From assembly GCA_026874595.1 (NCBI GenBank), contig CM049320.1:38936714-39000713 (forward strand): DNA of 64,000 nucleotides, given 5' to 3'. Origin of the DNA: Sipunculus nudus (Eukaryota; Annelida; Sipuncula; Golfingiida; Sipunculidae). This document shows, one piece after another, positions 1 through 64,000 of this stretch. The notes below the pieces were generated by a model. It saw only the letters and a list, made by a program, of their open reading frames with translations, was not told where the DNA came from and made no database searches. The translations under genes were made by a program, and so were the position numbers. Numbering within the stretch: position 1 is the stretch's first letter; the number at the start of each line of letters is the position of its first letter.

Positions 1-130
1 TATCATCAATGTGCTGATACAGGGACATCTGATGATAACCATATAACATCATCAGTGTGTTGATACAGGGATATCTGATGATAATGATATAATATCATCA
101 ATGTGTTGATGCAGGGACATCTGATGATAG
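1..130. repeat. 46-bp minisatellite, cut by window edge
   Basis: The phrase GATACAGGGA (or GATGCAGGGA) recurs at about 16, 62 and 108, giving a 46-bp period and nearly three copies. The array runs off the left edge, so its true length is unknown. The 71-aa minus-strand open frame across it is a by-product of the repeat. Confidence 0.85.
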
Positions 131-480
131 CAATAGCAGTCCCGCAGTCTACTGAAGTCCCCTGACACGAGTGACCGAAACTGTCACAAGTGGCTGTGCC
201 TGAGAATATCAATAATATCATACTACACTGGCCTTATGCAATTATTCAGAGATAACCTAGCTGATTATTAATTATATGTATCTGTGTCCTTAAAACACAG
301 GGCAAATAAATCTACTAATTACTTACTTTATTACATTAATGAACCATATTTATTTATGTTTTCTGAATATCAAATAATGCTAACCTGTTGTGCCTTCATA
401 TGAAATTACTGTCTACCATATCAAATATTTATAATTATAATTATTTATTATTACTCATTTATTGATATATTTTTATATGT

Positions 481-524
<44 letters not shown>

Positions 525-1162
525 TAAAACTACTATATATTACATTGTTACCAACAATGTGCTAATTAATTAGCATCTGGTGTCACATATTCAAAAGACT
601 GAAATACCCCAAAAGTCAACTCAACATCCCAAGTTTTCAGATGTATCAAATTTCTCTGGCCAGTCAATTAAATCTTGGTATATGTATCCTTTAATTAAGA
701 ATGACAAATTAATAACATATATTTATTTACTTATCACCTGTAATAATATGCTATAAATCACCTGCATGACACACCTGACTGCTGAACATATAATTTTACC
801 TGTGATAAAGTTCAGATTATATACTTAAGGTAGTTATGTCCCAGACAATTGCCTGTCTCCCATATATTACACCTCGAGCTACTGACTAGCAATAGATCAC
901 TTATTGGCTAAAAGGCCCCTGTAACCTATGGAACCCATGATGCTGCATTTACCATAGGAGCATCTGTCCATCGATGTCCTCATTGTTTTACTGGCACCTT
1001 GTAGTTGGCTAAATTCATGTCTCTTACTTATAGTCACCTCTGGGTAAATTTTCCATTTATTAGATTAAAAATTAAGTTTTTGAATAAAATTGTTTAGAAC
1101 TTGTACTGCATGTTACGACAACACGCAAGCACACTTAGCTTTAGTAGTTCCATATGGTTATA
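131..1162. other. AT-rich stretch without a gene
   Basis: No coding region or RNA gene is visible. The only clear structure is a TA dinucleotide run at about 482-521. The rest is AT-rich single-copy-looking sequence with stop codons in all frames. Confidence 0.6.
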
Positions 1163-1585
1163 CAGTGAGCGCAGTTTACCTGAACACCATTTATCCTAAA
1201 AAGCCTTTATCCTAAAATGAAATATCAGAGCCAAAATTATGACCATTTATCCAAATTTTCATGAAAGTAACATTGTTTATCAGAATGATTTCCTGGTACT
1301 TCAATGATAAATAATCTGAATAAAGTGACTGAAACCATCAGTTGCCTGAGTGAATGTTTTACTGGTCATGATAAGTCAAGAAACCGGTATTTATTAATGA
1401 TTATTCCATTCTGAACCACTTTTTTTATTACCTCTTGTAATTGAAAGGTTTTGGCAAGACTAAACACCAAAACCAGGTCAATGACAACAGTGCTGTGATT
1501 GTATTTTACACACAACCTTTTATCCAAATGTTTGTATATCTGAACAAAATTTTGAACCCCTGTTCAGATAAACAGTGATCTACTG
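1163..1585. mobile_element. possible Tigger/pogo-like MITE remnant
   Basis: The left end (from 1163, CAGTGAGCGCAGTTTACC then TGAACACC) and the reverse complement of the right end (from 1585, CAGTAGATCACTGTTTATC then TGAACAGG) form an imperfect terminal inverted repeat of about 27 bp. The interior repeats the phrase 'tttatcc(t/a)aa' several times. The CAGT start and 'gtttatctgaac' wording resemble pogo/Tigger ends. A TA lies left of the element but is not clearly duplicated on the right. No transposase frame remains. Confidence 0.4.
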
Positions 1586-1844
1586 TCTTTAAATACCAGA
1601 GACAGGACAAGTGATATGTTACAGACAGGTAGGCCTTCAGTCAAAGAAGTGTTAATGAAGTTCTTAATGTAACATCTAGCCTTGGTGGGGGTACAAGCTC
1701 TCCAACTACTCTTTTATGCAACAAATCATGATTACAACACACAATTGGGCTGGAGGTTTTCAATAAACAGATAGGAACATCCTGGTTATTTAATTAATTT
1801 TGAAAAATAAGAATATCTGATTTTTTAGGTTTATTATCTCAGAT

Positions 1845-2125
1845 TTGAATAATCAGATTTGTATTTCCAGTATTTCAGATCTGTATCTCCAGTATTTAAG
1901 ATTTATTTCCAGTATTTCATATTTGCATTTCCAGTATTTAAGATGCATGTGTACCTCCAGTATGTAATTACTATTTAAGATGTGAAATTACATTTTTTTT
2001 CAGATTTGTATTTCCAGTATTTCAGATTTGCATTTCCAGTATTTAAGATGTGTACCTTAAGTATTTAAGATTTGAAATTTCAGAATTTTAAGATTTGTAG
2101 CTCCAGTATTTCTACAAATGATATC
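1845..2125. repeat. degenerate minisatellite, about 24-27 bp unit
   Basis: Roughly ten diverged copies of a unit reading 'cagatttgtatttccagta' then 'tttaa' follow one another. Units vary in length and some are interrupted, for example by a T-run near 1993. The divergence suggests an old array. Confidence 0.75.
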
Positions 2126-2911
2126 TATATGTATGACTACATGTACAGTGTAGCCTAAAACAAAAGTGAAAGTAATGAAGGGTTTACTAACAGACTTATT
2201 TTTTTTCAAATTGACAGCTATCTGGTTAACTTGCACTTTCATTGCTGGGCCCCAAAGAAACATTCACTTAGAGCTTACAAATGTAAATTTAGATTGGTCC
2301 CTGGCACAGTTATCTGAACAGATTTTAGATTGGCACCCTTCACTTTTATTGTGGCACACAACAGTCACTGAGATAGGAAAACTGACACACAGGAGATTCC
2401 TTTGCCCTTGGTAGAGGCTATTCTATTCATTGTATATGGGACACTATTTGGTAATCAGCTGACCAGGTGAATCCGTTTTGCTGAAGTGTGACAAAGCATG
2501 ATTTAAGTTTGATTAAAGCATACTGGCATGGGTTTCCACCATGTTATGACCACACGTCTAGTTATAATTGATATATAATTCATTATTTGACTGAATGGAT
2601 ACTATAACAATGGCCCTGCAAGGACAGGTGGTGACAATTCAAGAAACTGTCATCCAGAACCTTAATTGCTATTCCCATCATCCTGGAACTTCCCTAGAAG
2701 TTCAATCATTGTGAGCTAATATTTCCCCCCAAACTTTCATGGACAAACAGGATCATTTTTCAGTGTTCATGGTACATACTTCTTTACCCATGTAAAAAAA
2801 TGCATATAAAAACCAATATTTTATGTTCCACCAGGCATTATTAGTTAAGACCATTCTTCTCTGGTTGTGTTCTGCATGTTCTTGGAATGGTGAACATCTA
2901 CCCTAAAATGA
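2126..2911. other. no gene seen
   Basis: AT-rich, non-repetitive by eye. An 82-aa plus-strand frame (2166-2414) and a 68-aa minus-strand frame overlap here, but neither resembles a known protein or shows coding features. Confidence 0.5.
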
Positions 2912-4597
2912 AACAAGGGACCTATGGGTCACGGTGCTCAGCTGTTATATATGATAAAAAAATATGATTTAGAAATGAGGCACATGCTGGTTTTGTGGGG
3001 TAATAAATATAAGCTGTATTATGAGTTGTTGTTGTTTAGCTTATGTATGATTTTGATAGTAGCTTTGGAGACAGGGAAGAGGATTGATTTCATTTATTTT
3101 ATTAACAAATGGAGTACTACTGTCACACCGATTTTTACTTGGCCATATAACTTATAAGCAGAACATATAATATAAGAGTTTAACTATTTATTAAAAAAAA
3201 TTACAAATATTGTCCCAAATATAATTTTTATTAAAAATAATAAGAGAATCGTAATTTTTTAAAATGAAATATAACTGAAATGATTATTAAAATAATATTA
3301 AAGAATATATTCATGAATGCATTCATAAATACATTTTGAAAGTATTTGCACTGGTATTCATATACTTTCATTTTTACCTGAATTCCCATTCTTTATGCAA
3401 GAAATTTTATGATGGAGTACATATTCATATTTGTATTTAAATACAATTGCACAGTTTTCACCAAACAATGATGTTGAGAATCAAGAATATACAAAACTCA
3501 CACCTTTAAATAATGATCATAAGTACCTGGTTTTATGGCTTTTATTTATATTTAAAAAAATAAATGAAATATATTCATTTTGGACTGATTACACATCAAT
3601 GTACACACTAGACACAGTAGGAATCTAGATTACTATTATCAACTGCATCTTTGTCTATCATTAATTCCCTTCATATGATCCTTAATGATTAGTAATGAAT
3701 AATATGATTTACCTTTTTATCATTAAAATTGAACTGAAAAATACCATAGGTGACTGCATGGTGTTATTTGGAATACATGACATTCTATCCATCAATACAA
3801 GATTCTTATATCATCAGTAACTGTAAGTTAATTTGCAAACTGCATAACACTAGCTTGATGTAAACAATATGTTACATGGTGCTTGAAAACTTGAATAAAA
3901 TCTACAGTTTTTGATCAACTGGTTTCAAATTTTTGGTGTTAATAGACAAAATGCTATCAAAAACATGCTGTGAAAATTAAATCCACAGTACTTACTGGAA
4001 AAAAACGTGCCAGGGTCAAAGTTGGGCAAAATTAAAGGTACAAATTTTTTATTTTTGTTAATATTTTAAAAAATTTAAAAGATTTTGATCTAATTTTGGT
4101 CATACAATTTAATTTTGATTAATTAAAGTTATATATATTACTGTAAAAAAGTCCATAGCTTTAACATGTTTTGTGTTAAGTGATCAAATATCTTTCCTAA
4201 TTTTTTACAAAATGCATTATGTTTGGGCCCATAACTTTTTTAAATTATATAATACAGACATAATTTTTGGCATGTATATAGGAACTATAAAGAGGAATAT
4301 TTATGGTAAATATGAGGAAAAACTGATGAGTGGTTTTGATATTAGGCAGTCCTGAAGTGTTAAAATAGGTTTTTAGTAAAAAATTGAGGTTTTTCCTTAA
4401 TTTCTCAAAGGAACAAAGTCGCAAAGACCCAGTTTTCGGCTTGGTAGGAGATCTTGGGGACATCTAACATTATGCCGAATTTTGGATTCCTAGGTCTTAC
4501 GGTTTCAAAATGTGCCACATCTACGGACGGACGGACGGACGACGGACAATGGACCACGACTATAGCTCAGATGACTTATAGTCAGCTGAGCTAAAAA
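2912..4597 (-). mobile_element. Helitron-associated type-1 element, copy A
   Basis: The left boundary (about 2912-2945) reads 'aacaaggga' + 'cctatgggtca' + 'cggtgctcagctg', and the right end (4510-4597) is a GGAC-rich tract followed by 'agctcagatgact' and 'agtcagctgagctaaaaa'. Read on the minus strand the 5' end is AGCTCAGCTGACT, with an inverted copy (CAGCTGAGC) near the 3' end, then a hairpin (GACC/GGTC) and CTTGTT. This matches the ends of copies C and E at 54-62 kb. Near 4485-4518 'tcctaggtcttacggttt' aligns with the unit phrase 'tctaggtccagtcgttacg' in the 336-bp arrays. The interior is very AT-rich, has no tandem array and no coding capacity. It could also be two separate terminal fragments that lie near each other by chance. 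Confidence 0.5.
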
Positions 4598-4819
4598 CCC
4601 TCATCCCTGCCAAAGGTGCATATGGCAGGCATAAAAAGCTGTTTTGATTACCTAGGATAGTGGGGAGTATATGATATTATCATTACGAACTGATCATTTA
4701 TCTTAAATGGTGAAGAGGAATCCAGAATTCTCTGTCACAAGCTATGATTACCGCAAATCAATGACCCATTTGAACCTATTTAGTTATATTTAATTGAGTA
4801 GTGTATATCTCAATTTATA

Positions 4820-5915
4820 ACCTAAACTGTCATGCCATGTCTCAACTGTCATGCTATATGTCCCCAAGCCTCACCTGTCATGCTATGTCCCAAGCCCTTC
4901 CTCTCATGCTGTATGTCCCAAAGCCCCCTGTCATGCTGTATGTCCAAAAGCCTTCCCTGTCATGTTATGTCCCCAAGGCCTCACCTGTAATGCTATGTCC
5001 AAAAGCCTCACCTGTAATGCTATGTCCCAAAGCCTCACCTGTTATGCTATGTCTTAAAGCCTCATCTGTCATGCTTTGTCCCTAATAAAGCCTTCCCTGT
5101 AATGTTATGTCCCAAAGCCTCACCTGTCATGCTATGTCCTAAAGCCTCAACAGTCATGCCATGTCCCGTAGCTTCAAGTGCCATATAATGTCCCAAAGCC
5201 TCTATTGTCATATTATGTCCCAAAGCTTAAACTTTCATCTATGTCCCAAAGTCTCATTTGTCATGCTATATGTCCCAAAGCCTCAACTTTTACCCTATAT
5301 GTCCCAAAGCCTCAACTGTCATATTATTTCGGAAAAACCTCAACTTTTGTATAATGTCCCAAAGTCTCAACTGCCATGCTGTCTCAAAGCTCCAATTGTC
5401 AAGCTACATATATGTCCCAAAGCCTAACTTGTCAAGCTATGTCCAATTGCCTCAACTGTCATATAATGTCTCAACACTTAATGCTTGATGTCACGCTTCC
5501 TGAAAGCCCTAACTGTCAGGGGATATTGCTCCAGTGCCTTGTCATTCATGTTGTCCCAAAGCCTCAACTGTCATATTGTCACAAAGCCTAAACTGTCAGA
5601 TTGTCCCAAAGCCTCAACTATCACATTGTCCCAAAGCCTCAAATGTCATGATGTCCCAATGCCTCAATGTCACCTTGTCCCAAAGCCTCAACTGTCACAT
5701 TGTCCCAAAGCCTCAAATGTCATGTTGTCCCAAAGCCTCAACTGTCATGTTGTCCTAAAGCCTAAACTGTCATGTTGTCCCACAGTCCTTAACTGTCACA
5801 TTGTCCCAAAGCCTCAACTGTCATGTTGTCCCAAAGCCTCAACTGTCATGTTGTCCCAAAACCTTAACTGTCACATTGTCCCAAAGCCTCAAATGTCATG
5901 TTGTCCCAAAGTCTA
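4820..5915. repeat. minisatellite, 24-27 bp unit, about 40 copies
   Basis: The unit is 'tgtcatgctatgtccc' + 'aaagcctcaac'. On the left it averages about 27 bp. On the right (after about 5530) a shorter version lacking the 'cta' ('catgttgtcccaaagcc') of 25 bp dominates. Several overlapping frames are open because the unit has few stops, and they encode low-complexity peptides rich in Ser, Gln, Leu, Asn and Cys. I do not regard them as genes. Confidence 0.9.
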
Positions 5916-6357
5916 CAGAAGAAAGAACATAAAGCAATGCAGAGGAAGCTGTTTTCTTCTTTTAATTCTACAATTTAATTGACAAGCTAGACTGCATAAG
6001 CTTACCTGCATTAGCTAGTTCCACAAGTAATTAAAAGGGAGTCTACTAGTACTTCATAAATATTCTTCAATACAACAAAATGTTTCTGATGCATCCTCTA
6101 GATAAAAGATCTTTCCATAACAAAACCAATCTTTCTGCAAATTTAACTTCTTGGACACTTAAAAAAGACATACTACTGTTGCATGCAATGAAGATGTGAA
6201 CAACATTGGATTAGAAAGCAGTGTGCATAAATGTCTGGAAAATCCCTGCCTGCACAACAAGATGTAATTATTTCAGCCCCTGCCTGCCCTAACCAAATAC
6301 CTGCACTGCCATGAAATTTCTTTGAGACACAACTGCTAATTATGGCTAAATATAAAG
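5916..6357. other. no gene seen
   Basis: Non-repetitive AT-rich spacer between the minisatellite and a dispersed TIR element. No supported feature. Confidence 0.5.
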
Positions 6358-6747
6358 CAGGGTTCAACATGAAGAGTTAACCACTTGCCCAGGGTTAGTG
6401 GTTACAGTTCTAGAAAAAGGCTGTAGGGCAATAAAAAAATTTGATTGCCCTACTTGCCTGACTCGGATAAGTGGGTTCAAGAGGGAACTTTACCCAAAAG
6501 CCTTTATCTCACTTAATCTTTAGTTAGCCATATTCATTTTTTGAGGAATTTAAATCATATTGAAAATAACTTATTGATATTATCTGACATGCTTGTTATA
6601 ATTTTCTAAAAATAAAACATGCAACACATGCCATCATCTGGAATATATTTGTGTTCATGTCTGTGACCACTGAATTTTTTGGGGGGGCAAGTATAAATTC
6701 ATGTAGGGCAAGTAATAACTGTAACAATTAAGTTATGTCAAACCTTG
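6358..6747 (-). mobile_element. MITE-like dispersed element ('gggctcaac' family), copy 1
   Basis: Begins 'cagggttcaacatgaagagt' and ends 'aagttatgtcaaaccttg', degenerate versions of the family ends. Inside are the family phrases 'cacttgccca', 'attgccctacttgcct' and 'gggcaagtaa'. It lies in the opposite orientation to the copies at 10.7 and 14.9 kb and is the most diverged. It has no coding capacity. Confidence 0.6.
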
Positions 6748-7860
6748 TAAAGTAATGGTGTGCAGGCCTATCATTATACATCACCTTTACGCGTCACCAC
6801 CTTGAATTTATCTAACTCAATCTGTTTTTTTTTTCATAATAATCTTTATTATAAGTTTTATTTTGAATAACTAGTAACCAGCATTTGTCATAGTTATCTA
6901 ACTGTCAAAACAATAATAGTTAAATATCCAGTTTTTCTGGCCTTTAATACAAATCAAATGCATATTTTTTTTCTCTCTAATGATCTAATATATAATAAGA
7001 ATCAAGGTTAAATCTAACTTTAAATGAAATATAACTGTTAAAACAACATTTTATGAAGTCTCATTTAAATGAAGTTATATTTAACAATATGTTAAATGAT
7101 ATGTAAAACTGCTAAAAAAACTTTCCATTATGCTAATAGCCATTATCTTTCTAAAACTTACTGAAAAAAAATATTTTTTTAAAACAAGATTTTAAGAAGT
7201 CTTATTTCAAAGTAACTATTCTTAACAATATGTAACCATTCTAAAAATTACAAAAAAGTCTAAACCTCTAAAAAAGTTTGATTTTTTTTACAAAATTTAA
7301 TATAAGATATCAGATGAGGAAGATAAAAATATTTCCAGAAAATTTATCACCTTTGGCTTTTATGAAGTAAATCTTTGGAAATTAATGCTGTGACTCCTGG
7401 CTCAAATCATAGTAATACATTAGCTGTTTCCCTTATCTCTGTTGGGAGTGGTTTAATTACACCTTTAAGTGTAGACCCCAGTAATAAAAGTCCAACTGAA
7501 TACAATTAGTGCCTGAGAATGACTAAAACACAGCAGAAACTAAAGCTTCAATTGCTGGTTAATAATTGAAATAAGTCACTTTGCTTTAAAACATCATGGT
7601 GTGTCACAAACACGGGAATGCCCCCACAACACTCCCACCTCACCAATAAAAGCAACTAACCAATCATTATTTCCTTTCAAATATGACCTCCCTTTTTTGG
7701 CGGGGTCAAGGAGTATTCTTCTAAAGCAGAGAATAGAAAAGAGAACCCTACAGACTTTTAAGTCTTCCCTACCCATTAAGTGCATGAAACCTGCGTGTCA
7801 TCCAATGGGAGTTTGTTGTCTACGAAAAAAAAAAAATAGCATTGGTATCTTACCTTTTTC
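6748..7860. other. AT-rich stretch, no gene
   Basis: Many A- and T-runs; the phrase 'atttaacaatatgt' recurs loosely near 7080 and 7210. No element ends or exons are recognised. Open frames at 7594-7867 overlap on both strands and look accidental. Confidence 0.5.
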
Positions 7861-8730
7861 TTTATAGTTCCAATCAGTGTCGCACCACCGACCCCATGCA
7901 TACCAGGAGCACATGTTTGCTGTTTTTTTGCCTACACAATAAAAGTCTCTGGAGCATACACTTATTTTTTACAAGCTCTCTCTGGATGTGAAGTTCCCTG
8001 GCTAACGGGAGGAGGCTGAAGCAACAAGTGGGAGCCCAGGCCGAATCAATGGCTTGTATTGAGAAGGTGGTGAACTGCCGATCTGCCGGGTGACATATAA
8101 TCGACGGTTATGTCACTGGAAATAGTAGTTTTAGATTGCCCTCAGCAGCTGCTGTGCATTCCCGGAGTGGTGGCGGGAGGGCGCTCTAGGCTGGAGACTC
8201 GCTGTGAGAACACACCGAGGGAAAGAGTTAAGACTAGAAGGAGTACCGATTTCTTACTGTCAGCAGTCATCATATGTTCCCCTCGGTCCAGATCTCGGAG
8301 ATAGGTGGCACCAGGGGTCAACCCGTTACAGAGGGTATAAATGTATATTCAACCTAGCTATTAGGAGCCCTTGATTGCGGTGATCAATCAATCAGGGTCT
8401 CAGAGCTGTATACCACAATGCCAAGCTAAAATGGGAGCCACAGAATGGTAAATCCAAAATCGCTCCAATTGTGCTGATAAAATGTGCACGCTGATGTTGT
8501 GATCTCACACCCTTCAGGTGCGGTGCATCCCCTATTAATTCAGATTACTCTGTGCGTATCAATCGACACTCACCTGTTTTTTAATTAGCTTCATCTGCAG
8601 ATGGAATTATCTGAAGCTGCATCATTCATGCAAATTACATACAATTAATTTATCACATATATTCACACCTGAACTGTCAATTTAATAGCAGTCGAAGAAA
8701 CCGTCCCTCATGATTAATTTAACACTTTTA
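7861..8730. promoter_or_regulatory. candidate regulatory or 5'-exon block with clustered TF-like motifs
   Basis: This block is less AT-rich than its surroundings and free of the repeats that fill the window. It carries TGATCAATCAATCA (8381-8394, Pbx/TALE-Hox-like), CAGGTG (8515) and CACCTG (8571) E-boxes, TTAATTAGCT (8581), the palindrome CATCTGCAGATG holding two E-boxes (8592-8603), and a perfect octamer ATGCAAAT (8628-8635). A 64-aa frame at 8110-8304 is open but not recognised. The motif cluster is what the sequence shows; enhancer or first-exon function is inference. Confidence 0.3.
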
Positions 8731-10717
8731 TATGTCATGATTCATTTATGGAAAATAACTTTCATTTAAAAACTTGACTGCTTGGTCAGACCTGGTGTCT
8801 GTCAAGGTGTGACTAATTACAAGCTCACCTGAGTCTTAATTCATGTTAAAGCTTAATTTTAGCTCCTGTGAAAGATAAATTAATAACATGACTTAACTGC
8901 TATCTAAAGCATTACAAACCTTGTCTTATGGTAATATCATACTTAATGCCACCTTATTTTCAGAGATTATTTTTCAGAAACTCAAATTTTATACAATTTG
9001 ATGATAATATACATGAATTTGGGAATGACAACCTATAGTAAATCAAAAGTATTTTACAGATCATAACATTTCAGGATGATATTTTAAGGTTTACTCACTA
9101 TTAACCATGTTTACCTTAGATGCCAATTTCCTTTTAATTTGAAACAAGACTGCAAGACCACTGCCATTCAAAATGTTTTATTTTGCATTATATACCAATG
9201 TCCCTATCTGAAATTATTTTTTTAAACCAATACAATGGACAGTTTTAGTCAAGCTTGTTAAAAACTTGCTTTATAGTCAAATAATACTTGTAAAATGGTA
9301 CTAAATTATTAGAAAGTAAAACCCACTAAAATTGTACAAAATGAGATTTTGCTCTGTGTTTATATCTAATTATATATCAAACACATCTTGGCTACATAAG
9401 TGCAATACTCTTATTATTATTTAGTTACGGGAAATAACCATGGCTCTCTCTCTCGCCTTGAGTGTATCTAATGGTATAAATTACGTGTCTAACACAGGAT
9501 ATAAATATCTAAAAATAAACACAGCCTACTAATTATGTCTCTTGGCTTGAAATGCAGAGTAGAATGGAATGTCTACCAAATGTACAGACTGGAAAAAGTT
9601 TTCAATTTTTTTTATTATTTTCAAATTTTTAAAATTTTTCAGTACTTTATTACCTGTTATTATCAGAGAGAATTCATAATAAGAAGACAGCTATTTCCAC
9701 TAGCACTCAGTATAGAGTACTCATTGTTATAAGTCTTTCATCCTCTTAGTGTTTTAATGTGGTATTCCAATTGATATTGCATTTAAGCTGTTAACAAAAA
9801 TCATTGAACACATACCCACATAAAATACTATTGAAAATATTTTTTAAGGAGAGGTCCACGTCCGGTTGGTGGCTATGTTTCCTTAAAGAGGACGATGGTG
9901 ACAAGGGATTGTAATACTTTGTAATTTTTACCTTTCCATTGGAAAGGCATTCATACAGGTTTGCCTTTCTGTAGAAAAATTTGCCATTCCACTGAAGATG
10001 CATCCCACCATCATATCAAACTGTCAGTCACACTTTTCTCACCTGTAAACCTGATTTTGCCATCCTACATGCCATCCTAAGTGCCATCCTACATGCACAT
10101 TTGAATGTAAAAGAACTGAATGTTTTCAATGGTAATACTGTTAAAATAGAAAAACCACTGTGCTGTGAAAAAAAACCCCAGGAAAATATGGGAGATGAGG
10201 GTCTTAACGCCAGAAAGTAAAAGAAATTATACACCATTTTTGTAAGAAAATATGAAATACAGGGAAATATTATACAGGCAAAATATTTCATTTTTGTGTC
10301 TTGTGTGTTACTAATTATCAGTTACTAATGTGGAAAAACATCCAGGCAGTCATCTTTCCAATGGATTGGTACAAACTGAAAAATGCCTTTCTGTACACGT
10401 TTGCCTGTCTGAGACGGGAGGAAAGTTGTTATTACGACCCCTGGACACTATGCTAAGCATACTTAACAATAAGGACTTCTTAATTCAATGGTTTAAATGC
10501 ACCAAGCCAGAAAAATTTGGTAGTCATGACCAATCATGAAGACAACAGTGCAAATCTCTCAAGAGTTTACCAGAACTGTCTTTGACATACTGGTGGGGTT
10601 TAAACAACACCAGCACCAAAAGCCAACTCCTTATAATTAATGGCTAGTTTAGTTACATCTTGCCTACTGCAGACTGCATCAAGATTCTTATCATCAATGT
10701 TCCAAGCAGGGTAAAGA
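8731..10717. other. AT-rich stretch, no gene
   Basis: No supported gene or element. A short triplication of about 11-15 bp ('ccatcctacatg'/'ccatcctaagtg') lies at about 10060-10096. Short open frames on both strands (for example 10028-10291 minus and 10330-10539 plus) have no recognisable content. Confidence 0.5.
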
Positions 10718-10986
10718 CAGGGCTCAACATTAACTTCTGAAAGCACTTGCCTAGTCAGGCAAGTAACATCTAGCTTTTACTTGTCCTACATGAATTTTTA
10801 CTTGTCCTACAAATACTATTGATTGTATTCAAGAACACATAGATCCTTTTTCATGCCTTGAGTAAAAATTATGTTAGACCCCTTTGCTCAGTTGGGCAAG
10901 TAGGAGGGGACTTCTAATTGCCTTACCACTATTTTCTGGAACTTTCACTTGCCCGGGGCAAGCAGTTAACCATTAATGTAGCCCTG
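10718..10986 (+). mobile_element. MITE-like element ('gggctcaac' family), copy 2
   Basis: Starts 'cagggctcaacattaac' and ends 'ccattaatgtagccctg', so the two ends are inverted repeats of about 16 bp. The interior has the family phrases 'agtaacatctagctttta', 'cttgtcctacatgaa' and 'cttgcccggggcaag'. Flanks 'gtaaagac' and 'gtaagaca' resemble an imperfect 8-bp duplication, which would fit a hAT-type MITE. No open reading frame. Confidence 0.7.
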
Positions 10987-11614
10987 TAAGACAAGAACCT
11001 ATATCCGCAATTATCAAGATATCTGATAGCTCCAATAATTGCATGTATTGTTAACTTCACTATTATGGTGATATCATGATATGCATTTTTGTAAACAGTT
11101 CTGGTATAGAAACATGCCAGTTTCGGATTATTACCTCAAGATAATGGCATTCCCAGGGTCTTTCTGTGTTCAGAAAATCATTTATTTTCTAGGATAACGT
11201 TTATTTTAGAGAATTCTAAATAGAAGTAATCATTATAATACTAAAAATTTGTATACTCAAAATGGCAGGGGTTCGACAAGCTGACAGGTTCGCGTTCTCT
11301 GAAAACTCTTGGGATTTGCCAGTGTATATTATATGTAGTCCCAGAAACATGGCTGAAAGTACTGACAGCTGTGATATGTTGATGATTGCTGGAGTTCCTG
11401 CATCAGATACTGATATCACAATATTTAGCAATAAATTTTGTATAATTTTTGTGATATAAAAAACTGATTTTGTCCCAACACTAGTTCCAAGCATACACAA
11501 TTGTACCGATTCCCCAGGAGTGACAAAAAAATTGGCATGTTATTGAAGATTCAAGTGAGGGGGTGCATATAATGTCATACTCATAATCATTCCAATTGCA
11601 GATGTCTAAAGATA
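10987..11614. other. no gene seen
   Basis: A 94-aa minus frame (11216-11500) overlaps a 65-aa plus frame; neither is recognised. Near 11030-11130 there is 'atatctgatagctcc' and 'gatatcatgatatg', reminiscent of the hAT-type element at 19.8 kb but too degenerate to call. Confidence 0.4.
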
Positions 11615-12110
11615 TACTGTGAAACATGTCTGAAGACCACCTGTCCAATAAGACCACCTGTCTAATAAGACCACCTGTCCAATAAGACCACCTGTCCAAT
11701 AAGACCACCTGTCTATAAAGGCCACCTGTCAATTAAGACCACCTGTCAATTAAAACCACCTGTCCAATAAGACCACCTGTCCAATAAGACCACCTGTCTA
11801 ATAAGACCACCTGTCCAATAAGACCACCTGTCTAATTAGACCACCTGTCCAATAAAACCACCTGTCTAATAAGACCACCTGTCCAATAAGACCACCTGTC
11901 CAATAAGACCACCTGTCCAATTAGACCACCTGTCTAATTAGACCACCTGTCTAATTAGTCTATCTGTCCAATAAGACCACCAGTCTAATAAGACCACCTG
12001 TCCAATTAGACCACCTGTCCAATTAGACCACCTGTCCAATTAGACCACCTCTCTATTATGCCTGCTTTTGGTGATCTCCCAAGTGGTCTTTTAACACAGG
12101 TTTCACTGTA
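11615..12110. mobile_element. 'gtgaaac' MITE with internally expanded array
   Basis: The left end 'tactgtgaaac' (11615) and right end 'gtttcactgta' (12100-12110) are inverted repeats. They match the ends of the short element at 19421-19590, and TA sits at both borders. Between the ends most of the element is the 17-bp array described separately. The right inner part 'aagtggtctttta' is the inverted counterpart of the 'gaccac' unit. Confidence 0.65.
11629..12055. repeat. 17-bp minisatellite, about 25 copies
   Basis: Unit 'agaccacctgtccaata', with variants carrying 'tctaat' or 'aatta'. It lies wholly inside the element bounded by inverted 'gtgaaac' ends. A single related 'gaccacctttggccagtcca' is present in the unexpanded copy at 19.5 kb, so the array probably grew from one unit inside the element. 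Confidence 0.9.
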
Positions 12111-14940
12111 TGTACAATGTCTCATATAAATGGAATTACAGGAACACTCTCAGGGTGTCCAACATTTTACTACAATAAGCTCTCAACAAATTTGCCTGCC
12201 ATTTGAATTTAATGGAAAATAATTCATGTTTTTTTTTATTTTGGGTAATTCAAGGATACAATAAATCCCCTTGCCTACCAAAAGGAATACATGACAACAT
12301 TAGAAAATCTTTAGAGAATTATGTGTGACAGAAAATCTCAGATTGTGGTCTGTTTGTCATAACGTGAGCAACAGAATCAGAAAGTATGTTCCTGTTGAGA
12401 TATCAAATGTGAAAAAGGTGTCACTTAAGGACGGACAGCATGACAGACAGACTGACAAGGTGATATATATATATATATATATACTAGTTTGATGAGGGCC
12501 TAAGGTATACTGAACAAGTATATATTCTTTTTCATCATTGGCAGATAATTTGAAACATCTGTTTTATTTAGAATTTTTCAATCTTTCAATCTTTTCTTCA
12601 CGAATGTCATAAAGAGTTCTGTTATTTTAAATATCAATCTTTTAGCTACATGCAATTACATTTGTACATGAAATACCACAGAGGCCAAAGTATGAATTAC
12701 TGATCATGCTTTCATATGTGGATGAGACGTCTTATTCATAAAGGTTTTATTTTCAGAATAATTTATTTTTCGCCAATATCGTGTATTTGAAATACTTGTG
12801 AAATATAACCTGACTACAGTATATGAGAGAATACTTACTGTTTATTATTGCTGTTTGCTGCGCCCCCTGGACGCCCGTCACAAAACTAATGCTCTGTATT
12901 CATAACGCAGGATAACGCACCATAGACTTACCGTCCTAATCCAATTTTCCATGCCAAAAATTTGCGTTAAATAACTATGCTACACCATTGAACACATTTC
13001 TATATGGCTCAAGGACACCCCTACCATAAAGTTGATAATTTTTTATTTATTTACATGGGAATTTCTCGGGAATATAAATGAAATTCTAATTAGGACTGTT
13101 GGCTAGCCGATTGGTTGAAGTGAGTCGGCAAAGTGACACAAAGTTCGCCAACAAGGGCAATGTTTCAACTGACCGTGCCATGTTGTTATGACAATTACTC
13201 ATATAAAACTTCCACAAAAGATTGATATCTATCTTAATTATTATCATTTTGTACTTAAAATCTGAATATTTCTTATTCCTTAAGCCAATTTCTATGTACA
13301 TTATGCCTGTTATGAAGGTCGAGCGATGTCACCAATTTTCAAGATGGCGGCCATCGGACTTGCCACTCGATATACCTCGTGCTTTGACAAATCTCAGAAT
13401 ATGTTTTAAACAAAATAAATATGAAAAGTTGTTCAATAAAGCTTAGTTACTGAAATTCAAGAATGTTTATTATGTCATCAGTTAAAAAAAGACGTCTAAC
13501 ATTGTTTTGACACTGTTAGCCATCATGCAATTCCACGGGGATTCCCCGGAAAAAACTGTCACTGGGCGACAAAAAAGGGAAACACTTGCTTTACTGGCAG
13601 TACCAAAATGATCTAAGTTAACATAAAATAGGTTGAAATACATATATATAAATGTAAGCTTTTAACATTCTAGTGGACTTCTGGCTATTTCCATGGGATT
13701 TTATACAAATTGAAGTATAAATCTGTGAATTTGCATTTTTGTCACCTTTCTTTGAAGTTCACCTGGTCTTAATTAGTTTTTCATACCTGAACAGGTAGGC
13801 AATTGCAATTTATCCTTATTTGAAATCAGAATGACATTTCATGTCAAATATACAAGTATTTATTTTTTTTTATAAATTTCTTCAAACAAATCATATATGG
13901 TTTTGTTTAATTTATTTCAGGACTCCCCACCTATAATTTCTTAAATAACCTTAATCATATTTCATTAACCTGTTTAACTAGATCTTCGATGACAATACAC
14001 CAGGTACCGACGGATGATAATTCCCTTATTGTTCTTAAATTCTACAATGTCTTGACTGGGATGTACTATAGACATTCATGTACAAATATGCTAAAACAAC
14101 AAAGACACTATACTTACCTGAATTTACCTGATTTACCTGGTTCTATTAATAGATATATGTGAAATTTATGATTGGTAAAGTCATTAACCTCGTGCTCGTT
14201 ATCTCTGTAGTATGTGTTAAAAATTTCATAAGGATCCACAAAAAACTGATCACATTATCAATCATAACATTGATGTACATGGTGTCAAAATTCAAAGTGT
14301 GAGAAACCTAAAATTAATCTGAACAGTAAGGGGGGGGGGGGGGGGGTGTTTTGTGACAACCAAATACAAACAGTAAAGGGTTAAGGAAGAGTACCATCCT
14401 CGACAGTATTTCATATATAACGAACTGTAGACCAATTATAAGAGGATCAGTATGCATTAGAAGCTATGAACCAGGATCATCCGATTTACTATTTTTCTGT
14501 AATTTTCGGCCAAAATTTACCAATATTCAACCTTTCCTTGCTCATCTTCACAAATATGTAGAGTTAATCCTACATTCATAAAAAAATACAAAAACAGTAA
14601 GATAAAAAATTACAAGTGAACTTTACTTTAACCACTCATAAATGTTCATGTAAATTAGGGTTGCAAAAAGGAAATTCTATATAATCCATTTTTTTGTTCT
14701 TCAAGCGTGACAATGATTCGGAGGTTGGTACCGTAAGTGATGGTACATGATGGCAATTACCGCTGCCTGGAGCCATCTGCAGCCATGTTTTAATCATCAC
14801 TAAAATGGTGGGACGGTTTTAATTTCCACGTCTAATGGGTTTTGGAGAAAGAACCATTGACTGAAAAATTCATCTGAGGTGTAGATCACACTATTTTATA
14901 TAATACTTCAACGATGTGTGCGTCTGTGTGTGTGTCTGCT
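12111..14940. other. mostly unique AT-rich sequence
   Basis: Contains a TA run at about 12463-12482 preceded by a 'gacagacagactgac' tract, and a run of about 16 G at 14331-14346. A short block near 13330-13410 is described separately. No exon with convincing splice sites or protein similarity was found. Confidence 0.5.
13330..13409 (+). promoter_or_regulatory. YY1-like motif over a tiny ORF (possible promoter or first exon)
   Basis: CAAGATGGCGGCCAT (13340-13354) contains the classic YY1-type core AAGATGGCGGC, often found at metazoan transcription starts and start codons. The ATG in it opens a 21-codon frame (starting MAAIGLAT) that stops at 13409. No good splice donor is visible in the frame. 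It could be a 5' exon, an upstream ORF, or chance. Confidence 0.25.
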
Positions 14941-15367
14941 CAAGGCTCAATGTTTACTTTTAAAAGTAAAATAGGGCAAAGTAACATCTAGCTTTTACTT
15001 GCCATACATGAATTTTTACTTGTCCTACAAAATCAGTGACTGCAGCAACAAACTTATTAGTGTGTTCCATATGATAATTTTGCAACAATATACTTATACA
15101 GAAATTTGTTAGTTCATAATATTTCTCTTTAGCATCTGAACAGAATAACATACAGGTAATTTAAGACAGAGGTAATACAAAATGCATTTCACCAAGAAAG
15201 AAAATGCCTAACTTAAGATATGTTAAGATTCAGGCCTTTGGGTAAAGGTTTATATTGGACCCACTTACCAGCCAGGTAAGTAGGGGCCCAGTTTGGTTGC
15301 CCTACCACCTTTTACTAGAACTTTTACTTGCCCTGGGCAAGCTGTTAACTGTTAATGTTGAGCCCTG
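14941..15367 (+). mobile_element. MITE-like element ('gggctcaac' family), copy 3
   Basis: Left end 'aaggctcaatgtttac', right end 'gttaatgttgagccctg' (to 15367), with the family interior 'agtaacatctagctttta', 'tgaatttttacttgtccta' and 'cttgccctgggcaagct'. Flanks 'tctgctca' and 'gcagctca' agree at 6 of 8 positions, again suggesting an 8-bp target duplication. No coding capacity; the 63-aa minus frame inside is accidental. Confidence 0.7.
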
Positions 15368-15619
15368 CAGCTCATGGCAACCTCACACAAAACCTAAGAC
15401 TGAGTGATCATGCAAAAATCTTGACCAGGAATCAGACTTAAAAATTTAATGTAAACTGCCAAACTCAAACTAACTGCTGAGAGATGTGGGCAGTTCAGGA
15501 ACCCATGTTCTGTACAAAGCTGCAATTTCTTTTATTTGGTTGTACAACATATAATACTGTACAGGAATTTTGCAGTATAGATTGCCCATTTACACTCTAT
15601 ATTTATTTATTATACATTC

Positions 15620-16217
15620 AATATTAACTGGATCATTTACTGACATCCTACATGAACTAATCCTACATCCAATATTAACTGGAGCACATACTGACATCCT
15701 ACATGAACTAATCCTACGTCCAATATTAACTGGAGCACATACTGACATCCTTCATGAACTAATCCTACGTCCAATATTAACTGGAGCACATACTGACATC
15801 CTACATGAACTAATCCTACGTCCAATATTAACTGGAGCACATACTGACATCCTACATGAACTAATCCTACGTCCAATATTAACTGGAGCACATACTGACA
15901 TCCTACATGAACTAATCCTACGTCCAATATTAACTGGAGCACATACTGACATCCTACATGAACTAATCCTACGTCCAATATTAACTGGAGCACATACTGA
16001 CATCCTACATGAACTAATCCTACATCCAATATTAACTGGATCATATACTGACATCCTACATGAACTAAACCTACATCCAATATTAACTGGATCATATACT
16101 GACATCCTACACGAACTAAACCTACATCCAATATTAACTGGATCATATACTGACATCCTACACAAACTAAACCTACATCCAATATTAACTGGATTGTATA
16201 CTGACATCCTACATTAA
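15620..16217. repeat. 51-bp minisatellite, about 11-12 copies
   Basis: The unit runs 'catactgacatcctacatg' + 'aactaatcctacgtccaata' + 'ttaactggagca' (51 bp, 17 codons). Because 51 is divisible by three, frames stay open on both strands: plus 15570-16217 (peptide repeat HTDILHELILRPILTGA) and minus 15637-16320. Central units are nearly identical and edge units differ ('ggatcatatac', 'cctacatcc'), as expected for homogenisation at the centre of an array. I see no sign that either frame is a gene. Confidence 0.95.
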
Positions 16218-16239
16218 TAAAATTATATAACCAATAATA

Positions 16240-16650
16240 TATAATGAGTTTTATGAAAATCAATAGGATTTTTGGAAAGTAACCATGGTGAATCCAAAGT
16301 GCAATGACCTCTGACCTCATTTAATATGTATGGATTTTGCTTGAAATAGGCAAACTTAGGCAAAATATTCCATTCATCAACATTTCTGATGAGTTTTATC
16401 AAAATCCATCATATTCTTCATAAGATATCACGGTGACACCACAAAGTAGCCTAGTGTCACCCGTGACCCGCTTATTAAATAAGCATGGATGTTGCCAATA
16501 ATCAAACTTGGGCGAGATCCTCTGTTATGCTGAGTTCGTGAAAATCCATCAAGGCCACGGTTAGTTATTGTGGCGAAAGATAAGTTAAGTAACAGACAGA
16601 TGGAAGGAGGGTGGGTATAGAATAATACTCCCGTCATAGAATGAGCGTGT
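16240..16650. repeat. dispersed repeat, about 150-bp unit (family 6)
   Basis: Two diverged units share 'ttttatgaaaatcaatagg'/'ttttatcaaaatccatca' and 'cacaaagtagcctagtgtca'-type wording. A related segment is at about 48860-49050 ('gtgacaccataaagttgcc', 'tgacctcattaaatatg'). It ends with a 'acagacagatgg' tract, similar to the end of the related block at 62.6-62.7 kb. Class unknown; the GGAC/ACAGAC-rich end resembles the other array-bearing elements. Confidence 0.55.
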
Positions 16651-16715
16651 AAAAATCAGTATCATGAATGGGCTTTCCCTAAACTCACACATTAAGTGTA
16701 TTTGATCATGGTACT

Positions 16716-17154
16716 CAGGGCTTGACATAAACGGTAAATTGTTTGCTCGGGGCCAGTAAAAGTGCCAGAAAATGGTGGCAGGGCAACCAAAAGTGGACTT
16801 CTATTTGCCCTGGTGGTCAGGTGGGTCCAACACAAACCTTTACCTAAAGGCTTGAATTTTACCTTATCTCGATTTATCCATTTTTCTTTCTAGGAAAAAT
16901 TATATCATATTGTCATACCTCTTTCTCAAAATTACCTGCATGTATATCTGTGCAAATGCTGAAGACGCATATAATTAAGTTACAAACATTTCAACATGTT
17001 TATTGAGGCAAAATAATTAGGTGGAACACACTTTTTATGTTTGTGGCTCATCATTGATTTATGTAGGACAAGCAAAATTTCATGATGGGCAAGTAAAAGC
17101 TAGATGTTATTTGACATACTGGGCGATTCTGTCAAAAGTTAATGTCAAGCCCTG
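16716..17154 (-). mobile_element. MITE-like element ('gggctcaac' family), copy 4
   Basis: Starts 'cagggcttgacataaac' and ends 'agttaatgtcaagccctg': clear inverted ends. The interior in reverse orientation contains 'gcaagtaaaagctagatgtt' and 'tgccctggtggtcagg'. No target duplication is obvious. About 440 bp, without coding capacity. Confidence 0.7.
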
Positions 17155-19420
17155 CTGACAACTGGTATTTATAATTACATATCTCTGCAGTGTACAGAAA
17201 TGTGAAGCGAAACATCACTGGTCATGAAAGAGACAAATGTCAGTAATTGCACAACAGTTGTAACTTTTAATACCAAGTTCTGCCGTTGGGAACTTTACCA
17301 TGGAGTTGTAAACTGCCGGAACTTCCCCAAAACAAGGCATTCACCAATAGCAAATACACCTACAATTAATTCCTTATACAGGGCATTACAGGTGAGACAC
17401 CTAAAGCGCTACAATTGTAATTCTAAGTCTTAAGCTTTGACCTTTATGCAGGGCAGCCCTAGCTGGTTTTTAAAGCCACATCTCTTAAGAGTCTGAGCTC
17501 TTGCGCTGCGCTGTCACTGGGAAACAAGAACAATGGCCAACAGCATCTGCAGGTTTCTACATCATTAACCCTAATCAATCTCCGGCCCCTGAATCCTACT
17601 CCTACATCTCTATCCATCAACCCAGACTGAGGTTGTAACCTTGATCCCATAGTCATAACCCCCGAACAATTACGATATCAAACACTGGATAAAGACCCGC
17701 TCACTCAGTGGCTTAGTTGGGATTTGAACTTGCAGGTTTTTTAAGTTTTTTTTTCCACACAGTTAAATGTAACAATCAGTCATATGTTGGGCTTCATCTA
17801 TTTAAACATTAAAAAGTATGACATTTCTGCATGCTGTGGCTATGAAAGAATAAAATTTACCTGTCATAAAAAAGTACTGGGCCTTTAGTTACTGAAGGTA
17901 AATGCTCAGTTTGGGTTCATCTTGTGGACGTCTTTTTGATCATGAGGGTTTCATATTTGCATTATTCCCAAAAAGGAAATAATTGCAAAAATTAAACCTT
18001 CGTGAATAAAAGACTCCACCGTCAGAGGCAAATCGAAAGGAAAAAGATCGCTATTACAAATGATGTCAAACCTGTCAAATTAAATTTCTACTTGTTTAAT
18101 TTTCACATGGGTCACGTCCAGTCATTTTGCTCACATATTACCTAACATCAGAAATTCATAGAATAAATCATAATGCTCTATGTAGATTATTGTATGGCGT
18201 GCTCTTGAAAATGTAACCCTTGTGAAACAATGAAAAATGAAAATCGGTCAATTTTAACCTCACAAATATGAAGACAACCACAGTTTTCTTTCAAAAGATA
18301 ACAGTGTCGGAATTTTTTTCAGGATTTTTCTGCAGCAATAAAAAACATAAGGAAATGAAGAAAACTTTGATTCCAGGCAGGCTTACAAACAAATTAAATA
18401 ATGATGTCATATAACAATGAAAACTCAATTCATAATGGCAGCTGGCAGCTGTATTTTATATATTTCAGACTTAAAAAAAAATAATATTTTTAATGAAAAT
18501 TTTTCAAACTTAATTTCAAACAGTCAAAAAAATTTTTTTTACAATTTTATACTGGGCTTTCTAAGGTCTCCTACATTTATCTTTACTTAAAGTGGATACC
18601 TTAATTAGTTTCAAGATCAGTATATATATATAGACAGACAGATCTATTAGAGTATAACATTATACATTTTAATTAAAAAGACAATATTTATTTATACCAT
18701 TGATTGGTATTAGGGCCATTTTTCTTCGGCAGCTGACCTGGTGACCCCATGTTTCTCAAGCCTCACAGTATGTTCAACTTGTCAAACCTTGATTAGGGGA
18801 TTCGGGTGCGGGTTTCAGTGAAGTGGAACAACAACATACTCTAGTTTATTATCATTTTAATTATTGCCACTTCAATTAATTATCAATGAATAAAAATAAT
18901 TACATACATTCAGAACAACTATGATAACACAAGTACATACAGAACAATGTTTACACTTACTGCTTCACCCATATTAATTTAAAACTTTAGGTTAATTTTA
19001 TGTTCATTAAAATTTTATCACGAATAATTATTCTCAGTGCCCAATGCAAATCTAACTGACCTGCCCCCAGTTGAGCAATAACCAGCCTGCAATCTATTTA
19101 CTGCAGGGCAGTTTTGAGCAGGTGTGCCATGATAAAACTCCTCCCACCAAATTACTCGGGAGGTAAAGAGCTGCTTGAACTGATGGAAATGGGTATTAAC
19201 TCAAGCACACCACTGAGTGGTCTGGGTATTAAAATACATTTAATGGTTAATCCAAAGTAACAGAACTGACCAGGCCCTTGTTTTTTTCTTAAGGAAATTG
19301 TTAAAATACAAAGAACAGAGTGCAGCGGTAGGTAAACAAACGTAGGTAAATTGGACAAGGACTTCACTTGCCTGATAAGTTCACTTTTAATTCCAGCTTT
19401 AATTGTATGATAGAGGATAT
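17155..19420. other. mostly unique sequence, no proven gene
   Basis: Around 17440-17660 there is a less AT-rich block with AACAATGG (17529-17536, SOX-like) and 'cagcatctgcagg'. Near 17935-18250 phrases such as 'tgagggtttcatattt' and 'aaaccttcgtgaata' recall diffuse repeats also seen near 39.0-39.4 kb. Open frames are short and unrecognised. Confidence 0.4.
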
Positions 19421-19590
19421 ACAGTGAAACCTATCTTAAAGACTGTCTAATACAACCACCAGTATATGAAGGCCACCCTTGAGGGAACAAAAAATGTACA
19501 ACTGATCCATCTAATATGACCACATGAGAATCAAGACCACCTTTGGCCAGTCCAATGGGTGCATGGTCTTATTACACAAGTTTCACTGCA
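19421..19590. mobile_element. 'gtgaaac' MITE, unexpanded copy
   Basis: Left end 'acagtgaaacctatctt', right end 'gtttcactgc', inverted at the termini, with TA-rich borders. The interior holds 'acaaccaccagtatatgaa', 'atatgaccacatgagaatc' and 'gaccacctttggccagtcca', single versions of the 17-bp unit amplified at 11.6-12.1 kb. About 170 bp and non-coding. Confidence 0.65.
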
Positions 19591-19798
19591 TATGGATAAA
19601 AAGCATCAGAGAATTTCATAAATGCCACACAAACATGGATATTCTCTCCATAAAATTGCAATTCCTGTGCAAGATTGGGTATGTCTCTTGTTCGTGTGTC
19701 AGGTGAAAAACCTAAAACCAGTACTGATAAAGTAGAGCCTTGTTCACAGCCTGTATTCACTGAATACTAGGGTTGGGACGGTTACCGGTATACGGTAG

Positions 19799-21305
19799 AG
19801 TAAACCCGGCAAATATCGGACACCCGGGTAATATCGGACACTTGCCCATAAATCCTCAAAAAAATGGTCATTTTTGGTAATCCCGACCGACAGCATGCGA
19901 CAAATGAAAGTTTATGATTTGTTTTGTTTACAACTTCCGTTAAATACTGCCAAAAATTAAATAAAAGGTCATTTTTTATTGGTTTAACACGGCTTCCATG
20001 GAACCAATGACCGGTCTCAGCCGCCCTGGAAAGTTCAGGCACGACACACGTGATCGGCGTGACCCCAAAACTAGGTCAAGTTTTGACAGTCAGACGCGAT
20101 GTCATGACCTGTTGACCAGTTTATATCACCGTCAGACTGTTTATTTTTCATACATAGCATTTTGCTTGACTAAAAACAAAGATATTTTAAAATGTACTGT
20201 AATTTGTTAAGTGTCCGATATTACCCGGTGGCCAAAAAGGAACCTGGGTAATATCGGACACTCGGCACCATGAAAACTGGCAATCATTTTAAGAGAGTTT
20301 TGAAGGATAAACAACGACACATTGCCTCTAAAGCAAATATGATTAATTGTTATGATATTTGGAGTTATTTTTATAGCAGAACGACTGTATATAATTTCAT
20401 AGTACACGGGGTCATAATGTCACATATTTGCTATCTATATCTGCATTTAAAGTTGCTTGAATGCACCTTTTATAACTGAACAGTTTACTGAAAAAAATTG
20501 CAAATATTAAAATGTTATACTTATATATTATTATTTTAGCATATAATAATGTTAATTTGCCTTTTTGCATTTAGATGATCACTTTATATTCATATAGTAT
20601 AAAACTATAAGTTCTTGCATTTTGCATGCATCTTACCCATACCATAACAGAAGTCTTCAGTGCATGTATTTTAGAATTACCAGAAATAAAGGTATTATTG
20701 ATTATATACTGGGAAAATACACATATTATATCGGCATTTAATCTAGGGTGTTAGTAATTATTGATATTTTATACAAAATGACAGCTTAAAACATTTCAGT
20801 TTGCAAATTTCCGCTATCCTCGAGAACAGCCTTTCTGCGACGAATCGTCTGGCACTTTGCCAGTCACGATCTCGCACCAAGGTCCATAGAAGAAACCCAC
20901 AAACACGGCTCATCCGCGGGTTACCATTGGTAGAAAAACTGATCAAATGAAAGATTTGACAATGTTTTCCAATAAAACCATACGTTTTGTGCTTGTTATT
21001 GCGTCTGTGCCAGCTGTCAACGTCAGGTTTCCATGATATAACGGTTAACCCCTGCGCAAGGTATCGCCGTTTAGCCCGGTGTCCCATATTACCCGGGTGG
21101 TGTCCCATATTACCCAGGTGAACCTCCGCGGCGTCTCTTGCAAATTTTTTGTAATAGAGGGCGCCTGACCTTGACATGTTTAGTCTTAAAAAAATCTCCT
21201 GTTCGTGAGGTTTGAAATGATACCCGGAAGCCGGCGTTGTTTTGATTAGTCATGTGACGGTAAGCAGACGAAGCCAAAAGTGTCCGATAATTACCCCCCT
21301 TACTC
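19799..21305. mobile_element. 1,507-bp TA-inserting TIR element nested in the hAT-type copy
   Basis: The insertion splits 'acggta^ttatcac' of the host element; TA is present at both borders (19797-19798 and 21306-21307). The ends are inverted repeats matching at 20 of 26 positions: GAGTAA then TATCGGACAC on each side. The motif GGGTAATATCGGACAC recurs internally: a direct pair at the left end (about 19811-19842), a perfect 16-bp inverted pair at 20211-20226/20246-20261, and a 21-bp-spaced direct pair 'gtgtcccatattaccc' at 21079-21119. A 139-aa minus frame (20758-21177) is unrecognised. TA duplication fits Tc1/mariner/pogo-type or a related MITE; I cannot assign the family. Confidence 0.75.
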
Positions 21306-21484
21306 TATTATCACGATATCTGACAGCTACGGTTATCATACCGTCAACTTTCCTATTATCGCGATACCACGATATCATTTTTTGTTCACGATTTTGGTTC
21401 ACAAGCAAGCCCTTGAGGTTCAAAATAAATTTATTTCAAAGAATCACATTTATTTTTATAAACCACATGTATTTGAATACACAC

Positions 21485-21590
21485 GTGTGGGTGGAACCGT
21501 GTGCTTACAGACTTCGGGATTCGTCGGAAATGTCCGCGTGTGGGTGGAACCATGTGCTTACAGACTTCGGGATTAGTCGGAAATGTCTGG
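21485..21590. repeat. 53-bp tandem duplication inside the hAT-type element
   Basis: Two copies of 'gtgtgggtggaacc' + 'gtgtgcttacagacttcggg' + 'attcgtcggaaatgtc', spaced 53 bp. The sister element carries the same duplication at about 36000-36106, so it predates their spread. Confidence 0.85.
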
Positions 21591-22177
21591 AAGTAGCAGG
21601 ATGAATCAGAGAGGACAAAAGCTTGAGAATTCCAGGAGATAATAACATTATAATGAAAGAGCAATAAATACACATATTTATGCTTTTATTGCATGGAACG
21701 AAAATTTCAACATAAAAGTGTCACAACTGAATCGAACATTCCATATGGGTTGCATATTTTGCCATATAAAATTGGGATGGTATATTTAGCCATGATTGGT
21801 ATCACACGCTCTCCGAAAATTCACCGGGATTCTCCGGCTTTTATGTAGCTACAGGAAACTGATGGAAAGTTCTGACAAGCATGATTTGACGATGGGGGCA
21901 GGACTTCCTGCGCCTCAAGCTTGCACACCTGCAGGACCTTCATGCAGCTTACATCATCTTTCTGTGGTACTGGCACAATAGGTGTAAATGATATTAATAC
22001 TTAACCCCTTGTATAAAGTCAAGACTTTAAAGGTGGTTGTTATAAATATCATTATTAATGGCTTATTAATGCCATTATATATAATTAAAAATATCACGAT
22101 ATCACGGTATATCGCGATAAAATTTGAATAATTATCATGATATTAAAAACCCATATCGTCCCAACACTACTGAATAC

Positions 22178-25100
22178 TGTATTAAACACATTTTTACTGC
22201 CTCCAATCCACGTTCTGCATGTTCACATCCATTGGTATTTTATAATCCACATCGTAAAACCACACTTGGAAGTTAGTTTAGATAACAAATTCATTAATAC
22301 GGTCTCCACACTATTGCAGTGTGAACATGTATGCATTTTATAGTGTGCATGTCGAATCCCTTTGTGGCAATGCACACATAGTAGGGAGAAGCGCATGCAC
22401 TATATCTGCAAACAGAGTGTATTAAGAGATGTGAATCGAGTACCTAATTGAATATGGTACTGCATGCACCTTTTTTTTCTTACACAGTATGAACACAAAA
22501 TGTATCAAATACATTGATGGAGGCCATCTCTGTGTGTTTGTTTTGTGTGTGTGCGTGTGTTTGTTTAAAACTTAACTCACACAGTCATGAATAGAATCTC
22601 ATAAAATTTTCAAAGCATTTAGGGAAAGTGCCCAATGATTTATCCATTAGATTTTGGTGTGGACCTGACACACGATCTGGATTCAGGAACGTTATCAAGG
22701 AATATTCACAAATGTACGGTCACTATGCCTGAGTGAACCTGGTAAAATGGTAAAAACTACATGAATGCAAACACAGGTTGGGGAGCTCCCACAATATAAT
22801 TAAAAATTTAATTCCAGAACTATTTTTATTCTTTTTTCATCATATAAAACATATGAAACATTTCTGTTAAATCATGCACATTTTATATACGAAACTAAAT
22901 TTCATGTAAAAATACTACATGTGCTTTACACAACTGCTTATGCAAAATTTTATCAATGTCAATTATTCAATTAGCACATTATTTTTAAAAAAAAAAGTTC
23001 ATGCCGATTATTTTTTTAATTCAGCAACTTAAAAGAAATACAAGCCTTGAATGGGCATTACTTCATTCAGAATAATAATAATTAAAGGAACGAAATTCGT
23101 AAATTTGGCAAAAGCTTAATCAAGTAAAAAAATACTACAATTTTTACTAAAAAGGAGGAAAAATTTCTGTCTCGATTTAAAAAAAAAAGTTCACTTAAAA
23201 GACAGTAGTAAATTAAGTCCAGTGACCGCCATTTCATTTGCTGTGGGAAACCCAGGATGCAGACCACGTGTGGATTGCTCGCATATCATCGTACCCACAT
23301 CAACACTGTTCCAACACCAGTATTTTAATTAAACTTTTATCTCTATGGTTCCTGTTTCTCTGCTATACTCGGATAAATTTCGGTCTTAATCATGGGGCCA
23401 TTTGACGTGGTCTTTAATGTTTGAATTTTTTTGCTCTACTTTTCTACTGATGCCTGGCACTCCTGTTATTTCGACTCTTTACAATCAGTCCAGGCGCATG
23501 CTAATTAAATGCTCCGCTGTGTGTCCACGCAGTTTTCAACAAGCTTTCAACAAAGATAAAATGAGCTGCAGCTAAAATCAGAATTATAATCTATATACTA
23601 GACCATAATCCTACGCAGGCGCCAGGCTTCAAGGAAATAAACACCTGAGCAGTCAGCTGCCCCTCCAAGGGGTGGGGACCTGTTATATGCGAGTGTTTGT
23701 ATTAAATGCATTCCTGCATGATCCAGTTGCCACGGTAATGTGCCATACACAGGAGCCATGTGACTAACAGACACATTATACTTTGCGGCCCTTCCTCATT
23801 ACAATTAATGAGAGTTTTTTTTTTATTTTTATTTTTTTTTTTTTTTGTGCCAAGGAGAAAACAGGCCTTAGCCATCCAGGACTCACTACCAGACAACTCT
23901 ACCTACTACGACTCACTACCAATCAACTACCTGTATTAAGACCCATAAAGGAGAATAATCTTTTGTTAAAACTGACATACACAGATGTGGTATTGTTCAG
24001 GTATAATTTACATGCATCTTTGTAATTTCATCTGAGTATCTTGTGCACTTATAACTGGTTGCTAAATCATGTTCAATAATCAAAAGAAAAAAAGTGACAA
24101 ATGATTGATTGATTAATTATTAATTGATTAATACATAAACCTTCTATTTTACTATAAATTCTGCTGTACAGAAAGTACCTAAAGTACTGACGGAGTAAAT
24201 TCAGTCTGATAAATTTGGGCATCACACTGACAGGTCAAGGTAACAGCAGTTTGTGGACACCTGTTCACTGCTCAAAGGTTTCGGTAAAACTCTAGATGAG
24301 AAACCTCAAGCTTCACTGGATGTTATATTTGCTATTCAGAGGGCCACGCTGGGTCACTTGAGAATGACACTTAAATTAAAATTTAATTTTAAAACTCCTA
24401 TTTTGCAGGATTCTCCAATTTTAAGGTCAAACATACTGCTTATCTTTAATTCAGATTTCCTTTAAACTGTAGAATTTTTTTTCTTTAGATAGTGACTGTT
24501 GCATATTCTGTAAAATTAAACTGATAGGTTATGTAATGTAAATATAAAGTGTGTCAGAATAAATCTGATCATTAAAGCCCCCCAAAAAAGGGTATGGTTC
24601 TCAAGCACTTTTTTTTATAGAAATCAGTGCGGGAAGGCAATATTTTTTTTTTTAGCTTTTATTGTAGGTTTCGATAAAAATGTCTATTGATCAGGGAAAA
24701 GCAATAAAATAACATATTTTTTTACCTAAACAGGTAAAAGCACTACATAACAAAGGAAATCTTATCAAAATTGTATTATTTAATCTTCTTAAAAGATCAA
24801 AATCAAAATTTTTTATTTTGGCGGGGGGGGGGGGGGGGGTGTTTAAAATGACACAGGCGGTGCCTTAGAACCATACCTTTTGTTTTTTTTTTGCCTAAAG
24901 AGTTAAAAAAAAATTTGTGTAGATCCAGAAGTGAAGATTATAACACCTCTCGGATGGATGTATCAGCTTTTTTATTTTCAAAGTGTTAGTGCTCAGCAAT
25001 GTTGACAAACATTTTAGCTGCATTGGTGGTGAAGTTGAAAAGTACCTAGTTATAAAATGACTTTGCAAAACTTTTTTCTGGCAGGTCCCCACATGTTATA

Positions 25101-26159
25101 AACTGGTCTTTTTTTATAAAAGGTTTAAGGTATTATCTTTGGTTGAGCGACATCTGATATTGAAATAGGCCCCTGTAAAGGCCAGATCAGTTAAGGTTGC
25201 TTCAGCTTATGTGGTGTTGAGAGCTGTACTAAGTATCATTCTCTTTTTTTTCTGAAATATACTAAAATGATCAAATATAATTCAAAATGGTAAAAAAAAG
25301 TTAAAGACATTCTTAACAATATTTGAAAATTTTTAAAAGCTTCATAATTTTTACATTTCAAATATCACATCTTTTGAAAGTACTGTTAGGGAGGGTACAG
25401 AAACCATGAAAACTCCAAATGCATGCTTAACATGAAAATTATCTGATCAGTTAGCTCATTCACAGGACACCTGATATGTGCACTCTACACTTTTCAATGA
25501 AACAGAATTAACAATACACAAATGACCTGAATCTTTGTCAGCATTTGAATGGGCAGCTTATGGTAGCACTTTCTTGATAAGATTTGGGAAAAGGCCCTGC
25601 ACTTTTCAGTGTGGTAACGCAACTGCGTTACATCCAGGTCTTCCATTAGCCTGTACCTGGCGAGGTAAATATGAACCTTCATTCATGCCATCCAAGTCAG
25701 GTATTTGATTTCCCTCACTTAAGTAAATTAAATACCACAAATTTGGATGATTATTAATTCTTTTGTCCAAGTGCTCTGCATCTTGGAAAGAATGTCCAGA
25801 TAAAGTGGCACGACATGTCTTAATTTCTCTTGTACGAGAATGAGAATAATTGCAAAAGACGAGCAATCAAGTTCCATTATTATATCAGACTTATAAAGTG
25901 GAACCTCTGCAGTGGTGCACCTGATGTTTTGCATGCAACTGGGAGGTGCAAGCAGTTGCAAGGTTAAACAGGTAATAGTCTACATTTCACAGAATTAATA
26001 ATTTATTTTTAAAGGATAAACCACACGAGTGCTCTCAAATGCATTTCACCTATTACAATACATATACATTAAAGCATAGCTGAGAAAAAATATATGTTGT
26101 ATAATAATTTGTGATGTTTTAGAACTGCCTCCAGTGTCTGTAAGAGATAAGAATTCCTG
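22178..26159. other. AT-rich stretch with homopolymers, no gene
   Basis: Contains long T runs (23817-23846), a G run (about 24823-24839), and a 'gtgtgtgtgcgtgtg' tract near 22540. A somewhat GC-richer patch at 23400-23700 has ATGCTAATTAAATGC (23508-23522, POU/homeobox-like) and CACGTG near 23264. No frame shows recognisable protein similarity. Confidence 0.45.
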
Positions 26160-28075
26160 GAACTGACTGAAACCGTTAGACAATAATTTAAACCATGTGA
26201 CTGTAACTGAAACCATAAGACAAACTGAAACCATGAGACAGTAACTGAAACCAAAAGACAGTAAATGAAACTATTAGACAGTAACTGAAACAATTACAGC
26301 TACTGAAATCATTAGACAGTAACTGAAACTATTAGACAGTAACTGAAATTATTAGGCAGTTACTGAAACCATTAATTAGTTATGGAAACCATTAGACAAT
26401 AACTGATATCATTAGACAGTTGCTGAAACCATAAGACAGTAACTGAAATCATCAGACAGTAACTGAAACTATTAGACATTAACTGAAACCATTAGACAGT
26501 AACTGAAATCACAATACATTAACTGAAACCATTTGACAGTAACTGAAACCATGAGACAGTAACTGAAACTATTAGGCAGTTTCTGAACTATTAGACAGTT
26601 ACTGAAACCATTAGACAGTAACTGATATCATTAGACAGTTGCTGAAACCATTACACAGTAACTGATATCATCAGACAGTAACTAATAGACAGTTACTGAA
26701 ACCATTAGACAGTTACTGAAACCATTAGACAGTAACTGAAACCATTAGACAGTAACTGAAATTATTAGGCAGTTACTGAAACCATTAATTAGTTATGGAA
26801 ATCATTAGACAATAACTGATATCATTAGACAGTTGCTGAAACCATAAGACAGTAACTGAAATCATCAGACAGTAACTGAAACTATAAGACATTAACTGAA
26901 ACCATTAGACAGTAACTGAAATCACAATACATTAACTGAAACCATTTCACAGTAACTGAAACCATGAGACAGTAACTGAAACTATTAGGCAGTTTCTGAA
27001 CTATTAGACAGTTACTGAAACCATTAGACAGTAACTGATATCATTAGACAGTTGCTGAAACCATTACACAGTAACTGATATCATCAGACAGTAACTAATA
27101 GACAGTTACTGAAACCATTAGACAGTTACTGAAACCATTAGACAGTAACTGAAACCATTAGACAGTAACTGAAATTATTAGACAGTTACTGAAACCATTA
27201 GACAGTAACTGAAACCATTAGACAGTTACTGAAACCATTAGACAGTAACTGAAACCATTAGGCAGTAACTGAATCCATTAGACAGTAACTGAATCCATCA
27301 GACAGTAACTGAATCCATTAGACAGAAACTGAATCCATCAGACAGTAACTGAAACTATCAGACAGTAACTGAATCCATCAGACAGTAACTGAATCCATCA
27401 GACAGTAACTGAATCCATTAGACAGTAACTGTATCCATTAGACAGTAACTGAATCCATTAGACAGTAACTGAAACCATTAGACAGTAACTGAATCCATTA
27501 GACAGTAACTGAAACCATTAGACAGTAACTAAATCCATTAGACAGTAACTGAATCCATTAGACAGTAACTGAAACCACTGGACAGTAACTGAAACCATTA
27601 GACAGTAACTGAAACCATTAGACAGTTACTGAATCCATTAGACAGTAACTGAATCCATTAGACAGTAACTGAATCCATTAGACAGTTACTGAATCCATTA
27701 GACAGTAACTGAAACCATTAGACAGTAACTGAAACCATTAGCCAGTAACTGAATCCATTAGACAGTAACTGAAACCATTAGACAGTATCTGAATCCATTA
27801 GACAGTAACTGAATCCATTAGACAGTAACTGAATCCAATAGACAGTAACTGAATCCATTAGACAGTAACTGAAACCATTAGACAGTAACTGAAACCATTA
27901 GACAGTAACTGAAATTATTAGACAGTTACTGAAACCATTAGACAGTAACTGAAACCATTAGACAGTTACTGAAACCATTAGACAGTAACTGAAACCATTA
28001 GACAGTAACTGAAACCATTAGACAGTAACTGAAACCATTAGACAGTTATTGAAATTATTAGACAGTTTCTGAAAC
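26160..28075. repeat. 20-bp minisatellite, roughly 95 copies
   Basis: Unit 'gacagtaactgaaaccatta' repeats for about 1.9 kb. The left part is diverged and includes odd-length units. From about 27240 to 27900 the variant with 'gaatccatta' dominates, and the last stretch returns to 'gaaaccatta'. Since 20 is not a multiple of three, no long frame is created. Confidence 0.97.
26341..27166. repeat. 413-bp higher-order duplication within the 20-bp array
   Basis: A run of about twenty variant units, recognisable by 'aattagttatgg', 'ttctgaactattag' and 'cagtaactaatagacag', occurs at 26341-26753 and again, almost unchanged, at 26754-27166. The low divergence between halves compared with that between neighbouring units indicates a recent block duplication. 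Confidence 0.9.
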
Positions 28076-29949
28076 CATGCAGACTGTGCACTGTGAGGAG
28101 CCTTTGGATCCAATCAACTGATTAATTTTATCCATTGATTTGATTCTTGATTCAATCATTACTTAAGTACTTAATTTAAGACTTTCTTGTAAATAAAATT
28201 TATAATTTACCACAAAGGATGGCAGTTAATTTTAGTTATTAATGGAAAAAATAGTTTTCCCTCTGCTCTTTGCCCTGATTTTTGTTTCTATGTGAGTGGG
28301 GTGCTTTATTTTGTCCCCCCCCCCCCATATATGAAATTCTTCAAAATTTGTTTCCTCAGATTTGACCTGAAAGGTCAAGGTGAAGGCCACCAGTTTTCTA
28401 AGTCATCCTAAATCTGGGTAGAAACATATTTTGTATCATATTTGAGGGAGATTATATGCAATATTACAAAAGTTATGGGTTTTAAGAGGACTTTGATATT
28501 CAGGCTGATGTGACCCCTGTTTTCAAACTCATTTGAGATTCTGGATAAAAATATATAGTTCTTATAAAGTTAACGTGTTCACAAAATATCTGATATCAAT
28601 GAAAGATGATACCCCATCCCCCCCCCCCCCACACACACACCTTTGGGGAAAACATAATGATAAGTCTCTGGATCCACAAGTTAAACAAGTCAATCCTCAT
28701 TAAAACAACTTAAATGAATTCAAAACATTAACATTCACCGAAACAATTTAACCCAATCAAAGATATCAACCCTCAGTCAAACAACCTAGTGCAGCATACT
28801 GTAATTTTCCAATTTCATATACATATAGAAATATCTTAGGATATGAAATTGACAATTTATTAAAAGTAATTAAGTAAAAGACATATTATCAAACCTGATC
28901 TAGTGTGGATGTGATAGGAAATTACAAACCTGAAGCTAACAAAATCACCAGAATACCATTATTTGTTCCAAAATGACTATTGTAATATATATCCTTATTC
29001 TCTAATATTAAAAAACAAGGATGTATCATGGAAACGAGCCCATGGTACATACACTGGCAAGTACACAGAACCTAATTAGTGACATGCAATTTATGCAAAG
29101 GTCGTCAATTGCCAGTCGCTTGCTTTGTGTGGCCAAATTTCTGCCAGGATTTTGACTCGCACATCTGCTTAGTGATCTTTAACGGATCTTCTTATTCTCG
29201 GACAAACCCCAGAGGTAGTATAATCTACAGGACACCCCGGGGCAGGCCATACCCCCGTGTATGTCGTGTTACTGTGAGGTCGTCACCCACCCAGCCTCCA
29301 GCACATGTTGACAACAAAGACGTTGTGTGTACTTCCCACCCAACTGGTTCACTCTAGAGCCAGGATATCGTAATAGTGTTTTTTACCTCTTTTCTTTCAG
29401 ACAGTTATCCCTCTGTGCTGTGTTCCGCTCCACTACCCATGCACTAACTGCAGGGCCATAGGGCTTTTTTCCACTGTGTTTCATGAATACAAAGACCAAT
29501 TTACCAGTAAAAGATATTTCAGAACTATTATAGACACACAGACAAGTGTACATGTAACAAAATGCTGAAAAAAGAAACCAGTCCATTTCACATACTGTGG
29601 ACTAAAGTTTCTTGACAATATGTCAAAATGGCTAAATCATTTAACTGCTCCAATTTTTTTTAAAGAAATTAACACTGGCAGTTATTACATGTTTTGGAGC
29701 TGCATTAACAGGCATGAACATTAACCTTATCAATAGATTTGTGATCTTACTGATTAAATGTATACTCTCAGTGAGTGTTCAGTACATCATTTGCATGTAG
29801 AATTAGACTTGTATCTTCATAATTATTTAACATATGCAATCAGGATATACATCATCCTTGCCACAAGATGAAATCTGAAGCTGTAATCTGAATGTCTCTA
29901 TAGATGCACTATGTTCACAAAGACTGTAGGTTCAAATTAACACTACAGA
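28076..29949. other. no gene proven
   Basis: Holds C runs at about 28315-28326 and 28617-28630, the latter followed by an AC tract. At 29079-29357 a less AT-rich segment has a 92-aa open frame and the palindrome CCCCGGGG (29235-29242); the frame is not recognised and could be part of a dispersed repeat or an exon. Confidence 0.4.
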
Positions 29950-31400
29950 CATGAGTGCTCTATGCACAAACAGAATAAGAGCTCAAATGTGCCCCATGCA
30001 TGTAGAATCAGGGCTCTAGGTGCACCATGTACATATAAAATCAGGGCTCTATGTGTACCATGTACTTTTAGAATCAAGTCTCTAGGTGCACAGTGTACAT
30101 TAGGAATCGGGGCTCTTGGTGCACCATGTACATATAAAATCAGGACTCTTCGTGCACCATGTACATATAGAATCAGGGCTCTATGTGTACCATGTACTTT
30201 TAGAATCAGGTCTCTAGATTCACAGTGTACATTCGGAATCAGGGCTCTTGGTGCACCATGTACATATAGAATCAGGGCTCTTGGTGCACCATGTACATAT
30301 GGATTCAGGGCTCTTGGTGCACCATGTACATACAGAATCAGGCCTCTTGGTGCACCATGTACATACAGAATCAGGGCTCTTGGTGCACCATGTACATATG
30401 GATTCAGGGCTCTTGGTGCACCATGTACATACAGAATCAGGCCTCTTGGTGCACCATGTACATACAGAATCAGGGCTCTTGGTGTACCGTGTACATACAG
30501 AATCAGGGCTCTTGGTGTACCGTGTACATACAGAATCAGGGCTCTTGGTGTACCATGTCCATGTAAAAACAAGGCTCTAGAAGCACCATGTATATGCAGA
30601 ATCTGGGCTCTAGGTGCACTGAGTATATATAGAATCAGGGCTCTACGTGCATGGTTTACAAGTAGAATCAGGGCTCTACGTGCACTGTGTATATATAGAA
30701 TCAGGGCTCTACGTGCATGGTTGACAAGTAGAATCAGGGCTCTACGTGCACTGTGTATATATAGAATCAGGGCTCTACGTGCATGGTTTACAAGTAGAAT
30801 CAGGGCTCTACGTGCATGGTTTACAAGTAGAATCAGGGCTCTACGTGCATGGTTTACTAGTAGAATCAGGGCTCTATGTGCACTGTGTATATATAGAATC
30901 AGGGCTCTACGTGCATGGTTTACAAGTAGAATCAGGGTTCTACGTGCACTGAGTATATATAGAATCAGGGCTCTACGTGCATGGTTTACAAGTAGAATCA
31001 AGGCTCTACGTGCACTGTGTATATATAGAATCAGGGCTCTACGTGCATGGTTTACAAGTAGAATCAGGGCTCTACATGCACTGTGTATATATAGAATCAG
31101 GGCTCTACGTGCATGGTTTACAAGTAGAATCAGGGCTCTAGGTGCATGGTTTACAAGTAGAATCAGGGCTCTACGTGCATGGTTTACAAGTAGAATCAGG
31201 GCTCTACGTGCACTGTGTATATATAGAATCAGGGCTCTAGGTGCATGGTTTACAAGTAGAATCAGGGCTCTACGTGCATGGTTTACAAGTAGAATCAGGG
31301 CTCTAGGTGCATGGTTTACAAGTAGAATCAGGGCTCTAGGTGCAGGGTTTACAAGTAGAATCAGGGCTCTAGGTGCAACATGTATATGCAGAATCGGGAA
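29950..31400. repeat. 33-bp minisatellite, about 43 copies, with dimeric phase
   Basis: Unit 'ggctcttggtgcaccatg' + 'tacatacagaatcag' (33 bp, 11 codons). The left third uses 'gcaccatgtacatac'. From about 30610 two unit types alternate ('gcactgtgtatatata' and 'gcatggtttacaagta'), making a 66-bp higher-order unit with local irregularities. Frames of 505 aa (plus, 29962-31479) and 490 aa (minus, 29943-31415) are open only because 33 is divisible by three and the unit lacks stops. No domain, signal peptide or plausible flanking exon is seen. Confidence 0.95.
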
Positions 31401-31994
31401 TCTTTGTGCACTCAAACATATATACTCTCAGTTTACTGTTCACTATCTTTTAAAATGTGTTTATGTATACTGCCCTTGACAGAGAACCTTTCTCTTATCT
31501 AAGAACAGAAATGCATGCCTTTTCACTGCATGCGCCTGTAACTTGAATTGGATAAAGCTCAGTATAACATTTATCAAGTATATCACTTTTATTCGAGTCC
31601 AGCTATATCATAGACACAGCTTTAGCAGTATCCACTCACACAACCCTAAACACATATTTAGTTATGAAAATGCCCTGTAGATGGCACTTTATATTTAAGT
31701 TCTGGTCAGTGCCTGTAGGTGGCTCTCTAACATTTTTTTAACCCTGTTTATTCTAATATAATTAAGCCAATTTATAAAACATCTTTATTTGTTATTGAAT
31801 AAAGTAAAAAAAGTATTATATTTTTATAAGTATCTAGAAGCAGCAATTGAATTCCATAATTTTACATAAATTATAGGGATATCCTCTATAATGGGTGATT
31901 TATCCAATGAAATATAAGGAGTTTTCATTAAACAACTGTGTTTTACTTGGTTCCTACAAGTAGGATCTAAAGCTCTGTTAAAATGGTTTAGATA
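31401..31994. other. no gene seen
   Basis: AT-rich spacer. The phrases 'aaatgccctgtagatggca' and 'cagtgcctgtaggtggct' near 31670-31725 recall the 'gtaggtggc' wording of the 36-62 kb arrays but are isolated. Confidence 0.4.
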
Positions 31995-32300
31995 GCAACA
32001 TGTACTTGTTTGTAGATAGCTGTATTAGTATGTAGATAGCTGTACTTGTATGTAGATAGCTGTACTTGTATGAAGTGGCTGTACTTGTATGACTGGTTCA
32101 GATAACTACTTTTTTGTATATAGCTGTACTTGTATGTAGATAGCTGTACTTGTATGTTTATAGCTGAATTTGTATGTAGATAGCTGTACTTGTATGTTTA
32201 TAGCTGTACTTGTATGTAGATATCTGTACTTGTATGACTGGTTTAGATAGTTGTACTTGTATGTAGATAGCTGTACTTGTATGTAGATAACTGTACTTGT
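31995..32300. repeat. 20-bp minisatellite, about 14 copies
   Basis: Unit 'tgtagatagctgtacttgta' with variants ('gtttatagctg', 'gactggtttagatag'). It abuts the small inverted-repeat element that follows. Confidence 0.88.
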
Positions 32301-32469
32301 ATTCAGGCATATTTAAATTCGCCTAGGCGAGACTGCAATCCTGGCCTGCTCCATGATGGATTTTAATCTCACCTAGATTGCAAATGAGATCTCATCTAGA
32401 TGAGTTTAAAATCCATCTAGGCAAGATCACAATCGCAATCTCATATAGGTGAATTAAAATCTGCCTGAA
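32301..32469. mobile_element. small MITE or inverted-repeat element
   Basis: Ends 'attcaggcatatttaaattc' and 'gaattaaaatctgcctgaat' are inverted repeats of about 22 bp with few mismatches. The inside also folds: 'gatctcatctagatgag', and 'gcctaggcgagactgcaatc' is mirrored by 'gcaatctcatataggtg'. About 169 bp and non-coding. No clear target duplication beyond the inverted ends. Confidence 0.6.
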
Positions 32470-33600
32470 TTTCAATCTCATCTCTGACATGTATTTATAT
32501 TATTGTTTATGATCATCAATGACATGATCAGTGTGCTATCCAATTTAATATAAATCTGCATATATTGGTTTAATTTTTTTCTTACGATTGGACTTATCAA
32601 ACTATGCTTTACTTAAAATTTATGACAAACAGAGCATGCATGTGCACACTGTATAAAATGTATGACAAACTAAATATGACAAACCACACTATGGGACACC
32701 AATTTCATTCATACTTCCCCCAGTAAGAAAACTGTCAAGTTCATAAACTAATGTACTTACTAGAAATTGTGGTATAATTTGAGTTATACCCTTATATGTC
32801 ACAAACATTACAGAATTCAAGAAAATAGTTAAGCTAAATCTTTAACTACACAGTTGGGACCATAGTATGAGCTGGCACAAAAATTGCCACACAAATATTA
32901 CAGATTTCCCAAGGGGCAGAATATACAGTAATTTTCCAATGTACGTTGTTTTTATTTTAAACTGATGTTGTCCTTGCAGTCATATGTTAAGGCTGCTATC
33001 CAAGCAGTAACAGGCCACACACATCTGGCAATGGCCATGATAATAGAAATCCAACTCCTCAGCGGTGCTTTATCAGCAACACACGAGAACCCCGTCCAAG
33101 TTCAAACATGAAACCACGATACAACACAATAATCAGTCCTTCCCTCCTTATTCGTAAAATGATTGGTTCATCACCTACAGAGCTAATGCTATTTTATGAA
33201 GGCACTGCTATGTAATCATATAAGAATCATATGTGATTATATTAATTATACTATAGCCATAACATGTTTAATAACTGTGAAAGGACGCTTCATTTCCCTA
33301 ATGCCTTGCATGCCTGAATAGCACTAATTTACCTAATTATGTAACAGTATGTACATGCCTGTATTTGCCACATGCCCCCAACAGAGGTTGCTGTGTGTAC
33401 CTGTTGGTATATGAATGGGGAAAATGAATTATAAAAACCTTCAAGTCTTCCTTGGAATGATTAGTGCGAAAAAATTTAAGGTTCAACAAAAATTATGTTT
33501 ATCATGGTATTTAAGACAGATTTATAAAATTTATAATTTATAAATTGCAGAGCTAAGACTTCGCCTTATGTTGGCTTAATCATTATTACTACTAATCAAT
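32470..33600. other. apparently unique sequence, no gene
   Basis: Non-repetitive by eye. The part at 32990-33400 is less AT-rich and free of recognised repeats, so conserved non-coding sequence is possible, but nothing specific can be supported. Confidence 0.4.
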
Positions 33601-33646
33601 AATATTAATATTAATACTTATATGAATATTATTATTATAATTATTA

Positions 33647-33680
<34 letters not shown>

Positions 33681-33695
33681 CTTTATTATTATTAC
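33601..33695. repeat. ATT microsatellite
   Basis: Imperfect then near-perfect ATT/TTA trinucleotide run, densest at 33650-33680, directly before a Helitron-like element. Confidence 0.9.
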
Positions 33696-34253
33696 CTCTT
33701 GACAAGCGGAGCCCTATAGTGATCACTGTGTCAGTCTGTCAGTCCTTCCATAGGTGGTTTTCTTAGGGCATGATATCTAAAACAAAACATTCTTGAACTT
33801 TCTCAAATTCACAGGGATGAGTGATATCTATGAGGGCTCCAGACCTATCGAATTATACACCTGTCAGAATTCCTATATGGCCATCATAGTGCAGTTCATG
33901 ATTTAATTTCGCAAACAATATCTCAACAACAAAATGCTTGATCTTTCTCATTTTACAGGGATGAATGGTACATATAAGGGCTCTAGCCCTGTCATATAAC
34001 ACAGCCCACCAATAATCCAATATGGCAGCCAGACCACAAACAGAGATTTTGTATTGCAGACATTATTTCAGACATATCTTCTTTAATATGATTTTAACCA
34101 GTAGCATTTTTTCCGTCATGCATATTGATAAAAATCTTTCTCTGTCTGTCATATTTTGAATTTATAAACTAAACATTTTACCCATATGTAAACCAGCCCA
34201 CCACTACTGGAAATGCGGGGCAGCTCTAAGGACCATTGTCCAACCACATCTAG
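33696..34253 (+). mobile_element. Helitron-like non-autonomous element with two internal units
   Basis: The right end has hairpin GGACcattGTCC (34230-34241), an 8-nt spacer, then CTAG (34250-34253) followed by a T run. Hairpin + spacer + CTRR + T is the canonical Helitron 3' terminus. Inside, two diverged units spaced 144 bp share 'acagggatga' (33811 and 33955), 'gggctc(c/t)ag(a/c)cct' and 'tatggc'. The left boundary, near 'cttgacaagcggagccc', is not secure, and no 5' TC start was identified. Confidence 0.5.
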
Positions 34254-34297
34254 TTTTTATTATTATCATAATCATTATTATTAATAACTGTTAGTTT

Positions 34298-34298
34298 T

Positions 34299-34337
<39 letters not shown>

Positions 34338-34362
34338 TATTATTATTATTATTATTATTAAA
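34298..34362. repeat. AAT/ATT microsatellite, inverted
   Basis: An AAT/ATA run switches to ATT at about 34336, so the tract can fold on itself. Confidence 0.9.
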
Positions 34363-35401
34363 CTACTTGACCATGCAATCATGAAATATCAGAATTTCTT
34401 TGACTAATGATTGAAAAGAATCATAAATATGCAAAATTCAAGTTACATATAAATATATTTTTTTTCTTGTTTTACTGGCACCTATTACTTGGACTCAGGA
34501 TTCTAAATTATACATGCATCATGTATAAACTGGTTGTACAACCTTTTTTTCTACTGTTAACTTTCTTTACAACAGCTGTAAGTTGTAACATGAAACACAC
34601 TGGAATATTATAAGTTCTTCAGTTAACTAAAATATCTTCTAACAAGTGTCCCATAGGGCTCAGCTGAAATTGAAATACAACAACCTTATTTAAGGTTTGC
34701 AAGAAGATTTAACTAGGAACTCCCTAGATGCCAAGTTAGATGTTTCAAATTCAAACACAGAGGACTTATGCCCATCTGACTTAAAGGGAACTTAAATCAT
34801 GTTTTTTTTTACATAGCTCACAGAATATAGGTCAAAGTGACCTTATTTTTGATGTCACATATATTTTGGAGTTCCTGATTGGTCCATCCCAGATCCCAAT
34901 CAGGATTCAGTCCGACCTAAATCCTGATCTTCAATTAATAACAAAGATAATGACTTCCTGTCTAATTAGCTGAAGGTTACGGATACCCATATGCTTGCTC
35001 CAGCTCATAACTGTTTTACTTGCTAACTTCATGTCCACAAGGCTCTTTTAATCTATTATCAAATCAATGTAAAATTGTTTATATTTATAACATGTATGTC
35101 TATTATAGATACAGAATTTAATTATTTTGATTGATACATACATGATGCATGTAGGTAATACAAGCAAAGAAAAGTTTTATTGATCAAGTTTAACATATTT
35201 CAATTTTTTTAGGTTAAGTTGTGCCACAAAAGACAGTAGTATTCTTTTACTCCATTCACTTGAGTTCATGTCAGGTATCAGTCCAACTGATATTCACTTG
35301 TTCAACTAACTGTGTATAAGAATGTCTAAATCAAGTTAATGAGTAGGCTGAACTAATGTAAATTTTCCTTAATTTAATCACACGTCTGTGTATAGGCATT
35401 A
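34363..35401. other. no gene seen
   Basis: AT-rich. A short block at 34880-34930 ('cagatcccaatcaggattca') belongs to the 'ccagatcc/gattgg' wording found more fully at 36.3-36.56 kb. Confidence 0.45.
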
Positions 35402-35409
35402 TTAAGTAT

Positions 35410-36310
35410 TAGTGTTGGGACGATATGGGTTTTTGATATCATGATAATTATTCAAATTTTATCGCGATATACCGTGATATCGCGATATTTTTAATTATAT
35501 ATAATGGCATTAATAAGCCATTAATAATGATATTTATAACAACCACCTTTAAAGTCTTGACTTTATACAAGGGGTTAAGTATTAATATCATTTACACCTA
35601 TTGTGCCAGTACCACAGAAAGACTCATTAAGTGATGTAAGTTGCATGAAGGTCCTGCAGGTGTGCAAGCTTGAGGCGCGGGAAGTCCTGCTCCCATCGTC
35701 AAATCATGCTTGTCAGAACTTTCCATCAGTTTCCTGTAGCTACATAAAAGCCGGAGAATCCCGGCTAATTTTCGGAGAGCGTGTGATACCAATCATGGCT
35801 AAATATACCATCCCAATTTTATATGGCAAAATATGCAACCCGTATGGAATGTTCGATTCAGTTGTGACACTTTTATGTTGAAATTTTCGTTCCATGCAAT
35901 AAAAGCATAAATATGTGTATTTATTGCTCTTTAATTATAATGTTATTATCTCCTGGAATTCTCAAGTTTTTGTCCTCTCTGATTCATCCTGCTACTTCCG
36001 GACATTTCCGACTAATCCCGAAGTTTGTAAGCACACGGTTCCACCCACACGCGGACATTTCAGACGAATCCCGAAGTCTGTAAGCACACGGTTCCACCCA
36101 CACGCGTGTATTCAAATACATGTGGTTTATAAAAATAAATGTGATTCTTTGAAATAAATTTATTTTGAACCTCAAGGGCTTGCTTGTGAACCAAAATCGT
36201 GAACAAAAAATGATATCGTGGTATCGCGATAATAGGAAAGTTGACGGTATGATAACCGTAGCTGTCAGATATCGTGATAATACCGTATACCGGTAACCGT
36301 CCCAACCCTA
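35410..36310 (-). mobile_element. non-autonomous hAT-type element, intact copy
   Basis: TIRs TAGTGTTGGGACG (35410-35422) and, on the opposite strand, TAGGGTTGGGACG (36310-36298). The flanking 8-bp duplication TTAAGTAT (35402-35409 and 36311-36318) is perfect. The element is about 900 bp and inverted relative to the copy at 19.8-22.2 kb, to which it is highly similar throughout. This copy lacks the 1.5-kb insertion and so shows the empty site. No transposase is encoded. Confidence 0.92.
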
Positions 36311-36339
36311 TTAAGTATTATGTCAACTCACATTCTAAT

Positions 36340-36561
36340 CAGGATTTGGGCTGACCAGATCCAGATTGAGGGTTTGGACTGGTCAGAATCCAGATCGTGA
36401 TTTGGTCTGGACCAATTGGGAATTGGTTCACACCAAATCTCGATCGGGATTCAGTCAGGCAGAAACCCCAATCAGAAGGCCTAGCCCAATCCCTGATCGA
36501 GGTTTAGGCACGATTGAATCCTGATTTGGTCTGGACCAATCACCTATTGGATCTGGGCCTT

Positions 36562-36635
<74 letters not shown>
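36340..36635. repeat. dispersed 'ccagat/gattgg' repeat ending in a long TA microsatellite
   Basis: Short alternating phrases ('gatttggtctggaccaat', 'gatcgggattcagtc') run to 36560 and are followed by about 36 TA dinucleotides (36562-36635). A second copy of the same arrangement is at 62744-62985. The pairing of repeat and TA run suggests the microsatellite is part of the dispersed element. Confidence 0.65.
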
Positions 36636-36642
<7 letters not shown>

Positions 36643-36687
36643 GTAACAAAGTCTTAGGCTACAAATAAAAAGTAAAATCTAGTTAAA

Positions 36688-38397
36688 CTAGAATACGGGT
36701 AGTCGACAAGCGACTACTTGTATCCGCCTAAATCAGAGTGGAACGGGTGAAGTGTTGCATATCAGCATGGATGTCTGCAGCCAAATTGTGTATGTAGCTT
36801 GCGCTACCTACCAAAAAATCCAGAAAGCCGTCCAAGTTGTATACATATGCAAAATTTAAGGCAGATAAGTCAAACCACTATATTGTATATGAGTGATTTT
36901 TGCCCTTGGCAGACAAACAGATGGACGCTGTGCAAAAAAGGGTTGCAGGTGGCGCAACCAGTTAAGCGTATGATAAAGAGCTTTGTGAGAACTATACACA
37001 TGCAAAATTTTGGCCCAATTGGTCAAACAGTTCCCTAGATATGAGCTTGGATGTCTGCAGCGTAAACTTGATTGTAGGTGGCGCCACCTGTCACAAAATC
37101 AGAAAAGCTATCCAGGATGTATAAGCATGCAGAATTTCAGGTGAATTAGTCAAACCACTGCAGAGATATGAGTGATTTTAACCCAAGGCAGACGAACAGC
37201 TGGACACTGTGCAAACATGGTTGCAGGTGGCGCCACCATTTTTTGTGTATGTTATAAAGCTCTCCAAGGGCTACATTTGTGCAAAAAAATTTTCCTGATC
37301 AATCAAACGGTTCCTGAGATATGAGCTTGGATGTCTGCAGCGTAAACATGAATGTAGGTGGCGCCACCTGTCATAAAATCAGAAAAGCTATCCAGGATGT
37401 ATACGCATGCCAAATTTCAGGTGAATTAGTCAAGTCACTGCAGAGATATGAGTGATTTTAACCCAAGGCAGACAAACAGATGGACACTGTACAAACATGG
37501 TTGCAGGTAGCGGCACCATTTTTGGTGTATGTTATAAAGCTCTCCAAGGGCTACATTTGTGCAAAAGAATTTTCCTGATCGGTCAAACGGTTCCCGAGAT
37601 ATGAGCTTGGATGTCTGCAGCGTAAACGTGAATGTAGGTGGCGCCACCTGTCATAAAATCAGATAAGCTATCCAGGATGTATACGCATGCCAAATTTCAG
37701 GTGAATTAGTCAAGTCACTGCAGAGATATGAGTGATTTTAACCCAAGGCAGACGAACAGATGGACACTGTGCAAACATGGTTGCAGGTGGCGCCACCATT
37801 TTTGGTGTATGTTATAAAGCTCTCCAAGGGCTACATTTGTGCAAAAGAATTTTCCTGATCGGTCAAACGGTTCCCGAGATATGAGCTTGGATGTCTGCAG
37901 CATCAACGTGAATGTAGGTGGCGCCACCTGTCATAAAATCAGAAAAGCTATCCAGGATGTTTGCGCATGCCGAATTTCAGGTGAATTAGTCAAGTCACTG
38001 CAGAGATATGAGTGATTTTAACCCAAGGCAGACGAACAGATGGACACTGTGCAAACATGGTTGCAGGTGGCGCCACCATTTTTGGTGTATGTTATAAAGC
38101 TCTCCGAGGGCTACATTTGTGCAAAAAAATTTTCCTGATCGGTCAAACGGTTCCCGAGATATGTGGGTTTATGTGTGGAAACAGACGCACAAACGGACGC
38201 AGAGCGCAGAGGAAAGGTCAGAGGTCAAAACAAAATCGGGGCGCAGCAGTTCACATGTGACCCGAAGATAATCCCGGGTTTCGGAAAATTCCGCCCAGCG
38301 GTTACGGAGGAGTTCTCCGGACACCTACGCGGCGGCGGCGGCGGCGGCGACCAGCTGAAAACATAGTATCCGCAAAACTCTGTTTTGGCGGATACAA
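36688..38397 (-). mobile_element. Helitron/HINE-like type-2 element with about five 280-bp units
   Basis: Read on the minus strand: the 5' end is TTGTATCCGCCAAAACAGAG (from 38397). An inverted copy (ACTCTGATTTAGGCGGATAC, then AA) lies near the 3' end (36718-36739), followed by the perfect 7-bp hairpin GTAGTCG/CGACTAC (36699-36717), a 7-nt spacer and CTAG (36688-36691) before T-rich flank. Inside is a tandem array with a 280-bp period (GATATGAGCTTGGATGTCTG at about 37038, 37318, 37598 and 37878). Each unit is two diverged half-units that both carry GGTGGCGCCACC. A GGC trinucleotide run lies at about 38331-38348. Non-coding; mobilisation would require a Rep/helicase from elsewhere. Confidence 0.7.
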
Positions 38398-40330
38398 TTA
38401 TCACCATGTAAAACATAGATCTGTATTCCATCCAAGCTATGTCACGTTTCTTTTCCATTATTTCAACTTCTACACAAAATTTTACTGTATATACTTTTAA
38501 CATATATTTGTATATTTTACTGTATACAGCTGTATTTTTATATACAATGTAAGTAATTACTTGAATATCAGACACAGCGCAGTGAGGCAGGACACAAACT
38601 GAGTACACTTTGCCGAGTACAACAGAGCGGCTATACAGAGAGCCCTAAGATCATAAGAAGGCCTTTGATCTAATCCTTAATCAATGGATAAAAAGCATAA
38701 TGCATTACAATGAGGGGAAATTACAAAAGACTCAACGAGTGCATTTACCTAGAGAAAAGAGGTGTAAATGATTAGATTAATTCAAAACATGAAAGTATAT
38801 CCCTGGGGTATGGTTGTCATTGAGAATCAGAACAAAATCTTTAAAGTACGCTTTCAACAAAGCAGTTACTGAAGTTAGTTACAGAGCAAGTGGCAAGCTT
38901 TTTATTGTGGTACCAGTGGCCATTGACAATGTTTTAAGTATCATATTTTATTTTTAAAACTAACAATTTGCCTGCAGGTTTACTGTGGTTGCCTTTTTTT
39001 TAGCCAGGGTTTTAATTTTGTGATATTCGAGAATGGGAAATAATCGTGAAAAGGAAACCCTCAGGAATAATTGGCCAATTGGGTATGTCCTTTTTATTCA
39101 ATGAAACCAATACTTGTATGTGAATAGGTTAGAACAGTGAGAAATTTTATAATAAATTCTATTATGCAGGTATAGGGAAAACGTTTTCTTAAATTTGAAC
39201 TAAACTACCTGTGTTGTGTGTATGGGACCATTGTTATATGAGTAGAATATCACAAACGCATGACTTATTCTCATTTTATAATATAAACAGATATGGCTTT
39301 TCCAAAAATTTGATATAGGTTCTGGTGAGATCGCGAAAATGAAACCCTCGTGAAACATTCGAAATGGAGAAATAGCGAAATTTCAGCCTCGCGAATATGC
39401 ATCTACGAGGAATACACGAAGCCAATGTTGTTCATTTCATTCTGAGTGACAGCTCATCGCCCTGGCGACCATTTGAACAGGCCACAGGCTCAGAGAGAAT
39501 TGCCCTACACGTGGTCTCTGGGCGGAGCCTAATGCCTGTCAAGTGTTTGTTGACATGCATTTGGTTGGCTGATAGTCACATCAGCAGTTTTTAAGCAGAC
39601 AGGCCAGTGTGCATCATCTTGTGTATAAATGCATCATAAACGGTCAAAGCAGGCAGCGCGAATATCAGAAGCTTCTCTTGATGCGCAAGATTTCCACTGC
39701 CTCGGGAGCGTAATATGCAATTTCTGGCTTCCCTGCTTGCATATTATTGAACTGTAGGTAATTCCAGTTCAGAAAGGTTCTTATAATAGCTCAGTCCGTG
39801 ACGGATGTACGACCTTGTTATTTACACGCAGGTAGTAAACATGATACATACACCAAAGCTGATAAACAGAAAAACCATGTAACATAAGGTGGCTGGTTAT
39901 ATATGTGAGGAACTTGAAAGGTCACCAGTTGCAAAGGGCCATTGGCAGAATTGTGGTTCGGCTGACTTACTGCACGATCTTTGTTGAATCTGTTTGGTTT
40001 ATTTCAGTTTTTTTCTTAACAGGATCAAATAACCTACATTTCATTACCATGTACTCACAGTAGGACAAAAATCACATATATTCTACAGAAAAGGTAGGTG
40101 ACTGGCTGGCTTTAAGCATATTCGGGAATTATGCAAGGTAAAACATAACTGGTCAAACAAAAGTTAAAACACCATCTGACGGGCTAATTATCTAAGATGG
40201 AATTAATCTCATAGGAGATTGTTGGCAATAAAGGCAACTGACTGGGAATCTAATCTTAAAATTTGCAAGTGGTATTGAGATATATCATGTTTTAGGATTA
40301 AAGGGGCCTAATCACAAATCTGACCTATAT
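38398..40330. other. mostly unique sequence
   Basis: No proven gene. A 127-aa minus frame (38225-38608) partly overlaps the type-2 end and is not recognised. Phrases like 'gcgaaaatgaaaccctcgtg' near 39330 recall a diffuse dispersed repeat. The candidate regulatory patch is listed separately. Confidence 0.4.
39400..39760. promoter_or_regulatory. candidate promoter-like patch
   Basis: Within a less AT-rich, repeat-free stretch are TGACAG (39447), CACGTG (39508-39513), a GC-box-like GGGCGGAGCC (39520-39529) and TATAAAT (39624-39630), roughly in promoter order on the plus strand. These are short motifs and could be chance; no downstream coding exon is recognised. Confidence 0.22.
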
Positions 40331-40737
40331 AAACTAAAGGTAATCCCTTGGGGCTTTTATGAAAATAGGCCAGAAAACGTTCATATTACAACACACAGGC
40401 TGCTTGTTATGTTTATAATAACATGCTTGTAGTACGTGGGGCCCCGCCAAAATAATCAAAACAAATTCAACTAAGGCATATCTTGTGGCAAGTCAGATAA
40501 GCCAGAGCTATGTAAGTGGTGTTTTGCAACAAGTGACCTTCCACCTAAACATATATGCAACCTTCCACCTTAGGTTACTTGTTTTTCCCGTTTGTCAACA
40601 TTGTGGTGTTTACTAACATTTTGTTGATAAACAATTTCATAAATCTTTCACGAAGGCCTTATAAGGACTTTTCACAACCAAAATTACCCTTAGATCAAAA
40701 ACATATACACAGAGGAAGCCAGTAATTACATAAATTC
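40331..40737 (+). repeat. dispersed repeat, copy 1 (pair with 46.7-47.1 kb)
   Basis: Shared phrases with 46718-47118 in the same order: 'aggccagaaaacgttc'/'tggccagaaaacatca', 'gtggggccccgccaaaa'/'gtgggggcccatgaaa', 'cttgtggcaagtcagataag'/'ctggtggcaaatcagaagaa', 'gtgttttgcaac'/'gcattttgcaac', and an end at 'aattct'. Class unknown; no open frame is conserved between the copies. Confidence 0.6.
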
Positions 40738-42261
40738 TTTTTCAAAAGGAAGGTGAATGGGCACCTTTAATTGTAATTTAGCTTACTGAGAGAATTCTCC
40801 ATTTAAGAAGCCTAGTGAAAGCCCTGTATTTTACAGCCAGGTACCATATAAAGTACACTAAGAGTTTATTCATTTCTGGAAGATAAAAATCACACGTTTG
40901 GCTTTATCTTTAAAGAACCTTGCAAATTAAGGACCTTATTGCATGAGATGGTTGATAATTTAGCTCCTCACCCATCAATGAGCAAACAGTGACATAAGAA
41001 GACAAATTTCTTAGTAGGCCTTGAGACCAATGTTTTTAAATTTCATATTTTACATGTTATGAACATTTTTTCCAGATTTTTAAAGACGAACCTGGAACCT
41101 TAATAAAGATATGTAGATTAGACACTGTATTTATTTTCAAACTTTTTATTCAGGCTGATTTCTTAGAGGGCATTCAGCAGCTCATACATCTAATCCTGTA
41201 TACTTCTTTGAACTTCTTAATACAATAAAACCTTGTTGAGTTGGGTTGGCTTCAATGGAACAACCCAACTCACATCAAAGATTCATGCTTGAAGTTTGAG
41301 GTGAAATTATTACTATCTAAAACATGCTCGAGTCGAACCTTGGATACGTTGAAGTTTTAATGCCATCCAGTTCCTTCCACTTTAACACAATGAGGGTTCA
41401 CTGGATTCAAGATGGCCCTGTGCTTACAGCAAGATGTGGTAATCATCAGGAACATATCTAGCACTCTAATGTGACAAAATTGATGAAGGCCAACCCAAAG
41501 AGGAAAGGAAAAAGTTAGAAACAAGTTCCTATGTGACACAATCTCAGTGGCTGAGCTGAAACAGTGACAGAAAAATACAAGTCTATCAGTAATTGGGCCG
41601 TGTTGTGGAAAAGGCAGCAAACAAGCACAAGATTCTGATGGCGAGGTTTAAATGCCAGAGGACATACTCATTGGGACCTCGCTAGGTGAACCTATTTTGT
41701 AAAATCTTCAGGACACTAGCTGAAGGTGGCCCGATTAGAAACAAGACCCCTTGTTCACCTGGCATAAGTCTAGTTACCATTATGATGACGTGTGGTCTTT
41801 ATGATGTCGAGATGACAGCTAGAATTCTTTTAAGCAATGTCAAAGCTTTAACAAAACACTTTCTTATAGTCAGTCTTAAATATTCTGCACCAGGCAATCC
41901 AGACACTAACATTATTGTACCAAGGAGGCTTCTCTGCGGTGTGGTAAAAAGTGTCAGTGGCACACACTCAAAGGCAGTTGATGACAAGAAATCTTAAATA
42001 ATTTTGTACCTCAATCAGTTGGGTGGTTTGTCTTTTGGCAACTTAACATCAACATTTTTAAAAAGATTTTGATGGGTTTTTTTTTGTGGAAGGTTATTGT
42101 AAACCCAGGAAATTTCTATTAAATTTTGCAGAACTTGGATCACAAGTCTGTATTACAGTCCAGGTAAAATTATTCTCTACAGATCTATTTTTTAGACAGA
42201 GCAAATGAGACCATTGTCATTTGCATATATTAAGGTAAACCTAAGCATTGACCTCTGAAAA
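40738..42261. other. no gene proven
   Basis: A 103-aa plus frame (41686-41997) is open but unrecognised and is overlapped by a minus-strand frame. The rest is AT-rich without recognised repeats. Confidence 0.4.
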
Positions 42262-42640
42262 CTAGATGTGTCAGAACAACACAAATGCCCCCGCCTGGAG
42301 CAAATTAGATATATTTGTTAATTTTTGTAAAATTTTATAAGTTCAGGAGGTGTCGTATGGTCAAAAGTTGGTCAACAAGGGCAAAATGCAAACGCAATCT
42401 GTAACGGGTCATTATCAAGCAACACACCAAAAATCAGGCCAGTATCTGCAGGCACTGAGAAAAAAGTCCATACATGTGCATTTTTCAAAATATTTCTGTC
42501 TTTCCTGAAATTTTCTATGTTCAGGTTCTGTCATATGGTCAAAATAGGTCAACTGGGACAAAACGCGAACTTGATCTGTAAGTGATCTTTATGCGGCCAC
42601 AGACCAAACATTTGGCCAGTATCTGTAAGCATTGCAGTGC
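42262..42640 (-). mobile_element. possible Helitron-like fragment with two ~178-bp units
   Basis: On the minus strand the left end is a TGTG/CACA stem (42267-42283) followed by CTAG (42262-42265) and T's; the plus-strand 'aaaactagatgtg' is also the mirror of the 34.25-kb end. Two units share 'gttcagg' (42341 and 42519), 'tatggtcaaaa' and 'ggccagtatctg'. The stem is short, and the other terminus is hidden by the adjoining type-2 element. Confidence 0.4.
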
Positions 42641-42644
42641 AAAA

Positions 42645-43900
42645 CTAGAATATTAGTAAAAGCTGATAATCAGTAATAAATTTAAATTGGAGAGGTATGT
42701 ACCATGTTTCATAACAATCCACCAAATGCTTCCTGAGAAATAAGCTCCTAATTTTTTTCCTATACTAAGCTCTGTGACCTGCAAAATTTCAGATGGATAA
42801 GTCAACCACTGCTGAGATATGAGTGATTTTATCCCAAGGCAGATGAACAGATGGAAGGTGTTCATAAGTGGTTGCAGGTTGCAGTTTTGCTTATGATGAA
42901 GAGCTATGTGAGATCTATACACACGAAAATTTTGACCCAATCGGTCAAACGGTTCCCGAGATATGAGCTTGGATGTATACAGACTAAACGTGAATGTAGG
43001 TGGTGCCACATGTCATAAAATTGAGAAAATTGTCCAAGATGTATAAACCTGCAAAATTTCAGGTGGAAAAGTCAAACCACTGCTGAGATATGAGTGATTT
43101 TATCCCAAGGCAGATGAACAGATATAAGGTGTTTATAAGTGGTTGCAGGTGGCGCCACCAGTTTTGCTTATGATAAAGAGCTATGTGAGATCTATACACA
43201 AGCAAAATTTTGACCCAATCGGTCAAACGGTTCACGAGATATGAGCTTTGATGTCTGCAGAGTAAACTTGAATGTAGGTGGTGCCACCTGTCATAAAATT
43301 GAGAAAATTATCCAGGATGTATAAACCTGCAAAATTTCAGGTGGAAAAGTAAAACCACTGCTGAGATATGAGTTATTTTATCCCAAGGCAGATGAACAGA
43401 TGGGTGCTGTGCATTAATGGTTGCAGGTGGCACCACCAGTTTTGCCTATGATGAAGAGCTATGTGAGATCTATACACATGCAAAATTTTGACCCAATCGG
43501 TCAAACGGTTCCCGAGATGAGCTTGGATGTCTGCAGAGTAAACGGAATGTAGGTGGCGCCACCTGTCATAAAATCTAGAAAGCTGTCCAGGATGTATAAA
43601 CCTGCAAAATTTCAGGTGAATAAGTCAAACCACTGCTGAGATATCAGTGTTATTATCCCAAGGCAGATGAACAGATGGACGCTGTGCAAAAATGGTTGCA
43701 GGTGGCACCACCATTTTTAGTGTATGTTATAAAGCTATCAAAGGGCTACATTTGTGCAAAATTTTTAGCCTGATCGGTCAAACGGTTCCCGAGATATGCG
43801 GGTTTATGTGTGGAAACAGACGCTGGGCAGCGAAGAAAGGTCAGAGGTCAACCAAAAATGAGGGCGCAGCAGTTCACATGTGACCTGATGATAAACCCAA
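42645..43900 (-). mobile_element. type-2 element, second copy (diverged, 5' end lost)
   Basis: The 3' terminus on the minus strand has CTGAT/ATCAG (42663-42673) and CTAG (42645-42648) before T's. The interior has three to four 280-bp-class units with 'ggttcccgagatatgagc', 'cccaaggcagatgaacagat' and GGTGGCGCCACC or its variants (42996, 43146, 43277, 43426, 43551, 43702). The inner 5' region ('gcgcagcagttcacatgtga') is present to about 43890, but the terminal TTGTATCCGCC is missing. Less similar between units than the 36.7-kb copy, so probably older. Confidence 0.6.
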
Positions 43901-43979
43901 TTCGCTTAAAATGCAAACCAAGTTTTTTCAAACAGTTGAAAGATAAAGTTCCAAAAATCTCGGAATTCTGCATCTAAAC

Positions 43980-44067
43980 ATTGTGTCTAGACGTCTAGAC
44001 GCTGTGTCTAGACGTCTAGACGCTGTGTCTAGACTCATTGTCTAGCCACCCCCCCCCCCCCCCCCCC
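43980..44067. repeat. 21-bp tandem repeat plus C run
   Basis: 'tgtgtctagacgtctagacgc' occurs about two and a half times; it contains the overlapping palindromes TCTAGA and AGACGTCT. It is followed by about 18 C at 44049-44067. Confidence 0.85.
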
Positions 44068-44329
44068 GAGCCAGGTCAGTTGCCATGGTGATGTCTGGAG
44101 CCCACCTGTTTGTACTTGGCTGCTAAAAGTCAGCATGTTGTCAAATCTGTTTTCAAATACAGAAAGCCTTTTTCAATCGGCTACAATGTTTTTTTAAACT
44201 GTATTTACCCAATCTATTCTTATAAAACTGGCAGAACCCTACCATAGAATAATTCTTGTAAAGTGTAAACCAATCAGCTTAACAGTTTCATCATAAATCA
44301 GTGTATAAGCTAGAAGAGTTTAAAATTAC

Positions 44330-44854
44330 ATTTTCGCTTGTAAAAAGCATATTAATGTAGGTGGCGCCACCAATACCTCAAGATCAGATATGACAAATGT
44401 GACAAACATTGGTATAAAATTTGGTGATTATAGCTCTAGCTGTGTCTTTTATTTATATGAAAGTGTGCTTTTTTGGACAGATGACTAAGTTCAACCTCCT
44501 GTTACTCGGCCAAAAATGTCTGAGTTGGAACCATTCGAACAAACTTGAGAGAGATTGTTCCAGGGATCATTTCTGTGAAATATTGGACAATTTGGCTGGA
44601 CAGTTTCAGAGAAGAAGATTTTTAAAGGTTTTTAAGCTTTTTCTCTATAAAATCTAAATTAATGCAGATACCCAATAATAAGCTCCAGGGCACCAAGTTT
44701 CACGTGACTAATTCTTACATGTAATTTGGAGCTGCTAGCTCCAACGGTTTCTGACTTACAGCCATGGACGGTGGAAAGCCAGCCCTAGACGGCAGACGGC
44801 TGATGATGGACGGACGACGCTACGCCATCGCATAAGCTCACAGGTTCGCTAAAA
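44330..44854 (-). mobile_element. type-3 element fragment (5' end)
   Basis: On the minus strand it starts TTTTAGCGAACCTGTGAGC (from 44854), then a GACGG/GGACG-rich tract. On the plus strand it carries 'aggtggcgccaccaatacct', 'aagttcaacctcctgttact', 'cggccaaaaatg' and 'gaacaaacttgagagaga'. The same order is found at 50.98-51.3, 52.13-52.62 and 54.05-54.35 kb. The matching 3' end was not found to the left. Confidence 0.6.
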
Positions 44855-46717
44855 TTACTGTGCATATAAAATTATTAGGTCACAGACAATGACTGAACGA
44901 TAACAGGTGGCAGAAAACTCTACCTCTTTCTCCACTGGTATGTACTAACAGCATAAGACTTGGGAATTCTCCAATAACAGTTAATAGAAGGGCATTTAGA
45001 ACATTGTTAAGTTATATCATGAACTGATAGTTAAATTTCTAATATACCAATCAAATTAAGGTGATCAATGTTTCAAAGTTTGTGTTGAACATTCAAATAT
45101 TAACCAGATTGCTTTTAAAAGATTTGTTGAATCATGGTTTCATGTGCTCAAAATGGCTAGAATTTTTCAGTTACCCATATGCATTTGACTGCATTTCTTA
45201 GTAAAACTATGTTTTCTCTGGCCTGGAACCTTACATAAACTTTTTTTCTGAGCTTTGACTAATGAGTTAAAAGCTCATAATTGCTTTTAATAACATTAGA
45301 CTACAAAATCCTGTTTAATAAAGAAAAGCAAGCAAATCAAAAGATTTCATCAAACCATGTGAACTTGTTCAATAAATAATATAATGTACCTGATTTTTGC
45401 CTGTAAATACCAGTCTGTTATATATAGATGTACACAGTTTTGAAATTTAGACAAAATATATAACTACTAAATTCAGATTACATTTTAAAACATTCAGAAT
45501 TTTCATGGTGAATTTTTGCTCTGCTTCAGGCACACCTGCTTTCTTAAAACACCAGTAATTCAGCCCCTTTATATATTACTTGATAAATTTCTGAAAGAAG
45601 TAAAAGTTTCAATATGTTACTAGAATGACTTTGTTTTTAGCAGTTGCCAAAAATAATAAGAATTTATTACAACACAATTTTAAAGTTTACATAAAAAAAT
45701 ATATAAATACAAAATTCAGGTTACAATTTAAAACATTTAGAATTTCCCTGGTGAATTTTTGCTCTGCTTCAATATGTAGAATTCGACATCCGAGCAGGTT
45801 CATGGCAATCACAAATGCATTTTGCAGACAGATGAAACAAACAAAAGGATTATCCTATGAAACCTGTTCATCTTTTTGTGTATGATTTATGGATAAACTA
45901 ACATGCAGAACTCAAAGAACACCTGCTTTACAAAAACACCAATAAATCAGCCCTTTATATATAACTTGATGATCTGAATAGTAGAACCACTTTCAAATCA
46001 CAATTTTTCATATGACCACACAGTTTAGGAAAGAGGTTGTCCCACATGCAACTAAAGATGATACCTAGTCTTTTCAAAATACGGTACATGCATGTATAAA
46101 TAAACAGTGTTTAAGCAATCTCTATCAGGAAATTTCTGGTCACATGTTTCGTTATACAGTATATATGTCGGAGAAGTTTGTCTGGAGTAACAAGAGTTTG
46201 GAAACGCCATCTGGTACCAAAGGATCACACATGGTCTCAGAAAGGTAAGACCGACACTTCTTGTCTTCCAAAAGACCATTTTTAAATACACTTGATGGAG
46301 GAAGACAATCAGGGACCAAATAAGCGCAACAGCTCAAGTTCAATTGATAAGCTTTCAGTGGTTAAACTATGTGTAAAATATATCTAATACAACTCACTTC
46401 TGGTTCAAGTGTGGCATTTATATCTTACAGATATGAGCCACAAAACTAGGTGAACACGATGTCAAGTTTTTGATACTGCTATCCAAGCTTGTTCTTCCCT
46501 TGTTAGCTGTGTAATTTCATGTTATTTCATTTATATTTCTTTGAAGCCTGAGCTGCAAGAGATGTATCAGCTAAAAAAATCAACCTTACTGGAAAATATA
46601 TCTTTCCGATATAATGAGAAATAATGTTACCGTGTACTGTTCAGATGGTCACTAAGGACCTTTGGAGACTGACAAAGGGGTATTTTCAAAGGCGCCAATC
46701 CCGATATCTAGTGTCTA
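44855..46717. other. no gene; local ~240-bp duplication
   Basis: 'ggtgaatttttgctctgctt' at 45508 and 45749, with flanking 'acattttaaaacattcagaa'/'acaatttaaaacatttagaa', marks a duplication offset by about 241 bp. The following 'cacctgctttcttaaaacac' and 'cacctgctttacaaaaacac' (45532 and 45920) suggest the second copy was later split. Open frames here are not recognised. Confidence 0.5.
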
Positions 46718-47118
46718 TTAACTAAAGATAATCCCTACAACCTTATATGAAAATTGGCCAGAAAACATCAACCCAGCCATAGACAGGATATTCTTCAAGT
46801 TTTGTTTATAGCCACATATAACAAGTGGGGGCCCATGAAATATTCCAAACACTTTCAACAAGGAAATCTGGTGGCAAATCAGAAGAATAAGAGTTTAGCA
46901 AAGGGCATTTTGCAACTTCTCAGCCTTCAACTTTGGGACATAAGCAACAAACCATGCTGGGTTACATATTTTGCTGTTTGTCATTACTGGAGCATGTACC
47001 GTGTTTTCCAACAGCCTTTAGATAAACAAGACAATCATCTGTTACACAAGCGGTTTTCAGAACTTTCCTTAACAGTTCATTTAAAAATATGCAGAGAAAG
47101 CCAAAAATCGCATGAATT
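46718..47118 (+). repeat. dispersed repeat, copy 2 (pair with 40.3-40.7 kb)
   Basis: Homologous in order to 40331-40737. A 133-aa frame (46754-47155) is open, but the sister copy is not open over the same stretch and no domain is recognised. The right end meets the 3' end of a type-3 element ('aattct' then 'acaacaaggcc'), which may have inserted into it. Confidence 0.55.
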
Positions 47119-47122
47119 CTAC

Positions 47123-49054
47123 AACAAGGCCTACAGGCCTAATGCAAACCTGTGATGGATTACATCAAGAAAAATGCTTCCATGCACGACCAATACTTGC
47201 AAGTGACCTATGTGTGACATGAGGGATATGTACAATGCAAGTACTAAATATTTTGAACCCTAGTATAAGTACCAATTACACAAACATCATTTCTGAAATA
47301 CTGGCATGGATGTAAACAACAGAAAATGATAGTAGGTGGCGCCACCAGTCTTGGGTACGAGAAATAATCGAAGAAGTATGGACATGCAAAATTTCAGGCA
47401 GATACCTCAAACCACTTTTGAGCTATGTGCACAGCTGCATGAAACCCAAAAAACAATTGTAGGTGGCACCACAAGCCTTATATAAAACAAAACTATCCGA
47501 GATGAATGGACATGCATAATTTCAGGCTGATAGGTCAAAATACTCCTGAGAAATAAGCACGGACATACACTGTACAAAAATTACTGTAAGTGGCACCACC
47601 AGTCTTTTATATGACATAGCAATCTGCTATGCATGGATATGCACAATTTTAGGCTGATATATCAAATCTTTCCTGAGAAATAAGCAAGGACATACACTTT
47701 GCAAAAATCATTGTAGGTGGCGACACCTGTTTTGTTTACTAGAAAGCAATCAAAGATGTAAGGACAGGCTGAAATTTCTGGCCAATACAACAAACTTCTC
47801 TTGAGTAAGGTGCAATGGGCAGACCCAGATCAGCTGAGGCAGGCAATTGCCCAAAGACAAGCAAAGCTAATTGCTAGCTGCAGCTACTGCACTGAGTGAA
47901 CTCTTGACCTGTACCTGGCTGCACTGAATGAACTCTTGACCTGTTGCATAATCTTACACAGTTGGTAGTCTGCCAAGGCTATAAATAGATCCACACTGAC
48001 CTTTGGCTTGTTGCCAAATCTGAATTAGTTGGCAGTCTGGCAATCTATTTATAGATACAGACAGAATCTTTGCCTGTTGGTAGATCCGTTTACACATACT
48101 GAAAGACTTTGGCTACAATACTTTATTTCAAGCTGACATATTCATAAGATTTTCTTATCGAAATGTTTAGAATAATAAAAGATGGAGTCCTTTCATTGTT
48201 AAAGGTCAAATAATTCTGCCAAAAATCATTTCAGTAAACTTGAACCAAGGCCACCTAAGATTAAGATTTTGGGCAATGTTACAGAAGTTGAAACTACAGT
48301 TTTACAGAAGAAGACTATTGCAGCCCTCAGTTTGAAATAGGCTTACTAAGACCAACTTCAGCTATCTATGACTCTACCATAAATCAATGAACACAATATA
48401 TTCTTATACACTTGAAAGAACCCTACCCTAGAACAATTCTGGAGAAAAATTAAATGATTCAGCTTGACAGTTTCATCATAAAACATTTTCAAGTTGAAAG
48501 AGGCTAAAATCATGAGGTTTTTACCTATAAAAAACAGGTCTATGTAGGTGGCGTCACAAAAACTGCAATTTCCCAGTAAATTGTAAGTTTATACAAATGG
48601 CACCACAAAAAGCTAAATTCCCACAACATTTGATATGTAACAGAGTTTTGCATAAAATTTAGGGATGCTAGTTCCTGCCATTAATGAGGAATAATGGTTT
48701 AATGTACTGATGACCTATGACCCTGGTACAAAAAAGGTTGATGCATGTGGCACCATCAATACCTCAATTTCACATACGAGTCATGTGACCAACATCTGCA
48801 TAATATTTGATGATGATAGTGATATTATATTGATAAATATTCCTTCTGAGTTTGATCCTCGTAGGTAAATGGGTGACACCATAAAGTTGCCTTGTGACCT
48901 CTGACCTCATTAAATATGTGGGGATTTTGCCTATAATCAAACTCAGATAATCTATTAGACCCTGAAGATGCATCTGCTATAATAATAAGAAATAGATCCC
49001 AGTAAAACTTTTTGAGAAATAGCGTCACAAATGATCCGAATTAAAAAATTCATT
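47123..49054 (-). mobile_element. type-3 HINE-like element, outer copy (interrupted)
   Basis: The left end is 'aacaaggcctacaggcctaa' then 'tgcaaacctgtg': on the minus strand an inverted copy of the 5' end (CACAGGTTYGC), a AGGCCT/AGGCCT quasi-palindrome, and CTTGTT. The first part is an array of 126-128-bp monomers with GGTGGCGCCACC-type palindromes at 47333, 47460, 47588 and 47714. Then comes a block of 'actgagtgaactcttgacct' repeats (47885-48010) and AT-rich filler with more palindrome variants (48545, 48745). Its own 5' end is not obvious here; it may be the one at 52620 or 54347. Confidence 0.5.
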
Positions 49055-52000
49055 AACAAGGCCTACAGGCCTAATGCGAACCTGTGCATTGGGAAATACA
49101 CCAGGTATAATGCTTTAATGCTGGACCATTACTTTTCATGTATATGAACCATGCAAGTACTAAACATTTTGAATAAGAAACAATTACACAAACATCACAG
49201 CTGAAATTCTGGCATGGGTGAACACAACACTAAAAAGATTGTAGCTGGCACCACCAGTCTTGTATACAACGAAGCTATCAGAGATATATACATATGCCCA
49301 ATTTCAGACTGATATATCAAACCCCTCCTGAGAAAAACGCAGGGACACACACTGTGCAAAAGTCATTGTAGGTGGCGACACCTGTCTTGTGAGCAAGAAA
49401 GCCATCAAAGACACATAGACATGTCAAAATATTAGGCCAATACATCAAACTTACCTTGAGTCTGATGCATGGAGCTGACCAGGCTTAGGTGAGAAAGGCT
49501 GTTGCCCTGAATGAACTGTGACAAATTGCTTGCTCAGGCTATTGCACTGAGTGTACTCATGACCTGCACCTGGCTAGACTTAGTGAACTTGTGACCTGTA
49601 CCTGGCTGCACTGAGTGAACTCTTCACCTGTTGCATAATCTGACACAGTTGGCAGTCTGCCAAAGCTATACATAGAATGCAGCTACTGCACTGAGTAAAC
49701 TCCTGACCCATACCTGGCTGCACTGATTAAACTCCAGACCTGTTACCTAATCTGATACAGTTGGCAGTCTGCCAAAGCTATAAATAGATCCAGACTGACC
49801 TCTAGCCTGTTGCCAAATCTGAAATAGTAGCTGGCACCATTGCATAAGCTCATGCAGGGGCCCTGCCCTGAGGGGCTTGACACCCATGAAGTGATCATAT
49901 GGTGCCAATGAGGTGTTCACATGTCACCCATGAGGTGATCACATGCCTTGTGCTTGGCTGCACTGATTGAACTCATGACCTATATCTGGCTGCACTGAAT
50001 GAACTCTTGATCTGTTGCCAAATCTGAAACAGTTGGCAGTTTCTCAACCTATTTAAAGATACAGATTCAATCTTGGCCTGTTGGTATATCTGTTAACACA
50101 TACTGAAAGACTTTGGCTAAAATGTTTTTCTTTTCAAGATGACATATTCATAAACTTTTTATCAAAATATCTAGAATAATAAAAGATGCAGTACTTTCAT
50201 TGTTAAAGGTCCAATAGTTCTGCCAAAAAATCATCCAACTTGAACAAAGGCCACCTAGGAATAATTTTTGTGCAATGTTACAGAAGATATAATTGAAACA
50301 ATAATTTAGTAAAAAAAAACACTATTGCAGTCCTCTGTTTGAAAAAGACATAATAATGGCCATAAGACCAACTTAAGCTTTTCACAACTCGACCAAAAAT
50401 CAACAAACTAAGTATATTCTGATATGATTATAAGAACCATGTCCTAGGATAATTCTTTTGAAAAATTGAACAATTCAACTTGACAGTTTCATCATTAAGC
50501 TGAAAGAGGCTAAAATTATGAGTCTTTTTGCCCATACAAAACAGGTCAATGTAGGTGGCACCACAAAATCTGCAACTTCAAATATGAGTCATGTGACCAA
50601 CATTTGCACAATACCTGGTAATGCTAGCTTCTGTCATTTCTGAGAGTACTATGTCAGTATGCTTACTTGGCCAAATGACTGTTCAAATTTGTGTAACTCC
50701 ACTAAAATTCATCAAATGCAAACCATTTGAACAAACTTGAGAGGGCTTGCCTCTGGGATCATTTATGTAAAATATTGAACAATTTTGCTGGACCGTTTAC
50801 AAGAAGAAGACTTTTAAAATCTATAAAATCTAAGTAAATGCAGATAGCAAAAAAATAAGCTGAATCCCACAACATGTGATATGTGACAGATTATTGCATA
50901 AAAACTAGGGATGGTAGCTCCTGCTATTCCTGAGAAATTATGGGTCAATGTACAGATGACCAATGACCCACATACAAAAAAAAGGTCAATGCAGGTGGCG
51001 CCACCAATACCTGAATTTCATATATGACTCATGTGACCAACACTGGCATAAAATTTGGTGATGATAGCTCCAGCCATTACTGAGATTGTAATTTTAGTAT
51101 GCTTTTTGGGACAGTTAGCGGAGTTTTACTTCCTGTAACTCGGCCAAAATTCACCGAACTTGAACCATTAGAACAAACTTGAGAGAGATGGTATAAAAGA
51201 TTATTTCTGTGAGATATTGAACAAATTGGATTGACAGTTTCGGAGAAGATTTTTAAAGTTTTTTAGCTTTTTCTCTATAAAATCTGAAAAAAATGCAGAT
51301 TTTTTCAGATGGCTAATTTTTTGCATTAAATTTCATGATGCAAGCTCCAGTCGTTTTAGAAATAGTATGGGTGAACATATACCTGTGATTGTAAACATTG
51401 CCTGGCATGAGGAATATCTAAAATCATAAATCTTTATTTTTAAAAAGTTTTTTTAAAAAACATTCTTTCAATATTAACCACAGATAACCTGAAATCTAAA
51501 TGTCTGGAGGCATGATGTAACGGATGCTGATAAACTGGTTCCAGGCTAGATGTATCTGCTTCACACAGCTAACATATATGGAAAAATGACCCAATTCGAT
51601 CTTTATAATTCAGCCAAAATTCATTCTTTGGAACCATACAAGACAATTATTATAAGAATTATTCAGGGGATTTTTCTTTTAAATTATTAAACAAATTAGC
51701 CTCAGTGGCGTCAGTCAAAAAACGTTTTGCAGGTTTATAACTAATTTGGGAAAATAAAGCAAAAACGCTAAGTTAAGCTTTCCATAACTCAGCCAAAAAT
51801 CACTGAACCAAAACCATTTGAACAAACTTGAATTATCAACATCTAAGGATAATTAATGTGTGAGATTTAAGAATTTGGCCCAGTGGTTTTTGAGAAGATC
51901 TTTGTAGCCACTGAGCTAAAATGGGCTGTTATGGCATATGACTAAATTCAGCTTCCCATAACTCAGCCAAAAGTTACTGAACTGAGACCATTTGAACAAA

Positions 52001-52620
52001 CTTCAGAAAGTACTACCCTAGGATCATTTCTGTGCTATATTAAACAATTTGGCCATATGGTTTCAGAGAGGAAGTTTTTTGTTGCAGTCAGTATGATACG
52101 GGCACTGATGACCCCCGTACAAAAAAGGCCAATGCAGGTGGCGCCACCAATACCTCAATTTCAGATATGACTCATGTGACCAACATTGGCATAAAATTTG
52201 GTGATGATAGCTCCAGCCATTTCTGAAATTGTAATTTTAGTATGCTTTTTTGGACAGATGATTAAGTTCAACTTCCTGTAACTTGGCCAAAAATCACCGA
52301 ACTTAAACCATTCGAACAAATTTGAGAGAGATTGTTCCAGGAATCATTTATGTGAAATATTGGCCAATTTGGCTGAACAGTTCCGGAGAAGAAGATCTTT
52401 AAAGCTTTTTTAGCTTTTTCCCTATAAAATCTAAGAAAATGCAATTAGCCAAAAAATAAGCAAAATCAGATAGAGTTTTTTAGATGACTAATTTTTTGCA
52501 TAAAATTCTGTGATGCTAACTCTTGCCCTTTTCAAGATAGTATAGGTTAACGTACAGACAACGGACGACAGACGCCGGACGACGCCACACCATCGCATAA
52601 GCTCACAGGTTCGCTAAAAA
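49055..52620 (-). mobile_element. type-3 HINE-like element, inner copy
   Basis: Left terminus 'aacaaggcctacaggcctaa' + 'tgcgaacctgtg' (49055-49086) and right terminus 'cgcataagctcacaggttcg' + 'ctaaaaa' (to 52620) give inverted subterminal GCGAACCTGTG, a hairpin-like AGGCCT pair, and CTTGTT on the minus strand. The interior holds palindrome monomers (49245, 49372, 50552, 50994, 52136), 'gcactgagtgaactc' repeats (49545-50030), a short 'cccatgaggtgatcacatg' repeat (49886-49945), and at least three versions of the 'ctcggccaaaa...gaacaaacttgagagag' unit. No coding capacity. It could contain further nested elements. Confidence 0.5.
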
Positions 52621-52857
52621 TATATAAACCTATATAGGTTCTTGCTTTTGTGGTGGGCCACGTGTAAGCCAAGTTTGAAATCAATGTGCCAATCCAACCT
52701 GGAGTTATCATCTGGAAACAATTTCGTGTGGATGGACGGATTGACAGACAGACAGACATACAAACAGACACACAAGGTGATAGGGCATCCATTGTGATCA
52801 ATAAACACACCAGGTTTTGGGACATCAGATGTAATCACAGCTGAGAAACTGACATGA
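52621..52857. repeat. ACAGAC-rich element tail
   Basis: 'gaccaaat'-free block ending in 'gacagacagacagacatac' and 'acacaaggtgatagggcatc', similar in style to 12421-12470. The minus-strand frames that cover it (52547-52838) encode Cys/Val/Ser low complexity and are not genes. Confidence 0.45.
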
Positions 52858-53255
52858 TTGTTGTCATTTTATAGCAAATAAATAGAAAAATATTCGTTAA
52901 AATAGGAAAAAATACATATGGCGCCACCACGTTTCAGGAACTGACAAAACAAGTCATGGTCAATATTCAAGGCAAGATTCATGACAAACCATGCACTAAT
53001 TATCAAGATATTGGAGGTTTTGTATCAAATTTTTTACTATTCTGGGGGGGGGGGTACTTTCAAGCCCCATAGCTTGAAGGATATAGGCCGATTAGATTTT
53101 TTATTGACCTCCCTGGATCTTCACTAAGATGTTTCTAGGACCAGCCGTTATGATTTGTGCTCTGCTAATGGACAGCCGGAAGCCCGGACGTCCAGACAGA
53201 CGACGGATAGGCGCCATTCCTATACTTGTTGACTTACAGTCAGCTGAGCTAAAAA
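52858..53255 (-). mobile_element. type-1 element fragment B (one 336-bp-class unit and 5' end)
   Basis: Contains one complete unit: 'atggcgccaccacg' (52918), a G run with 'ggggtactttcaagcccc', 'tagcttgaaggatatagg' and 'tctaggaccagccgttatga', then the GGACG-rich tail ending 'cttacagtcagctgagctaa' plus AAA at 53255. Sequence of the type-3 family resumes directly after it, so it looks inserted there. Confidence 0.55.
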
Positions 53256-54347
53256 TGATTTTAGCTGGCACCACCAGTCTTGTATACAACAAAGCTATCA
53301 GAGATATATACATATCCCAAGTTCAGACTGATATATCAAACCCCTCCTGAGAAGCAGGGACACGCACTGTGCAAAAATTATTGTAGGTGGCACCACCAGT
53401 CTTGTATATGACAAAGCTATTCGATAGGTATAAATATGCCCAATTTCAGGATGATATATCAAATTCCTCTATAGAAATAAGCAGGCACATACACTGTGCA
53501 AAAGTCATTGTAGGTGGCGACACCTGTCTTATGAATGAGAAAGCCATCAAAGACACATAGACAGGTCATAATATCAGGCCAATACATCAAACTTACCTTG
53601 AGTCTGATGCATTGGGCTGACCAGGCTTAGGTGAGAAAGGCAGTTGCCCCGAGTGAACTGTGACAAATTTGCTGGCTCAGGCTAATTCACTGAGTGAACT
53701 CATGACCTGCACCTGGCTAGACTGGGTGAACTTTTGACCTGTACCTGGCTGCACTGAGTGAACTCTTGACCTGTTGCTTAATCTGATACAGTTGGCAGTC
53801 TGCCAAAGCTTTAAATAGATTGGCTCCACATGCAGCCCTGAGGGGCATGACACCCATGAGGTGATCAAATGATGCCCATGAGGTGTTCACATGTCACCCA
53901 TGAGAGGATCACATGCCTTGTGCTTGGCTGCACTGACTGAACTCTTGACCTATATCTGGCTGCACTGAATGAACTCTTGATCTATTGCCAAATCTGAAAC
54001 AGTTGGCAGTTTCTCAACCTATTTATATATACAGACACAAGGCCACCTAAGAATACTTAGTTCCAGGGATCATTTCTGTAAAACATTGGACAATTTGGCT
54101 TAACAGTTTTGGAGAAGATGATTTTTAAAGCTTTTTTAGCTTTTTCCCTATAAAATCTAAAAAAAATTCATTTAGCCAAAAAATAAGCAAAATCCGATAG
54201 AGTTTTTTAGATGTCTAATTTTTTGCATCAAATTTCGTGATGCTAACTCTTGCCGTTTTCAAGATAGTATAGGTTAACATACAGATGACGGACAACAGAC
54301 AACGGACGACGCCACACCATCACATAAGCTCACAGGTTCGCTAAAAA
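53256..54347 (-). mobile_element. type-3 element, third segment
   Basis: 'agctggcaccaccagtcttg' at about 53262 repeats the text at 49243 nearly word for word. It is followed by 126-bp monomers (53385, 53512), the 'gcactgagtgaactcttgac' block, the 'cccatgaggtg' repeat (53850-53915) and the type-3 5' end 'cacaggttcgctaaaaa' at 54347. Compared with 49.2-52.6 kb a large middle part is missing. Confidence 0.55.
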
Positions 54348-54496
54348 TCCAAAAATCATTAAAGTGTGCCCAAAACCTTATCAGCTCTGGAGACCCATAA
54401 GATACACCTGCTACTACAATCAGAAGGAAATCTAAGTAAAACTTTTTCGAGATATCGGGTCACATATGAAATGTTAAAATTTTGCATATAAAAATT
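54348..54496. repeat. family-6 dispersed repeat fragment
   Basis: 'ctctggagacccataagata' + 'cacctgctactacaat' and 'agtaaaactttttcgagata' are shared with 62527-62660, and in weaker form with 48950-49025. The copy at 62.5 kb lies on the far side of the whole type-1 complex. Confidence 0.6.
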
Positions 54497-55525
54497 AACA
54501 AGTGACCCAGGGGTCATGACGCTCAGCTGACCAGGAAGACATTGACAAAAGTAATTTTATCATCTGAATGTCAAATTTGAATGAAATACTTTTTCCAAAC
54601 TTTTGTATAAAATCATCCAATATTCATTGGGGTACTATGAAGCTCTGTAGCATGAAGGATATGGGTAACAGACACCTATTTTCAAGGTTTACAAGATGAC
54701 TTTTCAGGGGTCTCCCAGCATGTCAAAAAATAAAATTCTAGGTCCAGTTATTATGATTTGTGCCCTGTTAACAAATCCAAAAGTTTATTCTGGGGGGTAT
54801 TTCAAAGCCGCATAGGATGAAGGATATGGGTAACAGAGATGTAATTTCAGGTGCACAAGGAGACTTTTCAGGGGCCTCCCAGCATATCAAGAAAGGAGAG
54901 TCTAGGTCAAGTCATTATAATTTGTGCTCTGTTAACAGATGACCAAATCTTTATTCTGGGGAGTACTTCGGAGCCCCAGAGCATGAAGGATATGGGTAAC
55001 AGGGACCTTATTTCGGGTTTCCATGTAGGCCTTTTATGGGCTTCCCTGGAGGTGAAGACAGAAGATTCTAGGTCCAGTCATTATGATTTGTGCCCTGTTT
55101 ACAGATGACCAAATGTTTAAAGACAACAAAAGTAGAGAAAAAAAATCGTAAAAAATAAAAAAAATTAAGGTGGCGCCACCAATCTCCAGAAATTGATGAA
55201 ACACTCCATGATCAATATCCATGCAAAGAATCATGGTGATTAATGCATTAGTTGTTCAGATACTTGAGCTTTTGTATTAAATTTTGCATTATTCTGGGGG
55301 GTACTTCAGAACCCCATAGCTCAAAGAATATAGGTCACAGTGACCTAATTTCAGGTTTACAAGGAGAATTTCCATGGACCTCCCAGGATTTAAAGTAAGA
55401 AGATTCCCAGTCTAGCGGTTAAGATTTGTGCCCTGTTAACAGACAGACGCCTGGATGGCCAGACGGACAACGGACAAAAGGTGATCCCTACAGCTCAGAT
55501 GACTTTCAGTCAGCTGAGCTAAAAA
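54497..55525 (-). mobile_element. type-1 HINE-like element, copy C
   Basis: The left end is 'aacaagtgacccaggggtca' + 'tgacgctcagctgac', and the right end 'agctcagatgactttcagtc' + 'agctgagctaaaaa' (55525). On the minus strand: 5' AGCTCAGCTGACTGAAAG, interior units, inverted copy GTCAGCTGAGC, TGACC/GGTCA-type hairpin, CTTGTT. Interior units carry 'tctaggtccagttattatga', 'ggggggtatttcaaagccgc' and one GGTGGCGCCACC (55170). Units here are shorter because the palindrome-bearing part is missing in the first copies. Confidence 0.65.
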
Positions 55526-57082
55526 TTGAAAAAATACAGGTGGCGCCACCAGAATGCAGAAACTGATGAAACATTTCATGATCAATATCCATGCAAAGAA
55601 TCATGGTGATCAATATAATAATTGTTCAGATACTTGAGCTTTTGTATCAAATTTTCCATTATTCTGGGGGGTACTTCAGAGCCCCATAGCTCAGAGGTTA
55701 TGGGTAACAGAGACCTAATTTCAAGTTTTTAAGGAGACTTTTCATGGGCCTCTCAGCATGTCAAGAGAGAAGATTCTGGGTCCAGTTGTTACAATTTGTG
55801 CCATGTTAACAGATGACGGCATCTTATGAGGTCTCAAAAATAGAGAAAAAAATTCGTAAAAATAAAAAAAATACAGGTGGCGTCACCATACTGCAGAAAC
55901 TGATGATAAATTCCATGATCAATATCCATGCAAAGAATCATGGTGATCACTGCAATAGTTGTTTAGATACTTGAGCTTTTGTATCAAATTGTCCATTATT
56001 CTGAGGGATACTTCAGATGAATTACAGTCAGCTGAGCTAAAAACACTTAATGGTCCATATCCATGCAAAGAATCATGATGATCTCCGTATTAGTTGTTCA
56101 GATACTTCAGCTTTTATATCAAATTGTCCATTATTCTGAGGGATACTTCAGAGTCCTATATAGCTTGAAGGATATGGGTAACAGAGACCTAATTTCAAGT
56201 TTCAACAGGCACTCTTCATGGGCCTCCTTGCATGACAAGAATGAAGTTTCTAGGTCCAGTTGTTGCAATTTGTACCCTCTTGATAGATAACCACTTCTTC
56301 AAAGGTCTCGAAAAAAGAGAAAAAAAATTTGTAAAAATTTGAAAAAAATAGAGGTGGCGCACCCTCTCTGCAGAAACTGATGGAACAGCTCATGATCAAT
56401 ATGTATGCCAAAAATCATGACCATCAGTGTTGTAGTTATTGAGATACTGCACTTTTTGTATCAAATTTTCCATTATTCTGGGGGGTATTTTGGAGCCATA
56501 CAGCATAAAGAATATGGGTAACAGAGACCTAATTTCAGGTTTCCATGGAGAATTTTCATGGGTCTCACTGTGTGTCAAGAATGAAGATTCTAGGTCCAGT
56601 CGTTACTATTTGTGCCATGCTAACAGATGACAGCATCCTTAAAGGTCTCAAAAATAGAGGAAAAAATCGTAAAAAATCGATCAATAAAGGTGGCACCACC
56701 AGTCTGCAGGAAGTGATGACACATCTCATGATCAATAGTTATGCCACAAATCATGACCATCAGTCAAGTAGTTAATGAGATATTGAAGTTTTTGTATGAA
56801 ATTTTTGACTTTTCTGGGGGGTACTTTGGGGCTCCATAGCTCAAAGAATATGGGTAACAGAGACCTAATTTCTGGTTTCCATGGAGACTTTTCATAGGTC
56901 TCTCAGTGTGTCAAGAATGAAGATTCTAGGTTCAGTCTTTACGATTTGTGCCTTGTTAACAGATGTTTACATTTTGAAAGGTCTCAAAAATAGAGAAAAA
57001 AATTCGTAAAAAATTGAACGATACAGATGGCGCCACCAGTCTGCAAGAAGTGATGGAACATCTCATGATCAATATGTATGAC
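55526..57082 (-). repeat. 336-bp tandem array, left part (host of copy E)
   Basis: Units with palindrome or variants at 55540, 55876, 56352, 56690 and 57027. A remnant 5' end ('attacagtcagctgagctaa' + AAA, 56020-56042) interrupts the array. Unit landmarks in order: palindrome, 'ctcatgatcaatatg', 'gagatactg', 'ctggggggtact', 'ggatatgggtaacagagacc', 'tctaggtccagtcgttac', 'aaaggtctcaaaaatagag'. The array resumes at 61565 after copy E. Confidence 0.75.
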
Positions 57083-57267
57083 AACAAGTGACCCATGGGT
57101 CATGACGCTCAGCTGACTGGGAAGAGATTCGCTAAAGGAAATTTTATCATGAGAATGGTAGTATATACCCATTCAACTGAAGCATCAAACAGATTAACCA
57201 ACAGGCCAAGATTTAGTCTGTATTTATATATCTCAAAAATAGAGAAAAAATGTGTAAACTTTAAAAA

Positions 57268-58171
57268 CTAGAATACAGGTAGCCGATAAGTGACTACTTG
57301 TATCCGCCAAAATTAGGGTGGAACGGTTGAAGTGAGGCATGGATTTGAGTGGCAAGGGGAAATAGAGTAAGGTATGTTGCATATTAGCATGGATGTCTGC
57401 AGCCTAAATGTGTATGTAGGTTGTGCCACCTACCACAAATCCAGAAAGCTGTCCAAGTTGTATACATATGCAAAATTTTAGGCAGAAAAGTCAAACCACT
57501 ACATGTATATGAGTGATTTTAGCCGACGGCAGACAAACAGACAGACGCTGTGCAAAAATGGTTGCAGGTGGCCCCTCTAGTTTTGTGTATGATAAAGACC
57601 TATGTGAGATCTATACACATGCAAAATTTTGGCCCAATCGTTCAAACGGTTCCCGAGATATGAGCTCGGATGTCTGAAGCATAAACTAGAATGTAGGTGG
57701 CGCCACCTGTCATAAAATCAAGAAAGCTAACCAGGATGTATAAAACTGCAAAATTTTAGGCAGATATGTCAAACCACTGCCGAGATATGAGTGATTTTAA
57801 CCCAAGGCAGATGAACAGATGGACACTGTGCAAACATGGTTACAGGTGGCGCCACCATTTTTGTGTATGTTATAAAGCAATCAAAGGGCTACATTTGTAT
57901 AAATTTTACTTCCTGATTGGTCAAACGGTTCCCAAGATATGAGGGTTTATGTGTGGATCAGACGCACAAATGGATGCTGGATAGAGGGGAAAGGTCAGAG
58001 GTCAACACAAATTGGTTAGGCACTAGTTCACATGTGACTAGATAATTAGTGTAAGTTTCGGAAAAATCGGTCCATTTTTCTCAGTGGAGCTCTCTGGAAA
58101 CAAACGTTGCGGGGGCGGAGGAACCCGGTCAAAAACATAGTATCTGCAAAACTTCGTTTTGGAGGATACAA
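57268..58171 (-). mobile_element. type-2 element, short copy with about two units
   Basis: CTAG at 57268-57271, an imperfect GTAGCCG/TGACTAC hairpin, TTGTATCCGCCAAAATTAGG (57298-57317), and the inverted end GGAGGATACAA (58161-58171). The internal array has only four half-units (57416, 57566, 57693, 57846), against about ten in the 36.7-kb copy. It sits inside a type-1 unit: array text stops at 'aaaaatgtgtaaactttaaa' and resumes at 'aaatacaggtggctccacca'. Confidence 0.7.
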
Positions 58172-59159
58172 AAAATACAGGTGGCTCCACCAGTCTGCAG
58201 AAACTAATAAAAACACTTAATGGTCAATATCCATGCAAAGAATCATGGTGATCTCCGCATTAGTTGTTCAGATACTTCAGCTTTTATATCAAATTGTCCA
58301 TTATTCTGAGGCTTCTATAGCTTGAAGGATATGGGTAACAGAGACCTAATTTCAAGTTTCCACAGGCACTCTTCATGGGCCTCCTTGCATGACAAGAATG
58401 AAGTTTCTAGGTCCAGTTGTTGCAATTTGTACCCTGTTGACAAATAACCACATCTTTAAAGGTCTCAAAAAATGAGAAAAAAAATTAGTAAAAATTTGAA
58501 AAAAATAGAGGTGGCACACCCAGTCTGCAGACACTGATGGAACAGCTCATGATCCATATGTATGCCGAAAATCATGACCATCAGTGTTTGGTTATTGAGA
58601 TATTGAAGATTTTGTATGAAATTTTTTACTACTCTGGGGGGTGCTTTGGGGCCCCATAGCTCAAAGGATATGGGTAACAGAGACCTAATTTCTGGTTTCC
58701 ATGGAGACTTTTCATAGGTCTCTCAGTGTTTTGAGAATGAAGATTCTAGGTCCAGTCGTTACGATTTGTGCCATGCTAACAGATGACAGCATCCTTAAAG
58801 GTCTCAAAAATAGAGGAAAAAATCGTGAAAAAATCAAACAATAAAGGTGGTGCCACCAATCTGCAGGAACTGATGATACATCTCATGATCAATATGTATG
58901 CCGAAAATCATGACCATCAGTGATGTAGTCATTGAGATAATGAAGTTTTTGTATGAAATTTTTGACTACTCTGGGGGGGTACTTTGGGGCCCCATAGCTC
59001 AAAGGATATGGGTAACAGAGACCTTATTTCTGGTTTCCAAGTAGATTTTTCACGGACCTCTCAGTGTGTCAAGAATTAAGATTCTAGGTCCAGTCTTTAC
59101 GATTTGTGCCTTGTTAACAGATGTTCACATTTTGAAAGGTCTCAAAAATAGAGAAAAAA

Positions 59160-60505
59160 ATTCATAAAAAATCCAACGATACAGGTGACGCCACCAGTCT
59201 GCATGAAGTGTTGACAAATCTCATGATCAATAGTTATGCCACAAATCATGACCATCAGTCAAGTAGTTAATGAGATATTGAAGTTTTTGTATGAAATTTT
59301 TTACTTTTCTTGGGGGTACTTTGGGGCCCCATAGCTCAAAGAATATGGGTAACAGAGACCTAATTTCTGGTTTCCAAGGAGACTTTCCATAGGTCTCTCA
59401 GTGTATCGAGAATGAAGATTCTAGGTCCAGTTGTTACGATTTGTGCCACGCAAACAGATGACAGCATCCTTAAAGGTCTCAAAAATAGAGGAAAAAATCG
59501 TGAAAAATCAAACAATACAGGTGGCGCCACCAGTCTGCAGGAACTGATGGAACATCTCATAATCAATATATATGCCAAAAATCATGACCATCAATGATGT
59601 AGTTATTGAGATATTGAAGTTTTTGTATGAAATTTTTTACTTTTCTTGGGGGTACTTTGGGGCCCCATAGCTCAAAGAATATGGGTAACAGAGACCTAAT
59701 TTCTGGTTTCCAAGGAGACTTTTCATAGGTCTCTCAGTGTATCGAGAATGAAGATTCTAGGTCCAGTTGTTACGATTTGTGCCTTGTTAACAGATGTTCA
59801 CATTTTGAAAGGTCTCAAAAATAGAGAAAAAAATTCATAAAAAATCCAACGATACAGGTGACGCCACCAGTCTGCATGAAGTGTTGACAAATCTCATGAT
59901 CAATAGTTATGCCACAAATCATGACCATCAGTCAAGTAGTTAATGAGATATTGAAGTTTTTGTATGAAATTTTTTACTTTTCTTGGGGGTACTTTGGGGC
60001 CCCATAGCTCAAAGAATATGGGTAACAGAGACCTAATTTCTGGTTTCCAAGGAGACTTTCCATAGGTCTCTCAGTGTATCGAGAATGAAGATTCTAGGTC
60101 CAGTTGTTACGATTTGTGCCACGCAAACAGATGACAGCATCCTTAAAGGTCTCAAAAATAGAGGAAAAAATCGTGAAATATCAAACAATACAGGTGGCGC
60201 CACCAGTCTGCAGGAACTGATGGAACATCTCATAATCAATATATATGCCAAAAATCATGACCATCAATGATGTAGTTATTGAGATATTGAAGTTTTTGTA
60301 TGAAATTTTTTACTTTTCTTGGGGGTACTTTGGGGCCCCATAGCTCAAAGAATATGGGTAACAGAGACCTAATTTCTGGTTTCCAAGGAGACTTTCCATA
60401 GGTCTCTCAGTGTGTCGAGAATGAAGATTCTAGGTCCAGTTGTTACGATTTGTGCCACGCAAACAGATGACAGCATCCTTAAAGGTCTCAAAAATAGAGG
60501 AAAAA
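59160..60505. repeat. 673-bp higher-order duplication in the 336-bp array
   Basis: Two adjacent units (59160-59832) recur as 59833-60505 nearly without change, including the private variant 'gtgacgccaccagtctgcat' + 'gaagtgttgacaaatc'. A third copy of the second unit follows at about 60505. Neighbouring units outside are more diverged. Confidence 0.88.
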
Positions 60506-61564
60506 ATCGTGAAAAATCGAACAATACAGGTGGCGCCACCAGTCTGCAGGAACTGATGGAACATCTCATAATCAATATATATGCCAAAAATCATGACCAT
60601 CAGTGATGTAGTTATTGAGATATTGAAGTTTTTGTAGGAAATTTTTTACTACTCTGGGGGGTACTTTGGGGCCCCATAGCTCGAAGGATATGGTTAACAG
60701 AGACCTAATTTCTGGTTTCCAAGGATATTTTTCATGGACCTCTCAGTGTGTCAAGAATTAAGATTCTAGGTCCAGTCTTTACGATTTGTGCCTTGTTAAC
60801 AGATGTTCACATCTTGAAAGGTCTCAAATATAGAAAAAAAAATTCGTAAAAAATTGAACGATACAGGTGGCGCCACCAGTCTGCAGGAAGTGATGGAACA
60901 TCTCATGACCAATATGTATGCCAAAAATCATGACAATCAGTCAAGTATTTAATGAGATATTGAATTTTTTGCATGAAATTTTTTACTTTTCTGGGGGGTA
61001 CTTTGGGGCCCCATAGCTGGAAGGATATGGGTAACAGAGACCTAATTTCTGGTTTCCCTGGAGACTTTTCATAGGTCTCTCAGTGTTTCGAGAATGAAGA
61101 TTCTAGGTCTAGTTGTTACGATTTGTGCCTTGTTAACAGATGTTCACATTTTTAAAGGAATCAAAAATAGAGAAAAAAATTCGTAAAAAATCGAAAAAAA
61201 CAGGTGGCGCCACCAGTCCTCAGGAACTGATGAAATATCTCATGATCAATATGTATGCCAAAAATCATGACCATCAGTCAAGTAGTTAATGAGATATTGA
61301 AGTTTTTGTATGAAATTTTTTACTTTTCTGGGGGGTACTTTGGGGCCCCATAGCTCGAAGGATATGGGTAACAGAGACCTAATTTCTGGTTTCCAAGGAG
61401 ATTTTTCATTGACCTCTCAGAATGTAAAGTTACAAGATTCTAAGTCCAGCGGTTACGATTTGTGCCAGGTTAACGGACAGACGGACAGACGGACGGACAG
61501 ACGGACGACGGACAAAGAGTGATTGCTATAGCTCAGCATGACTGAAAGTCAGCTGAGCTAAAAA

Positions 61565-62533
61565 TCATGACCATCAGTCAAGTATTTAATGAGATATTGA
61601 AGTTTTTGTATGAAATTTTTTACTTTTCTGGGGGGTAGTTTGGGGCCCCATAGCTGGAAGGATATGGGTAACAGAGACCTAATTTCTGGTTTCCATGGAG
61701 ACTTTTCATAGGTCTCTCAGTGTGTCGAGAATGAAGATTCTAAGTCCAGTCATTACGATTTGTGCCTTGTTAACAGATGTTCACATTTTTAAAGGTCTCA
61801 AAAATACAGAAAAAAATTCGTAAAAAATAAAAAAATACAGGTGGCACCACCATTCTTCAGAAACTGTTGGAACCTCTCATGATCAATATGTATGCCAAAA
61901 ATCATGACCATCAGTCAAGTAGTTAATGAGATATTGAAGTTTTTGTATGAAATTTTTTACTTTTCTGGGGGGTAGTTTGGGGCCCCATAGCACAAAGGAT
62001 ATGGGTAACAGAGACCTAATTTCTGGTTTCCATGGAGACTTTTCATAAGTCTCTCAGTGTGTCGAGAATGAAGATTCTAAGTCCAGTCATTACGATTTGT
62101 GCCTTGTTAACAGATGTTCACATTTTTAAAGGTCTCAAAAATAGAGAAAAAAATTTGTAAAAAATCAAAAAATACAGGTGGCGCCACCATTCTTCAGAAA
62201 CTGTTGGAACCTCTCATGATCAATATGTATGCCAAAAATCATGACCATCAGTCAAGTAGTTAATGAGATATTGAAGTTTTTGTATGAAATTTTTGACTTT
62301 TCTGGGGGGTACTTTGGGGCCCCATAGCTCGAAGGATATGGGTAACAGAGACCTAATTTCTGGTTTCCAAGGAGATTTTTCATGGACCTCCCAGGATGTC
62401 AAGTAAGAAGATTCCAGTTCTAGCGGTTACGATTTGTGCCCTGTTAACGGACAGACGCCCGGACGGCTGGACGGACGACGGACAAAAGGTGATCCCTATA
62501 GCTCAGATGACTTTCAGTCAGCTGAGCTAAAAA
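61565..62533 (-). repeat. 336-bp array, right part, ending in a type-1 5' terminus
   Basis: Resumes mid-unit after copy E, has units at 61841 and 62176, then the GGACGGCTGGACGG-type tract and 'agctcagatgactttcagtc' + 'agctgagctaaaaaaa' at 62500-62533. Together with 55526-57082 it is probably a single older type-1 element. Confidence 0.7.
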
Positions 62534-62743
62534 AACATCCAAAAGATTCAAGTGTGACCAAAACCAAATCAACTCTGGAGACCCATAAGATGCACCTGCT
62601 ACTACAATTTGAAGTAGATCAAAGTAAAACTTTTCGAGATATCGTGTAGCATATCAATTTTTTACGGACAGACAGACAGCAGGAGGGACTGACAGAGCTG
62701 ATCACTTTACCCCCACTCCGTTGAAGCAGGGCAGGGGATAATC
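62534..62743. repeat. family-6 dispersed repeat fragment
   Basis: Matches 54348-54496 ('ctctggagacccataagatg', 'cacctgctactacaat', 'agtaaaacttttcgagatat') and ends with 'acggacagacagacagcagg'. Finding it on both sides of 54.5-62.5 kb suggests the type-1 complex inserted into, or duplicated with, this repeat. Confidence 0.6.
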
Positions 62744-62927
62744 ACAATCTGGACTACCCCAGTTTAATATTAGCCAAGACCAGAATTAAAATCAGGATGA
62801 CTTTGATTTGGCCTAGTCCAGATTCCAATTGCAATCTTGACTAGTCCAGTTTAGAATTGGCCTAGACCAGACCTCAATCATGTTCTGGACTAGGCCGGTC
62901 CTAAACTGAACTGGATTTAGATCTGGC

Positions 62928-62985
<58 letters not shown>
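62744..62985. repeat. 'ccagat/gattgg' repeat with AT microsatellite, second copy
   Basis: Phrases 'tttggcctagtccagattcc', 'gaattggcctagaccagacc' and 'actggatttagatctggcc' are followed by about 25 AT dinucleotides (62930-62980), the same arrangement as 36340-36635. Confidence 0.65.
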
Positions 62986-62986
<1 letters not shown>

Positions 62987-63384
62987 TATATATTCCTTGG
63001 TTTCTATGAAAGTTGGCTTGCGTGCTTTAGGAAGTAAGACATGACCAAACAAAGTATGGTTGTGTATATAAAGTCTGATAAACTGCTTTGATAATTACCC
63101 CTGGCATCAGATTACAATTAAATCCCATATCCCTCCCTGTCATCTTAATCAAACCAGCCACTCTGCTGCTTGTTATAGCTAACTACTTCTCATTCTACAC
63201 ATACCAGGGCTCTAAAACGTGAACAGGGAGCTGTACTCCTCTGACATGTCAGCAACGAATTATGAAATTGGATATACAGGGAGCTCAAAGAGACAACTGC
63301 AATTAACTTTACAATGCAATCACTGTAAAGCCTCGCTTTGAGAGAATATATTCAAAACTGGATGTATGTTTTTGCCAAGCTATC
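62986..63384. other. no gene seen
   Basis: Unique-looking spacer with no supported feature. Confidence 0.5.
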
Positions 63385-64000
63385 AATGGAAGCCTGTGAT
63401 AGTGCCTAACCTCACCACTCACTAGTCTCTAGCATAAACACTTTGATAGTGACCAACCTCACCACTCACTAGTCTCTGGCATAAACACTTTGATAGTGAC
63501 CAACCTCACAACTCTCTAGTCTCTTACATTTACTCTGATAGTGACCAACCTCACCATTCTCTGGTCTCTTACATCAACACTCTGATAGTGACCAACCTCA
63601 CCACTCTCTATTCTCTTACATAAACATTTGATAGGGACCGACCTCAACACTCTCTAGTCTCTAGCATAAACACTTTGATAGTGACCAACCTTACCACTCA
63701 CTAGTCTCTGACATAAACACTTTGATAGGGACCAACTTCACCACTCTCTTGTCTCCAACATAAACACTTTGATAGTGACCCACCTTACCACTCACTAGTC
63801 TCTAACATAAACACTTAGATAGTGACCAACCTCACCACTCACTAGTCTCTGACATAAACACTTTGATAGGGACCAACTTCACCACTCTCTTGTCTCTAAC
63901 ATAAACACTTTGATAGTGACCAACCTCACCACTCTCTTGTCTCTAACATAAACACTTTGATAGGGACCAACTTCACCACTCTCTTGTCTCTAACATAAAC
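63385..64000. repeat. 47-bp minisatellite, about 13 copies, cut by window edge
   Basis: Unit 'accactcactagtctctagc' + 'ataaacactttgatagtgac' + 'caacctc' (47 bp). Variants 'gatagggaccaacttc' and 'ctctcttgtctctaacat' alternate near the right end. The array continues beyond 64000. Confidence 0.95.

Follow-up and report, generated by a model that had tools for sequence, protein, structure and literature searches.

The 64,000-nucleotide stretch of Sipunculus nudus contig CM049320.1 analysed here (the window) raises the question of why tandem arrays in elements with different ends contain one and the same 12-bp palindrome, GGTGGCGCCACC. When up to two mismatches were allowed, the palindrome was found 50 times in the window (23 exact matches, 16 with one mismatch and 11 with two), always between 36948 and 62188, whereas 0.39 matches were expected by chance and the maximum over 100 shuffles was 3. 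The original prediction that it recurs dozens of times in three types of arrays was thus confirmed. A fourth context (type 4), which that prediction had not listed, was also found; here the site occurs in single copies at 44360, 48547, 48746, 50554, 50994 and 52137. The arrays, and the elements resembling non-autonomous Helentrons (HINEs) that carry them, were located as follows.

36686..38397, minus strand: type 2 HINE-like element (280-bp dimers) with both ends, which recur at other loci in the genome
36759..38163, plus strand: array of 280-bp dimers of T2a and T2b monomers, from palindrome matches
37357..37368, no strand: representative exact palindrome, extended consensus TRYA-GGTGGCGCCACC-WRT
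42777..43798, plus strand: second type 2 dimer array with a period of 278 bp, from palindrome matches and repeat period
47335..47842, plus strand: type 3 array of 127-bp monomers with four palindrome positions, outer limit approximate
49055..52620, minus strand: HINE-like element holding 127-bp (type 3) monomers together with single type 4 sites, its two ends probably forming a pair
52137..52148, plus strand: one of the type 4 single sites, an exact match to the palindrome
53264..53640, plus strand: type 3 array of 127-bp monomers with three palindrome positions, outer limit approximate
54497..55525, minus strand: shorter copy of the type 1 HINE-like element with both ends
57083..62533, minus strand: type 1 HINE-like stretch (336-bp units) from left end to right end, the outer ends probably belonging to one element
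57266..58171, minus strand: nested type 2 HINE-like element, lying in an A-run of a type 1 unit, from comparison of printed sequences by eye
58317..62448, plus strand: type 1 array of 336-bp units, 12.4 copies, from the tandem-repeat period

The first dimer array contained nine palindromes with no more than two mismatches (seven exact) and one with three at 36797. Dimers of 280 bp with the palindrome were also present at 57.4-57.9 kb, 127-bp monomers with it at 47.3, 49.2 and 53.3 kb, and 336-bp units with it at 55.2-62.4 kb. In the 1.43-Gb genome, 111,729 exact copies of GGTGGCGCCACC were counted, approximately one per 12.8 kb, versus 14 exact copies of the control, its reversed word, which is also a palindrome and has the same composition. 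The consensus of the five monomer groups extended to TRYA-GGTGGCGCCACC-WRT, and the A at position -1 was missing on both strands in only 1,182 of the 111,729 exact sites. When the 20,000 commonest 12-mers were ranked, after complexity filtering, by their presence in 20 sampled 10-kb regions, AGGTGGCGCCAC was present in 6 regions, which was the maximum and was tied with three other 12-mers. Scans of the window for Rfam families (at gathering thresholds) and for tRNAs (bacterial code) gave no matches, and a literature lookup of the palindrome letters matched only one paper, which deals with a chitinase. In viral contigs, 60 stretches with the extended palindrome, counted by the palindrome alone, were attributed to chance from a rough guess of the collection size.

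The carriers look like HINEs lying on the minus strand and belonging to three families with different termini. Subterminal inverted repeats (subTIRs) were found at both ends (GCTCAGCTGAC, TTGTATCCGCC and GCGAACCTGTG, each with an inverted partner). In the minus sense, the type 2 element at 36686..38397 has a TTGTATCCGCC subTIR and an inverted repeat at its 5' end and a GGCGGATACAA subTIR and a stem-loop at its 3' end. The type 1 element has TTTTTAGCTCAGCTGAC and an ACGG-type microsatellite on its 5' side and GTCAGCTGAGC and a TGACCCATGGGTCA palindrome on its 3' side, and the element at 49055..52620 is bounded by CACAGGTTCGC/GCGAACCTGTG subTIRs, with a AGGCCTACAGGCCT palindrome at the 3' end. 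With RNA parameters, the inverted repeat adjoining the 5' subTIR gave stems of -17.5 (type 1) and -13.9 (type 2) kcal/mol and a weak fold of -5.6 in type 3/4; the 3'-end palindromes or stem-loops TGACCCATGGGTCA, GTAGTCGcttgtCGACTAC and AGGCCTacAGGCCT gave folds of -6.1, -14.7 and -8.4, respectively. A microsatellite was located by the 5' module: an ACGG array at 61473-61513 adjoins the type 1 end at 61564, and short GGC and GAC runs were seen by eye in the other elements. The type 1 stretch at 57083..62533 also contains a further right end (61547-61564) and the nested type 2 element. The locus L084 (reverse complement) has the type 1 unit without this interruption, and comparison of the two by eye agreed, for this one insertion, with insertion into oligo-T/A without target duplication. 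Helitron_like_N had at least 143 matches in the genome and none in the 14 control genomes. An autonomous Helentron partner with identical ends was sought in 3-4 kb stretches around five Helitron-Rep loci, which contained neither these subTIRs (with up to one mismatch) nor the palindrome. Three distinct sets of subTIRs and 3' palindromes were distinguished. The claim that one monomer lineage lies inside elements with different termini was supported, firmly for types 2 and 3 and weakly for types 1 and 4.

Arrays borne by HINEs are already known; the papers found contained no report of a single site retained in several HINE families. According to the relevant passages on Cg_HINE of Crassostrea gigas (PMC7492417), these elements share with ours the subTIRs, the inverted repeat adjoining the 5' subTIR, a GTCC-like microsatellite, a 3' palindrome and, in the centre, satellite-like arrays whose monomers are of similar length. 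Among the 11 elements described in these passages, any given cluster of monomers is always found with the same pair of flanks; unrelated repeats can occur between related flanks, and unrelated flanks bear unrelated repeats (PMC7492417). In contrast, as far as the published description allows comparison, three flank sets bear related monomers with one common site in the window. Short arrays of ~160-bp repeats in HINE-like elements are likewise described, in the passages concerned, for pearl elements, DTC84, MgE and the BIV160/Cg170 satellites; BIV160 and Cg170 have two conserved motifs in common, and DTC84 has a conserved palindrome close to the repeat junction (PMC5139131, PMC7492417). Unlike these, the monomers studied here measure 127-149 bp or 336 bp.

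Descent of all types from one ancestral monomer had been proposed. After removal of the palindrome, the 280-bp and 127-bp monomers still matched each other in profile searches (best E 1e-3 to 7e-11; similarity z 6.3-13.9), which firmly supports a common ancestry of types 2 and 3. The 336-bp family and the single-copy type 4 appear only weakly akin to them. The T2a profile matched 4 of the 19 336-bp units (best E 0.3) and the T3 profile none, with z values of 4.2 to T2b, 2.4 to T2a and 1.4 to T3. For type 4, profile searches without the palindrome gave no match in either direction, and z was 4.1 to T2a, 3.1 to T3, 1.7 to T1 and 1.6 to T2b. For T5, homology outside the palindrome was not found. 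When a tree was built from 66 of the 134 units, unrooted as it had no outgroup, T2a, T2b and T3 were intermixed, whereas T1 formed a long branch of its own, as did 9 of the 10 T4 rows; therefore, the expected single clade cannot be claimed for all types.

Conservation of the palindrome was measured in 134 units found by their flanks alone in the window and a few loci. Profile matches at E<=1e-4 numbered 53, 53, 24, 31 and 16 for T2a, T2b, T3, T1 and T4, from which 37, 40, 21, 26 and 10 were kept; units that fell short of the monomer start, were cut by the locus end or were identical in sequence (from overlapping loci, but truly identical units too) were dropped. Many units came from the same arrays, so the counts are not independent. 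Non-CpG palindrome columns diverged from the consensus by 5.7% (76/1,326 cells) versus 15.9% (2,872/18,096) in the flanks, and the palindrome was the less divergent in all five monomer groups (p 0.0001-0.033 when tested with randomly drawn sets of columns). It was therefore correctly predicted that the self-complementary site is kept while the rest of the unit drifts. By another comparison this was less clear: 12-column windows as conserved as the palindrome occurred elsewhere in 14/116 cases for T2a, 0/116 for T2b, 0/116 for T3, 9/115 for T1 and 3/116 for T4, so that the T2a and T1 palindromes were only modestly more conserved than their flanks.

The difference lay in variants shared between units. 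Shared variants made up 49 of 1,326 palindrome cells (3.7%) and 2,434 of 18,096 flank cells (13.5%), being 3.6 times rarer in the palindrome and lower in all five groups, whereas private changes (singletons) were about equally frequent (27/1,326, 2.0%, and 438/18,096, 2.4%; Fisher p 0.46). Tandem duplication can give rise to shared variants, and a change seen once among these units may be shared elsewhere in the genome. Because shared variants were depleted and private ones were not, the constraint in this small sample apparently acted on which copies multiply; host constraint on settled copies was unsupported. The equal frequency of private changes would also suit an absence of function, in which a few recent master copies carried the word by chance and its frequency reflects amplification alone. 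Considering that shared variants were depleted in five groups of five, and that two of these groups barely align to the others outside the palindrome, this explanation is improbable. The HINE anatomy, the more than 110,000 genome copies and the conservation among shared rather than private variants all go beyond the original prediction.

That prediction had left the choice between a protein-binding site and a hairpin. A cruciform or hairpin signal that acts in recombination, in the growth of arrays or in rolling-circle replication is suggested by the perfect self-complementarity of GGTGGCGCCACC and by the phBglII400 satellite, whose junctions are marked by palindromes of 12 and 10 bp in the passage describing it (PMC5139131). 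However, none of the 33 units with two or more palindrome changes was compensatory, and mirror positions had both changed in only one of them. Beyond the symmetry, the letters themselves were kept across groups. In four folded units, the palindrome hairpin lay outside the minimum-energy fold in two, and folding was no better than in shuffles (z -1.30 to 0.44). The hairpin was accordingly rejected, and a structural signal of any of these kinds is very unlikely. From the absence of compensatory changes, a nearly symmetric candidate protein site was inferred instead. Both halves mutated alike in the 131 of the 134 units with up to four palindrome mismatches (34 versus 39 changes, with 46 in the central CpG), and the genome-wide counts for position 4 and its mirror, given below, point the same way. 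The symmetry is imperfect: position -1 is nearly fixed as A while +13 is A or T, and the counts for position 2 and for the two end letters, also given below, differ from those of their mirrors.

The explanation that we consider somewhat better than even is that the central arrays of several HINE families keep one such candidate site, that copies with an intact site are those that get copied, and that the site decays after insertion. Each monomer would retain one sequence-specific, almost two-fold symmetric site, TRYA-GGTGGCGCCACC-WRT, the simplest putative reader of which is a dimeric or symmetric DNA-binding protein. Binding would aid propagation, copies with the intact site multiplying through transposition or through growth of the array; once a copy had inserted, its site would decay at the pace of its surroundings. 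A broader version is doubtful: several families with independent ends would rely on one host DNA-binding factor, all keeping its symmetric site, and would have seeded more than 100,000 copies as a by-product, among the most dispersed docking words of the genome and usable in chromatin architecture. We know of no explanation so far for the satellite-like arrays of HINEs. A site constrained during copying, free after insertion and common to families with different ends would give these arrays a testable job, that of recruiting one factor many times; if that factor were architectural, transposition would have supplied the genome with over 100,000 of its sites.

Two Helitron systems, as presented in the passages concerned, are comparable. 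Caenorhabditis Helitrons carry clustered HSF-1 sites, which number over 10,000 in five classes, and there the factor and its binding were demonstrated (PMC6927752), whereas both are putative here. In Drosophila miranda, a motif bound by a chromatin complex is spread by the ISX Helitron, which is one family under host selection (PMC6598467), whereas several families are involved here and their settled copies give no sign of constraint.

A named reader, CTCF, was also considered. The site would then be a CTCF core spread by the elements, and host CTCF would bind it, providing favourable chromatin and ~100,000 potential architectural sites. When AGGTGGCGC / AGGTGGC was sought together with CTCF, the useful match was a passage giving the fly CTCF consensus as AGGTGGCG (PMC5462476), and the passage met in PMC7883824 was unrelated. 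With its leading A included, AGGTGGCG was present on either strand in 110,547 of the 111,729 exact sites. The genome encodes a CTCF ortholog (56% over about 308 aa), in which the four recognition residues of each of fingers 3, 4 and 5 are identical to human, but finger 6 (1/4 residues the same) and finger 7 (2/4) partly differ. CTCF sites have a CCA module upstream of the core; this module is absent, with TRY in its place, and the right half, outside the core, is conserved nearly as well. The AGRKGGC core presumably tolerates G>A at position 2, and a prediction written before the genome-wide count was borne out: this change occurred 4,653 times versus 1,836 for its mirror (position 11), 2.5 times as often. 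The same bias had been hinted at in the 131-unit sample (9 versus 4). The paired prediction failed: G>A at position 4 should have been rarer than C>T at position 9, its mirror, but the counts were 1,847 and 1,426. The ends leaned towards CTCF, the last C (position 12) changing 5,755 times versus 2,597 for the first G (position 1), or 2.2 times. Given the many known motifs, an eight-letter match is weak, and CTCF may be regarded as a possible but unlikely reader. E2F (TGGCGCCA core) was considered as well and dropped because its motif has AT-rich flanks, which are absent at the site. A human CTCF site guide sequence, in the passage reporting it, contains TAGGTGGCGC (PMC6344568).

Three array-bearing element families had been predicted to share one 12-bp palindrome, GGTGGCGCCACC, kept while their units drift. 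Its abundance in the window was as claimed: 50 sites were found at no more than two mismatches, against 0.39 expected, and they sat in 280-, 127- and 336-bp tandem arrays (types 2, 3 and 1, respectively; T2a and T2b are the two monomers of the 280-bp dimer). An additional context, present as single copies (type 4), was revealed by the flanks of the sites. Genome-wide (1,426,538,692 bases, 153 contigs), 111,729 exact copies were counted, whereas the reversed word occurred 14 times. Twenty 10-kb stretches, two from each of contigs C1-C10 at preset coordinates, contained 31 exact palindromes, confined to 5 of the 20 stretches, together with 22 copies with one mismatch and 12 with two; a few of the latter look like chance. 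When the 20,000 commonest 12-mers of these stretches, complexity-filtered, were ranked by the number of stretches holding them, AGGTGGCGCCAC, which is the palindrome shifted by one base, was at the top (6 of 20 stretches), tied with three others; by raw count the palindrome ranked 95th among the 12-mers, with local tandem arrays ahead of it. At C1:10.74-10.81 Mb, the same palindrome variants were repeated at close spacing, which suggests a large segmental duplication.

Alignment of element copies from the window and other loci extended to sharp ends. Read in the minus-strand sense, types 1, 2 and 3/4 each had a 5' subterminal inverted repeat (subTIR), an inverse 3' subTIR and a 3' terminal palindrome; a clear inverted repeat adjoined the 5' subTIR in types 1 and 2, and type 1 contained a microsatellite. 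This is also the plan of the oyster Cg_HINE, a non-autonomous Helentron, in the available part of its description (PMC7492417). The end sequences were different words in all three sets.

Elements with both ends in the window, and two further palindrome contexts
36686-38397, type 2 element
49055-52620, probable element with types 3 and 4 together
54497-55525, type 1 element
57083-62533, probable type 1 element, with an extra right end inside at 61564
57266-58171, type 2 element, within the A-run of a type 1 unit
L069:3697 and L070:1999 (loci elsewhere in the genome), T5 and T6, contexts outside the five main groups

The type 1 unit that hosts the 57266-58171 insertion was seen by eye to be uninterrupted at another locus, L084. 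At both L069:8583 and window 58171 a type 2 right end is followed by the same type 1 unit, yet the left flanks differ, which could reflect copying or trimming of a composite. Helitron Rep proteins are encoded in the genome (143 matches, some with open frames of more than 2,200 aa); 3-4 kb stretches examined at five Rep loci contained neither the HINE ends of types 1, 2 and 3/4 nor the palindrome.

HINEs with satellite-like arrays (PMC7492417, PMC5139131, PMC11136912) and Helitrons spreading factor sites (PMC6927752, PMC6598467) have already been described, according to the available parts of these papers. A literature search, supplements and figures aside, returned no account of this palindrome, only one unrelated paper, and no report of a single site common to HINE families with different ends.

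The relationship among the monomers was studied using profiles built from the 100 bp that follow the palindrome, which was itself left out. The T2a, T2b and T3 profiles matched one another (best E 1e-3 to 7e-11; 8-10 of 9 or 10 units). T1 was marginal (best E 0.04), the T3 profile matching none of 19 T1 units, and T4 matched no group in this search. Palindrome-anchored pairwise alignments of 21 group pairs, scored against 500 dinucleotide shuffles, gave z values of 13.9 for T2a-T3, 12.4 for T2b-T3, 6.3 for T2a-T2b, 5.3 for T2b-T6, 4.6 for T3-T6, 4.2 for T2b-T1, 4.1 for T2a-T4 and 3.1 for T3-T4; the remaining 13 pairs did not exceed 2.4, and T5 had no similarity to other groups in these alignments (z -0.0 to 1.5). 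Identical palindrome letters were retained in groups that scarcely align elsewhere. By eye, a loose tgcAAAATTT..GAgAtat-like motif lay about 36-40 bases past the palindrome in the five main groups. Because, by eye, the 336-bp type 1 unit (for example, 58317-62448) appears to contain two more copies of an AAATTT..agctc..GGATATG-like motif, without the palindrome, this unit may be a degenerated trimer.

Constraint was assessed in 134 units gathered by flank alone, the palindrome not being used in their collection. The ten non-CpG palindrome columns diverged from consensus in 76 of 1,326 cells, compared with 2,872 of 18,096 in the flanks and 1,161 of 6,194 in G/C non-CpG flank columns; for CpG cells, the values were 48/264 and 216/690 in palindrome and flank, respectively. 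Variants common to at least two units occupied 49/1,326 palindrome cells versus 2,434/18,096 flank cells. Private changes numbered 27/1,326 versus 438/18,096 (p 0.46), or versus 173/6,194 in G/C columns (p 0.13). Since shared variants were scarce in the palindrome and private changes were not, the plain reading, from a small sample in which units within an array are related, is that copies with altered sites seldom start lineages, while settled copies decay freely.

Among 33 units with at least two changes, mirror-position changes occurred in one and compensatory changes in none, and single-strand folding of four units gave no support for a folded structure. The extended consensus was TRYA-GGTGGCGCCACC-WRT. 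An A preceded the site on at least one strand in nearly all cases (1,182 of the 111,729 exact sites were without it) and on both strands in 41,719, leaving 68,828 asymmetric intact sites by subtraction. For asymmetric sites, the first G was changed in 2,597 cases and the last C in 5,755; hand counts of the first 100 listed gave 52 G>A for the former and 66 C>A and 30 C>T for the latter. Position 2 G>A was found 4,653 times versus 1,836 for C>T at mirror position 11, and position 4 G>A 1,847 times versus 1,426 for C>T at position 9. Judging from these counts at mirrored positions, both halves are strongly retained, although positions 2 and 12 show a degree of asymmetry that may reflect subfamilies.

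CTCF was considered as the reader of the site. The fly CTCF consensus, AGGTGGCG according to the available part of PMC5462476, lies inside the site, and a clear CTCF ortholog is encoded at C11:67037578-67038510 (373.7 bits; next best match 198.4), with all four recognition residues of fingers 3, 4 and 5 as in human CTCF. Of two paired predictions set beforehand, that position 2 would be freer than its mirror was true, and that position 4 would be tighter than its mirror was false; CTCF therefore remains a minority reading. In the list of CTCF-finger matches, contig C16 carried a very large number of long C2H2 zinc-finger open frames, and additional clusters lay on C7, C9 and C11.

Other repeats were also present in the window. 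One 53-bp unit, recognized by eye, occurred in two copies each at 21484-21587 and 35999-36106, the second pair lying about 14.5 kb from the first and inverted relative to it. Long tandem arrays occupied 11633-12050 (17-bp units), 26166-28078 (20-bp) and 29999-31395 (33-bp), and both strands of the 33-bp array were open for about 500 codons.
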